DNA of 36,310 bases from a virus: IMG/VR virus record IMGVR_UViG_3300036827_000116, positions 1 through 36,310 of that record, one strand, 5' to 3'. Under the pieces are notes generated by a model. That model searched no databases. It saw only the letters and a program-made list of their open reading frames with translations, and had not been told where the DNA came from. Each line of letters starts with the position of its first letter. Within the stretch, counting starts at the first letter, position 1. Shown piece by piece: positions 1 through 36,310 of this stretch. Both the position numbers and the translations under genes were made by a program.

Positions 1-16
1 CAACGTTGAAGTGAAT

Positions 17-80
17 CCACTCACCCCCTCACCCCCTCCCCTCACCCCCTCATCCACTCACCCCCTCACCCCCTCATGCG
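17..80. repeat. CTCACCCC tandem low-complexity tract
   Basis: Degenerate tandem copies of CTCACCCC (with CTCACCCCCT and CTCATCCA variants) fill the space before the first gene. The first ten bases, CAACGTTGAA, look like the end of the CTCAAC repeat found at the right end of the window. The tract is pyrimidine-rich on this strand; no promoter could be read in it. Confidence 0.8.
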
Positions 81-95
81 CGAAAGGGGGAAGCA

Positions 96-674
96 ATGCT
101 GGCGACTAAACCCAAAACCAAATACCAGGCCTTCGAAGCGCGGGCGGTCGCGGAGCATCTGAAAGAACTCCTCTCACCGCTTTGCTCGCGCATCGAAATC
201 GCCGGATCGCTTCGCCGGGGAAAATCCCTGGTGGGTGATATCGAACTGCTCTTTGTCCCGCGCGGCACCAAGGAATGTCACGTCGCCGGCTCCCTGTTTC
301 TCAAGGAGGAAAGATCGGTGGTCGACGTGCGCCTGGAGGAGCTGCTCGGCGAGGGCGTTTTACAGAAGCGTCTCAAGATTAACCATACCGAGACGTGGGG
401 ACCGTCGAACAAGTTTGCCGTGCATATCGAAAGCGGCATTCCCGTCGATTTCTTTTGCACGTCGGAGGAGTGCTGGTGGAACGCGCTGGTGTGCCGAACG
501 GGATCGGCCGACACCAATCTCCTGCTCGCGCAATCGGCGCAGCGCCAAGGCTGCTCTTTCGTCTCCTGCGGCGCGGGCGTGCGCGATCCGGCCGGCAATG
601 TGCATCAGACGCACAGCGAAGAAGAAGTTTTCCGGCTCTGCGGCGTGCGCTACCGGGAACCGAGATTTAGATAA
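96..674 (+). CDS. Minimal family X DNA polymerase-like nucleotidyltransferase
   Basis: A 192-residue protein that matches the palm and thumb of family X polymerases (Pol beta type). Seen: GSLRR at 37-41 followed by GDIE at 47-50, equivalent to the Pol beta GS...R...GDMD metal motif; VDFF with Asp118 as the probable third acidic residue; a GSADTNLLLAQSAQRQG stretch like the Pol beta TGSxxFN region; and EEEVF...YREPRFR at the C-end, which closely resembles the Pol beta thumb end. The second metal-binding Asp is Glu50 here. The N-terminal lyase and helix-hairpin-helix domains of ordinary PolX (over 330 residues) are absent. The start has a strong AAAGGGGGA ribosome site. Gap filling or nucleotide transfer during phage DNA metabolism is inferred; terminal transferase activity is an alternative. 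Confidence 0.85.
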   Translation: MLATKPKTKYQAFEARAVAEHLKELLSPLCSRIEIAGSLRRGKSLVGDIELLFVPRGTKECHVAGSLFLKEERSVVDVRLEELLGEGVLQKRLKINHTETWGPSNKFAVHIESGIPVDFFCTSEECWWNALVCRTGSADTNLLLAQSAQRQGCSFVSCGAGVRDPAGNVHQTHSEEEVFRLCGVRYREPRFR

Positions 675-683
675 GGAGTTTTT

Positions 684-1004
684 ATGGAAACGGTTGTTTT
701 GAATCTGACGGTGCAAGAGCTAATCGCGCTCCGCACCGGGATCATGACGCGCTGCATCGAGCTTGATTTATTGCTGCGCAGTCAGACCGGGGCGGAGCGC
801 CGCGATGCGATCATCTTCGAACTGGAATCGGACAAAGCGGCTTTGAGAAAGATCGAAGCAGCGCTTGCCGGTGCGGGCATTGACGTGGCGTGGACTCTGC
901 TGGAGACAGCGTTGAATCCGCGGGAGAGACCAGGGCAGGACGTTGATTTCGTTTTGAACGGCGCAAACCCGGGTCTGAAAATTCGCCGCCTTCCACGGGA
1001 GTAA
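684..1004 (+). CDS. Unknown 106-residue protein
   Basis: A soluble, mostly helical 106-residue protein, not recognised. Residues 5-60 read like two amphipathic helices (LTVQELIALRTGIMTRCIELDLLL and a following charged helix), which suggests a helical hairpin or coiled coil. The start follows an AAGGAG site, nine bases after the polymerase stop, so the two are probably co-transcribed. The gene belongs to a left-arm accessory run. No function can be assigned. Confidence 0.7.
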   Translation: METVVLNLTVQELIALRTGIMTRCIELDLLLRSQTGAERRDAIIFELESDKAALRKIEAALAGAGIDVAWTLLETALNPRERPGQDVDFVLNGANPGLKIRRLPRE

Positions 1005-1006
1005 AC

Positions 1007-1126
1007 ATGGGACGAATGCAGTTTCAACACTATCCGCTGAAAAAATGGCCGCGCGGCGGCTCTAACGATCAATGGTTGCGGCTCGACCGCGCGGCGACGA
1101 TTCTGCGAACTCATCACCGGATGTAA
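1007..1126 (+). CDS. Small unknown 39-residue protein
   Basis: An ATG two bases after the previous stop opens a 39-codon frame that ends at 1126, starting MGRMQFQHYPLKKW and ending LRTHHRM. It fills the gap between two well-placed genes, and the next gene's ribosome site (AAGGGG) directly follows its stop. It is basic and Trp/His-containing. No family is recognised. The tight packing is the main support; there is no strong Shine-Dalgarno of its own (it overlaps the CACGGGAG end of the gene before). Confidence 0.45.
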   Translation: MGRMQFQHYPLKKWPRGGSNDQWLRLDRAATILRTHHRM

Positions 1127-1135
1127 GGGGACACC

Positions 1136-1354
1136 ATGAAGGAACTTCAAATCGGATTTACCAAGCTGCCGGCGCCTGTCGCGGTGCTCAAGCTGGAATT
1201 GACCCTCGACTTCCAAGGCGACATCATCGGCGTGCCGGTGCTTGTGCCGGCACGGGAGGGGCGCGAGGGATTGCTGGCGGCGGAGATCGCGGCGCACCTG
1301 CTCACCAAGAAAAATCCTGTCATCGAGCGGCTTAGTCTCAAGGAGGGCGCATGA
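1136..1354 (+). CDS. Unknown 72-residue protein
   Basis: A 72-residue protein with alternating hydrophobic strands (VAVLKLELTLDF, IIGVPVLVPA) and a C-terminal helix. This looks like a small alpha/beta fold, but the family is not recognised. The start follows AAGGGGACACC. The stop overlaps the ATG of the next gene (ATGA at 1351), indicating translational coupling with the small membrane protein downstream. Confidence 0.65.
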   Translation: MKELQIGFTKLPAPVAVLKLELTLDFQGDIIGVPVLVPAREGREGLLAAEIAAHLLTKKNPVIERLSLKEGA

Positions 1355-1623
1355 CGCGCGGACTATTGAACCTGATTCTCGCGTTGGCGATACCGCTGGC
1401 GCTCATGGCCGCGCTGATGATTGCCATGCAACGCTGCGACTCGACGGCGCGGTTTGAGCGGGACCAGGCCGAAGCCGCGGCGGCGCTGGATCATTACGTG
1501 CGTTTCCGCGATGAGCCGTCGTTGCGGCGCTACGACGCGGCACAACGCCGGATGCTCGGAGAGTTAAACAAGCCCGTCACCGGTTTGACAACTCAGCGCT
1601 CCAGCACCCAGCACGCGGATTAA
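1351..1623 (+). CDS. Small single-pass membrane protein
   Basis: A 90-residue protein with one hydrophobic helix at residues 5-27 (LLNLILALAIPLALMAALMIAM), then a charged region of about 60 residues with regular Leu/Ala spacing (probably helical) and a Ser/Thr-rich tail. It looks like an N-terminally anchored protein facing away from the cytoplasm. The start is coupled to the previous gene by ATGA. Small bitopic proteins of this form occur in phage lysis cassettes (holin or i-spanin), but the distance from any recognised endolysin makes that assignment weak. Confidence 0.65.
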   Translation: MTRGLLNLILALAIPLALMAALMIAMQRCDSTARFERDQAEAAAALDHYVRFRDEPSLRRYDAAQRRMLGELNKPVTGLTTQRSSTQHAD

Positions 1624-1626
1624 TAA

Positions 1627-1660
1627 ATGCAGAATGCAGAATGCAAAGTGCAGAATGAAG
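1627..1660. repeat. GCAGAAT/GCAAAGT degenerate tandem repeat at a gene start
   Basis: Repeats of the type ATGCAGAATGCAGAATGCAAAGTGCAGAATG occupy the putative start of the methyltransferase gene. They supply its ATG (1627) and an alternative in-frame GTG (1648). It resembles dispersed host-type filler repeats rather than phage coding sequence. Confidence 0.6.
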
Positions 1661-3318
1661 AGGGGGAGCGCGTCGAGCGCGGTTATCCGGGATCGAAGGG
1701 GGCATCGGGGGTGCGCGAGCGCATCATTTCGCTGATGCCCGTGCACGATCATTTTCTCTCCCTGTTTCTTGGCCACGGCGCAATCGAGCAAATCAAGCGG
1801 CCCGCACCAGGCCTTAACGTCGGCTACGACGTTGACGCCGGCGTGATCGAGTGGTGGGCAAACCACCTGCGAGGCGCAGGTGCCACGCCGACCCTGACGG
1901 TGCTGCAGGGAGACGCGCTCCAGATCCTAACGACGCATGCGGCGTTGCGGGATCCGAATACGCTTGTATATCTCGACCCGCCCTATCTGCGATCGGTGCG
2001 CACGCGGCTGCTCTACAATTTCGAATTCGCCGGTGAAGAGGACCACTGGCTTTTACTCTGCATGATCCGGCAACTGCCGTGCAGGGTGATGATTTCCGGT
2101 TATCAATCACCGCTCTACGCGGCGATGCTCGAGGATTGGCGCTGCGAATCGTTCCCCGGCATGACCCGCGGCGGCGTCAGAGAGGAGCATCTGTGGATGA
2201 ATTTCCCGGCGTATCTGCCGCTGCACGATGGGCGCTTCGTGGGCAAGAACTATCGGGAGCGCTGGCGGATCAAAAAGAAAACGCGGAACTGGCAACGCCG
2301 GCTGGCTGCGATGCCCGAACAGGAGCGGCAGGTAATTCGCGACGCACTGGACGAATTGGCATCGCCGCCACCGGCGTTGCGGACCGCAACGCCACGCCGG
2401 GCGTTAAGCGATCGCTGTGACTCGCCGTCGGTTGTGACTACGCGCGAAGTCACGACGGTCGACCGGTCACGGGAGCACGGGACCGTGACAGGCCGCGGCA
2501 ATCTCATGATCGAGCGGTCACGGCTTTTGCTCAGCATTTTCCCGGGTATCGACCTGTTGGGCCGCGCCTTCGAAGCCGAAGGATACACCGTCGTGCGCGG
2601 GCCGGACCTCATCTATGGCGGCGATGTGCGATCGTTCTCGATTCCGCGGGGCATCTTCGCCGGCATCATCGGCGGTTCACCCTGTCCGGATTGGTCGCGT
2701 CTGCGCCGCACCGAACCCACCGGCCAAGGCGCGGAAATGATGCGCGAGTTTTGCCGGATCATCGAAGAAGGCGAGCCGGATTGGTTCATGCTCGAAAACG
2801 TGCCGGGCGTTCCCGATCTGACCGGTCTGGAAAGTTACCGCCCGATTCAGCGCATCGACATCGACGGGCGCGAATGCGGATTGCGCCAACGCCGGCTGCG
2901 CCATTTTCAATTCGGAAGTCTCTGCGCCCGGCCGCTGGTGGTCGAGCGGCGGCGCTTTGCTGTGACCGACCAGGCGGCGGCAATCGCCTCTGAGGGCACG
3001 CGCGTCGGCAGGCGGGGTTGGCGGGAATTCTGCGCGCTGCAGGGCCTTCCGCCGCTGGAGCTTCCCGGCTGGAGTATCGCCGCGAAATACCGGGCGGTGG
3101 GCAATGGTGTCCCCACCCAAATGGGACGGTTGCTGGCGCGGAGCATTTTATCCTGGACTCACTCCGTTGTGCGCCCGGCAAGGATTTGCGGATGCGGATG
3201 CGGCCGCGCGATCAACGAGCGGCAAACCTACGCGCTGGCGTGCTGCCGCAAGCGCATGCAGCGCAGGCGTGACTCCGCCGGCGTTGCCAAAAGCGGCCGC
3301 GTCACGGCTGTCGCATGA
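1627..3318 (+). CDS. Fused DNA adenine-N6 / cytosine-C5 methyltransferase
   Basis: A 563-residue two-domain enzyme. Residues 20-250 are a D12-class (Dam-like) adenine methylase: YPGSKG (20-25), the SAM-binding SLFLGHGAI (45-53), the catalytic DPPY (117-120), and a C-terminal part WMNFPAYLPLHDGRF...RIKKK typical of phage D12 enzymes. Residues 294-500 are a C5-cytosine methylase: SIFPGIDLLGRAFE (motif I), GGSPCPDW with nucleophile Cys353 (motif IV), ENV 390-392 (VI), QRR 421-423 (VIII) and YRAVGNGVP 488-496 (X). The region between VIII and X, holding target recognition, is short (about 65 residues). A Cys-rich tail (CGCGCG...CC) may bind zinc. The linker (250-293) is coded by a GTCAC-rich spacer and contains an ATG at 2506 that could start the C5 enzyme alone. 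It probably protects phage DNA from host restriction. The start lies in a repeat; GTG 1648 is an alternative. Confidence 0.93.
   Translation: MQNAECKVQNEEGERVERGYPGSKGASGVRERIISLMPVHDHFLSLFLGHGAIEQIKRPAPGLNVGYDVDAGVIEWWANHLRGAGATPTLTVLQGDALQILTTHAALRDPNTLVYLDPPYLRSVRTRLLYNFEFAGEEDHWLLLCMIRQLPCRVMISGYQSPLYAAMLEDWRCESFPGMTRGGVREEHLWMNFPAYLPLHDGRFVGKNYRERWRIKKKTRNWQRRLAAMPEQERQVIRDALDELASPPPALRTATPRRALSDRCDSPSVVTTREVTTVDRSREHGTVTGRGNLMIERSRLLLSIFPGIDLLGRAFEAEGYTVVRGPDLIYGGDVRSFSIPRGIFAGIIGGSPCPDWSRLRRTEPTGQGAEMMREFCRIIEEGEPDWFMLENVPGVPDLTGLESYRPIQRIDIDGRECGLRQRRLRHFQFGSLCARPLVVERRRFAVTDQAAAIASEGTRVGRRGWREFCALQGLPPLELPGWSIAAKYRAVGNGVPTQMGRLLARSILSWTHSVVRPARICGCGCGRAINERQTYALACCRKRMQRRRDSAGVAKSGRVTAVA
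2417..2521. repeat. GTCAC/GTGAC cluster inside the methyltransferase linker
   Basis: Six copies of GTGAC or its complement GTCAC start at 2417, 2434, 2449, 2466, 2485 and 2517, with steps of 17, 15, 17, 19 and 32 bases. They encode the low-complexity linker between the two methylase domains. The same pentamer clusters in nearby spacers (3269-3387, 3702-3744). It looks like a former intergenic region now read in frame. Confidence 0.75.
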
Positions 3319-3387
3319 ACGATGAACGCACGAAGCGTGACTCGCTGGCTGTGACGGGACCTGGCAAAGTCACGGCTGCAGCGTCAC
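3269..3387. repeat. GTCAC/GTGAC cluster around the methyltransferase stop
   Basis: Six copies start at 3269, 3301, 3337, 3351, 3369 and 3383. They span the C-terminal codons of the methyltransferase and the spacer before the next gene. Both orientations occur, so GTGAC...GTCAC pairs can form short stems. No promoter could be recognised in the spacer. Confidence 0.7.
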
Positions 3388-3456
3388 GGGAAAATGTCTC
3401 GGCCGACAGCGTCGATTTTGGTGATGTACGATCGACATCAAACGTTCGGAGGTTCA

Positions 3457-3705
3457 ATGGCGACTGAAAAAGATGACAGGCGGGGAATTTGTGACGGGTG
3501 CGGTGAAGAGAAGGAAGTATTTCCCGCCGACGGTGCTCCGGCATGCGGAATATCTCTCTGCGCCGAATGCAGCGCGTCGAGCAAAGCGTACCTCGACAGC
3601 GTTTTGGGGCCGTTTGATATCGACGACTTTGACGAGACAGGTGTCGAATTGCCCGACGCGCTAGAGTCGCCGCAACCATTAATCGACAAGCTACGCCGAT
3701 CGTGA
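3457..3705 (+). CDS. Small zinc-ribbon-like protein
   Basis: An 82-residue acidic protein. Near the N-end it has CDGCGEE (C-x2-C) and, after a short loop, CGISLCAEC (C-x4-C-x2-C), a spacing consistent with one zinc knuckle or ribbon. The rest is acidic (DIDDFDETGVELPD). The start at 3457 is chosen for its GGAGG site four bases upstream; a longer frame back to 3394 runs into the GTCAC spacer. The stop codon lies within a GTGAC copy. It could be a small regulator or an adaptor to a DNA enzyme; no family is recognised. Confidence 0.7.
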   Translation: MATEKDDRRGICDGCGEEKEVFPADGAPACGISLCAECSASSKAYLDSVLGPFDIDDFDETGVELPDALESPQPLIDKLRRS

Positions 3706-3741
3706 CCGACCTGGGCGGCGGTGCCGCTACGGCGTCACGGT

Positions 3742-3760
3742 CACCGGCGAGACGCCGGTG
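3742..3760. repeat. REP-like palindrome copy 1
   Basis: CACCGGCGAGACGCCGGTG, an imperfect palindrome able to form a 7-8 bp GC stem. It sits between the convergent zinc-ribbon gene and the minus-strand regulator, where it could act as a bidirectional transcription stop. Other copies are at 14254, 17765, 19253, 34679 and 35460. Confidence 0.85.
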
Positions 3761-3979
3761 CTACCATTTCTGGACTAGCTTGCCGCCCATGCGTTTCCAC
3801 CAGCGACGTGAACGCTCGGCAACCTGTTGCTCAATTTTCACCATGTCGTGCGCGATGGCATTGCGCAGAAGGATTTCGATCAGCAGACCGCGCGGCATGT
3901 TCAGACGGCGCGCGAGGCGCTCCAAATCGCGGGCGAGACTTTTCGACACTTCGACCCGGACCCATTCCCCTCGGCGCAT
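3761..3979 (-). CDS. Ribbon-helix-helix DNA-binding protein
   Basis: A 72-residue protein with an N-terminal strand WVRVEVSKSL followed by two helices (ARDLERLARRLNMPRGLLIEILLRNAIAHDM), the pattern of Arc/CopG-type ribbon-helix-helix repressors, which dimerise and insert the strand into the major groove. It is one of the few minus-strand genes, convergent with the gene to its left and divergent from the gene at 4163. That position suits a local repressor. A weak AGGAT site precedes its ATG. Its operator is not evident; the GTCAC clusters or the 15-base intergenic word are candidates by inference only. Confidence 0.75.
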   Translation of the reverse strand: MRRGEWVRVEVSKSLARDLERLARRLNMPRGLLIEILLRNAIAHDMVKIEQQVAERSRRWWKRMGGKLVQKW

Positions 3980-4162
3980 GAGCCGATCCTAGCGAAACGC
4001 CGGGTTTTCCCAAAATTCACGCAAATCTTGCCTCGCCAGATCGCTCAGGATTGATTTTCCGGCATTGGGCCAACCCGTAGATCGGCCGGGACTTCGACGC
4101 CGCAAATCGGCTTTTACGAGGTCTGGCGGCAAAATGCCGCTTCCCCGTGACTAGTTACGGGC

Positions 4163-4636
4163 ATGCCTATGAATATCCCCGATGGCGTCACGCCGATGCG
4201 CGAGCCGCGGCTTGACGTGATTTGCGCCGTCAGCGTTTTGACCAGCCGGATCAATCCCAAAAAGACCGGCTGGAAAGATCAGATCAAAGCGGCGGCGAAA
4301 ACCGAAGGCGCTGAATACTTGCAGTCTGACTACGCGCTGGGGCATCTGGTTGCCGGCAAGGACAAAGGCGAACCGTCGATGGTCGAGCTACGCAAGCTTG
4401 TCGACGCCGGCCGCATCACCCTGGAGGAGCTGCTCGGGTGTTGCTCGGCGTCCAAGGACGCGCTGAAAAAAATCCTGTCTGAGAATGAAGTGGATGCGCT
4501 GTGCTCGACGTCAGAGGGCTCGAAGTCACTGGTGGTTGAGTTCAAGCCGGGCGTGAATGTCGCGCCGCGAGACCTTGCGGGATTTATCAGTGAGGGGCTT
4601 TGGCTGAACTGGCCGGGTATTCCGGCTGTCCGATAA
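4163..4636 (+). CDS. Unknown 157-residue protein
   Basis: A 157-residue protein of mixed composition, unrecognised. Visible parts: a helical segment around residues 35-60 (KKTGWKDQIKAAAKTEG), a Leu-rich pair of helices (ELRKLVDAGRITLEELLG), a Cys pair (CC at about 93) and a basic/hydrophobic C-end. Starts at codon 1 (4163) or codon 3 (4169) are both possible; GTGAC and GTTACGGG precede it without a clear Shine-Dalgarno. It is the first gene rightward of the minus-strand regulator and may be under its control. Confidence 0.6.
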   Translation: MPMNIPDGVTPMREPRLDVICAVSVLTSRINPKKTGWKDQIKAAAKTEGAEYLQSDYALGHLVAGKDKGEPSMVELRKLVDAGRITLEELLGCCSASKDALKKILSENEVDALCSTSEGSKSLVVEFKPGVNVAPRDLAGFISEGLWLNWPGIPAVR

Positions 4637-4720
4637 CGCCGGGACGATCCAATGTAAAATTTTTTGCCGACACAGTCGGGAAACGTGATGTATGTTTGCA
4701 GTGTCGTGAGCGGATGGGGG

Positions 4721-4760
4721 AACGGCGGCCGGTGCACTGCATATCTGGCCGGCCGCCGTT
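4721..4760. promoter_or_regulatory. Strong hairpin in the leader of a membrane protein gene
   Basis: A perfect 12 bp inverted repeat (AACGGCGGCCGG / CCGGCCGCCGTT) with a 16-base loop. An outer GATGGG...CCCATC pair extends it. It lies 46 bases before the ATG at 4807 and has no U-tract, so it is more likely an RNA regulatory or processing hairpin (or a protein-binding palindrome) than a simple terminator. Confidence 0.7.
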
Positions 4761-4806
4761 AGTTTCCCATCTCAATTGCTCATTCTGGAATCTCCGGGGG
4801 GAGAAG

Positions 4807-5226
4807 ATGATTCGCGATTTCGTTCTTATCGTTGCGCTGGTGCTCCTGGTCCTGTTCGGATTGGGATGCAAGGTCAACCCGTTTACGTGGGGCCAGCCGG
4901 TTCAACCGCCCGCGCCCGAGACATTCTTCCACAAAATCACCAAGACGCCCGAATCGTTGACGCACGTCGCCGGCGCTTTGGAAGTGCTGTCCGTCTTTGG
5001 CGTGCTCATCGCCGTCGGTGGTCTGGCGCTTCTGATGTTTGTGCCCGCTGAGCAGCATCTGTCATTTGCCATTGCTGGTACCGGCGTTTGTCTGATTCTA
5101 ACGGCGCTGATCCTGCGCGTCAGTCTGTGGATGATCCCGATCGCGGCCGCGGCCGCGGCGATTACGGCACTGGCGGGCGCGGGCATCTACTTCTATCGGC
5201 GCTGGCATGTTCAGCCCAAGGCGTGA
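4807..5226 (+). CDS. Lipoprotein-like multi-spanning membrane protein
   Basis: A 139-residue protein. The N-end MIRDFVLIVALVLLVLFGLGC is a lipoprotein signal with lipobox FGLGC (Cys21). Two or three further hydrophobic segments follow, at roughly 57-80, 86-105 and 108-130, the last with an Ala-rich run. The C-end is basic (FYRRWHVQPKA). The start at 4807 has a GGGGGGAGAAG site and follows a strong hairpin. With the next two small membrane genes it may form a phage lysis or superinfection-exclusion cluster. That is inference; no holin family is recognised and no endolysin was found. Confidence 0.65.
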   Translation: MIRDFVLIVALVLLVLFGLGCKVNPFTWGQPVQPPAPETFFHKITKTPESLTHVAGALEVLSVFGVLIAVGGLALLMFVPAEQHLSFAIAGTGVCLILTALILRVSLWMIPIAAAAAAITALAGAGIYFYRRWHVQPKA

Positions 5227-5277
5227 CAAGCTCGACGTGGTGCGGCACGGCCGTGTCACAGAGTTACAGGGGGAAAA

Positions 5278-5514
5278 GTGGGAACTCTCATCAAATCTGT
5301 CCGGCTGCCCTCATGGCCGCAGCTTTTGCAGTTGATCCTTGCCGCAATTCTCGGCGCGGCATCGATCGGCTGGAAAGTGCGCGGCAATCAGGAGGAAGTC
5401 AATCAGCGCGTCGGTGCATTGGAAGTCCGCAACGGCGCGCTCATCAAAGAAGTGGACGACATTCATAGCGACGTGCGCTTGCTGGTGGAAGCGCTCATCG
5501 AACGAAAGCAATGA
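5278..5514 (+). CDS. Small membrane-anchored coiled-coil protein
   Basis: A 78-residue protein with a hydrophobic helix at about 17-31 (LLQLILAAILGAASIGW), then a heptad-like coiled coil (EEVNQRVGALEVRNGALIKEVDDIHSDVRLLVEALIERK). The start is GTG 5278 behind ACAGGGGGAAAA. The stop overlaps the next ATG (ATGA). The layout, a transmembrane helix followed by a periplasm-length coiled coil, resembles i-spanin or holin-like accessory proteins of siphoviruses, but the identity is unproven. Confidence 0.65.
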   Translation: MGTLIKSVRLPSWPQLLQLILAAILGAASIGWKVRGNQEEVNQRVGALEVRNGALIKEVDDIHSDVRLLVEALIERKQ

Positions 5515-5645
5515 CTGAATTGTGGGACATCCTCTGGCTGATCGGGGCGACGATCGTTTTCGGCGGCATCGTGCCGCCGCTGATCATCCGCGGCATCGAT
5601 CGTTTGGCGATGGGTCACCGTCCCGGGGAAAAGCGTGGGGAATGA
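5511..5645 (+). CDS. Small 44-residue membrane protein
   Basis: The frame opens at an ATG overlapping the previous stop and closes at 5645, giving MTELWDILWLIGATIVFGGIVPPLIIRG followed by a basic tail. One transmembrane helix spans residues 7-26. Both ends overlap neighbours by ATGA (5511 and 5642), a strong sign of a real coupled gene although it is very short. It may act with the preceding membrane protein, for example in lysis; inference only. Confidence 0.6.
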   Translation: MTELWDILWLIGATIVFGGIVPPLIIRGIDRLAMGHRPGEKRGE

Positions 5646-5965
5646 AAAATCCAACCTTCGACGCGGTCGCAAATCGAGACTCTCTGCAGCACCTAAGACA
5701 AAACGGGTTCGGCCCGCTCCTGGATGCGCTGGCGGAATCGTGCCCGGCGGACGGCAAGGACCAGCCGGAAATATTCAAGGGCGACAAACTCAACATCAGT
5801 GCGCTGGCGCGAAAGCTCGGAGTGCCGCGGAAGGTCGCAAAGCAAATGCTCAGCTATGCGCAGCAGACGCTGTTGCACCAGCACGCCGTAACGCTGACGG
5901 CCAGCGATTCTACCAACTCTTCAGGCAGCGCTGGAAAAACTTCGACGCGATCTGCGAAGGCCTGA
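5642..5965 (+). CDS. Small helix-turn-helix protein, possibly the N-part of the sigma factor
   Basis: A 107-residue protein coupled to its neighbours at both ends (ATGA at 5642, TGATG at 5963). Residues 48-75, LNISALARKLGVPRKVAKQM plus a following helix, fit a helix-turn-helix. The last 25 residues are Ser/Thr-rich low complexity. In the -1 frame the same DNA codes for FYQLFRQRWKNFDAICEGL, which reads like normal protein and continues into the sigma factor. The two frames might be joined by frameshifting or an old mutation, giving one HTH-sigma protein. Otherwise the two are separate, coupled genes. Confidence 0.6.
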   Translation: MKNPTFDAVANRDSLQHLRQNGFGPLLDALAESCPADGKDQPEIFKGDKLNISALARKLGVPRKVAKQMLSYAQQTLLHQHAVTLTASDSTNSSGSAGKTSTRSAKA

Positions 5966-6276
5966 TGGGCATCGCGCACGAGTGCGCCCGTAAATTTTAC
6001 TGGCGGGATTTAGAGACTCGCGAGGACGTGACGGCCGACGTGGTCTGCGACCTCATCAAACGGATCGATCGATTCAAAACGGGGAACTCAGACAATGCAA
6101 ACTGGTACTACTCAACCATCGCCCGAAATCTCTTCCACCGAAAATTCAGGGCGGCCTACCGCCCCGCTCCCGTTTTGTTCACGGATCTGGCTGAGGACCG
6201 CTCAGGGCGCTACCGCGAAGGACCGCCGCCGCGGCAACCCAACAGGCGCTCGGTCCTCGCGAAACGATATGTTTGA
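5965..6276 (+). CDS. T4 gp55-like sigma factor (region 2)
   Basis: A 103-residue protein from the TGATG overlap. Residues 10-60 (REDVTADVVCDLIKRIDRF...NWYYSTIARNLFHRKFR) match the sigma region 2 pattern: E/D-rich helix, then L...I..FD-like turn, then a Y/F-rich helix ending in basic residues. T4 gp55-type late sigma factors share this layout and lack region 4. It would bind host core RNA polymerase and direct it to late phage promoters. Upstream sense codons in the same frame (FYQLFRQRWKNFDAICEGL) suggest the protein may start earlier. The tail is Pro/Arg-rich. Its target sequence is unknown. Confidence 0.65.
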   Translation: MGIAHECARKFYWRDLETREDVTADVVCDLIKRIDRFKTGNSDNANWYYSTIARNLFHRKFRAAYRPAPVLFTDLAEDRSGRYREGPPPRQPNRRSVLAKRYV

Positions 6277-6622
6277 GTTGAACCTGTCCGGCGAGATGGT
6301 GCCTGCGTTCTCTACGAACCGTGCGCGGCAGATCAAGCGCAAGCAGATCGCGGCGTTGCTGTACCGGCCCCAGCGCTACGTGCACAAGCCCAATGACCCG
6401 GGCAACTATGCTCGGAAGCGGCGCAAGACCTCCCCCACCGTTGGCGGCGTTGCCAGCTGCACGGTCAAGCTCAAAGGGCTAAGCTTCGATGCCGCGCTGC
6501 AGCGCACTAATAAACAATTTGCGGGAGCGCTGGCAAAACTGGCGACGGTGTCACACTGCGAGCTAGACGCGGCGGCGATTTCATTCGTGGGAGAAGCGAT
6601 ACAAACGCCAACCCCGCACTGA
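6269..6622 (+). CDS. Unknown 117-residue basic protein
   Basis: The ATG at 6269 lies just inside the end of the sigma gene. The protein has a basic N-terminal half (RARQIKRKQIAALLYRPQRYVHKP and ARKRRKTSP) followed by a more regular alpha/beta part (CTVKLKGLSFDAALQRTNKQFAGALAKL). It could bind nucleic acid through the basic stretch; no family is recognised. There is no good Shine-Dalgarno, so translation probably depends on coupling to the upstream gene. Confidence 0.5.
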   Translation: MFELNLSGEMVPAFSTNRARQIKRKQIAALLYRPQRYVHKPNDPGNYARKRRKTSPTVGGVASCTVKLKGLSFDAALQRTNKQFAGALAKLATVSHCELDAAAISFVGEAIQTPTPH

Positions 6623-6713
6623 TACCGCGTCAATTATCGGCAGCGGGCGGTGCGGAAGTGGGTCCAATATCATCCGGGGCGGCGTTGGTCGACGCGGAAG
6701 GGGAGGGCGGGCA

Positions 6714-6935
6714 ATGGGGCAAATCAACGATGACGCTAATTTTAAAATACGCGTGAACGGCGTCGAGTACCACCTGCGCCTGATCGAATTTGAAGCCAAA
6801 ATATCAACTGACTTTGTGGGAACTCCGGCGCTAGATAATTTGGCGGTGTTCACAAAGTTTAACATCGTGGCTCAATTGGTGAAGAGTGAAGCCGTGAAGC
6901 CGAGGCGCAGACGGTCACGCCGGAAAGGCCGGTAG
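6714..6935 (+). CDS. Unknown 73-residue protein
   Basis: A 73-residue protein. The first 35 residues form probable beta strands (NFKIRVNGVEYHLRLIEFEAK), then a helix, then a strongly basic C-end (KPRRRRSRRKGR) that could contact DNA or RNA. A G-rich site (GGGGAGGGCGGGC) precedes the ATG. Not recognised. The 91-base spacer before it (6623-6713) holds nothing else recognisable. Confidence 0.55.
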   Translation: MGQINDDANFKIRVNGVEYHLRLIEFEAKISTDFVGTPALDNLAVFTKFNIVAQLVKSEAVKPRRRRSRRKGR

Positions 6936-6938
6936 ACC

Positions 6939-7172
6939 ATGTTCGATTGCGTGCTTTTTGTTCTCGCGCTTCTGTGGCCGGAACTCATGCTAGGGTGGTT
7001 CGTGTTTCGGCTGTGTGGGTCAACATTCATTCGCGGGAGGATCAATGGTCTCGGACATCGCCAAGAACGCAATCATGCTCGCGCTGATCTTTGTGAATAT
7101 CCCCGGGGTGCTGATGATTTTTCTGTCACAGCAAATCGCCGTCACGGTGTGGAGCATGATCGGCTTAGATGA
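6939..7172 (+). CDS. Possible small membrane protein overlapping the next gene
   Basis: A 77-codon frame beginning MFDCVLFVLALLWPELMLGWFVF, a convincing transmembrane helix, three bases after the previous stop. Its second half (RHQERNHARADL...) overlaps the better-supported gene at 7045 in another frame and looks like a shadow. It may be a real short membrane protein whose tail overlaps its neighbour, as in Rz/Rz1-type nested pairs, or it may not be translated. Support is the hydrophobic N-end only. Confidence 0.3.
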   Translation: MFDCVLFVLALLWPELMLGWFVFRLCGSTFIRGRINGLGHRQERNHARADLCEYPRGADDFSVTANRRHGVEHDRLR

Positions 7173-7248
7173 CGATGGAAAACCGGCAATCGATTGGGCT
7201 GAGTGTCTGAGGGAGATGATCGAAGAGGCAAAACGAAAGAGCGAGTAG
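7045..7248 (+). CDS. Small membrane protein, 67 residues
   Basis: The start at 7045 is chosen for the GGGAGG site six bases upstream. Residues 9-35 (AIMLALIFVNIPGVLMIFLSQQIAVTV) form one long or two short membrane helices. The C-terminal 30 residues are acidic then basic (WAECLREMIEEAKRKSE), a probable cytoplasmic helix. Like 4807-5645 it is a candidate for the lysis or membrane-remodelling set. No family is recognised. Confidence 0.6.
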   Translation: MVSDIAKNAIMLALIFVNIPGVLMIFLSQQIAVTVWSMIGLDDDGKPAIDWAECLREMIEEAKRKSE

Positions 7249-7314
7249 CGCGCACGTGAGTTTTTTTGACGACGGCGCGCACGCGACCGGGCCGTCACGT
7301 ACAGGGGGAAAGCG

Positions 7315-8037
7315 GTGGGGGAGCAAGCGCACAAAAAGGCATTTGGTTACGTGCGCGTCTCGACGGAGCGCCAGGCAGAGGAGGGCGTCAGCCTGGACGC
7401 GCAGCTTTCCAGAATCACCGGTTGGTGCACATCCAGTAACCAAGAGTTGGTCGAATGCTTTCGGGATGAGGGCATCAGCGGTGCGACCGTCGACGCTCGA
7501 CCCGGTTTGCAGGCCGCGCTTGATGCCGCCTGTGCAATGCCCGGCTCGACTCTGGTCGTTTACAGCCTGAGCCGTCTGGCGCGTAACACCAAAGAGACCA
7601 TCGTCATGGAGGAGCGCTTGAGCGCGGCCAGAGTGACGTTGGTCAGTCTGTCAGAGCCGATCGATTTAAAGACAGCAGTCGGCAAATTGATCTTTCGAAT
7701 CATGGCGGTGCTGGCTGAGTTTGAGCGCGACCAGACGGTAGAGCGCACGCAGGGTATCGCCAGCTATCTCCGCAAATCGGGCAAGCGCCTGAGCGGTCGA
7801 ATCCCATACGGCTCGACGCTGGGCGACGACGGCGAAACGCTTGTCGCTGATCTAGTCGAGGCGGCAATCATCGATCAGCTTATGCAGTGGCACATTGGCG
7901 GTGAGAGTTTGCGCGGCATCGCCGGCAAGCTCAATGCGGCGGGAATCAAACCGAAGTACGGCGCTCAGTGGGGCGCGAGTTCAATTCAAAGCATCTTGGC
8001 TGCGGCCAAGTTGAAGGGGGAAAACCGTGGCGAATGA
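7315..8037 (+). CDS. Serine recombinase (resolvase/invertase family)
   Basis: A 240-residue site-specific recombinase. The catalytic domain begins with GYVRVSTERQ, where Ser16 is the nucleophile, then LDAQ, GISGATVDARPGL, and VVYSLSRLARNTKE with the active-site arginines. The long helix E (IMAVLAEFERDQTVERTQ) follows. Residues 155-235 (GRIPYG...SLRGIAGKLNAAGI...W..SSIQSIL) match the start of the PF07508-type recombinase domain with a small helix-turn-helix. It is longer than simple invertases and far shorter than large serine integrases. GTG start behind ACAGGGGGAAAGCG. It could be the integrase, or a resolvase of multimers or a DNA inverter; no clear inverted crossover sites were found next to it. 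Confidence 0.92.
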   Translation: MGEQAHKKAFGYVRVSTERQAEEGVSLDAQLSRITGWCTSSNQELVECFRDEGISGATVDARPGLQAALDAACAMPGSTLVVYSLSRLARNTKETIVMEERLSAARVTLVSLSEPIDLKTAVGKLIFRIMAVLAEFERDQTVERTQGIASYLRKSGKRLSGRIPYGSTLGDDGETLVADLVEAAIIDQLMQWHIGGESLRGIAGKLNAAGIKPKYGAQWGASSIQSILAAAKLKGENRGE

Positions 8038-8395
8038 AATCTCTGTATCGATTACGCTCGGCGTCACTAAGGGCTTTCTGTCCATTGCAAAGGACGTGTC
8101 GGTCAAAGCTGACATGGCTGGCACGCATCACTCTGCGGGCGCTCAGACCATCGGAACTTCTGACGAGCAAATCGTTTTCGGCAGCGACGTCGCGACGGCC
8201 GGCTTTTGCTGGTTTCGTAACCTCGATGCCACCAACTATGTCGACGTCGGCGTCCACGATGGTGGCGGGACTTTTATCGCATTCGGACGGCTGATGCCGG
8301 GGCAGGCGGCGCTGATGCCACTTGCCACGCTCTCCGTATACGCGAAGGCAAACACCGCGGCCGTTGTTCTGGAATTCGAATTGATCGAAGCGTGA
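8027..8395 (+). CDS. Putative virion decoration or fibre-base protein
   Basis: A 122-residue beta-rich protein without charged clusters. The C-terminal half, FCWFRNLDATNYVDVGV...FGRLMPGQAALMPL...VYAKANTAAVVLEFELIE, has the layout of small beta-sandwich proteins common in phage structural blocks (xxRNLDATNYVxIGV / LxPGExAxxxL / YAKADTAAVxLxYxxxE). GTG start behind AAGGGGGAAAACC, overlapping the recombinase by 11 bases. It probably forms part of the capsid surface or a fibre; the family resemblance is from memory. Confidence 0.65.
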   Translation: MANEISVSITLGVTKGFLSIAKDVSVKADMAGTHHSAGAQTIGTSDEQIVFGSDVATAGFCWFRNLDATNYVDVGVHDGGGTFIAFGRLMPGQAALMPLATLSVYAKANTAAVVLEFELIEA

Positions 8396-8415
8396 CGCCG
8401 TGGCACAGCGTCGAT

Positions 8416-8428
8416 CCTGGTCAGTCAC
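8416..8428 (+). promoter_or_regulatory. Intergenic word copy 1 (CCTGGTCAGTCAC)
   Basis: The first of six copies of CC(T/A)GGTCAGTCACAG, all in plus orientation and all in spacers. Here the last bases are diverged (TTGCAG). A GTGAC lies at the preceding stop codon and a GGGGGACAG ribosome site follows. Confidence 0.75.
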
Positions 8429-8444
8429 TTGCAGTGGGGGACAG

Positions 8445-8915
8445 ATGAGAGCAATCTCGATGCGCGAGACGTGCGAGTTTAACTTTCGTGCGTTCTGCGA
8501 GCGGTATTTTCCCGAGCGATTCTCACAGCCATGGACCTCTGACCAACTCAGCTTAGTGAATCACGTTTCTCACCTCGTGCTTAGCGCAACAGGGCCGATT
8601 TCTTTCAATCCCATGCCGCGCCCACCGCGCGGAATTGGATACACATCCATTTGCATTACGGCAGCAGAGTGGGCGCTGGTCTACGGGCACAGGCGCTCAA
8701 TTCTGATTGTGGGCAGGCACGTCGGGTTGTGGCTGCTGGACCAAGTCGTGCATGATTATCCGGAGGCAGAGAAACGATTCGAGCGCAACAAGTTGATCCT
8801 GCCTGGTGTCGCGGAGTCGGAAGGCACATTGACAGTTGCGCAGCGTCTGAGCCGCGATCAAAGCCAGCATGACTTTGTGATCCTCGATCAGCCCGAGCGC
8901 GACGATTTGTCATAG
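8445..8915 (+). CDS. Truncated terminase-like protein with altered Walker motifs
   Basis: A 156-residue paralogue of the N-terminal ATPase part of the large terminase next door. Aligned by eye: RETCEFNFRAFCERYF matches REACRLSLRLFCETYC; AAEWALVYGHR matches AAEWALLFGHR. The Walker A region is PRGIGYTS instead of PRGSGKTA, so the catalytic Lys is Tyr. After a shortened middle, DFVILDQPERDD matches the Walker B region DFVIPDDPQTKD and the protein ends there. The start has a GGGGGACAG site. The frame is intact, so it may be a maintained pseudo-ATPase, for instance a packaging regulator or a stand-in for the small terminase, which is otherwise unseen. It could also be a decaying duplicate. Confidence 0.7.
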   Translation: MRAISMRETCEFNFRAFCERYFPERFSQPWTSDQLSLVNHVSHLVLSATGPISFNPMPRPPRGIGYTSICITAAEWALVYGHRRSILIVGRHVGLWLLDQVVHDYPEAEKRFERNKLILPGVAESEGTLTVAQRLSRDQSQHDFVILDQPERDDLS

Positions 8916-9046
8916 TCGCAAAAAATTATTGGGAGTCGCCGCGGATTTTCAAAAGGTACTCCTGGGCCGCGCCGCGCGTCGATGCCACAGGGAACTGCAA
9001 CAATCTTGAACTGCCTTAGCAAGCAGGATGTCCGTGGGACTGGGGG

Positions 9047-11086
9047 ATGGCTAAGGATTATAACGAGCGTAAGGACCAGGTAGCCGACATCCTGCGGGAG
9101 AAATCCACGAAGGGGCGGGACATCGGCGCGCCGCCACCCGTCGCCAATCCTGAACGCCGCGAAGCTTGCCGCCTCAGCCTGCGGTTGTTCTGTGAAACCT
9201 ATTGCTCGGCGGTCTTCTACCTCGGCTGGTCTGACGACCACCTGCGCGTCATTGAGATTATCGAAAACGCTGTATTACACGGCGGGCTGTTCGCTGTAGC
9301 GATGCCACGCGGCAGTGGCAAGACGGCGCTGTCAGTAGCGGCGGCAGAATGGGCTTTACTCTTCGGCCATCGCTCATTTGTCGTCCTGATTGGCGCAACC
9401 GAACGACACGCCACGCGTCTGCTCAAGAACATCAAAGCCGATCTGGAATATAACGACCTGCTGGCCGAAGATTTTCCGGAAGTCTGTTATCCGATTCGCC
9501 GGCTCGAAGGCATCTCACACCGCGCCGCCGGCCAGCTCCTCGACGGCGCACGCACGCACATCGTTTGGAAGTCCGACGAAATCGTCCTGCCAACGGTCAA
9601 AGGCAGCAAAGCCAGCGGCGCTATCGTCAAGGTGGCGGGTCTCACCGGCGCCATTCGCGGCATGCAGGTGAAGCGGCCATCGGATAACAGCCTGATCCGC
9701 CCGGACTTTGTCATTCCGGACGATCCGCAGACCAAAGACTCCGCCAAGTCGCTGGAGCAAACAGAGGATCGGATGCGCACGATCAACGGCGACGTAATCC
9801 TTCTGTCGGGACCTGGCAAAAAGATCAGCGCCGTGATGCCCATCACCGTTATCGTCAAGGGCGACTTGGCTGACCAGTCTCTGGATCGGGAGAAGGCCCC
9901 AGACTGGCAGGGCGTTCGCACCAAGCTGCTAAAGTCGCCACCGACTGACGACAAACTGTGGGAGCAGTACGCCGAAATTCGGGCGGAGAGTCTGCGCAAG
10001 CATGGGGACATCAGTGAGGCTACCGAGTTCTATAAACAGAATCGCGAGGCGATGGACGTCGGCGCGGTGCCATCGTGGTCGTTGCGGTTTGACGAAGACG
10101 AGATTAGTGCAATTCAGAATTGCATGAACCTGAAGCTGCGCGATCCGATCAGCTTCGCGGCCGAATGTCAGAATGATCCACTGTCACCTCAGGCGGAAAA
10201 CTTACTGAATCTCAAGCCCGAACAGATCGCCGCCAAGGCACTGCCCATCAAGCGCGGCACCGTGCCGGCATGGGCAACCAAGTTGACCGCATTCATCGAC
10301 GTGCAAGGAAGCCTGCTCTACTACGTCGTCTGCGCATGGGGCAACGATTTCTCCGGCCACATTGTTGACTACGGATGCTGGCCCGAGCAGCGGCAAAATT
10401 ACTTTTTCCTTCGGAATGCCTCGCCAACTTTCGCGGAAGTGATGCCCGGCACCGCGCTGGAGGGGCAAATCTACGGCGCGTTGCAGGCGCTGGTTGCCAA
10501 GTTGCTTGATCGGGATTGGGAATGTGACGACGGCAAGAGCCTGCGGATCGGCCGGTTGCTGATCGACAGCGGCTATCGGGCCGACATCGTCAAGCAATAC
10601 GCAAGAGAATCCGGGTCTTTCCGATCGCTGATCATTCCTTCCAAGGGTTACGGCGTTGGTCCTGAACAAAATCCGATGGACCAATGGACCATCAAGGACA
10701 AAGAGGGAGATCGTCGCGGCTGGAGTTGGCTGATCAACAAGGCCGAAGGCCACGTTCTCTACGACACCAATATCTGGAAGACATTCATTGCTCAGCGCTT
10801 CGTGATGAGCGCCGGGGAAATCGGGAACTTGTCGCTGTTCGAAGGATCGCCCACGCGGCACAAGCTATTCATGGACCACGCTACCAGTGAATACACGGTC
10901 CGAACGGAGGGCAAAGGGCGCATTGTGTTCGTGTGGAAGCTGCTCGCCGGCCGGGAGAATCATTTGTTAGACGGCATCGTCGGTTGCGCCGTAGCCGCGT
11001 CCGAGCAGGGCATACTGTTCACCGGACACCAGCCGTCGACAGGCCAAGGACAACGAAAGCGCCGGCGCTTCAACGTGAAGTTTTAA
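9047..11086 (+). CDS. Large terminase subunit
   Basis: A 679-residue DNA packaging motor. The ATPase domain holds Walker A PRGSGKTA (87-94, Lys92) and a Walker B DFVIPDD (220-226). The nuclease domain shows FIDVQGSLLYYVV with Asp418, LLIDSGYRADIV with Asp507, and a late LLDGIVGCAVAAS Asp, the expected RNase H-like acidic set. A basic tail ends in KRRRFNVKF. It is longer than most terminases (450-600). The start ATG follows a loose GGGACTGGGGG. The 131-base spacer before it (8916-9046) has no gene; a cos or pac site could lie there. It cuts concatemeric DNA and pumps it through the portal. Confidence 0.95.
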   Translation: MAKDYNERKDQVADILREKSTKGRDIGAPPPVANPERREACRLSLRLFCETYCSAVFYLGWSDDHLRVIEIIENAVLHGGLFAVAMPRGSGKTALSVAAAEWALLFGHRSFVVLIGATERHATRLLKNIKADLEYNDLLAEDFPEVCYPIRRLEGISHRAAGQLLDGARTHIVWKSDEIVLPTVKGSKASGAIVKVAGLTGAIRGMQVKRPSDNSLIRPDFVIPDDPQTKDSAKSLEQTEDRMRTINGDVILLSGPGKKISAVMPITVIVKGDLADQSLDREKAPDWQGVRTKLLKSPPTDDKLWEQYAEIRAESLRKHGDISEATEFYKQNREAMDVGAVPSWSLRFDEDEISAIQNCMNLKLRDPISFAAECQNDPLSPQAENLLNLKPEQIAAKALPIKRGTVPAWATKLTAFIDVQGSLLYYVVCAWGNDFSGHIVDYGCWPEQRQNYFFLRNASPTFAEVMPGTALEGQIYGALQALVAKLLDRDWECDDGKSLRIGRLLIDSGYRADIVKQYARESGSFRSLIIPSKGYGVGPEQNPMDQWTIKDKEGDRRGWSWLINKAEGHVLYDTNIWKTFIAQRFVMSAGEIGNLSLFEGSPTRHKLFMDHATSEYTVRTEGKGRIVFVWKLLAGRENHLLDGIVGCAVAASEQGILFTGHQPSTGQGQRKRRRFNVKF

Positions 11087-11432
11087 GTGACGGCTTGATC
11101 GCTCCGCACCGACGGCAGGTCACAGCGATCGCGTAACGCCACGCGCGGAGTTGGCGGCCGCGGGCACCCTGGTCAGTCACAGGTGGCCAGCAACGCCGCT
11201 TACGGGGTTAGGATCCGCAACACTGCCCGGCCAAGCGCAGTAGCAATCGGCAGACGCCGGCCAGTCACAGCGATCGCGTATCACCCGCGGCGGCGATGTC
11301 TGCCGGCGCATAACGCTAACCGTGACGCGGAAGCTGTGCCAAGTCCAGGACCTGTCACGGCCGGCACCGTCATCCAGATACAAAATCCCGCCCGCCGCTG
11401 ACTATTTACGGTTGACCACAGGTGCCATCCGA
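11087..11432. other. Gene-free spacer with GTCAC copies and a 17-base direct repeat
   Basis: About 345 bases without a convincing gene. It holds six GTCAC/GTGAC copies, the 15-base word at 11168-11182, and two exact copies of GTCACAGCGATCGCGTA at 11119-11135 and 11264-11280, each containing the GCGATCGC palindrome. Open frames across it are Arg-rich shadows. It separates packaging from the fibre-like genes and may hold a promoter or recombination site. Confidence 0.7.
11168..11182 (+). promoter_or_regulatory. Intergenic word copy 2 (CCTGGTCAGTCACAG)
   Basis: An exact copy of the 15-base word in the spacer after the terminase, followed by GTGGCC rather than a ribosome site, about 250 bases before the next start. 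This is the copy least tied to a gene start. Confidence 0.75.
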
Positions 11433-12158
11433 ATGCTTGTACACTCCGCGCGCCCATCTTCGAACGACGCCGCTTCGATTGTGCTGTCCGAAGCCAATTA
11501 TGGCGGGCTCCCGACGAACTATTGGCCGCTTGATGAGGCGGCCGGTACGTCGGCGCTCGACGTCATGACCACGGCAAAGGGCAGCGGCAACGCCGGCACC
11601 GCGGGCGGCACGCCAACCAGGGGCACGACCGGGCCGTTTCGTGGAACGCGGTCGACAACGTTCAACGGATCGACGGACTTTTTCTCCTTTCCGAATTCAT
11701 CCGCGTACAACTCTGCCAGCGGATCGATACTGGCGTGGTTCAACACGACCATGAACAACTATGGCAACATCTCGCGAAGGGATGACGTCGCGAGCAATCG
11801 CGCTTGGCTGTTCAGAGTTGAGCCGGGGGGACACTTCGAAACGCTGCTGATCTTTGGAGGTATTCCCGACGTCGACAGTGGCTTTGCCGTCAATGATGGC
11901 AAATGGCATCACGCCGCCATGACGTGGGCCTACGACGGTTCAAGCACCACGCTGTTATCGCAGTACGTCGACGGCGCTCTGACGGGAACCGCGTCGACCA
12001 GCGGGTCAATGCCGGCCCTCAACACTTCGCTCTACATCGGACGGGTTTTCACCGGTGCCGAATCGTTCGCGGGGAGCGTCGCGCAGAAGTGCTTTTATGC
12101 CTACGCGATGAGCGCCGCGAGAATCAAGGCTCAATATCTCTCTGGGTTTACGGGATGA
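11433..12158 (+). CDS. LamG/concanavalin-like domain protein
   Basis: A 241-residue protein. Residues 25-240 fit the LamG/concanavalin A-like lectin fold: YWPLDEAAGTSALD near the start, FNGSTDFFSFPNS, ILAWFNTT, the hallmark GKWHHAAMTWAYDG, YVDGALTG, LYIGRV and a final FAGSVAQKCFYAYAMSAARIKAQY. This fold binds sugars and is common in phage fibres. The start at 11433 is preferred over an upstream frame that runs through spacer repeats. The stop overlaps the next ATG. Its position between terminase and portal suggests a capsid-associated fibre rather than a tail-tip one. Confidence 0.82.
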   Translation: MLVHSARPSSNDAASIVLSEANYGGLPTNYWPLDEAAGTSALDVMTTAKGSGNAGTAGGTPTRGTTGPFRGTRSTTFNGSTDFFSFPNSSAYNSASGSILAWFNTTMNNYGNISRRDDVASNRAWLFRVEPGGHFETLLIFGGIPDVDSGFAVNDGKWHHAAMTWAYDGSSTTLLSQYVDGALTGTASTSGSMPALNTSLYIGRVFTGAESFAGSVAQKCFYAYAMSAARIKAQYLSGFTG

Positions 12159-13717
12159 GTTTAAATCTACAAAACTCGACGGCGGCGAGCGGCAAGAACA
12201 TCACCAGCGCCTTGCTGTTAGCCTCTTACGCTGCCAGTGCGGACCGCATGATTGCCGTCAGCGGTCTGATTAAGGCGCTCAACGCCGCGGCGGCGGTGCT
12301 CACGCTGGAGCTGCGCCAGTATGACGGCACGACGGAATATCGATCGCTCGATGCGTTCAGCGCTTCCAAGCAATCCACATCGGACACGGTGCAGCGGTTT
12401 TCCTTCAATCCCGTGAAGGTGCGAAGCGGATGGACGATCCGCCTCTATGCCACGTCCACCAATTCCAGCGATACCTCAACGGGCTACGATATCGATTTTG
12501 ACGACACGGGGAGCAATCCAGCCAGCGGCGATGCGTATGCCTACGTGGTCACAAATCTCGGCGCGCTGGGCGCTGCCGCAACGGCGCTCGCTCCGGCTTC
12601 AACCGCGCTTTCAACGGCGGTTTGGACGGGAACAATCGCGGGAAGAATTGATGCCGCGGTTACCAGCCGCATGGCGACGTACACGCAGCCGACTGGATTT
12701 CTTGCGGCCACATTTCCATCGACGGTCAGCAGCTACGCGGGCGCGGATACCTCGGGAACGACAACACTCCTCACCAGAATTCCCAGCGCTATTACCGTCA
12801 GCGGCGGAAAAGTCGCGGCCACGATGGGCAGTGGGGATTACACAGGCAACACGGTTCAAACCGGCGATTCCTTCGCGCGTATCGGGGCGACGGGATCGGG
12901 ACTGACTTCGCTGGCGCCTGCGTCAACCGCGCTTTCAACGGCGGTGTGGACGGGAACAATTGCGGGCCGGATCGACGCCGCGATCAGCAGCCGCATGGCG
13001 AGCGGCTCTGTAACCCTTGCAGCTTCGCAGCCGGACGTTGTCTTTGCATCGTTGATCTGTACGGGCGCGCTCAGAATCACGGGCGGTGTCGCCATCACGG
13101 ATGACAACAACATCGGTGCCGACACGGTGCTCATTTCCAGCCACGGGAACGGCGCGGACACCGTTGCAATTATTAACCCCGGGGGCGGCGGGTCGTTTTG
13201 CATCAACGTGAACAACGACGCCGGCTTGGCGCTGGAGCTCTCAAACAACAGCGGTCCTACAGCGGTCCAAGTGTTCGGAGATGGCAGCCAGCCGGCAATC
13301 ACCGTCACGGCTTTAAACTTCGGCGAACTCGCCGCCTCTCAGCCGAATTACGCCCCGGCCAAAGCCGGCGATGCGATGACGTTGACCAGCGGAGAGCGAT
13401 CGGCCATCGACAGCGAGCTTTCCGGCACACATGGCAGCGGACAGTGGGGCGGTGGCGGCGCGTCGCTCAGAACAGGCACAGCGCGGGCAGGCAGCGCCTA
13501 CAGCATCACGCTTGATGCGGGTGCGAATTCCGCGAACGGATTTTACCCGCGCGGCACCATCATCATCCTTACGGGCGGCACCGGGGCCGGGCAATGGAGC
13601 ACGCTGACCGGCTACGACGGGACAACCAAGATTGCGACCGTCGAGCGCGATTGGATCGTTTCTCCGGACAACGCCAGCGTGTTTGAACTTCTCGCCGGCA
13701 GCAGCCGGCCGCGGTAA
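12155..13717 (+). CDS. Repeat-containing fibre-like virion protein
   Basis: A 520-residue Ala/Ser/Thr/Gly-rich protein. Two copies of an about 30-residue unit, LAPASTALSTAVWTGTIAGR then IDAA..SRMA, lie near residues 146-175 and 254-285 and mark a repetitive, probably triple-stranded or beta-helical shaft. The C-end has TIIILTGGTGAGQWSTLTGY then IATVERDW, a small domain common in phage structural proteins near the head genes. The gene is coupled to the LamG gene by ATGA. It is probably a head or neck fibre assembled with the LamG protein; receptor binding is inferred. Confidence 0.75.
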   Translation: MSLNLQNSTAASGKNITSALLLASYAASADRMIAVSGLIKALNAAAAVLTLELRQYDGTTEYRSLDAFSASKQSTSDTVQRFSFNPVKVRSGWTIRLYATSTNSSDTSTGYDIDFDDTGSNPASGDAYAYVVTNLGALGAAATALAPASTALSTAVWTGTIAGRIDAAVTSRMATYTQPTGFLAATFPSTVSSYAGADTSGTTTLLTRIPSAITVSGGKVAATMGSGDYTGNTVQTGDSFARIGATGSGLTSLAPASTALSTAVWTGTIAGRIDAAISSRMASGSVTLAASQPDVVFASLICTGALRITGGVAITDDNNIGADTVLISSHGNGADTVAIINPGGGGSFCINVNNDAGLALELSNNSGPTAVQVFGDGSQPAITVTALNFGELAASQPNYAPAKAGDAMTLTSGERSAIDSELSGTHGSGQWGGGGASLRTGTARAGSAYSITLDAGANSANGFYPRGTIIILTGGTGAGQWSTLTGYDGTTKIATVERDWIVSPDNASVFELLAGSSRPR

Positions 13718-13722
13718 CAATT

Positions 13723-14247
13723 ATGAATGAACTTCACGCAAATATCCCGACCGGTTCAAGCGCCTCAGCCATCATCCGATCGCCGCTGGGGCAGTTGTGG
13801 AACGGCAGCGCGTTCGAGAACTGGCTCGATGCGCATTATGCCACCTACCTTATGGCGCTGAGCGAGCAGGGGACATCGGGATATTTCGCGGCCGATTTCC
13901 CCGCGGCCATCCTCAGCGGCGGCACTTACACCATCGAATACGTCTACCGGGCGCAGGGCAGCACGCCTTCCATCGCCGGCGACAGCGCGGCGTCGAGTGA
14001 TTTCCTCGTGCGTGGCGCGAGCGCACCTCCCAGCGGTTCGTCGGCATCGCCCGCGGACATGGTCCTGATTCTCAAAGCGTTTTTGGCAAGCAATGCCGGC
14101 GTGAAGCAAGTCAACGTCGACGGCGTTCTGGTCACATTAGATCGGGCGCAGGCCCTGGAAGAGCTTCAGTATTGGCAACGGCAGGCCGCCGCGGCCGCGG
14201 GCACGCGCAAGCTGTTCCGCGGCTTCAATATGACCAAGGCGTTTTAA
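13723..14247 (+). CDS. Virion-associated protein following the fibre gene
   Basis: A 174-residue protein starting five bases after the fibre gene. The N-terminal 90 residues are a probable beta-sandwich (IIRSPLGQLWNGSAFENW...SEQGTSGYFAADFPAA...GTYTIEYVYR). A Ser/Pro-rich hinge follows, then a helical C-end with an Ala-rich stretch (YWQRQAAAAAGTRKLF). This looks like an accessory protein that joins a fibre to the capsid. The family is not recognised by name, although the beta part resembles proteins next to phage head fibres. Confidence 0.6.
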   Translation: MNELHANIPTGSSASAIIRSPLGQLWNGSAFENWLDAHYATYLMALSEQGTSGYFAADFPAAILSGGTYTIEYVYRAQGSTPSIAGDSAASSDFLVRGASAPPSGSSASPADMVLILKAFLASNAGVKQVNVDGVLVTLDRAQALEELQYWQRQAAAAAGTRKLFRGFNMTKAF

Positions 14248-14253
14248 CTGTGG

Positions 14254-14272
14254 CACCGGCGTCTCGCCGGTG
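14254..14272. repeat. REP-like palindrome copy 2
   Basis: CACCGGCGTCTCGCCGGTG, flanked by GTGG and TCTT, seven bases after a stop codon and 46 before the portal start. It could end transcription or protect the 3' end of the upstream message. The intergenic 15-base word follows at 14294. Confidence 0.85.
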
Positions 14273-14293
14273 TCTTCAGTGCGATCGCGCTAG

Positions 14294-14308
14294 CCTGGTC
14301 AGTCACAG
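14294..14308 (+). promoter_or_regulatory. Intergenic word copy 3, fused to the portal ribosome site
   Basis: CCTGGTCAGTCACAG runs directly into GGGGAGAAG and the ATG at 14318. The word therefore overlaps the Shine-Dalgarno here. That is too close to the start codon for a conventional promoter with a leader. Confidence 0.8.
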
Positions 14309-14317
14309 GGGGAGAAG

Positions 14318-15721
14318 ATGTTTGGATTTTTTGGGTGGACGCGAAAAGCATACGACGCCGTCGCCACCAACAAGCGCCGGCGGCAGACCAATACCGATCT
14401 GCGCACCGAAGACAAACTGCTGTTGCCGGTGGACCGCGCCAAGCTGATCAGCATGACGCGCAGCCTGCGCCGCAATGCTTCAATCGTCGCCTGGGCGATT
14501 CGCAAACATCTCGACTACGTTTCAACGTTCAACTTCAAGTGCCGCGCGAAGCACGCGGACCCAAAAGTGTCCGCGGCCATCAATGCCCGGGTCGAGGCGC
14601 TGATGGATTGGTGGTCGCGCCCGCTCAACTGTGACGTTTCCGGGCGCTTCGCGCTGCCCCAGATGATCCGCATGCTGGAGAGCGGCGCGACCGTCGACGG
14701 CGACAGCCTGATTTACAAGCTCTCCGATGGCCGCATCCAAATCATCGAAGGGGACCGCATCCGCACGCCCGCCGATCTGGGCGACTATGCCGGCAAGGTC
14801 AAGCCGGAAGATTTCACGCACGGCATCAAAACTTCCGCCAGCGGCGCGCCGCTGCTCTTTGCAGTGTGCGATCGCACGGCCGGGCCGATGGGATTCAAGC
14901 TCAACTCTTTGGTGCAGGCAAAATATGTCTATCACCACGGCTACTTCGACCGCTACGAACAGACGCGCGGCATCTCGCCGCTTTCGTCGGCGCTGAATCA
15001 GTTCATGGATTTGTATGAGGGCCAGGAATACGCGCTGGCGAAAATGAAGCTGGCGCAGCTGTTCGGCTTGAAAATCACCAACGGCGAAGCGGTCGAAGGG
15101 GATGACGGCAAGGATTACGAGTTCGATTTCGGCGCAGGCCCGCAGACCTTGCAGCTTGTGGGCCAGGAAGACGCCGAATTCATGGAGAGCAATTCTCCCA
15201 GCGTCGAGTTTCAGCAGTTCATGCAGACCGGCATCATGATCGGTCTGAAGGCGCTGGATATCCCGTTCTGTTTCTTCGACGAAGCGCATCAGAACTACAG
15301 CGGCACGCGCCAAGCCATCCTGCAATACGAACTGTCCGCCGACAACAAGCGATTCAATCTCCAGCAGAAGCTCAACGCGCTAACCGCGTGGCGGCTCGGA
15401 TTGTTTATCGCCGACGGCGAATTGGTCTTGCCGGATGGGATGACGATCGACGATTTGAAATTTGAATGGGTGCCCGTCGCCATCCCGTGGATCGATCCGC
15501 TTAAGGAAGTGACCGCCAATACCCTGGCGGTGCAGGGGTGCTTCCGTAGCCGGCAAATGATCTGCAAAGAGACTGGATCAGATTTTTTCGAGGTCGCCGA
15601 TCAAATCGCGGAGGAGAATGACTACTTACGGGGCAAAGGGCTGAATCCGGATATCGGGAACGTGACGCAGGTGCTGGGGGAATTCCTGAATGCCGACAGT
15701 GGGGACAAAAAAGCCGCCTGA
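14318..15721 (+). CDS. Portal protein (lambda-like)
   Basis: A 467-residue portal of the lambda type. Seen: a basic N-end, NASIVAWAIRKHLDYVSTFNF, a wing with GDSLIYK and IQIIEGDRIRTP, the conserved YVYHHGYFDRYEQTRGISPLSSALNQFMDLYEGQEYALAKMKLAQL, then NYSGTRQAILQYE and a final WVPVAIPWIDPLKE. Twelve copies form the vertex channel for DNA entry and exit. The start has the CACAGGGGGAGAAG site. The end overlaps the protease gene by 32 bases, a typical portal-protease arrangement. Confidence is high from motif order and context. Confidence 0.92.
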   Translation: MFGFFGWTRKAYDAVATNKRRRQTNTDLRTEDKLLLPVDRAKLISMTRSLRRNASIVAWAIRKHLDYVSTFNFKCRAKHADPKVSAAINARVEALMDWWSRPLNCDVSGRFALPQMIRMLESGATVDGDSLIYKLSDGRIQIIEGDRIRTPADLGDYAGKVKPEDFTHGIKTSASGAPLLFAVCDRTAGPMGFKLNSLVQAKYVYHHGYFDRYEQTRGISPLSSALNQFMDLYEGQEYALAKMKLAQLFGLKITNGEAVEGDDGKDYEFDFGAGPQTLQLVGQEDAEFMESNSPSVEFQQFMQTGIMIGLKALDIPFCFFDEAHQNYSGTRQAILQYELSADNKRFNLQQKLNALTAWRLGLFIADGELVLPDGMTIDDLKFEWVPVAIPWIDPLKEVTANTLAVQGCFRSRQMICKETGSDFFEVADQIAEENDYLRGKGLNPDIGNVTQVLGEFLNADSGDKKAA

Positions 15722-16745
15722 ACAAACCGCGCTCCAGCCGCTTCGAATCGGCGGGGAAGTGAAGTTTGCCGCCGCGGGCTCGGATGCCAAGTCCGTGGGC
15801 GTGACCATTACGGCGCGCTCGGGTGATCCCGTCCAAAATTATTTCTGGGGCGCGATCGTCCACGACTTCGCCGGCATGAAGGTGAAGCCGAAAATCCCGC
15901 TGGACTATCAGCACGATCCAAGCACGTCGATCGGTTACCTCGATACCTTCGACACCAGCAGCGGCGATTTGGTTTGCACCGGTGAAATCGTCACGGTCGA
16001 CGAACGCGAAGACGGCTTGGGCGATGACGGCGCTTCGGCGCTGGTCGCAAAGATGAACTTGGGCGTGCCGTATCAGGCGAGCATCCAGTTCGATGAGGAA
16101 ATGTCACTGGAGTATGTGCCGGATGGAATGACGGTCGACGTCAACGGCCGCGACATTCCCGGCCCGGTAACCGTCGTGCGTCAGTGGGAACTCGACGCCG
16201 TCGCGATCTGCAAATTCGGTTGCGATCCAAACACCAGCGCCAATATCAAATTCAGCGCCGCCGGCTTGGCTACAACGCCCGCGGGTCCATTTTTATTTCG
16301 AGTCACCAAAGCCACAGGGGGAACAATGCCAACAGGGAACGAGCCTGCCAAGACACCGACAACGCCCGCCACACCGGCCACGCCGGCAGCCGCCACCGCG
16401 CTCAGCGCGCCGGCGACTGAACCCGCAGCGACTACCACGGTTGTCGCGCCGCCCGCGGCCGTCGCCGCGACGGTTGTGCTTTCCGATGCACAAACGCAGT
16501 TCAAGAAATTCGCTGATGCGTTCGGAGACCGCGCCGCAACTTACTTCTCCGCCTGCAAGACGTTTGAGGATGCGCTGGCGCTGCATCTGAAGTTTCAGGG
16601 CGAAAAGATTGCCGAACTCACGACCAAGCTCTCCGCGGTCGATCGCGGCGGCGCAGAGGCCGTGAAGTTTGCAGCCACCAACGAACCGGGAGAAGGCGGC
16701 AAAACCAAAACGGGAATGGCCGCGGTCATTCGCATCAAGAAGTAA
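15690..16745 (+). CDS. Prohead protease with C-terminal scaffold domain
   Basis: A 351-residue fusion. Residues 20-190 are an S78/U9-like prohead protease: IVHDFAG, LDYQHDPSTSIGYLD with His75 as catalytic candidate, and a later VPYQASIQF with the Ser. A low-complexity Pro/Ala/Thr linker (216-265) separates a C-terminal helical segment (QTQFKKFADAFGDRAATYFSACKTFEDALALHLKFQGEKIAELTTKLS) that fits a scaffold. It shapes the procapsid and cuts scaffold and capsid precursors. A second in-frame start at 16326 would give the scaffold alone. Confidence 0.88.
   Translation: MPTVGTKKPPEQTALQPLRIGGEVKFAAAGSDAKSVGVTITARSGDPVQNYFWGAIVHDFAGMKVKPKIPLDYQHDPSTSIGYLDTFDTSSGDLVCTGEIVTVDEREDGLGDDGASALVAKMNLGVPYQASIQFDEEMSLEYVPDGMTVDVNGRDIPGPVTVVRQWELDAVAICKFGCDPNTSANIKFSAAGLATTPAGPFLFRVTKATGGTMPTGNEPAKTPTTPATPATPAAATALSAPATEPAATTTVVAPPAAVAATVVLSDAQTQFKKFADAFGDRAATYFSACKTFEDALALHLKFQGEKIAELTTKLSAVDRGGAEAVKFAATNEPGEGGKTKTGMAAVIRIKK
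16326..16745 (+). CDS. Nested scaffold protein (internal in-frame start)
   Basis: An ATG at 16326, in frame with the protease, is preceded by CACAGGGGGAACA, the same strong ribosome site used by real genes of this genome. It would make a 139-residue protein that contains only the Pro/Ala/Thr linker and the helical scaffold domain. Lambda C/Nu3 and related phages make their scaffold in this way. GAGTCACC just upstream echoes the intergenic word. The start was inferred from sequence only. Confidence 0.7.
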   Translation: MPTGNEPAKTPTTPATPATPAAATALSAPATEPAATTTVVAPPAAVAATVVLSDAQTQFKKFADAFGDRAATYFSACKTFEDALALHLKFQGEKIAELTTKLSAVDRGGAEAVKFAATNEPGEGGKTKTGMAAVIRIKK

Positions 16746-16813
16746 ACAGGGGAACAGGGGACAGGGGAGGCCGCACGTCTGCGCGCATCCGTTGAAAAGC
16801 TTTTGGGGGAAAC

Positions 16814-17764
16814 ATGTCGAACTCGTTTATCAGCCTCGCCGATCTGGTCAAGCTCAACGATCAAAACGCCCGCGATCTGGGCATCACCGATCTGCTCAAT
16901 GACGCGCCGGTTTTAAAAGCGCTCGCCGCCACCACGGCGAGCAACGGCACGCTGCATCACTACATCAAACAGACCGGCGCGCCCACGGTTGGCTTCCGCG
17001 CCATCAATGCCGGCAAGGACAACGGCGCATCGGGCTACACCGAAGTCGACGTGACGCTCAAGCTGCTCGATGCCAGCTTCATGGTCGACAAGGCGATGGC
17101 CGACAACTATCGAGGCGGCCCCGAGGCGTTCAATCAGCGCGAGGCGCTCAATTCGCTGAAGCAGGCGTTTTACATTTTCGAAAAGCAAATCTTCTATGGC
17201 ACCGGGCTCGCCGATGCCAGCGGCTTCAGCGGACTGGCCGACAACACGGCCTTCGACGGCGCGGGGGATTCCCTTGTCGTCAATGCCACCGGCACCACCG
17301 CGTCCACCGGCTCCTCAGCGTGGCTGATTCGGTCCACGCCGGACGAAATGAACGCGACGGCGGTCATTGGCAACTCCGGGGAAATCTCCATCGGAGAAAC
17401 CGTCGTCGCCACCAAGCCCGACGACAGCACGGCCACGAAAACCTATGGCGTTTATTACACGCCGATCCAAGCCTACTGCGCCCTGCAGATCGGCGGCGCT
17501 TACAGCGTCGTGCGAATCGCCAACTTGACCGCGGATAGCGGCAAGGGTCTTACGGATGCCGTCATCGCCAAGGCTTTGGCGCTGTTCCCATCCCAGCGCG
17601 GGCCGACAATGCTCGCCTGCAACCGGCGCTCGCTGTTTCAACTGCAAGCCAGCCGCACGGCCACGAACCAGACCGGCGCACCTGCGCCGATCCCAACCGA
17701 ATCCTTTGGGGTGCCGATTATCCCGACCGATTCGATTTCCTCGACCGAAACGCTGTTGTCGTAG
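16814..17764 (+). CDS. Major capsid protein
   Basis: A 316-residue HK97-fold capsid subunit. Typical features: an N-end that names its own leader region (LADLVKLNDQNARDLGITDLLNDAPVLKAL), TLHHYIKQTGAPTVGFRAINAG, LLDASFMVDKAMADNY, FEKQIFYGTG (spine helix end), GFSGLAD, a long beta domain and a C-terminal MLACNRRSLFQLQASR then GVPIIPTDSISSTE. The start follows GGGGGAAAC. A 68-base spacer before it contains ACAGGGGA repeats. 415 copies (T=7) would be usual for this size, which is inference. No obvious protease cleavage site could be assigned. Confidence 0.9.
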   Translation: MSNSFISLADLVKLNDQNARDLGITDLLNDAPVLKALAATTASNGTLHHYIKQTGAPTVGFRAINAGKDNGASGYTEVDVTLKLLDASFMVDKAMADNYRGGPEAFNQREALNSLKQAFYIFEKQIFYGTGLADASGFSGLADNTAFDGAGDSLVVNATGTTASTGSSAWLIRSTPDEMNATAVIGNSGEISIGETVVATKPDDSTATKTYGVYYTPIQAYCALQIGGAYSVVRIANLTADSGKGLTDAVIAKALALFPSQRGPTMLACNRRSLFQLQASRTATNQTGAPAPIPTESFGVPIIPTDSISSTETLLS

Positions 17765-17782
17765 CACCGGCGTCTCGCCGGT
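17765..17782. repeat. REP-like palindrome copy 3
   Basis: CACCGGCGTCTCGCCGGT begins at the base after the capsid stop codon (TAG). It is followed at once by intergenic word copy 4 (17786) and hairpin repeat A (17806), forming a composite 120 bp spacer element. Confidence 0.85.
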
Positions 17783-17785
17783 CAT

Positions 17786-17800
17786 CCAGGTCGGTCACAA
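17786..17800 (+). promoter_or_regulatory. Intergenic word copy 4 (CCAGGTCGGTCACAA)
   Basis: A copy with two substitutions, joined by AAAGA to the 80 bp hairpin repeat. The same junction (word, then a short A/G link, then TTTTGAACAGG) recurs at 19754-19780, so the two elements may travel together. Confidence 0.65.
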
Positions 17801-17805
17801 AAAGA

Positions 17806-17884
17806 TTTTGAACAGGAGGAAGCAGAGGTAGCAGAGAAATGCGGGGGTGAACCTCTGCTTCCTCCGCTGCCTCCTGTTCAAAAA
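17806..17884. repeat. Long hairpin repeat A
   Basis: The arms TTTTGAACAGGAGG...GCAGAG and CTCTGC...CCTCCTGTTCAAAA form a nearly perfect stem of about 31 bp around a 15-base loop. Two further copies with different loops lie at 19773-19852 and 34584-34662. It is a palindromic dispersed repeat of MITE/REP type. It would fold strongly in RNA between the capsid and connector genes and could reduce downstream expression or stabilise capsid mRNA. Confidence 0.85.
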
Positions 17885-17908
17885 TCTGCGCATTGTTTGG
17901 GGAAGAAC

Positions 17909-18286
17909 GTGAACGTGCACGACATCGTCAAGAGTGCATTGAAAGCCGTCGCCGGCACGGCCGGCGTCCCGGTGATCTATGCCCGCGGGAACTCGACCGT
18001 GGAAATTGATGACGCGATGCCGGCGCAAGCCAACTATGGCGTCGCCAACGTCGAGCCCGCGCAAATCGACTATCAGGCGAAAGATTTTCTGATTGAAGCG
18101 TCTCAGTTGGTGCTCGACGGCGGGCGCATCACACCGCGGCGGGGCGATCAGGTGCGCGAGACGCAAGGCGGAGTCACTTACATTTACGAGGTGCGCCGCC
18201 CCGATTCTTCGGAAAAAGTCTGGCGCTTTAGCGATCAACTCCGCGGCTGGATTCGAGTGCACACGACGTTGAAGGGGACCGCTTGA
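17909..18286 (+). CDS. Putative head-tail joining protein
   Basis: A 125-residue protein from GTG 17909, which has GGGGAAG four bases upstream. The middle (QIDYQAKDFLIEASQLVLDGGRITPRRGDQVRETQGGVTYIYEVRRP) is a string of beta strands like head-tail stopper/joining proteins of the lambda FII/SPP1 gp16 type, and the end is WRFSDQLRGWIRVHTTL. The position between capsid and tail terminator supports this. TTG 17897 is another possible start. Its stop overlaps the next TTG start. Confidence 0.68.
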   Translation: MNVHDIVKSALKAVAGTAGVPVIYARGNSTVEIDDAMPAQANYGVANVEPAQIDYQAKDFLIEASQLVLDGGRITPRRGDQVRETQGGVTYIYEVRRPDSSEKVWRFSDQLRGWIRVHTTLKGTA

Positions 18287-18753
18287 ACGTACTGTCGACG
18301 ATTGGGGAGGCCGTGAAAACGGCGCTGGCCGGCGGAACGTTTAACACGGCGTTCGATTCGATTCAGCGCGTGTATGTTCCGGAATATCCCGAACTCGACC
18401 CGGACACGGCCGGCCCGTACACCCAAATGATTCTGCTGGTGGTGGGGCTGGAAGAAAAGCCGGACCTGTTCGGGGAGAACTCGACGCGGGTGGATTGCGA
18501 GCACGATCTGCAAATCCGCGTGGCGATGATGAAGCGCATCACCGCGGGGGACGTTACCAGCTCGGCGGCGGTGGCGGAGATGGATGCGCTCTCCGACATC
18601 CGCCAGCAAGTCCTGGACCTGCTCAAGACGGCCGCGGTAACCGGGGCAACGCTGAAAGATATTTCGAATTCGCCGGCCTACGACCCGGCGGCGCTGGACG
18701 GCAACGGCGTGTGGGTTTCGGTCTTTGCGCTCACGTATCAGACGAGCCGCTGA
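18283..18753 (+). CDS. Putative tail terminator / completion protein
   Basis: A 156-residue protein read from TTG 18283 (TTGA overlap with the previous stop). It has an N-terminal helix with VKTALAGGTF, beta strands ending at QMILLVVGLEEK, CEHDLQIRVAMMKR and a C-terminal VWVSVFALTYQT. This is a layout like small lambda gpU-type tail terminators, which cap the tail tube and join it to the head. Gene order (before the tail tube gene) is the strongest argument. Confidence 0.65.
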   Translation: MNVLSTIGEAVKTALAGGTFNTAFDSIQRVYVPEYPELDPDTAGPYTQMILLVVGLEEKPDLFGENSTRVDCEHDLQIRVAMMKRITAGDVTSSAAVAEMDALSDIRQQVLDLLKTAAVTGATLKDISNSPAYDPAALDGNGVWVSVFALTYQTSR

Positions 18754-18779
18754 GCGCTGACTAGTCAATTCAAGGGGGA

Positions 18780-19241
18780 ATGATGCCACTTTATCGGCTT
18801 GGGGAAAATGGTCATGTGTATTACAGCGCGACACCGGTCACTTCGTTGACCTACACGCTGCCGACGACGACGGTCGACAACATTAAGGACGTGAAGGTTG
18901 GCGCGAAAAACGACACGCCGGAATCGACGGTGCGCGGTAACGGCGGGCAAAAGTCGTTCGCCAACTCCCTTACCGAACTCGGCATCCAGCTTCAGATTCG
19001 GGTGCCGGGACCGGCGCAAACGGACGCCGCTTACACCGCGCTGCTCGCCGCATTTACGGGCAAGACTGAAATCGCGGCGTACGCGCTGAACGACCTTAAA
19101 TCGGTTGTCGGCGCAGACGGCCCCGCGGGCAATTTCATCGTCGCCAGCTTTGATCGGGACGAAGGCAACGGCAACGTCCAGTGGATCAGCGTCGAGCTGA
19201 AGCCGTCCAGCTTCAATTCCTGGTACACCGTCGCGTCGTAA
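18780..19241 (+). CDS. Major tail tube protein
   Basis: A 153-residue beta-rich protein located just before the chaperone genes. Seen: VYYSATPVTSLTYT, a loop with DNIKDVKVGAKNDTPESTVRGNGGQKSF (a likely surface loop), LQIRVPGP, FIVASFDRDEGNGNVQWISVELKPSSF and a final NSWYTVAS. Tail tube proteins stack as hexameric rings and commonly show this ending. The start has AAGGGGGAATG; the second ATG (18783) is equally possible. Identity rests on position and on the strand pattern. Confidence 0.75.
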   Translation: MMPLYRLGENGHVYYSATPVTSLTYTLPTTTVDNIKDVKVGAKNDTPESTVRGNGGQKSFANSLTELGIQLQIRVPGPAQTDAAYTALLAAFTGKTEIAAYALNDLKSVVGADGPAGNFIVASFDRDEGNGNVQWISVELKPSSFNSWYTVAS

Positions 19242-19252
19242 GTGGCACGTGG

Positions 19253-19270
19253 CACCGGCGTCTCGCCGGT
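19253..19270. repeat. REP-like palindrome copy 4
   Basis: CACCGGCGTCTCGCCGGT, ten bases after the tail tube stop. A GTTGGCAG-type repeat (19273-19300) follows. The rest of the spacer to 19394 shows a GAGAATAAAG/ACGGGGA ribosome region and nothing else recognisable. Confidence 0.85.
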
Positions 19271-19272
19271 TT

Positions 19273-19300
19273 AGTTGGCAGTCAGTAGGCGGTTGGCAGA
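19273..19300. repeat. GTTGGCAG-type repeat copy 1
   Basis: TTGGCAGTCAGTAGGCGGTTGGCAGA, part of a family also at 33052-33074, 34321-34352 and 35816-35845. These are degenerate head-to-tail units of seven to eight bases. Confidence 0.6.
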
Positions 19301-19394
19301 GACGTCGGCCGACAACGCTGAATTGGGTGATGCCGCCAGGCGACAACTCCGGCCGTGACGTTGCTGCAGGAGAATAAAGCTAAACGGGGAATTC

Positions 19395-19733
19395 ATGAAA
19401 AACACAGTACAGATTTTGATAAACGCCATTGAACGGGCGGAGAACGAAATCAAGCAAATCATCGGCGATATCGAAGCCGCTGCTCGATCTCGGGCAGTCA
19501 GCGAGCGCAAGGTGACCGATCTGCAAACCCAGATCGACGAGCACCAAACCGTCATCAAGTTGATCGGCTCCGCTGAGGCGAAGCCGGCTCCGGTCGCTGC
19601 GCCCGTCGAGACTCCTGCCGTTGTTGAGGCTAAGCCAGCACAAACGCCAGCAGTTCAATCAGCAGCCATTCCGATGCAGGAGCAATCTGTGACTCCGGCG
19701 GCACGGCCCGCGATCGATCCGTCACAGCCGTGA
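19395..19733 (+). CDS. Coiled-coil protein with Pro/Ala tail
   Basis: A 112-residue protein. Residues 1-60 are a coiled coil with regular Ile/Leu spacing (ILINAIERAENEIKQIIGDIEAAARSRA...DLQTQIDEHQ). The rest is a Pro/Ala/Val tail. It lies between tail tube and chaperone genes, so it could assist tail assembly or decorate the tube; no family is recognised. The start has AAACGGGGAATTC. The stop is inside a GTGAC copy. Confidence 0.6.
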   Translation: MKNTVQILINAIERAENEIKQIIGDIEAAARSRAVSERKVTDLQTQIDEHQTVIKLIGSAEAKPAPVAAPVETPAVVEAKPAQTPAVQSAAIPMQEQSVTPAARPAIDPSQP

Positions 19734-19753
19734 CTGAGTTGGTGGACAATCAG

Positions 19754-19768
19754 CCAGGTGAGTCACAG
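19754..19768 (+). promoter_or_regulatory. Intergenic word copy 5 (CCAGGTGAGTCACAG)
   Basis: One substitution from consensus. It follows the stop/GTGAC of the coiled-coil gene and is joined to hairpin repeat B. The next gene starts about 110 bases later, beyond the hairpin. Confidence 0.7.
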
Positions 19769-19772
19769 AAGA

Positions 19773-19852
19773 TTTTGAACAGGAGCAAGCAGAGGTAGCA
19801 GAGGGCGCTCCGGATTTTCCTCCTCAGCTTCCTCCGCTGCCTCCTGTTCAAA
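19773..19852. repeat. Long hairpin repeat B
   Basis: Same arms as repeat A (TTTTGAACAGGAG...GCAGAGG and CCTCCGCTGCCTCCTGTTCAAA) with a different loop. It sits between the coiled-coil gene and the tail chaperone gene, in the same relation to the intergenic word as repeat A. Confidence 0.85.
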
Positions 19853-19879
19853 CTCCGCGAATTTCTCTGAAGGGAACAA

Positions 19880-20332
19880 ATGAAGCAATTCAAAGATGAG
19901 CAGGGCCGCGACTGGATGATCGATGTGACCGTCGGCGCAATTAAAAGCGTGCGCGAACTGCTCAAGGTGGACTTGTGGAATTTCTTTGGCGATGAGGCCA
20001 AGCGCATTCTCTCCGATCCGCCGATGCTGGTGGACGTGGTGTACGTCTTGTGCAAGCAGCAATGCACCGAGCGCGGATTGACCGACGTGGATTTCGGCCG
20101 GCTCTTTAGATCGGATGTCCTGGAGGCGGCGAGCAACGCGCTGATCGGTGCGGTGATCGATTTTTTCCCGAAAAGCCGCCAAACGATTCTGAAGGCGTGG
20201 GCGGCGAAGTCGGAGACACTGGGTCAACAGATCGATCAGAAGATGATGGATCAAATCCAATCCCTGAAACTGACGGATATGCTCGCGCCTGGGAAATCGC
20301 AGGCGCGCTCAAAATCGACCCGCGGCCGCTGA
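19880..20332 (+). CDS. Tail assembly chaperone (G-like)
   Basis: A 150-residue helical protein beginning MKQFKDEQGRDWMIDVTVGAIKSVRELLKVDL, a pattern of phage tail chaperones that bind the tape measure during tail assembly. Other features are a Leu-rich core (ILSDPPMLVDVVYVLCKQQ) and an ending in RSKSTRGR. The -1 frame opens before its end and carries a typical T-domain, so a fraction of ribosomes probably shifts to give a longer G-T product. The start follows CTGAAGGGAACAA. Confidence 0.78.
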   Translation: MKQFKDEQGRDWMIDVTVGAIKSVRELLKVDLWNFFGDEAKRILSDPPMLVDVVYVLCKQQCTERGLTDVDFGRLFRSDVLEAASNALIGAVIDFFPKSRQTILKAWAAKSETLGQQIDQKMMDQIQSLKLTDMLAPGKSQARSKSTRGR

Positions 20333-20586
20333 CGGCGCGGGAACTGTGCCACATGGCCGCGGGCCACGAAGCCGATCAGTATCCGATTCTCTGCCTGCTG
20401 GCGGGAATCGTGAACCGTTTGGGGGGCAAGGACGCCACGCCGATCCGGATTTCTCCGCCAACCGGCATGCGGACCGCGCCGGAAAAGAAACTGAGCAAAG
20501 CGCAGCAGCGGGAAGAATGGGCCGAAGCGCGGAAAATGTGGGAACGGGGTTGCTCGCAGCGGGGGCAGGGGGGCAACGGTGGTTGA
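20197..20586 (+). CDS. Tail chaperone T-extension in the -1 frame
   Basis: This open frame is -1 relative to the G-like gene. From about 20288 on, it reads AWEIAGALKIDPRPLTARELCHMA, a sequence type found in T-domains of tail chaperones (IDPRPxTxREL). It ends KMWERGCSQRGQ at 20586, overlapping the next GTG. It is probably expressed only as a G-T fusion by -1 frameshifting in 20197-20332. Candidate slip points are GGGAAAT at 20291 and CAAAATC at 20310. Neither is a perfect X XXY YYZ heptamer in the required phase, so the exact site is open. Confidence 0.68.
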   Translation: MGGEVGDTGSTDRSEDDGSNPIPETDGYARAWEIAGALKIDPRPLTARELCHMAAGHEADQYPILCLLAGIVNRLGGKDATPIRISPPTGMRTAPEKKLSKAQQREEWAEARKMWERGCSQRGQGGNGG

Positions 20587-21004
20587 GATTAAATTCAGCA
20601 TGTTCTTTGACCGCCCCGGCGTGATGCGCAAGGTCAAGGACGGCACCAAATCAGCACTATCGCGATTCGGCGCTTTCGTCCGCACCAGCGCGCAGCGGAG
20701 CATGCGGCCGGGCGGCAAGAAAAATGCGATCGCTGCGCCAGGCACACCGCCGCGCACTCACACCGGATTGTTGCGCAAGCTGATTTGGTTCGGCTATGAC
20801 GACAGCACTGATTCGGTTGTGGTGGGTCCGAAACGATTCAACTCCAGCGGGCGTCCGGTGCCACAAGTTTTAGAGCAGGGTGGACCGGGCAAAACCTCCA
20901 AGGGTGTGCCGGCGATCTATCGAAAATTTCCATTCATGGCGCCGGCCTTGACGGCCGAGCAGGATAAGTTTGCCGGGCTGTTCGAAGGCGCGATTCGAGG
21001 ATAA
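20579..21004 (+). CDS. HK97 gp10-like tail component
   Basis: A 141-residue protein. It shows a basic helical N-part (RKVKDGTKSALSRFGAFVRTSAQRSM), then GTPPRTHTGLLRKLIWFGYD, VVVGPKRF, PQVLEQGG and a final FPFMAPALTAEQDKFAGLF. This is the order of HK97 gp10/lambda gpZ tail completion proteins. Such genes normally precede the tail tube; here it follows the chaperones, as in some siphoviruses. GTG start inside the end of the T-extension, which suggests coupling. Confidence 0.75.
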   Translation: MVEIKFSMFFDRPGVMRKVKDGTKSALSRFGAFVRTSAQRSMRPGGKKNAIAAPGTPPRTHTGLLRKLIWFGYDDSTDSVVVGPKRFNSSGRPVPQVLEQGGPGKTSKGVPAIYRKFPFMAPALTAEQDKFAGLFEGAIRG

Positions 21005-21006
21005 CG

Positions 21007-22956
21007 ATGGGTCAGGGGGACATCAGAGCCGGCGGCGCGTACGTCGAGTTGTTCGTCAAGGGCAACGTGGGCCCACAGCTCAACCTGGTGCAAAAGAAAC
21101 TCCAGCAGTTGGGCGAGAACATTACGTCGATCGGCAAACGTTTAGCGGGCATCGGGGCGGGCATCACCGCGCCGCTGTTGCTGGCGGCGCAGCGCTTCGC
21201 GTCGATGGGTGATGAAATCAACAAGGCCTCTCAGCGCACCGGCATCGGTGTCGAGCAGCTCGGCGCGCTCAAGTATGCGGCGGAGCAATCCGGGGCGTCG
21301 TTTGAGGATCTGGAGAGCGGCGTCAAGAAAATGGAGAAGACGCTGTTCGAAGCCGAAGCCGGATCGGCCGCGGCCAATCAGGCGCTGCGCGATTTGGGGC
21401 TGACGGCGGCGGGGCTCAAGGGGCAATCTCCCGATCAGCAACTGCTCGCGATCGGCGACGCGCTTTCCCACGTCCAAGACGCCGGCGCTCGCGCCGCGAT
21501 CGCGATGCAAATCTTCGGCAAGGGCGGCACGCAATTGCTGCCGCTGTTCGCCGATGGCGCGGAGGGCATGCGCAAGCTCACCGATCGGGCTAGGGAACTG
21601 GGCCTGGTGTTCAGCAAGGAAGACGCGGAAGCCGCAACCCGCTTCCGTGACATCTGTGAAGATTTGTGGAAGCAGGTGCAGGCGGTCGCATTTCAGGTTG
21701 GCGCGGCGGTGGCTCAGGCGCTTCAGCCCTTCGCGGAAGCGGCCACGCGCGTGCTCAGTTCCATCATCGAATGGATCAAAGAGAATCGGGCACTGGTCAT
21801 CGCCATTCTTGGCGCGGGGATCGCGCTCATCGCGGCCGGCACAGCGCTGATCGCATTTGGCACGGCGATTTCCGTAACGGGCGCGGCAATCGAAGGCCTG
21901 CTGGATGGGCTGGCGTTCACCAAGTCCGCGCTGCTCTTGCTCACCAACCCGATCGTACTGATTGGCGTTGGCCTTGTCGCGCTGGCCGGATATTTCCTTT
22001 TCTTCACCGAGACGGGCGGCAAGGCGCTGGCGTGGCTGTCCGGGAAATTCGACGAACTCAAATCAGACGCCACCGAAACATTCGGGGGCATCGCCGATGC
22101 GCTGGCCGCGGGCGACATCACGCTGGCCGCGCAATTGTTCTGGACGTTCTTAAAACTCGAATGGACCCGCGGCGTCGAGGCCATCAAGGGAATCTGGGCT
22201 CCGCTGGTGATCTGGTGGAATGACACGATCTTTGGAATGCAATCCACCTTTGCGTTGATCGGCGCGGGCATCGAGACGATCTGGGCGAGTCTGGTGTACG
22301 GCATGGGGACCATCTTCGACGGCTTTGTACATTACAGCACGCTCGGCATTTTAAAATTGCTCGACACGTTTCAGGGGCCCGTGCTCAAGCTGCTCGGCAT
22401 CTCCGCCAAGCTACTCGGGCTCGGCAAGGATTTCGCCGACTTTCAAAAGACGCTCGCTCAAAGCTCTCCGCAGCAATTGATTGCTTTGGAAAACCAGCGC
22501 TATGCCGGCGACACCAGCAATTCAGACGACTACCAGAAGCGGCTCGACGGTGTGCATGCTGAACTCGACAAGACGCTGGCGGAACTGGCGGACGCGCACA
22601 AAAAGGCGAACGACAAAACCAAGGACGATTCCGCCGATGAGATTGCCAAGCTGGAAAAACGCAAAGCGGAGTTGCAGGCGCAGCTGGCGGCGCTGCGCGA
22701 GAAGGCGCACGTTGAAAAAGACCATGCGCTCATCACGAACCTTCCGCCCAAACCCAATTTTGATAACGACCCGTTTGCCGCGGCCGGCGCGGGGGCGGCG
22801 GCAAAGTCGGCGGGCATTTTCAACTCGGCGGCGATTTTAGCGCTGCAAAGTTCCGGTCAATCCACGCAAGATCAGATTCGGCAAAACACTTTGGATTCCG
22901 CCAACAGCCTGAAAAAGATCGAGCGGACAAAGATCAATTTCCAGTTCGGACCGTGA
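21007..22956 (+). CDS. Tape measure protein
   Basis: A 649-residue protein. The N-part, VELFVKGNVGPQLNLVQKKLQQLGENITSIGKRLAGIGAGITAPLLLAAQRFASMGDEINKASQRTGI, is typical of tail tape measures. Two hydrophobic stretches lie near 261-295 and 308-335 (membrane or pore segments used at DNA injection). A charged coiled coil runs about 499-575. The known ruler relation (about 0.15 nm per residue) predicts a tail near 100 nm. The start is two bases after the gp10-like stop, with a GGATAACG spacer only. No peptidase or lysozyme domain is apparent. Confidence 0.9.
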   Translation: MGQGDIRAGGAYVELFVKGNVGPQLNLVQKKLQQLGENITSIGKRLAGIGAGITAPLLLAAQRFASMGDEINKASQRTGIGVEQLGALKYAAEQSGASFEDLESGVKKMEKTLFEAEAGSAAANQALRDLGLTAAGLKGQSPDQQLLAIGDALSHVQDAGARAAIAMQIFGKGGTQLLPLFADGAEGMRKLTDRARELGLVFSKEDAEAATRFRDICEDLWKQVQAVAFQVGAAVAQALQPFAEAATRVLSSIIEWIKENRALVIAILGAGIALIAAGTALIAFGTAISVTGAAIEGLLDGLAFTKSALLLLTNPIVLIGVGLVALAGYFLFFTETGGKALAWLSGKFDELKSDATETFGGIADALAAGDITLAAQLFWTFLKLEWTRGVEAIKGIWAPLVIWWNDTIFGMQSTFALIGAGIETIWASLVYGMGTIFDGFVHYSTLGILKLLDTFQGPVLKLLGISAKLLGLGKDFADFQKTLAQSSPQQLIALENQRYAGDTSNSDDYQKRLDGVHAELDKTLAELADAHKKANDKTKDDSADEIAKLEKRKAELQAQLAALREKAHVEKDHALITNLPPKPNFDNDPFAAAGAGAAAKSAGIFNSAAILALQSSGQSTQDQIRQNTLDSANSLKKIERTKINFQFGP

Positions 22957-22976
22957 CGCGCGGGCTTAGCCGTTAG

Positions 22977-22991
22977 CCAGGTCAGTCACAG
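22977..22991 (+). promoter_or_regulatory. Intergenic word copy 6 (CCAGGTCAGTCACAG)
   Basis: A full copy after the tape measure stop (itself in CCGTGACG). It is followed by a run of G and GGGGGACAG before the ATG at 23014. Confidence 0.75.
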
Positions 22992-23013
22992 CAGCGGGGG
23001 GGGCGGGGGACAG

Positions 23014-23874
23014 ATGCCAGTTGTAGTCGATGAATGTTTCAAGAGCCGCCAGCAGACCGGCGTTGACGCGCAGCGCACCTTTTACATCAAGGGCACCAGC
23101 GATCAGGACGCGGCGCGCAATGCGATGCTCGCGCACGTGGACTGCCCGGCATCACTGACGGTTACCAGCGTGTCCGGTCCCGTCACGTTCGGAATCAACT
23201 ACAACGAATGCGGCGTCGAGGAAATCGACAATCAGCGCTGGCTCGGCACCGCCAAGTGGGCATCGCCGGCCAGCGGCGGCAATCAGCCCATTGGATTTTT
23301 CCAACTGTCGTTTGACATCTCCGGCCAGAACCAGCGCATCACGTGCAGCCGCCAGACCATCAACAAATACAAATCCCCGGCGACGGGCGTGGTGCAGCGC
23401 GATTTTAAAGGCGCGATCAATGTCAGCCAGGACGGCACCATCGACGGGACCGAAATCCTGATTCCCGCCGTCAGCTACACCGCCAAGCAAATTTACGGAC
23501 CCGGGCAAATCACCCGCGCCTTCGTGCGCAACCTCGCGAGCATCGTCGGCAGCGTCAATGACGGCATCTACCAGGGCTATCAGCCGGGCGAGTTGCTTTT
23601 GACCTCAGTCACCGGCGTGCCGCGCTCGGACCTCGCCTACGACCTCACTTTTAAATTCGGCGTTTCGCTGAATGAGGACAGCCTCACCGTCGGCGACATC
23701 ACCGGCATTCAGAAGGACGGCTGGGATTATCTCTGGGTCTACTACGAGAGCAAATCGTACGGCGCAGACGGCGTCACGGTTTTCAACAAGGTGCCCATCA
23801 ACGCTTTCGTCGAGCGCGTCTACCGGCGCAACAACTATAGCACGCTCGGACTCTCACAACTTTTAAACTCGTGA
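23014..23874 (+). CDS. Distal tail/baseplate-like protein
   Basis: A 286-residue beta-rich protein. It starts MPVVVDECFKSRQQTGVDAQRTFYIKGTSDQDAARNAML and carries strands throughout (SLTVTSVSGPVTFGI, TFKFGVSLNEDSL, WDYLWVYYESKSY) with an ending FVERVYRRNNYSTLGL. The position immediately after the tape measure is where distal tail and tail-tip proteins lie. A GGGGGACAG site precedes it. The family is not recognised by sequence. The stop overlaps the next GTG. Confidence 0.62.
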   Translation: MPVVVDECFKSRQQTGVDAQRTFYIKGTSDQDAARNAMLAHVDCPASLTVTSVSGPVTFGINYNECGVEEIDNQRWLGTAKWASPASGGNQPIGFFQLSFDISGQNQRITCSRQTINKYKSPATGVVQRDFKGAINVSQDGTIDGTEILIPAVSYTAKQIYGPGQITRAFVRNLASIVGSVNDGIYQGYQPGELLLTSVTGVPRSDLAYDLTFKFGVSLNEDSLTVGDITGIQKDGWDYLWVYYESKSYGADGVTVFNKVPINAFVERVYRRNNYSTLGLSQLLNS

Positions 23875-24731
23875 ACTATACCAAGGTCAATCCCGGCGAC
23901 GATCTGAGCATTCCCGCGACGGTGTGGAATGCGCTTCTGGATTTGCTTGGCGACTCGCGCGGCACCGCGGGCGAGAAGCCGCGCGTTCTGAGCCGCGCCA
24001 CTCCCTACGCCGGCGACGTCGTGCAGGTTCAGAACGGCACGAGCGACAACATCGACCCGTTTCGCGCGCTGTGCTTGAGCGATCTGGTTGTCAAACCCCA
24101 GATCAGCGGCGAAGTCAACGTGAACTTTCTTTTCAACGGCACCAAGCCGGGACCGGGGGCGCGGGGAAAGTGGGGCATCGTGCTCGACGGACTCGCGCCC
24201 GGGCAAATCGGCTCCGCCGTCGTGATGGGCATCAGCATCGCGTGGATCAATCTGGCCAGCGTCGCCGATCTGCATGTCGAGGCGGATCCCGCATCGGCCT
24301 ACGTCCTGAAAAGTCAGGGGCGCGGCGCGCCTATCCTCTGGGTGGACGGCGGCGTGGGAAGCGCCACAACCAGCGGCGAGCAGTGGGCCATCATTCGCAT
24401 CACCGGGCCGGACAACGCAATGTTTCCCGTGCACGTCACCAAAGACGGCGGAAGCTTCAGCCCGACGTGCAGCGCGACCTATACCGTCAAAGACATCAGT
24501 GACCAGGACCTTGCGGACGGGTCGAGCTCCACCGCCACGAAAAAAGTCCCCGAAGCGCGCTGGGCCGACGCGGCGGCGTTGGTCCCGTTCCACGCTGTGG
24601 CGGACAAATCCGGGGGCTGGGCGTACTACGACTCCGGGGGAAATCTGAAATTGAAATCGGTCGACCAGGAATGGCCGGTGCCGGTCAGCTGCGCCGACGT
24701 GGCCAGCGGAAGCGGGAGCGGCGGTGGCTAA
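23871..24731 (+). CDS. Virion-like protein, tail tip region
   Basis: A 286-residue protein from GTG 23871 (GTGA overlap). The N-end, TKVNPGDDLSIPATVWNALLDLLGDSR, is a type seen in phage structural blocks. A middle beta region follows (VNVNFLFNGTKPGPGARGKWGIVLDGLAPGQIGSAVVMGIS), then a Gly/Ser tail. It probably forms part of the tail tip or side fibres together with its two neighbours. No enzymatic motif is visible. Confidence 0.58.
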   Translation: MNYTKVNPGDDLSIPATVWNALLDLLGDSRGTAGEKPRVLSRATPYAGDVVQVQNGTSDNIDPFRALCLSDLVVKPQISGEVNVNFLFNGTKPGPGARGKWGIVLDGLAPGQIGSAVVMGISIAWINLASVADLHVEADPASAYVLKSQGRGAPILWVDGGVGSATTSGEQWAIIRITGPDNAMFPVHVTKDGGSFSPTCSATYTVKDISDQDLADGSSSTATKKVPEARWADAAALVPFHAVADKSGGWAYYDSGGNLKLKSVDQEWPVPVSCADVASGSGSGGG

Positions 24732-25650
24732 GGGACTTCTCGCGCACCAGGGAATGAAACTGATCCGCGGACACGGCGTGCTGATTGGCACCGACGGAGA
24801 CCCGTGCTGTTGCGTGACTCCGGACTATCGTTGCGGCGGCTGTAAGTGGAAATCCCCAAGCTGCATCAAGCTCGTGCTCACGCAGACGATTCGCGATCAA
24901 GTCGGCGACGTGATTTTGGGCGGCACAAACACGTGGGTGGTGATGGTCAACGCCTGCACCGGCGAGAACCTCAGCTCCTGCTATCGCTTTGACCCGCTGC
25001 CAGACAACACCGTAGGCGAGGCGGCGATTGATTGGCGTCCCTCTGGAGCGGAAGGCGGCGGCGGCGGAATCGCGGGCGGCCCCGTCGTCTACTTTATGGG
25101 CGACACGTTCGGGACCGCAGGCGTCGATGACACCGTCTCGGCAACCGGTGATTGTCTCGGCGCGCATTTTCATGAGGAGCTGGGAGATTCCGAACCCGAG
25201 GAGGATGGGAATTTTTTCCAGAACATCATCGACTTGACCGCGACGGTTACGGATGGTGACTGCGGCGCAGGCCCCTGCGACGAGCCAAGCAGCGGCACGG
25301 GCAGTGGAACGGGGACCGGCACGGGAACGGGCGATGACTGCTCTTGCTCAGACTGTAGTCCCACGTATACGGCGACGTGGTCTGGTTTCACGGGGGATCA
25401 GGCACCGCTCAATGGCAAATCGTTCACGATCGAAAAAGACACGTCCGATGGCGGCGGCTGCGGTTATCAAGGCGACGATCCGGACGGATCAGAGGACGAG
25501 TTTGACTTTACCTGTTCCGGCGGCGTCTGGTCAGTAACCGACATCGAAGGCGTTGCGGTTTTCGGCACCGTCACCGGCAGTTGTCCCACGGGCACCTTTA
25601 GCATCTTTGTGACCACGTCCGGGGACTCGGGCTTTTTAACGATCGCGTGA
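24724..25650 (+). CDS. Cysteine-rich Gly/Thr-repeat virion-like protein
   Basis: A 308-residue protein from GTG 24724. The N-part has DPCCCVTPDYRCGGCKWKSPSC, then beta strands. A linker of GSGTGTGTG type (near 195-206) is followed by DDCSCSDCSPTYTATWSGFTGDQ, a second Cys-rich beta domain that ends with CPTGTFSIFVTTSGDSG. At least 18 cysteines suggest disulfides outside the cell or metal binding. Similar Cys-rich linker proteins are, from memory, frequent in Planctomycetota-associated phage regions. A tail-tip adhesin is the best guess. Confidence 0.58.
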   Translation: MAKGLLAHQGMKLIRGHGVLIGTDGDPCCCVTPDYRCGGCKWKSPSCIKLVLTQTIRDQVGDVILGGTNTWVVMVNACTGENLSSCYRFDPLPDNTVGEAAIDWRPSGAEGGGGGIAGGPVVYFMGDTFGTAGVDDTVSATGDCLGAHFHEELGDSEPEEDGNFFQNIIDLTATVTDGDCGAGPCDEPSSGTGSGTGTGTGTGDDCSCSDCSPTYTATWSGFTGDQAPLNGKSFTIEKDTSDGGGCGYQGDDPDGSEDEFDFTCSGGVWSVTDIEGVAVFGTVTGSCPTGTFSIFVTTSGDSGFLTIA

Positions 25651-25661
25651 TTAGGGGACAG

Positions 25662-27407
25662 ATGGCCGGCGCATTCGCGAAACTCACTGAGACCACAAAG
25701 CGCTTCACGCCGACAGAGCCGTTGAAAAAATCGGCCGCGGCAGGCGCGGGAGCGGGGACGGAGTTGTCCAAGCTGCTTCATCCGTTTGGAATCCAACCCA
25801 GCGCAGATTGCAGTTGCCGCCGGCACGCCGAAACGATGGACCGCAACGGCGTCGATTGGTGCGAAAATCATTTTGACGAAATCATGGGTTGGTTGCGGAC
25901 CGAAGCGGCGGGGCGCGGCTATCCTTTTATAACACCGCTGGCGGCAAAAGTTCTCAGGATCGCGATTGCCCGCGCGCGGAAAAAACGCCGTGGAACCTTT
26001 GGCACCGATGCGATTCATGTCCATCATTCGGCGACGGGCCTGGGCGATGCGATCGGCGGACTGTATGCCGTGTGCGGTCTGGCCGACGCGACGGGGAAAC
26101 CCATCATCTACCACGCTCACTCCGCCAAGTGGCTCTATCGCGTCGCGCATCCGGGTGTAACCATCGTGCCGATCGAAGAGGGGCGCGAAGGCCCCGACAT
26201 CAACGGCGGCGACGAAGGCTATCGCCGTCAAATCCAATCGGCCGCAACACGAGTGACAGACTATTGCGGCAATCTCGCGCAGGCGTTGGGCATCGCGCCA
26301 TTCGCCGCGGCGCGCCCCCGGCAAATCGATCGCGCGATCGGGAATCGTGTCATCGGGGAAAAATATGTTGTGCTCTCTCCCTTCGGAACGCATGGCAGCC
26401 GGGATTGGCCGCGCGACAAGTGGCGGGAACTGGGCGGGGTTTTGCGCGATCAAAATATCCGCGTGATTCCCATCGGTGCATCGCGGCACGCGGAGATTCT
26501 GAAATCGACGTTCAACGGGCTCGGCGGCGTGTCGTGGTTTTGGGGGCAGTCGCCGGAATGGGTGATCGATCTGGTATCGGGCGCATCGTGCGTGATCGGA
26601 AACGATTCGGGCGTCGCTCATCTGGCGGGGCTCTTGGGCGTGCCGGCGCTGGCGATTCACGCCGGCTGTCTGCCGCATCCGTTTCTTTACGACATGTCGC
26701 CATCCGTGGAATCGATCACGGCCGGCGAGGATTTGCCGCGCAGTGATCACAACAGCATCGCGCTGGGAAAAGTTCCGGTGGCGGCGGTGTATAAAACACT
26801 CGCCGCAAAACTCGGTTTGGATGACAGCATGACGGCGGCGGGCGATCTGCTGAATGCGGTTCAATCGGAAACGCTGCTCGATCGCGATCGCTTGCGCGTG
26901 ATTCTTGCGCGCAGCCGCGCGGCGTCGAAGCTTGCGGGCGACATCGCCGAAGTGGGGGTGTATCGGGGCGGCACGTCTAAACTGCTGGCGCTGGCCAATC
27001 CGCATAAAACCATTCATTCCTTCGACACGTTCACCGGCATCGCGAATGCGGGCGCGGATGATCTGCACAGCAACGGTGATTTTGATTTGGGCGGACAAAT
27101 TCCGCCGGCGTTGAATCAACCGAACATCGCGGTGCACGTTGGATTGTTCCCGTCGACGGCCGGCGACGGCGGGGGCGGGAAATATTGCTTCGCTCACTTC
27201 GACGGCGACACCTATGAAAGCTGCCGTGCGTTCATCGAATATTTTACGCCGCGGATGACCGCGGGCGGGGCGATGGTGTTCGACGATTACCGGTGGCACA
27301 AATGCCCGGGCGTCGAGCGCGCGCTGCTGGAAGTTTTTGCGCCGGATCGAATCGAGCAGACCGGACCGACCCAAGCGCTGGTAACCATTGGAGAAATAAA
27401 ATGCTGA
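25662..27407 (+). CDS. Glycosyltransferase (GT9-like) / TylF-like methyltransferase fusion
   Basis: A protein of about 581 residues with three parts. The first 95 residues hold CSCRRHAETMDRNGVDWCENHFDEIMGWLRTEAAGRGYPFIT, a small Cys/His-containing domain. Next is a heptosyltransferase-like domain with HHSATGLGDAIGGLYAV, SPFGTHGSRDWPRDKWRELG and GNDSGVAHLAGLLGVPALAIHAG. The last 180 residues are a TylF/macrocin O-methyltransferase-like SAM enzyme (DIAEVGVYRGGTSKLLA, IHSFDTFTGI, FDGDTYESCRAFIEYF, MVFDDYRWHKCPGVERAL). It probably adds and methylates a sugar on virion proteins or on the host surface. The start at 25662 has AGGGGACAG; GTG 25647 is an alternative overlapping the previous stop. Confidence 0.85.
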   Translation: MAGAFAKLTETTKRFTPTEPLKKSAAAGAGAGTELSKLLHPFGIQPSADCSCRRHAETMDRNGVDWCENHFDEIMGWLRTEAAGRGYPFITPLAAKVLRIAIARARKKRRGTFGTDAIHVHHSATGLGDAIGGLYAVCGLADATGKPIIYHAHSAKWLYRVAHPGVTIVPIEEGREGPDINGGDEGYRRQIQSAATRVTDYCGNLAQALGIAPFAAARPRQIDRAIGNRVIGEKYVVLSPFGTHGSRDWPRDKWRELGGVLRDQNIRVIPIGASRHAEILKSTFNGLGGVSWFWGQSPEWVIDLVSGASCVIGNDSGVAHLAGLLGVPALAIHAGCLPHPFLYDMSPSVESITAGEDLPRSDHNSIALGKVPVAAVYKTLAAKLGLDDSMTAAGDLLNAVQSETLLDRDRLRVILARSRAASKLAGDIAEVGVYRGGTSKLLALANPHKTIHSFDTFTGIANAGADDLHSNGDFDLGGQIPPALNQPNIAVHVGLFPSTAGDGGGGKYCFAHFDGDTYESCRAFIEYFTPRMTAGGAMVFDDYRWHKCPGVERALLEVFAPDRIEQTGPTQALVTIGEIKC

Positions 27408-27487
27408 CAGGCGGCACGGTTCTTTTCATCTACGGAGCGTTCGTCACGGGCGTGGTGTTTTTTGTTCTGTGGCTGGTCCGGCGCTGA
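27401..27487 (+). CDS. 28-residue membrane peptide
   Basis: The frame MLTGGTVLFIYGAFVTGVVF then FVLWLVRR is a single hydrophobic helix with a basic end. The start follows GGAGAAATAAA and overlaps the glycosyltransferase stop. The 3' end overlaps the minus-strand gene 27444-27887 tail to tail. It is short enough for chance, but the Shine-Dalgarno and coupling support it. Confidence 0.5.
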   Translation: MLTGGTVLFIYGAFVTGVVFFVLWLVRR

Positions 27488-27887
27488 TTCCCCGCATGAC
27501 GAGCTGCTGCTCCCACGCCTCTTTGGCCCAACCAATCTCGTTTTCGAGAAGGGCCTCTTTCACCGGATCGAGGCCCACCCGGTACGTGATGTTTCCGTAT
27601 CGTCTTACCATCGTCATCGCCGCCGACTCTTTGGCCCAATCAATCCCTTTTTCGAGAAGGGCCTCTTTCGTAGTGAAGTCGCGGGAAGGATCGAACGCGA
27701 AAGACGCGACCCACGCAAGGCCAGTGCCTTTGCATTTGTCACATTTCACGACCGACACCAGCAGCGCGATCGAGCCTGAACCTTTGCACGCTGGGCATTT
27801 GTCTTGCGGCATGATCAGATTATATCGGCGGGATCCGGCATCACCATTCACGGCGTTAGGATCTGCGCATGTCAGTCGGCTCTCCAT
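27444..27887 (-). CDS. Zinc-finger protein with DnaJ-type CxxCxGxG motifs
   Basis: A 147-residue protein. CPACKGSG and CDKCKGTG make one DnaJ-type zinc finger. Then come two related segments, KEALLEKGIDWAKESAAMTM and VKEALLENEIGWAKEAWEQQL, a helical tandem repeat of about 38 residues. The start at 27887 has GGGAGGG eight bases upstream and a good promoter (TTGACC, 17 bases, TAATAT) about 50 bases before it. An inner ATG at 27812 is possible. It is the only strongly promoted leftward gene beside the control region. It might act as a regulator or adaptor of lysogeny or replication; inference. Confidence 0.75.
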   Translation of the reverse strand: MESRLTCADPNAVNGDAGSRRYNLIMPQDKCPACKGSGSIALLVSVVKCDKCKGTGLAWVASFAFDPSRDFTTKEALLEKGIDWAKESAAMTMVRRYGNITYRVGLDPVKEALLENEIGWAKEAWEQQLVMRGISAGPATEQKTPRP

Positions 27888-27943
27888 GCTTTGAGCCCTC
27901 CCGACTTTAAAGCCCTGGGTCCGGGCGGGTAAGTGATGCTCAG

Positions 27944-27972
27944 ATATTATCGATTGCCCGCGGGCCGGTCAA
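27944..27972 (-). promoter_or_regulatory. Leftward sigma70-like promoter with palindromic spacer
   Basis: Read on the minus strand: -35 TTGACC (27967-27972), a 17-base spacer, -10 TAATAT (27944-27949). The spacer contains the perfect palindrome GCCCGCGGGC (27956-27965), a possible operator. Predicted transcription starts near 27937 and leads into the zinc-finger gene at 27887. Confidence 0.65.
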
Positions 27973-28107
27973 TATAAATCTTGCAGAAAAGAAAGAATTA
28001 TTTTAGAGTGGGGTTATGAATGGTAACGATATACTTGGCTCACCATCGCTAGATTCCTTGATGGTTTAAGGGGTTATGACAATCCGAAAAATAATTAGAT
28101 TTAACGC

Positions 28108-28135
28108 TTGCAATCATTACCAAGTTTGGTAATAT
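28108..28135 (+). promoter_or_regulatory. Rightward promoter with operator in its spacer
   Basis: -35 TTGCAA (28108-28113), a 16-base spacer and -10 TAATAT (28130-28135). The palindrome ATTACCAAGTTTGGTAAT (28116-28133; arms ATTACCAA and TTGGTAAT) fills the spacer and the start of the -10, as expected for a repressor that blocks RNA polymerase. Probable start near 28142; the leader contains a small CCTGC/GCAGG hairpin (28164-28180 region) and AAAGGAG before the ATG at 28202. Confidence 0.65.
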
Positions 28136-28201
28136 TCCTACATCAGTTGAGTAACTGATCCGAGCCTGCCGGACGCAGGATTGCTGGTAAAGGAGCAAGT
28201 C

Positions 28202-28591
28202 ATGAGTCAAGTAACTGTTGCAGTTGCCTTCGAGGATTCCGGGGAATCGTCTTGGAGCGGTCCGGCCTATTTGATTAAAGCCCTGAAGGCAGCGGATTGG
28301 GAAGCCCCCAACGCCCCCAAAGTAATCGCGGGCTATGAACTCATCGCCCACAAATCCAACGCCGCTACTCAATGCGACGAATACGTTTACGAATTGGCCT
28401 CGAATACCATCCTTCGATTGGCCGAGGAGTTGATCGCAAATCAGAGCGAAAATATCACCGCACAAGCTGCCTTGAGCGGAGACAATTATGCGGTCGTCTT
28501 GCAGTCCCCGTCCGAGCAAAAGAAGTTTTCGACAGAGCAGGAAGCCGAAATGCGAGAATGGATCGACGCTGGTGGTTTTACGGCCTTCTGA
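28202..28591 (+). CDS. Unknown protein, first gene of the rightward control operon
   Basis: A 129-residue acidic protein. The start at 28202 has AAAGGAG seven bases upstream, a canonical site unlike the GGGGGA used in the structural block. It has a beta-like N-end (QVTVAVAFEDSGESSW), a central helix (EYVYELASNTILRLAEELIANQ) and an acidic end. It is the first gene behind the operator-bearing promoter and is followed by a clear terminator. Its position suggests an early or lysogeny-linked role; no family is recognised. Confidence 0.72.
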   Translation: MSQVTVAVAFEDSGESSWSGPAYLIKALKAADWEAPNAPKVIAGYELIAHKSNAATQCDEYVYELASNTILRLAEELIANQSENITAQAALSGDNYAVVLQSPSEQKKFSTEQEAEMREWIDAGGFTAF

Positions 28592-28620
28592 CCCTTTACC
28601 CGCGCCAGTCGCGGTTACTT

Positions 28621-28651
28621 CCCCGGATCGGAAACGGTTCGGGGTTGTTTT
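28621..28651 (+). terminator. Rho-independent terminator with GAAA tetraloop
   Basis: CCCCGGATCG-GAAA-CGGTTCGGGG forms a ten-pair RNA stem (two G-U pairs) closed by a GNRA loop, followed by TTGTTTT. It ends directly before the ATG at 28652, so it could attenuate expression of the HTH genes downstream. Confidence 0.8.
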
Positions 28652-29062
28652 ATGGATTACGGATTCTCGCTTTCTTCTCTCATCCATGCAGGTCATGAAG
28701 CGATCAGAGTTCAAATTAGCGCTTTGACTCCGAGTGCCAGGACCGCTTTGATTGAACGTTCGAAATTCCAATTCGGACACTTCTACGCATGGCTTCGAGG
28801 TAACGACAAGGCTATCAAGGCACATAAGCTCGATGACCTCCTTGCGCAATTGAGACTGCATCTTTATGCAAATTCGGGCAAGATAAAGTGCAGCGGGGCG
28901 CGATGGGGCCGAAAGCAAAAAGCATGGAACCTTGTCGATTGGAGCAAATCGACTTCGGAAATCGCGAAGATGATGGGCGTAACTCCTGTCAGCGCCAGCG
29001 TAGCTCGTCGAAAGTTTGCCCCCAAAACAGTTGGCAAATGGAAAACCAGAAAGAGGGTATGA
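28652..29062 (+). CDS. Helix-turn-helix DNA-binding protein
   Basis: A 136-residue basic protein. The C-terminal 45 residues, NLVDWSKSTSEIAKMMGVTP then ASVARRKFAPKT, carry a helix-turn-helix of a kind common in phage regulators (DWSKTxxEIAxxLGV). The N-terminal half (IRVQISALTPSARTALIERSKFQFGHFYAWLRGN) is predicted helical. The ATG lies directly after the terminator U-tract, with a GGGG eight bases upstream. It is probably a regulator of the same operon; which promoter it binds is unknown. Confidence 0.72.
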   Translation: MDYGFSLSSLIHAGHEAIRVQISALTPSARTALIERSKFQFGHFYAWLRGNDKAIKAHKLDDLLAQLRLHLYANSGKIKCSGARWGRKQKAWNLVDWSKSTSEIAKMMGVTPVSASVARRKFAPKTVGKWKTRKRV

Positions 29063-29063
29063 G

Positions 29064-29273
29064 ATGCCCCTCAACATCAAATACATTCGAGCATGGGTCG
29101 AGTCCTGCGAGTCGCAGGCGGCTGCCGCGCGAATGTTACAGATGAAACCGCCGCACCTGTCGCGGCTCTTGTCGGGCGAGAGTACGGATATCCGGCTATC
29201 GACGCTTGAGCACTTTTGCAACGTCATGCGCTGCGAACCGATCGATCTGATTCGACGGGCGAAAATTGTATGA
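29064..29273 (+). CDS. Cro/CI-type (XRE) repressor-like protein
   Basis: A 69-residue protein with a full helix-turn-helix: SQAAAARMLQMKPPHLSRLLSG, then STLEHFCNVMRCEPIDLI, the usual five-helix XRE layout. Size and position resemble a Cro or small CI protein. The start follows GAGGG. The stop overlaps the next ATG. The operator ATTACCAAGTTTGGTAAT upstream of the operon is the natural candidate site; untested. Confidence 0.8.
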   Translation: MPLNIKYIRAWVESCESQAAAARMLQMKPPHLSRLLSGESTDIRLSTLEHFCNVMRCEPIDLIRRAKIV

Positions 29274-29581
29274 TCGATTCCCCATCCAACCTCATCGCCG
29301 CCGTCCGCTACTTTGCGGACAAGTTGGTCTGCAACGCGTACATGCGGCAGATCAAATGGCCGAGCGGAGAAATCGCCTGCCATCACTGCGGATCGCTCCG
29401 GATCGGCAACTCGCCCAAATCGACGGCTGTGGATTCATGGGCCTCGAATGATGGAGCGACATTGAAAAAGCCGAAGGGATTCAAGGCGTTCGACTCACTC
29501 ATGCAAAAGCTGGTCCGCGTCCCCAGCGCAGAGATTCCCAAAGCGAGCAAGCCCGCGAAGAAAAAGCCGAAGCGGAAATGA
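29270..29581 (+). CDS. Small protein with IS1595-like transposase zinc ribbon
   Basis: A 103-residue protein whose first 45 residues (LIAAVRYFADKLVCNAYMRQ then IKWPSGEIACHHCGSLRIG) match the N-terminal zinc-ribbon region of IS1595-family transposases (EAVRYFsDpdvC..fm..iRWPdG...CP.CGS). The DDE catalytic domain is missing. The rest is a different, basic tail (FDSLMQKLVRVPSAEIPKASKPAKKKPKRK). It looks like a transposase fragment reused as a small DNA-binding protein in the control operon, coupled by ATGA. Recognition of the ribbon is by eye. Confidence 0.68.
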   Translation: MIDSPSNLIAAVRYFADKLVCNAYMRQIKWPSGEIACHHCGSLRIGNSPKSTAVDSWASNDGATLKKPKGFKAFDSLMQKLVRVPSAEIPKASKPAKKKPKRK

Positions 29582-29599
29582 GTTTCGGTTTTACGATTC

Positions 29600-29830
29600 A
29601 TGGTGAGCCAAGTAAGTCGTTACCTTATGAATCCATCCGACTATGCACTGATCACGGAAGCCGCGCGACTTTGCAAAACCAGCCGAGCTAGGCTCGTCCA
29701 GGCAATCGAGTCCGGCTGGCTAACGGCACACCGAACCGCGGGCGGAACAGAATTGGTGCTCGTGAGCAGCGTCAAGGATTATCTCCGCTACCCACCGACC
29801 CGCGGCCGTCCTAAGGGCAATGCGAAGTGA
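29600..29830 (+). CDS. Excisionase-like DNA-binding protein
   Basis: A 76-residue protein. ALITEAARLCKTSRARLVQA then IESGWLTAHRTAGGTELVLVSSVKDYL is the winged-helix layout of Xis/MerR-like excisionases (helix-turn-helix, then a wing, then a helix). The tail is basic (TRGRPKGNAK). The start may be 29600 or the Met at 29627 (ATGAATCC); neither has a strong Shine-Dalgarno. It could direct excision with the recombinase at 7315 or act as a transcription factor. Confidence 0.65.
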   Translation: MVSQVSRYLMNPSDYALITEAARLCKTSRARLVQAIESGWLTAHRTAGGTELVLVSSVKDYLRYPPTRGRPKGNAK

Positions 29831-29845
29831 TCGCGGCCCCAGATT

Positions 29846-30001
29846 TCAATCCTGCCGACGTTTTCCGCGCACGATGCGTTCCGAGTCATCCAGCGAGTCC
29901 CGATCGCTCTGAGACCGTTTTAAAGCCTCCCGTTGCCAACGCCAAAAATTAATTTTTTCGGACTTCGGCGGCTCCGCCCCCGGCCCATTTTTCGGTTGCA
30001 T
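29846..30001 (-). CDS. Possible small basic protein on the minus strand
   Basis: A 51-residue frame, MQPKNGPGAEPPKSEKINFW then RWQREALKRSQSDRDSLDDS, reads like a charged helical protein. It has no clear Shine-Dalgarno. Upstream lies TACCCTAACA (minus strand, 30024-30033). It converges with the excisionase-like gene. Frames around it are open by chance as well, so this is a weak call. Confidence 0.3.
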   Translation of the reverse strand: MQPKNGPGAEPPKSEKINFWRWQREALKRSQSDRDSLDDSERIVRGKRRQD

Positions 30002-30510
30002 GAAGTTGCCAAAAAGCACGTATGTTAGGGTATCCGTTTTGACGCCGGAATCGAGCGAAATGCAGGTCGAAAATTCAGATCCAAATCCGCCCGAGTTTTC
30101 GCCCGAAATCCACACCCCCCGCGGCACTACAGCGCTACCAAAATTCTCTACTCAAAGACTGATGTAAGTCACTCCATGAATCGCCGCCACGGCGTGCTGC
30201 TGAGCGAATATAAACCACTATAAAACAAGCCTTTTTCTGCCGCCCCGCCGCCCATCCAACGTCCGATAATCAGTAGGGGGTTAAGCTCACTTTGAACAGT
30301 GGATTTAGCCCCTTGAGATGGTCGATAGTGAGCCGTCTCTCTTATGACCTGCGGCGAGGCCAGAGAACGGGCCGGAATTAAGTTGCAAAAAGGCCCGTTT
30401 TTGACCTCGATTTGCGTTGACGTACCCTAACAGATTTGGGACAATCCGCCCCATCGGATTTCCGCCCGCGACAGTGGGGGAGGGCGGCAGGGTCCGGGAA
30501 AAATCAGCTT
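30002..30510. other. Gene-poor spacer with inverted TACCCTAACA pair
   Basis: About 500 bases without a convincing gene. TGTTAGGGTA at about 30024 and its complement TACCCTAACA at about 30423 face outward, 400 bases apart; they could be paired regulatory sites or ends of a small element. AT-rich stretches, a terminator-like hairpin at 30366-30402 and the start of the branched repeat (30514) are the only other visible structures. Confidence 0.55.
30366..30402 (+). terminator. Terminator-like hairpin
   Basis: AACGGGCC (30366-30373) and GGCCCGTT (30392-30399) form an 8 bp stem with an 18-base loop that merges into TTTTT (30398-30402). A plausible rightward rho-independent terminator ending the control operon transcript. 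Confidence 0.6.
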
Positions 30511-30513
30511 GAC

Positions 30514-30672
30514 CGCCTTCGAGCGGGTTCGTAAACATTCGCACTGTGAGGTCTGCCAGGTCAGACCGAACTGTGCGATTAACTTCAGCCGTGGTGATTC
30601 TTGGCTGACGTTTACGCACCCGCTCGAAGGCGTTGAAGTTTGCAACAGGGATTGTTGCTCACGCCTTCAAAC
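30514..30672. other. Multi-branched inverted repeat (cruciform or structured RNA)
   Basis: An outer stem of 23 bases, 22 paired (30514-30536 with 30610-30632), encloses two hairpins. Hairpin 1: TCGCAC/GTGCGA (30539-30544, 30573-30578) with a symmetric 5x5 internal loop and an inner GGTCTG/CAGACC stem. Hairpin 2: TCAGCC/GGCTGA (30585-30590, 30603-30608). A separate stem follows at 30633-30670 (TTGAAG/CTTCAA with GCAACA/TGTTGC). No recognised RNA family fits; the layout is a three-way junction. Confidence 0.75.
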
Positions 30673-30707
30673 GGAAGAATCACCGCAGATCGGAAAGGCC
30701 GGGGGCG

Positions 30708-31079
30708 ATGAGCCCCGAAAAAAATCGTTCACGCACGCCTGTCTCTAATTCCCATTCCTCCACAACTCATTCACCGCAATCCACCGGCGCTCAACCGGCT
30801 AGTTTTTCGAATATAACTTCGATCATCAATTCCATCACGCAGCTCTACGTCAGAGCGCGAAGGAACGCGACGGACCTGCACGCCGAAGTCGCGGGCGGCG
30901 ACTGGGACGACTGGGAGGATGGGTTGCGGTTGCGGTTGAGCATCGCGGCAACCGAAGACTCACTGCTGGAAGCCATCGACGCACTTCGAACAGCCCGCAG
31001 TGAATTTGCACTCTTCCTGAGCTTGCACGCCCCGTCCCCAAAGTCGAAGCGGAAGAACAAGCGGAGGGCCAAGCGATGA
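30708..31079 (+). CDS. Unknown 123-residue protein
   Basis: The start at 30708 follows GGCCGGGGGCG. The first 40 residues are Ser/Thr/His-rich and probably disordered. The rest is helical (ITSIINSITQLYVRARRNATDLHAEV, then WEDGLRLRLSIAATEDSLLEAIDALRTARSEFALFL), with a basic tail KSKRKNKRRAKR. A frame extending upstream to 30633 would cross the branched repeat and is not preferred. No family is recognised; the tail could bind nucleic acid. Confidence 0.55.
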   Translation: MSPEKNRSRTPVSNSHSSTTHSPQSTGAQPASFSNITSIINSITQLYVRARRNATDLHAEVAGGDWDDWEDGLRLRLSIAATEDSLLEAIDALRTARSEFALFLSLHAPSPKSKRKNKRRAKR

Positions 31080-31081
31080 GC

Positions 31082-31276
31082 TCAACCCTCTTGCGGCTCG
31101 GGGCTAGGTTCCGGATGAGGTCTCCGCTGCTTTCGTCGGCGTGGAACCGCCGCTGTTTTCGGCTCAAGCATCCGCGTCGCCATCGCATCGATCGTTGGCA
31201 TGTGCGGTTCGGCTTTACCCGCCGCGATGAAAACCGCGGCAATGATGCGCGCTGTGTCCGCCGTCATTCTTTCCAT
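31082..31276 (-). CDS. Small unknown protein on the minus strand
   Basis: A 64-residue frame: MERMTADTARIIAAVFIAAG, then a segment ending MLEPKT and a basic, Pro-rich tail (RRRKQRRPHPEPSPEPQEG). The start has AAAGGA six bases upstream. A rightward Arg-rich frame covers the same DNA and looks like the shadow. A leader hairpin at 31295-31329 lies just upstream on this strand. The protein is not recognised. Confidence 0.5.
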   Translation of the reverse strand: MERMTADTARIIAAVFIAAGKAEPHMPTIDAMATRMLEPKTAAVPRRRKQRRPHPEPSPEPQEG

Positions 31277-31294
31277 GGAGTTCCTTTCATAGTT

Positions 31295-31338
31295 CGCCGC
31301 TGGTCAGACGCCAATCCAAACCAGCGGCGGACTTTTAT
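31295..31338 (+). terminator. Strong GC hairpin with T-rich tail
   Basis: CGCCGCTGGT (31295-31304) and ACCAGCGGCG (31320-31329) form a perfect 10 bp stem with a 15-base loop, followed by GACTTTTATT. It fits a rightward terminator before the initiator gene. On the other strand it sits in the leader of the small gene 31082-31276. Confidence 0.7.
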
Positions 31339-31380
31339 TCTAACCGGGGCCGTAGCAGGGGAGAAGAAAGGTGGCATGCG

Positions 31381-32553
31381 ATGACGGATCATCCCTGCAC
31401 ACAACCGCGTATTTCCGACGAATCAAATTCCGCTCCCGCTGCTCGCGAACATCACCTCATCACGGACGTTCCCAACGTCAACATCGTTGTCAAAGCCGCG
31501 GGGGGCATCGTCTCCAGCTACCTTCGCGCCATCCGCGTCCGCGGACACGTTCGGCGAATCCCGCCGCTCTCTGCCAAGGTGCTCTTGCTGATGCTCGACT
31601 GCGTCAACGGCAAGAAGTTTCGCGCCACCGGGAAAATGGTCTGCTGGCCCAGCATTGAATATCTCGCGCACGAGTGCGACCGCTCCGAGGGACACATGAA
31701 ACGCGCGGTGCAATATTTGGTGCGGGCGAACCTCCTCAAGAAGCTGCGCAAGCCCGCTCCCGACGACTCCCAGCGCTATCAATTTCTCGTGCCCGCGGAC
31801 GCCTATAAACGCCACAAACGCGGCACACTTTCGGGACGTACAAAAAAAACCGCCAGCGCGCCGGCGCGCAACCATAGGGCGCGCCGGCGCGCAAGCTCTA
31901 TAGGGCGCGCCGGCGCGCCACGCATCAGCGCGCCGGCGCGCCCTAATACGCCTTCTGTCTCTATATTAAGAAATTATAGAGATGAAAGTATTAGAACAAC
32001 AACAACAGGAAGTATAGCGCCTTGCGCTATGCCCAACGGGTTGGATGTTGTTGTTGTTGAATTAAGAAAATTGGAAGTGGAGGAGGATCGAATCGGCGAG
32101 CTTGTGAAGCTGCCATCCTCTACCCCTATCGTCCTGATGGCCGCGGTTGATTTGGCAAAAAAAAGGCCCGCCCAATTTCAGGCGGGCAAAGCCGTTCAAC
32201 TCATCCGCGATCCATCCAAGATTCCACCGGCGGCGCTGAAGCGTGCGGAAGCAAAACTGCAAGCGGTGGCGGCGGCGGCGGAGTCTGCCAAAAAAGAATC
32301 CGAAGCCGCGGCGGTCTGTGAGCAGGGTCACAAAATCGTCGCGGAAATGAGCGACGAGAAAATCGTCGAGACGCACGCGCTGCTGATCCAACACTACCGC
32401 GATCAGCAAAACGCCACCGCCGTCGAGGCGCTGGAGAAAATCCACGATCCACGCATCAGCCGGGATTTCTGGCGAGCGGTTGGAAAAAACAAATCCATTC
32501 TCAGCGCCGAACCGGCGCTCACTCACACGGGAGACGCAGATGGCGAAAAGTAA
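31381..32553 (+). CDS. Replication initiator with embedded origin
   Basis: A 390-residue protein. Residues 60-145 (LSAKVLLLMLDCVNGKKF, then CWPSIEYLAHECDRSEGHMK and RAVQYLVRANLLKKLRKP...YQFLVP) form a winged helix of the HTH_36/phage O type. Residues 155-220 are Arg/Ala then Ser/Thr-rich low complexity coded by the iterons and AT-rich DNA of the origin. The C-half is helical with a coiled-coil-like part (LKRAEAKLQAVAAAAESAKKESEAAAV) that could recruit a helicase or its loader. Lambda O shows the same plan: N-terminal origin binding, origin in the middle, C-terminal partner binding. The start follows AGAAAGGTGGC. Confidence 0.83.
   Translation: MTDHPCTQPRISDESNSAPAAREHHLITDVPNVNIVVKAAGGIVSSYLRAIRVRGHVRRIPPLSAKVLLLMLDCVNGKKFRATGKMVCWPSIEYLAHECDRSEGHMKRAVQYLVRANLLKKLRKPAPDDSQRYQFLVPADAYKRHKRGTLSGRTKKTASAPARNHRARRRASSIGRAGAPRISAPARPNTPSVSILRNYRDESIRTTTTGSIAPCAMPNGLDVVVVELRKLEVEEDRIGELVKLPSSTPIVLMAAVDLAKKRPAQFQAGKAVQLIRDPSKIPPAALKRAEAKLQAVAAAAESAKKESEAAAVCEQGHKIVAEMSDEKIVETHALLIQHYRDQQNATAVEALEKIHDPRISRDFWRAVGKNKSILSAEPALTHTGDADGEK
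31856..31941. repeat. Four palindromic iterons
   Basis: Four exact copies of GCGCGCCGGCGCGC at 31856-31869, 31879-31892, 31905-31918 and 31928-31941, at steps of 23, 26 and 23 bases (about two helical turns). Copies 2 and 3 share the flank ATAGG; copies 1 and 4 share CA. Each is a perfect 14 bp palindrome and contains GGCGCC. They are within the initiator gene and fit binding sites of its own product. Confidence 0.92.
31942..32060. other. Putative origin unwinding region with branched inverted repeat
   Basis: An AT-rich stretch directly after the iterons. TCTCTATA/TATAGAGA (31958-31965, 31975-31982) is an 8 bp inverted repeat. AACAACAACAACA and TGTTGTTGTTGTT (31995-32007, 32046-32058) form a 13 bp stem around ATAGCGC-CTT-GCGCTAT and a CCAAC/GTTGG pair, a second three-way junction. 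Together with the iterons this has the layout of a lambda-type replication origin. Confidence 0.75.
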
Positions 32554-32773
32554 AACCAAATCACTCGACCTGCTTCACGAACCAGCCATGAAAAAAGTGG
32601 CGGGAGGAGATTGCCGCGGCTTCGTCGATTTGCTGCGAGGACTTGCGCAACAAGCTCGCGACACGAACGCGGGTACTGCCTCTGTCACTTTCGATTTTAT
32701 CAACGATGGCGAAGAGGTCGTCGCTCAATACGTGCCGCAAATCACTTTCACAATTCGTGAGTTGGGAGACTGA
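32540..32773 (+). CDS. Unknown 77-residue protein
   Basis: The start overlaps the end of the initiator gene by 14 bases; GGGAGACGCAG precedes the ATG. It has a basic N-end, a helix (FVDLLRGLAQQARDTN) and two strands (ASVTFDFIND, QYVPQITFTIREL). Its position after the initiator is where lambda places the helicase loader, but it is far too short for one. Function unknown. Confidence 0.6.
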   Translation: MAKSKTKSLDLLHEPAMKKVAGGDCRGFVDLLRGLAQQARDTNAGTASVTFDFINDGEEVVAQYVPQITFTIRELGD

Positions 32774-32775
32774 CT

Positions 32776-33207
32776 GTGACTGACCAGGACGCACGAATCG
32801 TTGAAATGATACGGCTGGCGATCGAGCGCATTCAGCCGATCGCGCAGACCCACATCCGGCTCGTTTGGGGAAGTCATCCGGACATCCGATCCGCCGGTGA
32901 AGCCATTTCCATTTTGAATGAGGGCATATCGATGATCGATTCAAATTTCAATCCGCGGGCACGTCTCAGGCCGCGCACCGTGGCGCTGCAAAAGGTAATT
33001 CATCCGGCGGTGATTCGCGCGTGCACGCGGCACGGGATCAGTCAGCCGGCCGTTGGCAGTAGGCGATTGGCAGTGTCGATACGTCGCGAAGATTTGTGCG
33101 CCGTCTTGCATGGGGACAAAGCGCCAAAGAACGGGAAGAGCATGCAACGCTCAACACTCAACGCTCAACGCTCAACGTTGAACGAAGGCAAAGCGGGGAA
33201 ACTGTGA
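32776..33207 (+). CDS. Unknown protein with repeat-derived C-terminus
   Basis: A 143-residue protein from GTG 32776, two bases after the previous stop. Residues 1-75 are a coherent helical protein (IVEMIRLAIERIQPIAQTHI, then AISILNEGISMIDSNF). From about 92 on, the codons come from host-type repeats: a GTTGGCAG array (QPAVGSRRLAVS) and a CTCAAC array (MQRSTLNAQRSTLNEG). The original C-end has probably been replaced or extended by repeat insertion. Not recognised. Confidence 0.55.
   Translation: MTDQDARIVEMIRLAIERIQPIAQTHIRLVWGSHPDIRSAGEAISILNEGISMIDSNFNPRARLRPRTVALQKVIHPAVIRACTRHGISQPAVGSRRLAVSIRREDLCAVLHGDKAPKNGKSMQRSTLNAQRSTLNEGKAGKL
33052..33074. repeat. GTTGGCAG-type repeat copy 2
   Basis: GTTGGCAGTAGGCGATTGGCAGT, inside the coding sequence of 32776-33207, in frame. 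Confidence 0.6.
33141..33184. repeat. CTCAAC array copy 1
   Basis: Head-to-tail CTCAACGCTCAACA-type units ending in the palindrome CAACGTTG. Its first 29 bases are identical to 36145-36173. It is read in frame at the end of the gene 32776-33207. Confidence 0.8.
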
Positions 33208-33623
33208 TTCGCTTCAATCCGATCGAGCAGCCATTAACCGCGCGCGAGTCGTTCAGGCTCACGACGTGGCAGCTTCACAATCGAAGACAGTTCTTTCAGC
33301 GCCGCGAAAGCCCGGCGCGGCTCAAACGTTTTATCAAGCTGCATCGCGCCACCCAAGCGGCGCTGGTCGCAGCGGCACAAGCGCAGCGGGCGCTCAAGGA
33401 TCGGGAGCGGGCGACGGTTGTGTTCGACGTGGAGCGCGTGCACGGACCCAACGCCTACCCGCACCTGTGGAGCGCGAACTATGTCATCGACTTCGCCTGC
33501 CTTCGTTATTTCTGTGGAGGCGTCAACGAAGCCGCGGCCAAAATTGGCTTCGAAGCTGGAGAGAAAATCGCGGCGCTGATCGTTGAACGATTCCGGACGC
33601 ACTACGTGGGAGGGTTTAAGTAA
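33204..33623 (+). CDS. Unknown 139-residue protein
   Basis: GTG 33204 overlaps the previous stop and has GCGGGGAAACT upstream. Longer frames to the left run through the CTCAAC repeat and are not preferred. The protein is basic at the N-end (RLTTWQLHNRRQFFQRRESPARLKRF), then helical with an Ala-rich part, then VVFDVERVHGPNAYPHLWSA, and a C-terminal helical part with YFCGGVNEAAAKIGFEAGEKIAALI. It could be a small DNA-associated enzyme accessory; not recognised. Confidence 0.6.
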   Translation: MIRFNPIEQPLTARESFRLTTWQLHNRRQFFQRRESPARLKRFIKLHRATQAALVAAAQAQRALKDRERATVVFDVERVHGPNAYPHLWSANYVIDFACLRYFCGGVNEAAAKIGFEAGEKIAALIVERFRTHYVGGFK

Positions 33624-33866
33624 ATGATCTTCGATCCAAAAAAAATCGCCGCGTCAGGTCGCGGCGACTTAGGAAAGATCAGAACCGGCACCCACGCCGG
33701 TCCCGATGACTATCGGCCGTCGCCGGCGTCGTCATTAGCCGACGATCTGACGGCACGGCTCGACGTGCGGCGGCGCAGGTGGCTTCTCATCGACGCCGTC
33801 TATATCGGCGCTGCCCTCGTGCTGCTGGCCGCGGCCGTCGTGCTGTTTTTCTTTTTATCGAGGTGA
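33624..33866 (+). CDS. Small C-terminally anchored membrane protein
   Basis: An 80-residue protein starting at the base after the previous stop. The first 50 residues are hydrophilic (GPDDYRPSPASSLADDL), followed by RRRRW and a single transmembrane helix (LLIDAVYIGAALVLLAAAVVLFFFL). The positive residues before the helix predict a cytoplasmic N-end. No family is recognised. GGAGGGTTTAAGTAA precedes the ATG. Confidence 0.6.
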   Translation: MIFDPKKIAASGRGDLGKIRTGTHAGPDDYRPSPASSLADDLTARLDVRRRRWLLIDAVYIGAALVLLAAAVVLFFFLSR

Positions 33867-33898
33867 AAGGCGCTAAGCGCCAGAAAGCGAGAACGTCT

Positions 33899-34177
33899 AT
33901 GAGTTGGTCAATATCAGCGATCGGGTCTCCGAGCAAAATTATCGAGAGGCTCGAAGCCGAAAGCGAACGAATCAGCAGCAACCCAAAGGATCGAAGCCGC
34001 GCCGAATTTGACGAGGCGAAACCCCATCTGATTGCGCTCGTCAAACAGAACATCCAGAGCACTTCTGCACAGGTGATTTCTTTAAGCGCGAGCGGGAGCG
34101 CTTCGTGGAACGGGGACGAAAAAACGCACAGCAATTGCGCCGTGAAGATCGAAGGCTTGTACGGATGGGTTGGCTGA
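33899..34177 (+). CDS. Unknown 92-residue protein
   Basis: The frame starts MSWSISAIGSPSKIIERLEA and has an acidic/helical middle and a C-half with strands (AQVISLSASGSASW, NCAVKIEGL). The pattern (xSISxxGxPxxVxxxL ... VxVxAxGHxS...) is one I associate with small phage proteins of unknown role found in replication regions. The spacer 33867-33898 contains GGTGAAAGGCG. Confidence 0.6.
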   Translation: MSWSISAIGSPSKIIERLEAESERISSNPKDRSRAEFDEAKPHLIALVKQNIQSTSAQVISLSASGSASWNGDEKTHSNCAVKIEGLYGWVG

Positions 34178-34320
34178 TTTGATTTTCGGAGAGCCCGGAC
34201 CGTCGCCGGGATTTGACCGCGGGAGTTCATCGTGCGGGTCAGTGTGGAAAATCGAAGCATTCCGACTGCTCGGGTTTCCCCCTTCAAGTAGCACTGACAT
34301 GCCCGCGGAAATCTCCGGAT

Positions 34321-34352
34321 CAGTTGGCAGTTGGCAGCGGGCAGTTGGCAGC
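34321..34352. repeat. GTTGGCAG-type repeat copy 3
   Basis: CAGTTGGCAGTTGGCAGCGG then GCAGTTGGCAGCG, directly before the start of the gene at 34366. The rest of the 34178-34365 spacer shows no gene. Confidence 0.7.
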
Positions 34353-34365
34353 GAAGAAAGCGAGG

Positions 34366-34569
34366 ATGGTTATGGCGACGTTTTTCGAAGTTGGAAATGA
34401 ACTGATCAACCTGGATCACGTTGAGCGCGTGGAATACAGCGGCTCAATCGCCGTGGTTCGATTCTACGACGCTGACGGCAAGGTGATCTGCCGCGATGAA
34501 CGCAACGCGCGTGACACATACGAGCGCTTGCGAAATTCCGCCGACGTAGAAAAGCCGGTGCCGCGATGA
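34366..34569 (+). CDS. Unknown 67-residue protein
   Basis: The start is at 34366 or 34372 (GCGAGG upstream). The frame, ATFFEVGNELINLDHVERVE then YSGSIAVVRFYDADGKVICR and a charged helix, is a compact beta-rich fold with a C-terminal helix. A PH-like or Hfq-like topology is possible but not recognised. The stop is overlapped by the next ATG. Confidence 0.6.
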   Translation: MVMATFFEVGNELINLDHVERVEYSGSIAVVRFYDADGKVICRDERNARDTYERLRNSADVEKPVPR

Positions 34570-35009
34570 ACACCCATAAAGAATTTGAACAGGAGCAAGC
34601 GGAGGTAGCGGAGGCGGAGCGCTCCGGGTCTTCTCCGCTGTCTCCGCTGCCTCCTGTTCAAACTCCCCGCATTGAATCCACCGGCGAGACGCCGGTGCTA
34701 CAGGTCGTAGCCGGCGTGGTGAACTGCAGCGCGTTGATGGCCCGCGCCGCGTCTGCCGACCATGACGAACTGGCGGCAACCATCGCATCATTGCTGATCG
34801 TGCGCGGGGAAATCCTGATGCAACTCGACACCAGCCGCAAAGGCGGGCGCATGGCGCTGGCGATTTTCCTGGAGCAGGAACTGGAGCGCATCAATTCGGC
34901 GCTGTCGGCGTGGCAACAGGAGCGCGCCAACCGCGAAGCCGGCGTCGAGAAAAAACCAATCCGAAAACCAGCGCCGGCGGCGCTCATGGCGAGAAGGGCA
35001 GGACTATGA
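34566..35009 (+). CDS. Unknown helical protein whose N-end is repeat-derived
   Basis: 147 residues from ATG 34566. Codons 6-33 are hairpin repeat C (34584-34662) and codons 38-44 a REP palindrome (34679-34697, giving STGETPVLQ), so about 50 N-terminal residues are repeat-coded. A GTG near 34718 could be the original start, giving a helical protein (LMARAASADHDELAATIASL then LLIVRGEILMQL; FLEQELERINSALSAWQQERA). Not recognised. Confidence 0.55.
   Translation: MNTHKEFEQEQAEVAEAERSGSSPLSPLPPVQTPRIESTGETPVLQVVAGVVNCSALMARAASADHDELAATIASLLIVRGEILMQLDTSRKGGRMALAIFLEQELERINSALSAWQQERANREAGVEKKPIRKPAPAALMARRAGL
34584..34662. repeat. Long hairpin repeat C
   Basis: Third copy of the TTTGAACAGGAG...CTCCTGTTCAAA element, 79 bp with the widest stem (GGAGGTAGCGGAG / CTCCGCTGCCTCC). 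Unlike copies A and B it lies inside a reading frame and lacks the intergenic 15-base word on its left. Confidence 0.85.
34679..34697. repeat. REP-like palindrome copy 5
   Basis: CACCGGCGAGACGCCGGTG in the reading frame of 34566-35009, encoding part of STGETPVLQ, 16 bases after hairpin repeat C. Confidence 0.85.
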
Positions 35010-35221
35010 ACCAATCAGAACAACAGTGGCTGGCGGAACGGCTGGCAGAAATGAACGCGTGGCTTGCCAGCCAGGGCAACGTGGCCGCGGCGAATGGCTT
35101 CTCCGATGCCGCGGCGATTCTCGGATTCGAAAATCGATTCCTTCGGACGGTGCGATCCATCGTCGAGAAATCAAATCAGTCGATCGACCCGGTGGATATT
35201 CTCCGCGCTGCGCGCGGGTGA
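35006..35221 (+). CDS. Unknown 71-residue helical protein
   Basis: The ATGA overlaps the previous stop. The protein is all-helical: SEQQWLAERLAEMNAWLASQ, then AAANGFSDAAAILGFENRFLRTVRSIVEKSN and DPVDILRAARG. The start follows AGGGCAGGACT. A small protein binding another helical partner is likely; not recognised. Confidence 0.6.
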   Translation: MNQSEQQWLAERLAEMNAWLASQGNVAAANGFSDAAAILGFENRFLRTVRSIVEKSNQSIDPVDILRAARG

Positions 35222-35228
35222 GGCTCGT

Positions 35229-35537
35229 ATGACCGAATCGGAACTTGAAACATTGTTCGCGATGGAACGGGAAGGCGGCGGGTTTGTGCGGCGGCTGGCG
35301 CTGGCGTGGCTATTCGCCGATCAGGAAAACTTTGAAAAGCTCCGCGCGGCGTTTCCGGAGTACTGGGCGAAATATGCGGCCGTCGGCCGGAGTCGGAGAA
35401 ACCATTCGCCGCGCCAACGGAGCGTGACCGAGCTGGACGAGTCAATCGGAACGGAGTCACACCGGCGAGACGCCGGTGCCACAAAAAACCGGCCGGTGCT
35501 TCGAGGGGTCGTGAGCACCGGCCGGCGTATCACCTAG
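35229..35537 (+). CDS. Unknown protein with repeat-derived tail
   Basis: 102 residues starting MTESELETLFAMEREGGGFV. Residues 1-50 form a plausible helical protein (RRLALAWLFADQENFEKLRAAFPEYWAKY). After about residue 76, the codons cover a REP palindrome (SHRRDAGATK) and one arm of an alternative hairpin (35489-35544), so the tail is repeat-coded. GTGAGGCTCGT precedes the ATG, a poor ribosome site. Confidence 0.55.
   Translation: MTESELETLFAMEREGGGFVRRLALAWLFADQENFEKLRAAFPEYWAKYAAVGRSRRNHSPRQRSVTELDESIGTESHRRDAGATKNRPVLRGVVSTGRRIT
35460..35478. repeat. REP-like palindrome copy 6
   Basis: CACCGGCGAGACGCCGGTG, read in frame at the end of 35229-35537 (encodes HRRDAGAT). Confidence 0.85.
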
Positions 35538-35544
35538 CGACCCC
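35489..35544. promoter_or_regulatory. Mutually exclusive hairpins
   Basis: CCGGCCGGTGCT (35489-35500) pairs with AGCACCGGCCGG (35514-35525). GGGGTCG in its loop (35505-35511) can instead pair with CGACCCC (35538-35544). The two helices compete or make a pseudoknot. It lies at the stop of 35229-35537 and before 35594, like an attenuator, with no U-tract. Confidence 0.65.
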
Positions 35545-35593
35545 ACGTTACCAGATGCCGCGCGGCGGTGCACGCGCGGCGGGAAAGGTTTCT

Positions 35594-35803
35594 ATGGGAA
35601 TTGTTTCAAACGCGCGATGGCGCAGGAAATCGGATCCACCAACGCCGCGGCCGGCGCTGCCAGCTCCGCTCGAAAAGAGCCCGGCTGAGATGGAACTGAT
35701 TGATTTACTCGTGGGCTTGTATCAGTGCAACGTCAACCAGCGCGTGGCGGCATTGGAGCAAGCCGCGCCGCTCGGCGTCATGGTGGGAGGGCAGCGGCCA
35801 TGA
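35594..35803 (+). CDS. Unknown 69-residue protein
   Basis: The start at 35594 has GGAAAGG five bases upstream. The first 30 residues are basic and Pro-rich (ARWRRKSDPPTPRPALPAPL); the rest is one amphipathic helix (MELIDLLVGLYQCNVNQRVAALEQA). Stop and next ATG overlap. Not recognised. Confidence 0.58.
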   Translation: MGIVSNARWRRKSDPPTPRPALPAPLEKSPAEMELIDLLVGLYQCNVNQRVAALEQAAPLGVMVGGQRP

Positions 35804-36310
35804 AAACAAATCAGCAGGCAGTTGGCAGCGGGCAGTTGGCAGCGGGGCGCGGACAATTGAACTTCAAAACATCACCGAAAGCACAGCGGGATTCGACGCT
35901 TGAACCTTGCCACATTGAAGTGGCCGGGAAAATCGTCGGCGATCTAGAAGCGCATCGGCACACTACTAGCCTCACTTGGCACGCCACATTACGACTTCAC
36001 GACGATATGGCCGCCGGATATTTTCAGGGCAATGGCGACACGCAAGAGGCGGCGGTTGCGGATGCAATCAAGAAGGGGAGAACCTCCGCCGTTCAGCGAT
36101 TAAATCTGGTGGAGGAATTCGCCGCGGCGGTTGGTTATTACGAGCATGCAACGCTCAACACTCAACGCTCAACATGCTCTGCTGAAATCCTCGTCTTTTC
36201 GACGTTCGGCCCTCACCCCAACCCTCTCCCGGAGTACCGGGCGAGGGGGAAAGAGCGCGCAAGAAATGAGGATTTCAGCGGAGCACGCTCAACGCTCAAC
36301 ACTCAACACT
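35800..36310 (+). CDS. Partial or circularly continuing unknown protein
   Basis: An ATG overlapping the previous stop opens a frame that stays open to the last base. The first 20 codons are a GTTGGCAG repeat (QAVGSGQLAAGRGQ). Residues 36-115 are a real-looking domain (IEVAGKIVGDLEAHRHTTSL, then LRLHDDMAAGYFQGN; DTQEAAVADAIKKGRTSAVQ). Repeat-coded sequence follows (ATLNTQRST, PHPNPLPEYRARG, ARSTLNTQH). If the window is circular, the frame continues as TCA ACG TTG AAG TGA and stops at base 13. Confidence 0.5.
   Translation, partial: MKTNQQAVGSGQLAAGRGQLNFKTSPKAQRDSTLEPCHIEVAGKIVGDLEAHRHTTSLTWHATLRLHDDMAAGYFQGNGDTQEAAVADAIKKGRTSAVQRLNLVEEFAAAVGYYEHATLNTQRSTCSAEILVFSTFGPHPNPLPEYRARGKERARNEDFSGARSTLNTQH
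35816..35845. repeat. GTTGGCAG-type repeat copy 4
   Basis: AGGCAGTTGGCAGCGGGCAG then TTGGCAGCGG, matching copy 3 closely, inside the frame opening at 35800. Confidence 0.7.
36145..36174. repeat. CTCAAC array copy 2
   Basis: CATGCAACGCTCAACACTC then AACGCTCAACA, identical over 29 bases to the start of copy 1 at 33141. Confidence 0.8.
36176..36284. repeat. Palindromic insertion-like element with CCCTCACCCC core
   Basis: GCTCTGCTGAAATCCTC (36176-36192) and GAGGATTTCAGCGGAGC (36268-36284) are 16/17 complementary ends. The inside holds CCCTCACCCCAACCCTCTCC and a CCCTCTCCCGG-AGTA-CCGGGCGAGGG hairpin. CTCAAC arrays flank both sides. This is a MITE/REP-like palindromic unit, of the dispersed type that often translates as PHPNPLP. 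Confidence 0.75.
36285..36310. repeat. CTCAAC array copy 3 at the right end
   Basis: ACGCTCAACGCTCAACACTC then AACACT up to the last base. The first bases of the window (CAACGTTGAA) would continue it in the way the array at 33141-33184 ends. Confidence 0.75.

Follow-up and report, generated by a model that had tools for sequence, protein, structure and literature searches.

The window, by which we mean the whole stretch of DNA that was analysed, is a 36,310-base IMG/VR virus record. It encodes a terminase, a portal, a head protease, a head and a tape-measure protein, as well as a serine integrase and an O-like replication protein, and given this combination of genes it is probably a temperate tailed phage. 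An ORF on the plus strand (1627–3318) fuses an N-terminal half of the D12 N6-adenine methyltransferase type to a C-terminal tailed C5 cytosine methyltransferase (C5 region at 2527–3315, plus strand), which we propose as the binder of the sites described below. A first-pass annotation of this DNA had noticed that a 15-base word, CCWGGTCAGTCACAG, recurs in spacers of the virion gene block, in six plus-strand copies at 8416, 11168, 14294, 17786, 19754 and 22977. The coordinates and orientation of these copies are correct. They contain two mismatches at 8416 (the copy with the diverged end, as claimed), none at 11168, none at 14294, two at 17786, one at 19754 and none at 22977. Such a word was indeed unlikely to arise by chance: when up to three mismatches are allowed on both strands, the window holds 13 matches as compared with 0.85 ± 0.88 in shuffles, and 13 was reached by 0 of 100 shuffles of the window. 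Two good copies beyond the six are found on the reverse strand, one exact (32774–32788, a half-site at the start of ORF 32776–33207) and one with a single mismatch (2960–2974). The latter, a single half-site, lies inside the C5 methyltransferase gene, so the statement that no copy is inside a recognised gene holds for the six copies but not for all of them.

The 37-bp dyad and its placement at gene borders

Read on the opposite strand, the word corresponds to a single half-site, Y-GTGAC-N4-C-N2-G, usually CTGTGACTGACCWGG in the window. Half-sites of the form [CT]GTGAC....C occur 31 times in the window (8 times for the reversed control motif). The GTGAC sequence that the first-pass annotation had correctly noticed at stop codons before the word forms the second arm of this site; the 15-base word is a fragment, and the full unit is a 37-bp dyad. 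GTGAC and GTCAC are paired at a distance of up to 70 bases 22 times in the window, and in 15 of these 22 pairs the gap is exactly 27, while shuffles yield a mean of 1.7 such pairs in total and never more than two at any one gap. GTGAC-N27-GTCAC is present in 15 exact copies; at no other spacing between 15 and 45 is there more than one. If mismatches are admitted, the gap of 27 has 15 exact pairs, 3 with one mismatch and 14 with two, compared with about 0, 1.5 and 14 at neighbouring gaps. The boxes are thus invariant, with hardly any decayed copies, and the 27-base interiors are unrelated to each other, which argues for a selected site rather than for recent copying or a spreading repeat.

The half-sites of a dyad face each other at a centre-to-centre distance of 32 bp, or about three turns of the helix. 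In the pooled half-site (82 units from 16 records) the C is conserved to 85% and the G to 60%. This C, which is position 10, shows conservation in class A, the N27 dyads, and in class B, the direct repeats (87% and 71%), and in class A its main substitute is T (9%, versus 1–2% for A or G). Arm-to-arm complementarity shows no excess over shuffled partners, which suggests that a protein recognises the site in double-stranded form and leaves a conserved hairpin unsupported. The RNA element offered by the first-pass annotation, for which there was no Rfam match, is accordingly disfavoured. An attC-like hairpin was also considered and rejected, since the boxes are GTGAC/GTCAC and not GTTRRRY and the arms are no more complementary than expected from shuffling. 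In matS, the site of MatP (GTGACRNYGTCAC), GTGAC and GTCAC are separated by 3 bp; no pair with this spacing was found in the window.

The dyads are found predominantly at gene borders. Five of them contain the TGA stop of the upstream gene within the 5′ GTGAC box: 3702–3738 (stop of ORF 3394–3705), 5223–5259, 8392–8428 (stop of ORF 8027–8395, upstream of the ATG at 8445 and holding the word at 8416), 19730–19766 (word at 19754) and 22953–22989 (tape-measure stop, word at 22977, upstream of the ATG at 23014). The dyad at 11087–11123 directly follows the stop codon of the gene for the large terminase (9047–11086), and that at 19689–19725, at the end of ORF 19395–19733, stands in tandem with the dyad at 19730, N4 apart. 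Two more exact N27 pairs lie at 11322–11358 and 35424–35460. A near-dyad (14270–14306) with one mismatch in the 5′ box, GTGTC, holds the word at 14294 upstream of the portal gene (14318). The remaining plus-strand word copies are half-sites, one without a conserved partner box (11168–11182) and one after the major head protein gene and beside PVC-type repeats (17786–17800). The window contains several PVC-type repeats, and some of these immediately adjoin the word copies at 14294, 17786 and 19754.

The methyltransferase itself is flanked by dyads. Three exact N27 pairs precede it, of which those at 2417–2453, in the linker before the C5 methyltransferase domain, and 2434–2470 overlap, and the third (2485–2521) lies directly before the domain. 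Another exact pair (3269–3305) is at the end of the methyltransferase ORF and is followed by two dyads (3337–3373 and 3351–3387) that together make a four-box element. Outside the linker, 10 of 12 dyad midpoints fall in non-coding DNA, which constitutes 22.8% of the window (P about 1.6e-5, with our own choice of ORFs serving as the gene map).

Dyads far from the methyltransferase are also seen in other phages (G617, G626, G612, G625, G624 and others), mostly in spacers or at gene ends, with three in G626 inside a predicted ORF. We found no prior description of GTGAC/GTCAC phage dyads in openly accessible papers.

Site clusters accompany a tailed C5 methyltransferase

The C5 methyltransferase is the sole window protein common to the dyad-bearing records, and its C5 region is 50–60% identical to 12 methyltransferases of the other such records. 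It has a PF00145 match and a C5 methyltransferase fold. Its catalytic part resembles M.HaeIII, with a PDB profile match that spans only about the first 136 residues. A helix-turn-helix-like domain at the N terminus is absent; the proteins begin at catalytic motif I, and their extra part is a C-terminal Cys-rich tail (CGCGCGRAINERQTYALACCRKRMQRR, 3187–3267, plus strand, with invariant C, C, C, C, R, K and R). A CxCGCGRxVxG...ACRKRMQRRR stretch was present at the C terminus of 13 of 13 methyltransferases in the first alignment. The predicted structure of the window protein (mean pLDDT 91) has an ordered tail with a basic helix at 238–253, and the pattern of cysteines suggests that the tail may bind zinc. 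The tail alone gave no significant match to Pfam, no partner endonuclease was found, and a search of openly accessible papers returned no prior description of tailed phage methyltransferases.

A scan of viral contigs with the word alone gave 62 contigs with single exact matches in unrelated contexts, with one informative exception (L058), an unrelated contig with the same dyad spacing as the window. An unbiased scan of viral contigs with the four-box pattern GTGAC-N9-GTGAC-N13-GTCAC-N9-GTCAC, which is two interleaved dyads, returned 13 contigs. Two of these (L157 and L158) matched through simple repeats and were discarded, and in 8 of the 11 others a C5 methyltransferase gene lies beside the dyads, in inoviruses as well as in tailed phages. 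The dyad-bearing contigs without a detected methyltransferase (L151, L156 and L162) are incomplete. All six contigs with tandem dyads encode the methyltransferase or a deleted remnant of it.

Searching in the opposite direction, from the methyltransferase protein, revealed dyads at its closest relatives (57–66% identity) and none at relatives below 40%. A Methylomonas plasmid also carries the methyltransferase together with sites, and in the Pseudoalteromonas corticovirus GXT1010 (43% identity) four direct half-sites lie just upstream of the methyltransferase. No sites were found at the tail-less relatives in L168 and Methylorubrum AM1.

We compared 80 viral loci, 42 with and 38 without the tail, using about 560 bp of flank per locus. 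The flanks of tailed loci contain a mean of 5.38 half-sites versus 0.07 for the control motif, with N27 dyads in 20 of the loci, and those of untailed loci a mean of 0.29 versus 0.18, with dyads in none. At least two half-sites are found at 31 of 42 tailed and 1 of 38 untailed loci, and that one untailed locus is cut by the contig end inside the tail. Six tailed subtypes of the KKYYDxSCRKR type showed no half-sites. Around the tailed gene the density of half-sites is 12.7 per kb within 150 bp, falls to background beyond 300 bp and is 0.27 beyond 1.2 kb. Geometry is rigid within a subfamily: the window subfamily has N27 dyads, and elsewhere there are direct repeats of 23 bp (L177, L232, L233, L241 and mostly L218) or 24 bp (L220, L221 and L231). 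Site clusters thus accompany the tailed methyltransferase in inoviruses, a corticovirus and tailed phages. The division by tail is also a division by clade, and much of the association could go back to a single ancestral event; simple hitch-hiking is less likely, because different geometries, unrelated interiors and different virus types recur.

An element of the terminase or virion-block lineage was also tried and rejected: 65 terminase relatives (29–52% identical in the best segment) contained one word-like match in 868 kb, and searches with the portal and head proteins gave no relatives. Absence of the word from the spacers of relatives, which the first-pass annotation had set down as counting against its proposal, is found among terminase relatives and not among methyltransferase relatives, indicating that the element follows the methyltransferase rather than the virion block.

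A proposed operator of the methyltransferase and rival readings

The above results suggest that the dyad is an operator of a zinc-tailed, autoregulatory C5 methyltransferase that is reused in a stoperator-like manner in virion-gene spacers, a reading to which we assign a probability of about 0.6. The word would be one half-site of the DNA site for this phage-borne enzyme. The fixed 32-bp distance, close to three helical turns, makes it probable that a two-subunit complex would sit on one face of the DNA. Binding by the tail to the site clusters beside the methyltransferase gene would repress the gene, so that the bound enzyme would limit its own expression. Many of the sites are downstream of the gene, and simple promoter repression does not require these. 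In the virion block the dyads would act from the narrow spacers that separate a stop codon from the ribosome-binding site that follows, where the bound enzyme, perhaps together with methylation of the conserved C (C10), may serve as a roadblock to, or a modulator of, late-operon transcription. An operator for a phage protein was the best of the guesses made in the first-pass annotation; its likely partner is the tailed C5 methyltransferase, neither the sigma-like ORF nor the RHH protein. The late promoter also suggested there is disfavoured: a sigma-70 scan of the virion block gives fewer sites than shuffles, and the surroundings of the window dyads yielded no sigma-70-like promoter. An overlap with a promoter that we had seen by eye in the corticovirus was dropped, as the sigma-70 scan found none there.

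We put forward, as a doubtful possibility for now, a more comprehensive scheme, in which the C-terminal zinc tail would steer a compact C5 methyltransferase to sites of fixed geometry, where it would methylate the C at +10, repress its own gene and gate the virion operon, forming an epigenetic stoperator network in inoviruses, corticoviruses and tailed phages.

Alternatively, the sites may chiefly be methylation targets, with the tail reading GTGAC and the catalytic domain methylating the C at +10, thereby marking phage DNA, whether to protect or to identify it, without control of transcription. Outside the box no base is more conserved than C10, and its replacement mainly by T is what deamination of 5-methylcytosine would leave; a PDB profile match confined to the first ~136 residues also fits a small target-recognition region. 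Protection, however, predicts sites spread through the genome, whereas they are concentrated within 150–300 bp of the enzyme gene and at gene borders, and methylation has no need of a fixed pair spacing. We consider this reading unlikely.

Another reading, in which the dyads mark recombination points or cassette ends and allow genes, most of all the methyltransferase, to pass from virus to virus, is quite unlikely. Many records do have dyads on both sides of the methyltransferase, the gene is found in unrelated virus types, and in G617 a double dyad (20536–20619) recurs nearly identical and inverted at 35767–35850. Against this, class B sites are direct repeats, and in L177, L232 and L241 they lie only or mainly upstream of the gene; the two flanks have different interiors, neither an empty site nor a duplicated target was found, and the pairing test does not support attC-like folding. 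The boundary linkers for modular exchange that had been proposed for the word are disfavoured by the invariant boxes, the unrelated interiors and the distant relatives, alike in the terminase only, that lack the word, though some role in mobility may be left to them.

Binding by some other phage or host protein (a sigma-like protein, a repressor or a nucleoid factor), with the methyltransferase as one of the regulated genes, is very unlikely. Repressors with dispersed operators are common in phages, and the window has a weak Sigma70_r2 match at 5635–6276 (E 1e-4, under the Pfam cut-off). On the other hand, no window protein apart from the methyltransferase is common to the dyad-bearing records, and the association goes with the tail of the methyltransferase and extends over inoviruses, a corticovirus and tailed phages from different hosts.

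PVC-type repeats adjoining word copies had suggested a Verrucomicrobiota-like host, and with it a prophage that carries the word as one of the host's interspersed repeats. This reading is most improbable given the invariant boxes with unrelated interiors and the control-level frequency of the word in sampled PVC genomes, which may not include the phage's own host (0 of 213 genomes of one PVC order and 2 of 388 in the phylum, with 0 and 2 for reversed-pattern controls). The three-box pattern occurred in 1 of 241 PVC genomes, as a simple repeat. A search for the host with the methyltransferase profile, run on 289 PVC genomes without a positive control and for that reason uninformative, gave nothing at E 1e-40.

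Comparison with known systems

Phages often carry orphan methyltransferases, which are usually regarded as shielding the DNA from restriction. An enzyme family with its own conserved sites of strict, subfamily-specific geometry, placed in some phages at gene borders, suggests that such methyltransferases can regulate transcription. The correspondence of tail to site (tail present or absent; N27 dyad versus 23-bp or 24-bp repeats) is directly testable, and the regulon can be searched for by a simple signature in the sequence.

The tailed enzymes share with M.HaeIII and M.HhaI the catalytic fold and sequence over the first ~136 residues, but are 240–290 residues long, with a Cys-rich basic tail outside the Pfam models, as compared with ~325–330 residues. 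Integron attC sites in phages (PMC9892861) likewise lie at gene boundaries and sometimes beside methyltransferase genes; in contrast to them, the dyads lack GTTRRRY boxes and conserved arm pairing and have a fixed short spacing.

M.SsoII and M.Ecl18kI are bifunctional: besides acting as C5 methyltransferases they repress the gene that encodes them (PMC3978073, PMC6100179), M.SsoII by binding a regulatory site in its own promoter (PMC3978073). Tailed methyltransferase loci likewise have a regulatory-type site beside their own gene. The tailed enzyme resembles M.SsoII in combining a C5 methyltransferase with an extra DNA-binding region, here a predicted one, and with a dyad-type site at its own gene, apart from catalytic needs. 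M.SsoII differs in having an N-terminal 434-repressor-like domain, in place of a C-terminal zinc-type tail, and in belonging to a restriction-modification system, and the sites described here are found downstream of the gene and at distant places in the phage as well.

L5-type stoperators are sites in short intergenic spaces that stop the elongating polymerase (PMC9283540). In L5 and the Cluster A mycobacteriophages, which are temperate, more than 20 copies of a short site are found at promoters and in short intergenic spaces (PMC9283540), and in the window, likewise, numerous dyads are distributed over the genome in short intergenic spaces. Stoperators, however, are 13 bp long and asymmetric, oriented with transcription and bound by a monomeric repressor, whereas the site here is a symmetric 37-bp dyad and its proposed binder is a methyltransferase.

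PVC-type repeats and the host

The window, a single phage genome, holds several kinds of PVC-type interspersed repeat: the palindrome CACCGGCGTCTCGCCGGTG (at 3742, 14250, 17761, 19249, 34679 and 35460), a paired repeat, GATTTTGAACAGGAGG... (17802-17883, 19769-19855 and 34579-34665), CAACGCTCAAC (33138 and 36142) and GGCAGTTGGCAG (34319 and 35810). Because a pattern derived from the paired GATTTTGAACAGGAGG repeat is present in PVC genomes, the repeat sequences suggest that a PVC bacterium is the host of this phage.

Methyltransferase fusion and other genes

A single ORF (1627-3318) joins a D12 adenine methyltransferase to the tailed C5 methyltransferase, and the linker between them consists of dyads (GTGAC-N27-GTCAC). 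At L283, another viral locus, a D12 methyltransferase gene (8614-9363) adjoins dyads and the remnant of a C5 methyltransferase gene (8020-8600), in which most of the catalytic part is deleted and the tail coding sequence retained, or the assembly is at fault; the remnant keeps at least eight dyads.

Elsewhere in the window, the protein encoded at 96-674 contains the palm and thumb domains of DNA polymerase beta, and the dyad-bearing phage G606 encodes a distant relative of it. A sigma-70 region 2-like segment is encoded at 5635-6276 (E 1e-4, just under the Pfam cut-off). One large ORF, combining a glycosyltransferase family 9 with a TylF-type methyltransferase (25647-27407), adjoins the tail genes.

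Dyads and tailed methyltransferases in other records

In viral record G617 (loci L273-L275), a double dyad of ~84 bp occurs in two near-identical copies (20536-20619 and 35767-35850), mutually inverted and 15 kb apart; this pair indicates that several sites can be duplicated together as one block. Six further viral loci (L217, L222, L225, L226, L228 and L234) encode methyltransferases whose tails are of the KKYYDxSCRKR type or resemble it, and contain neither GTGAC half-sites nor any other obvious repeat. These methyltransferases may read a different site.
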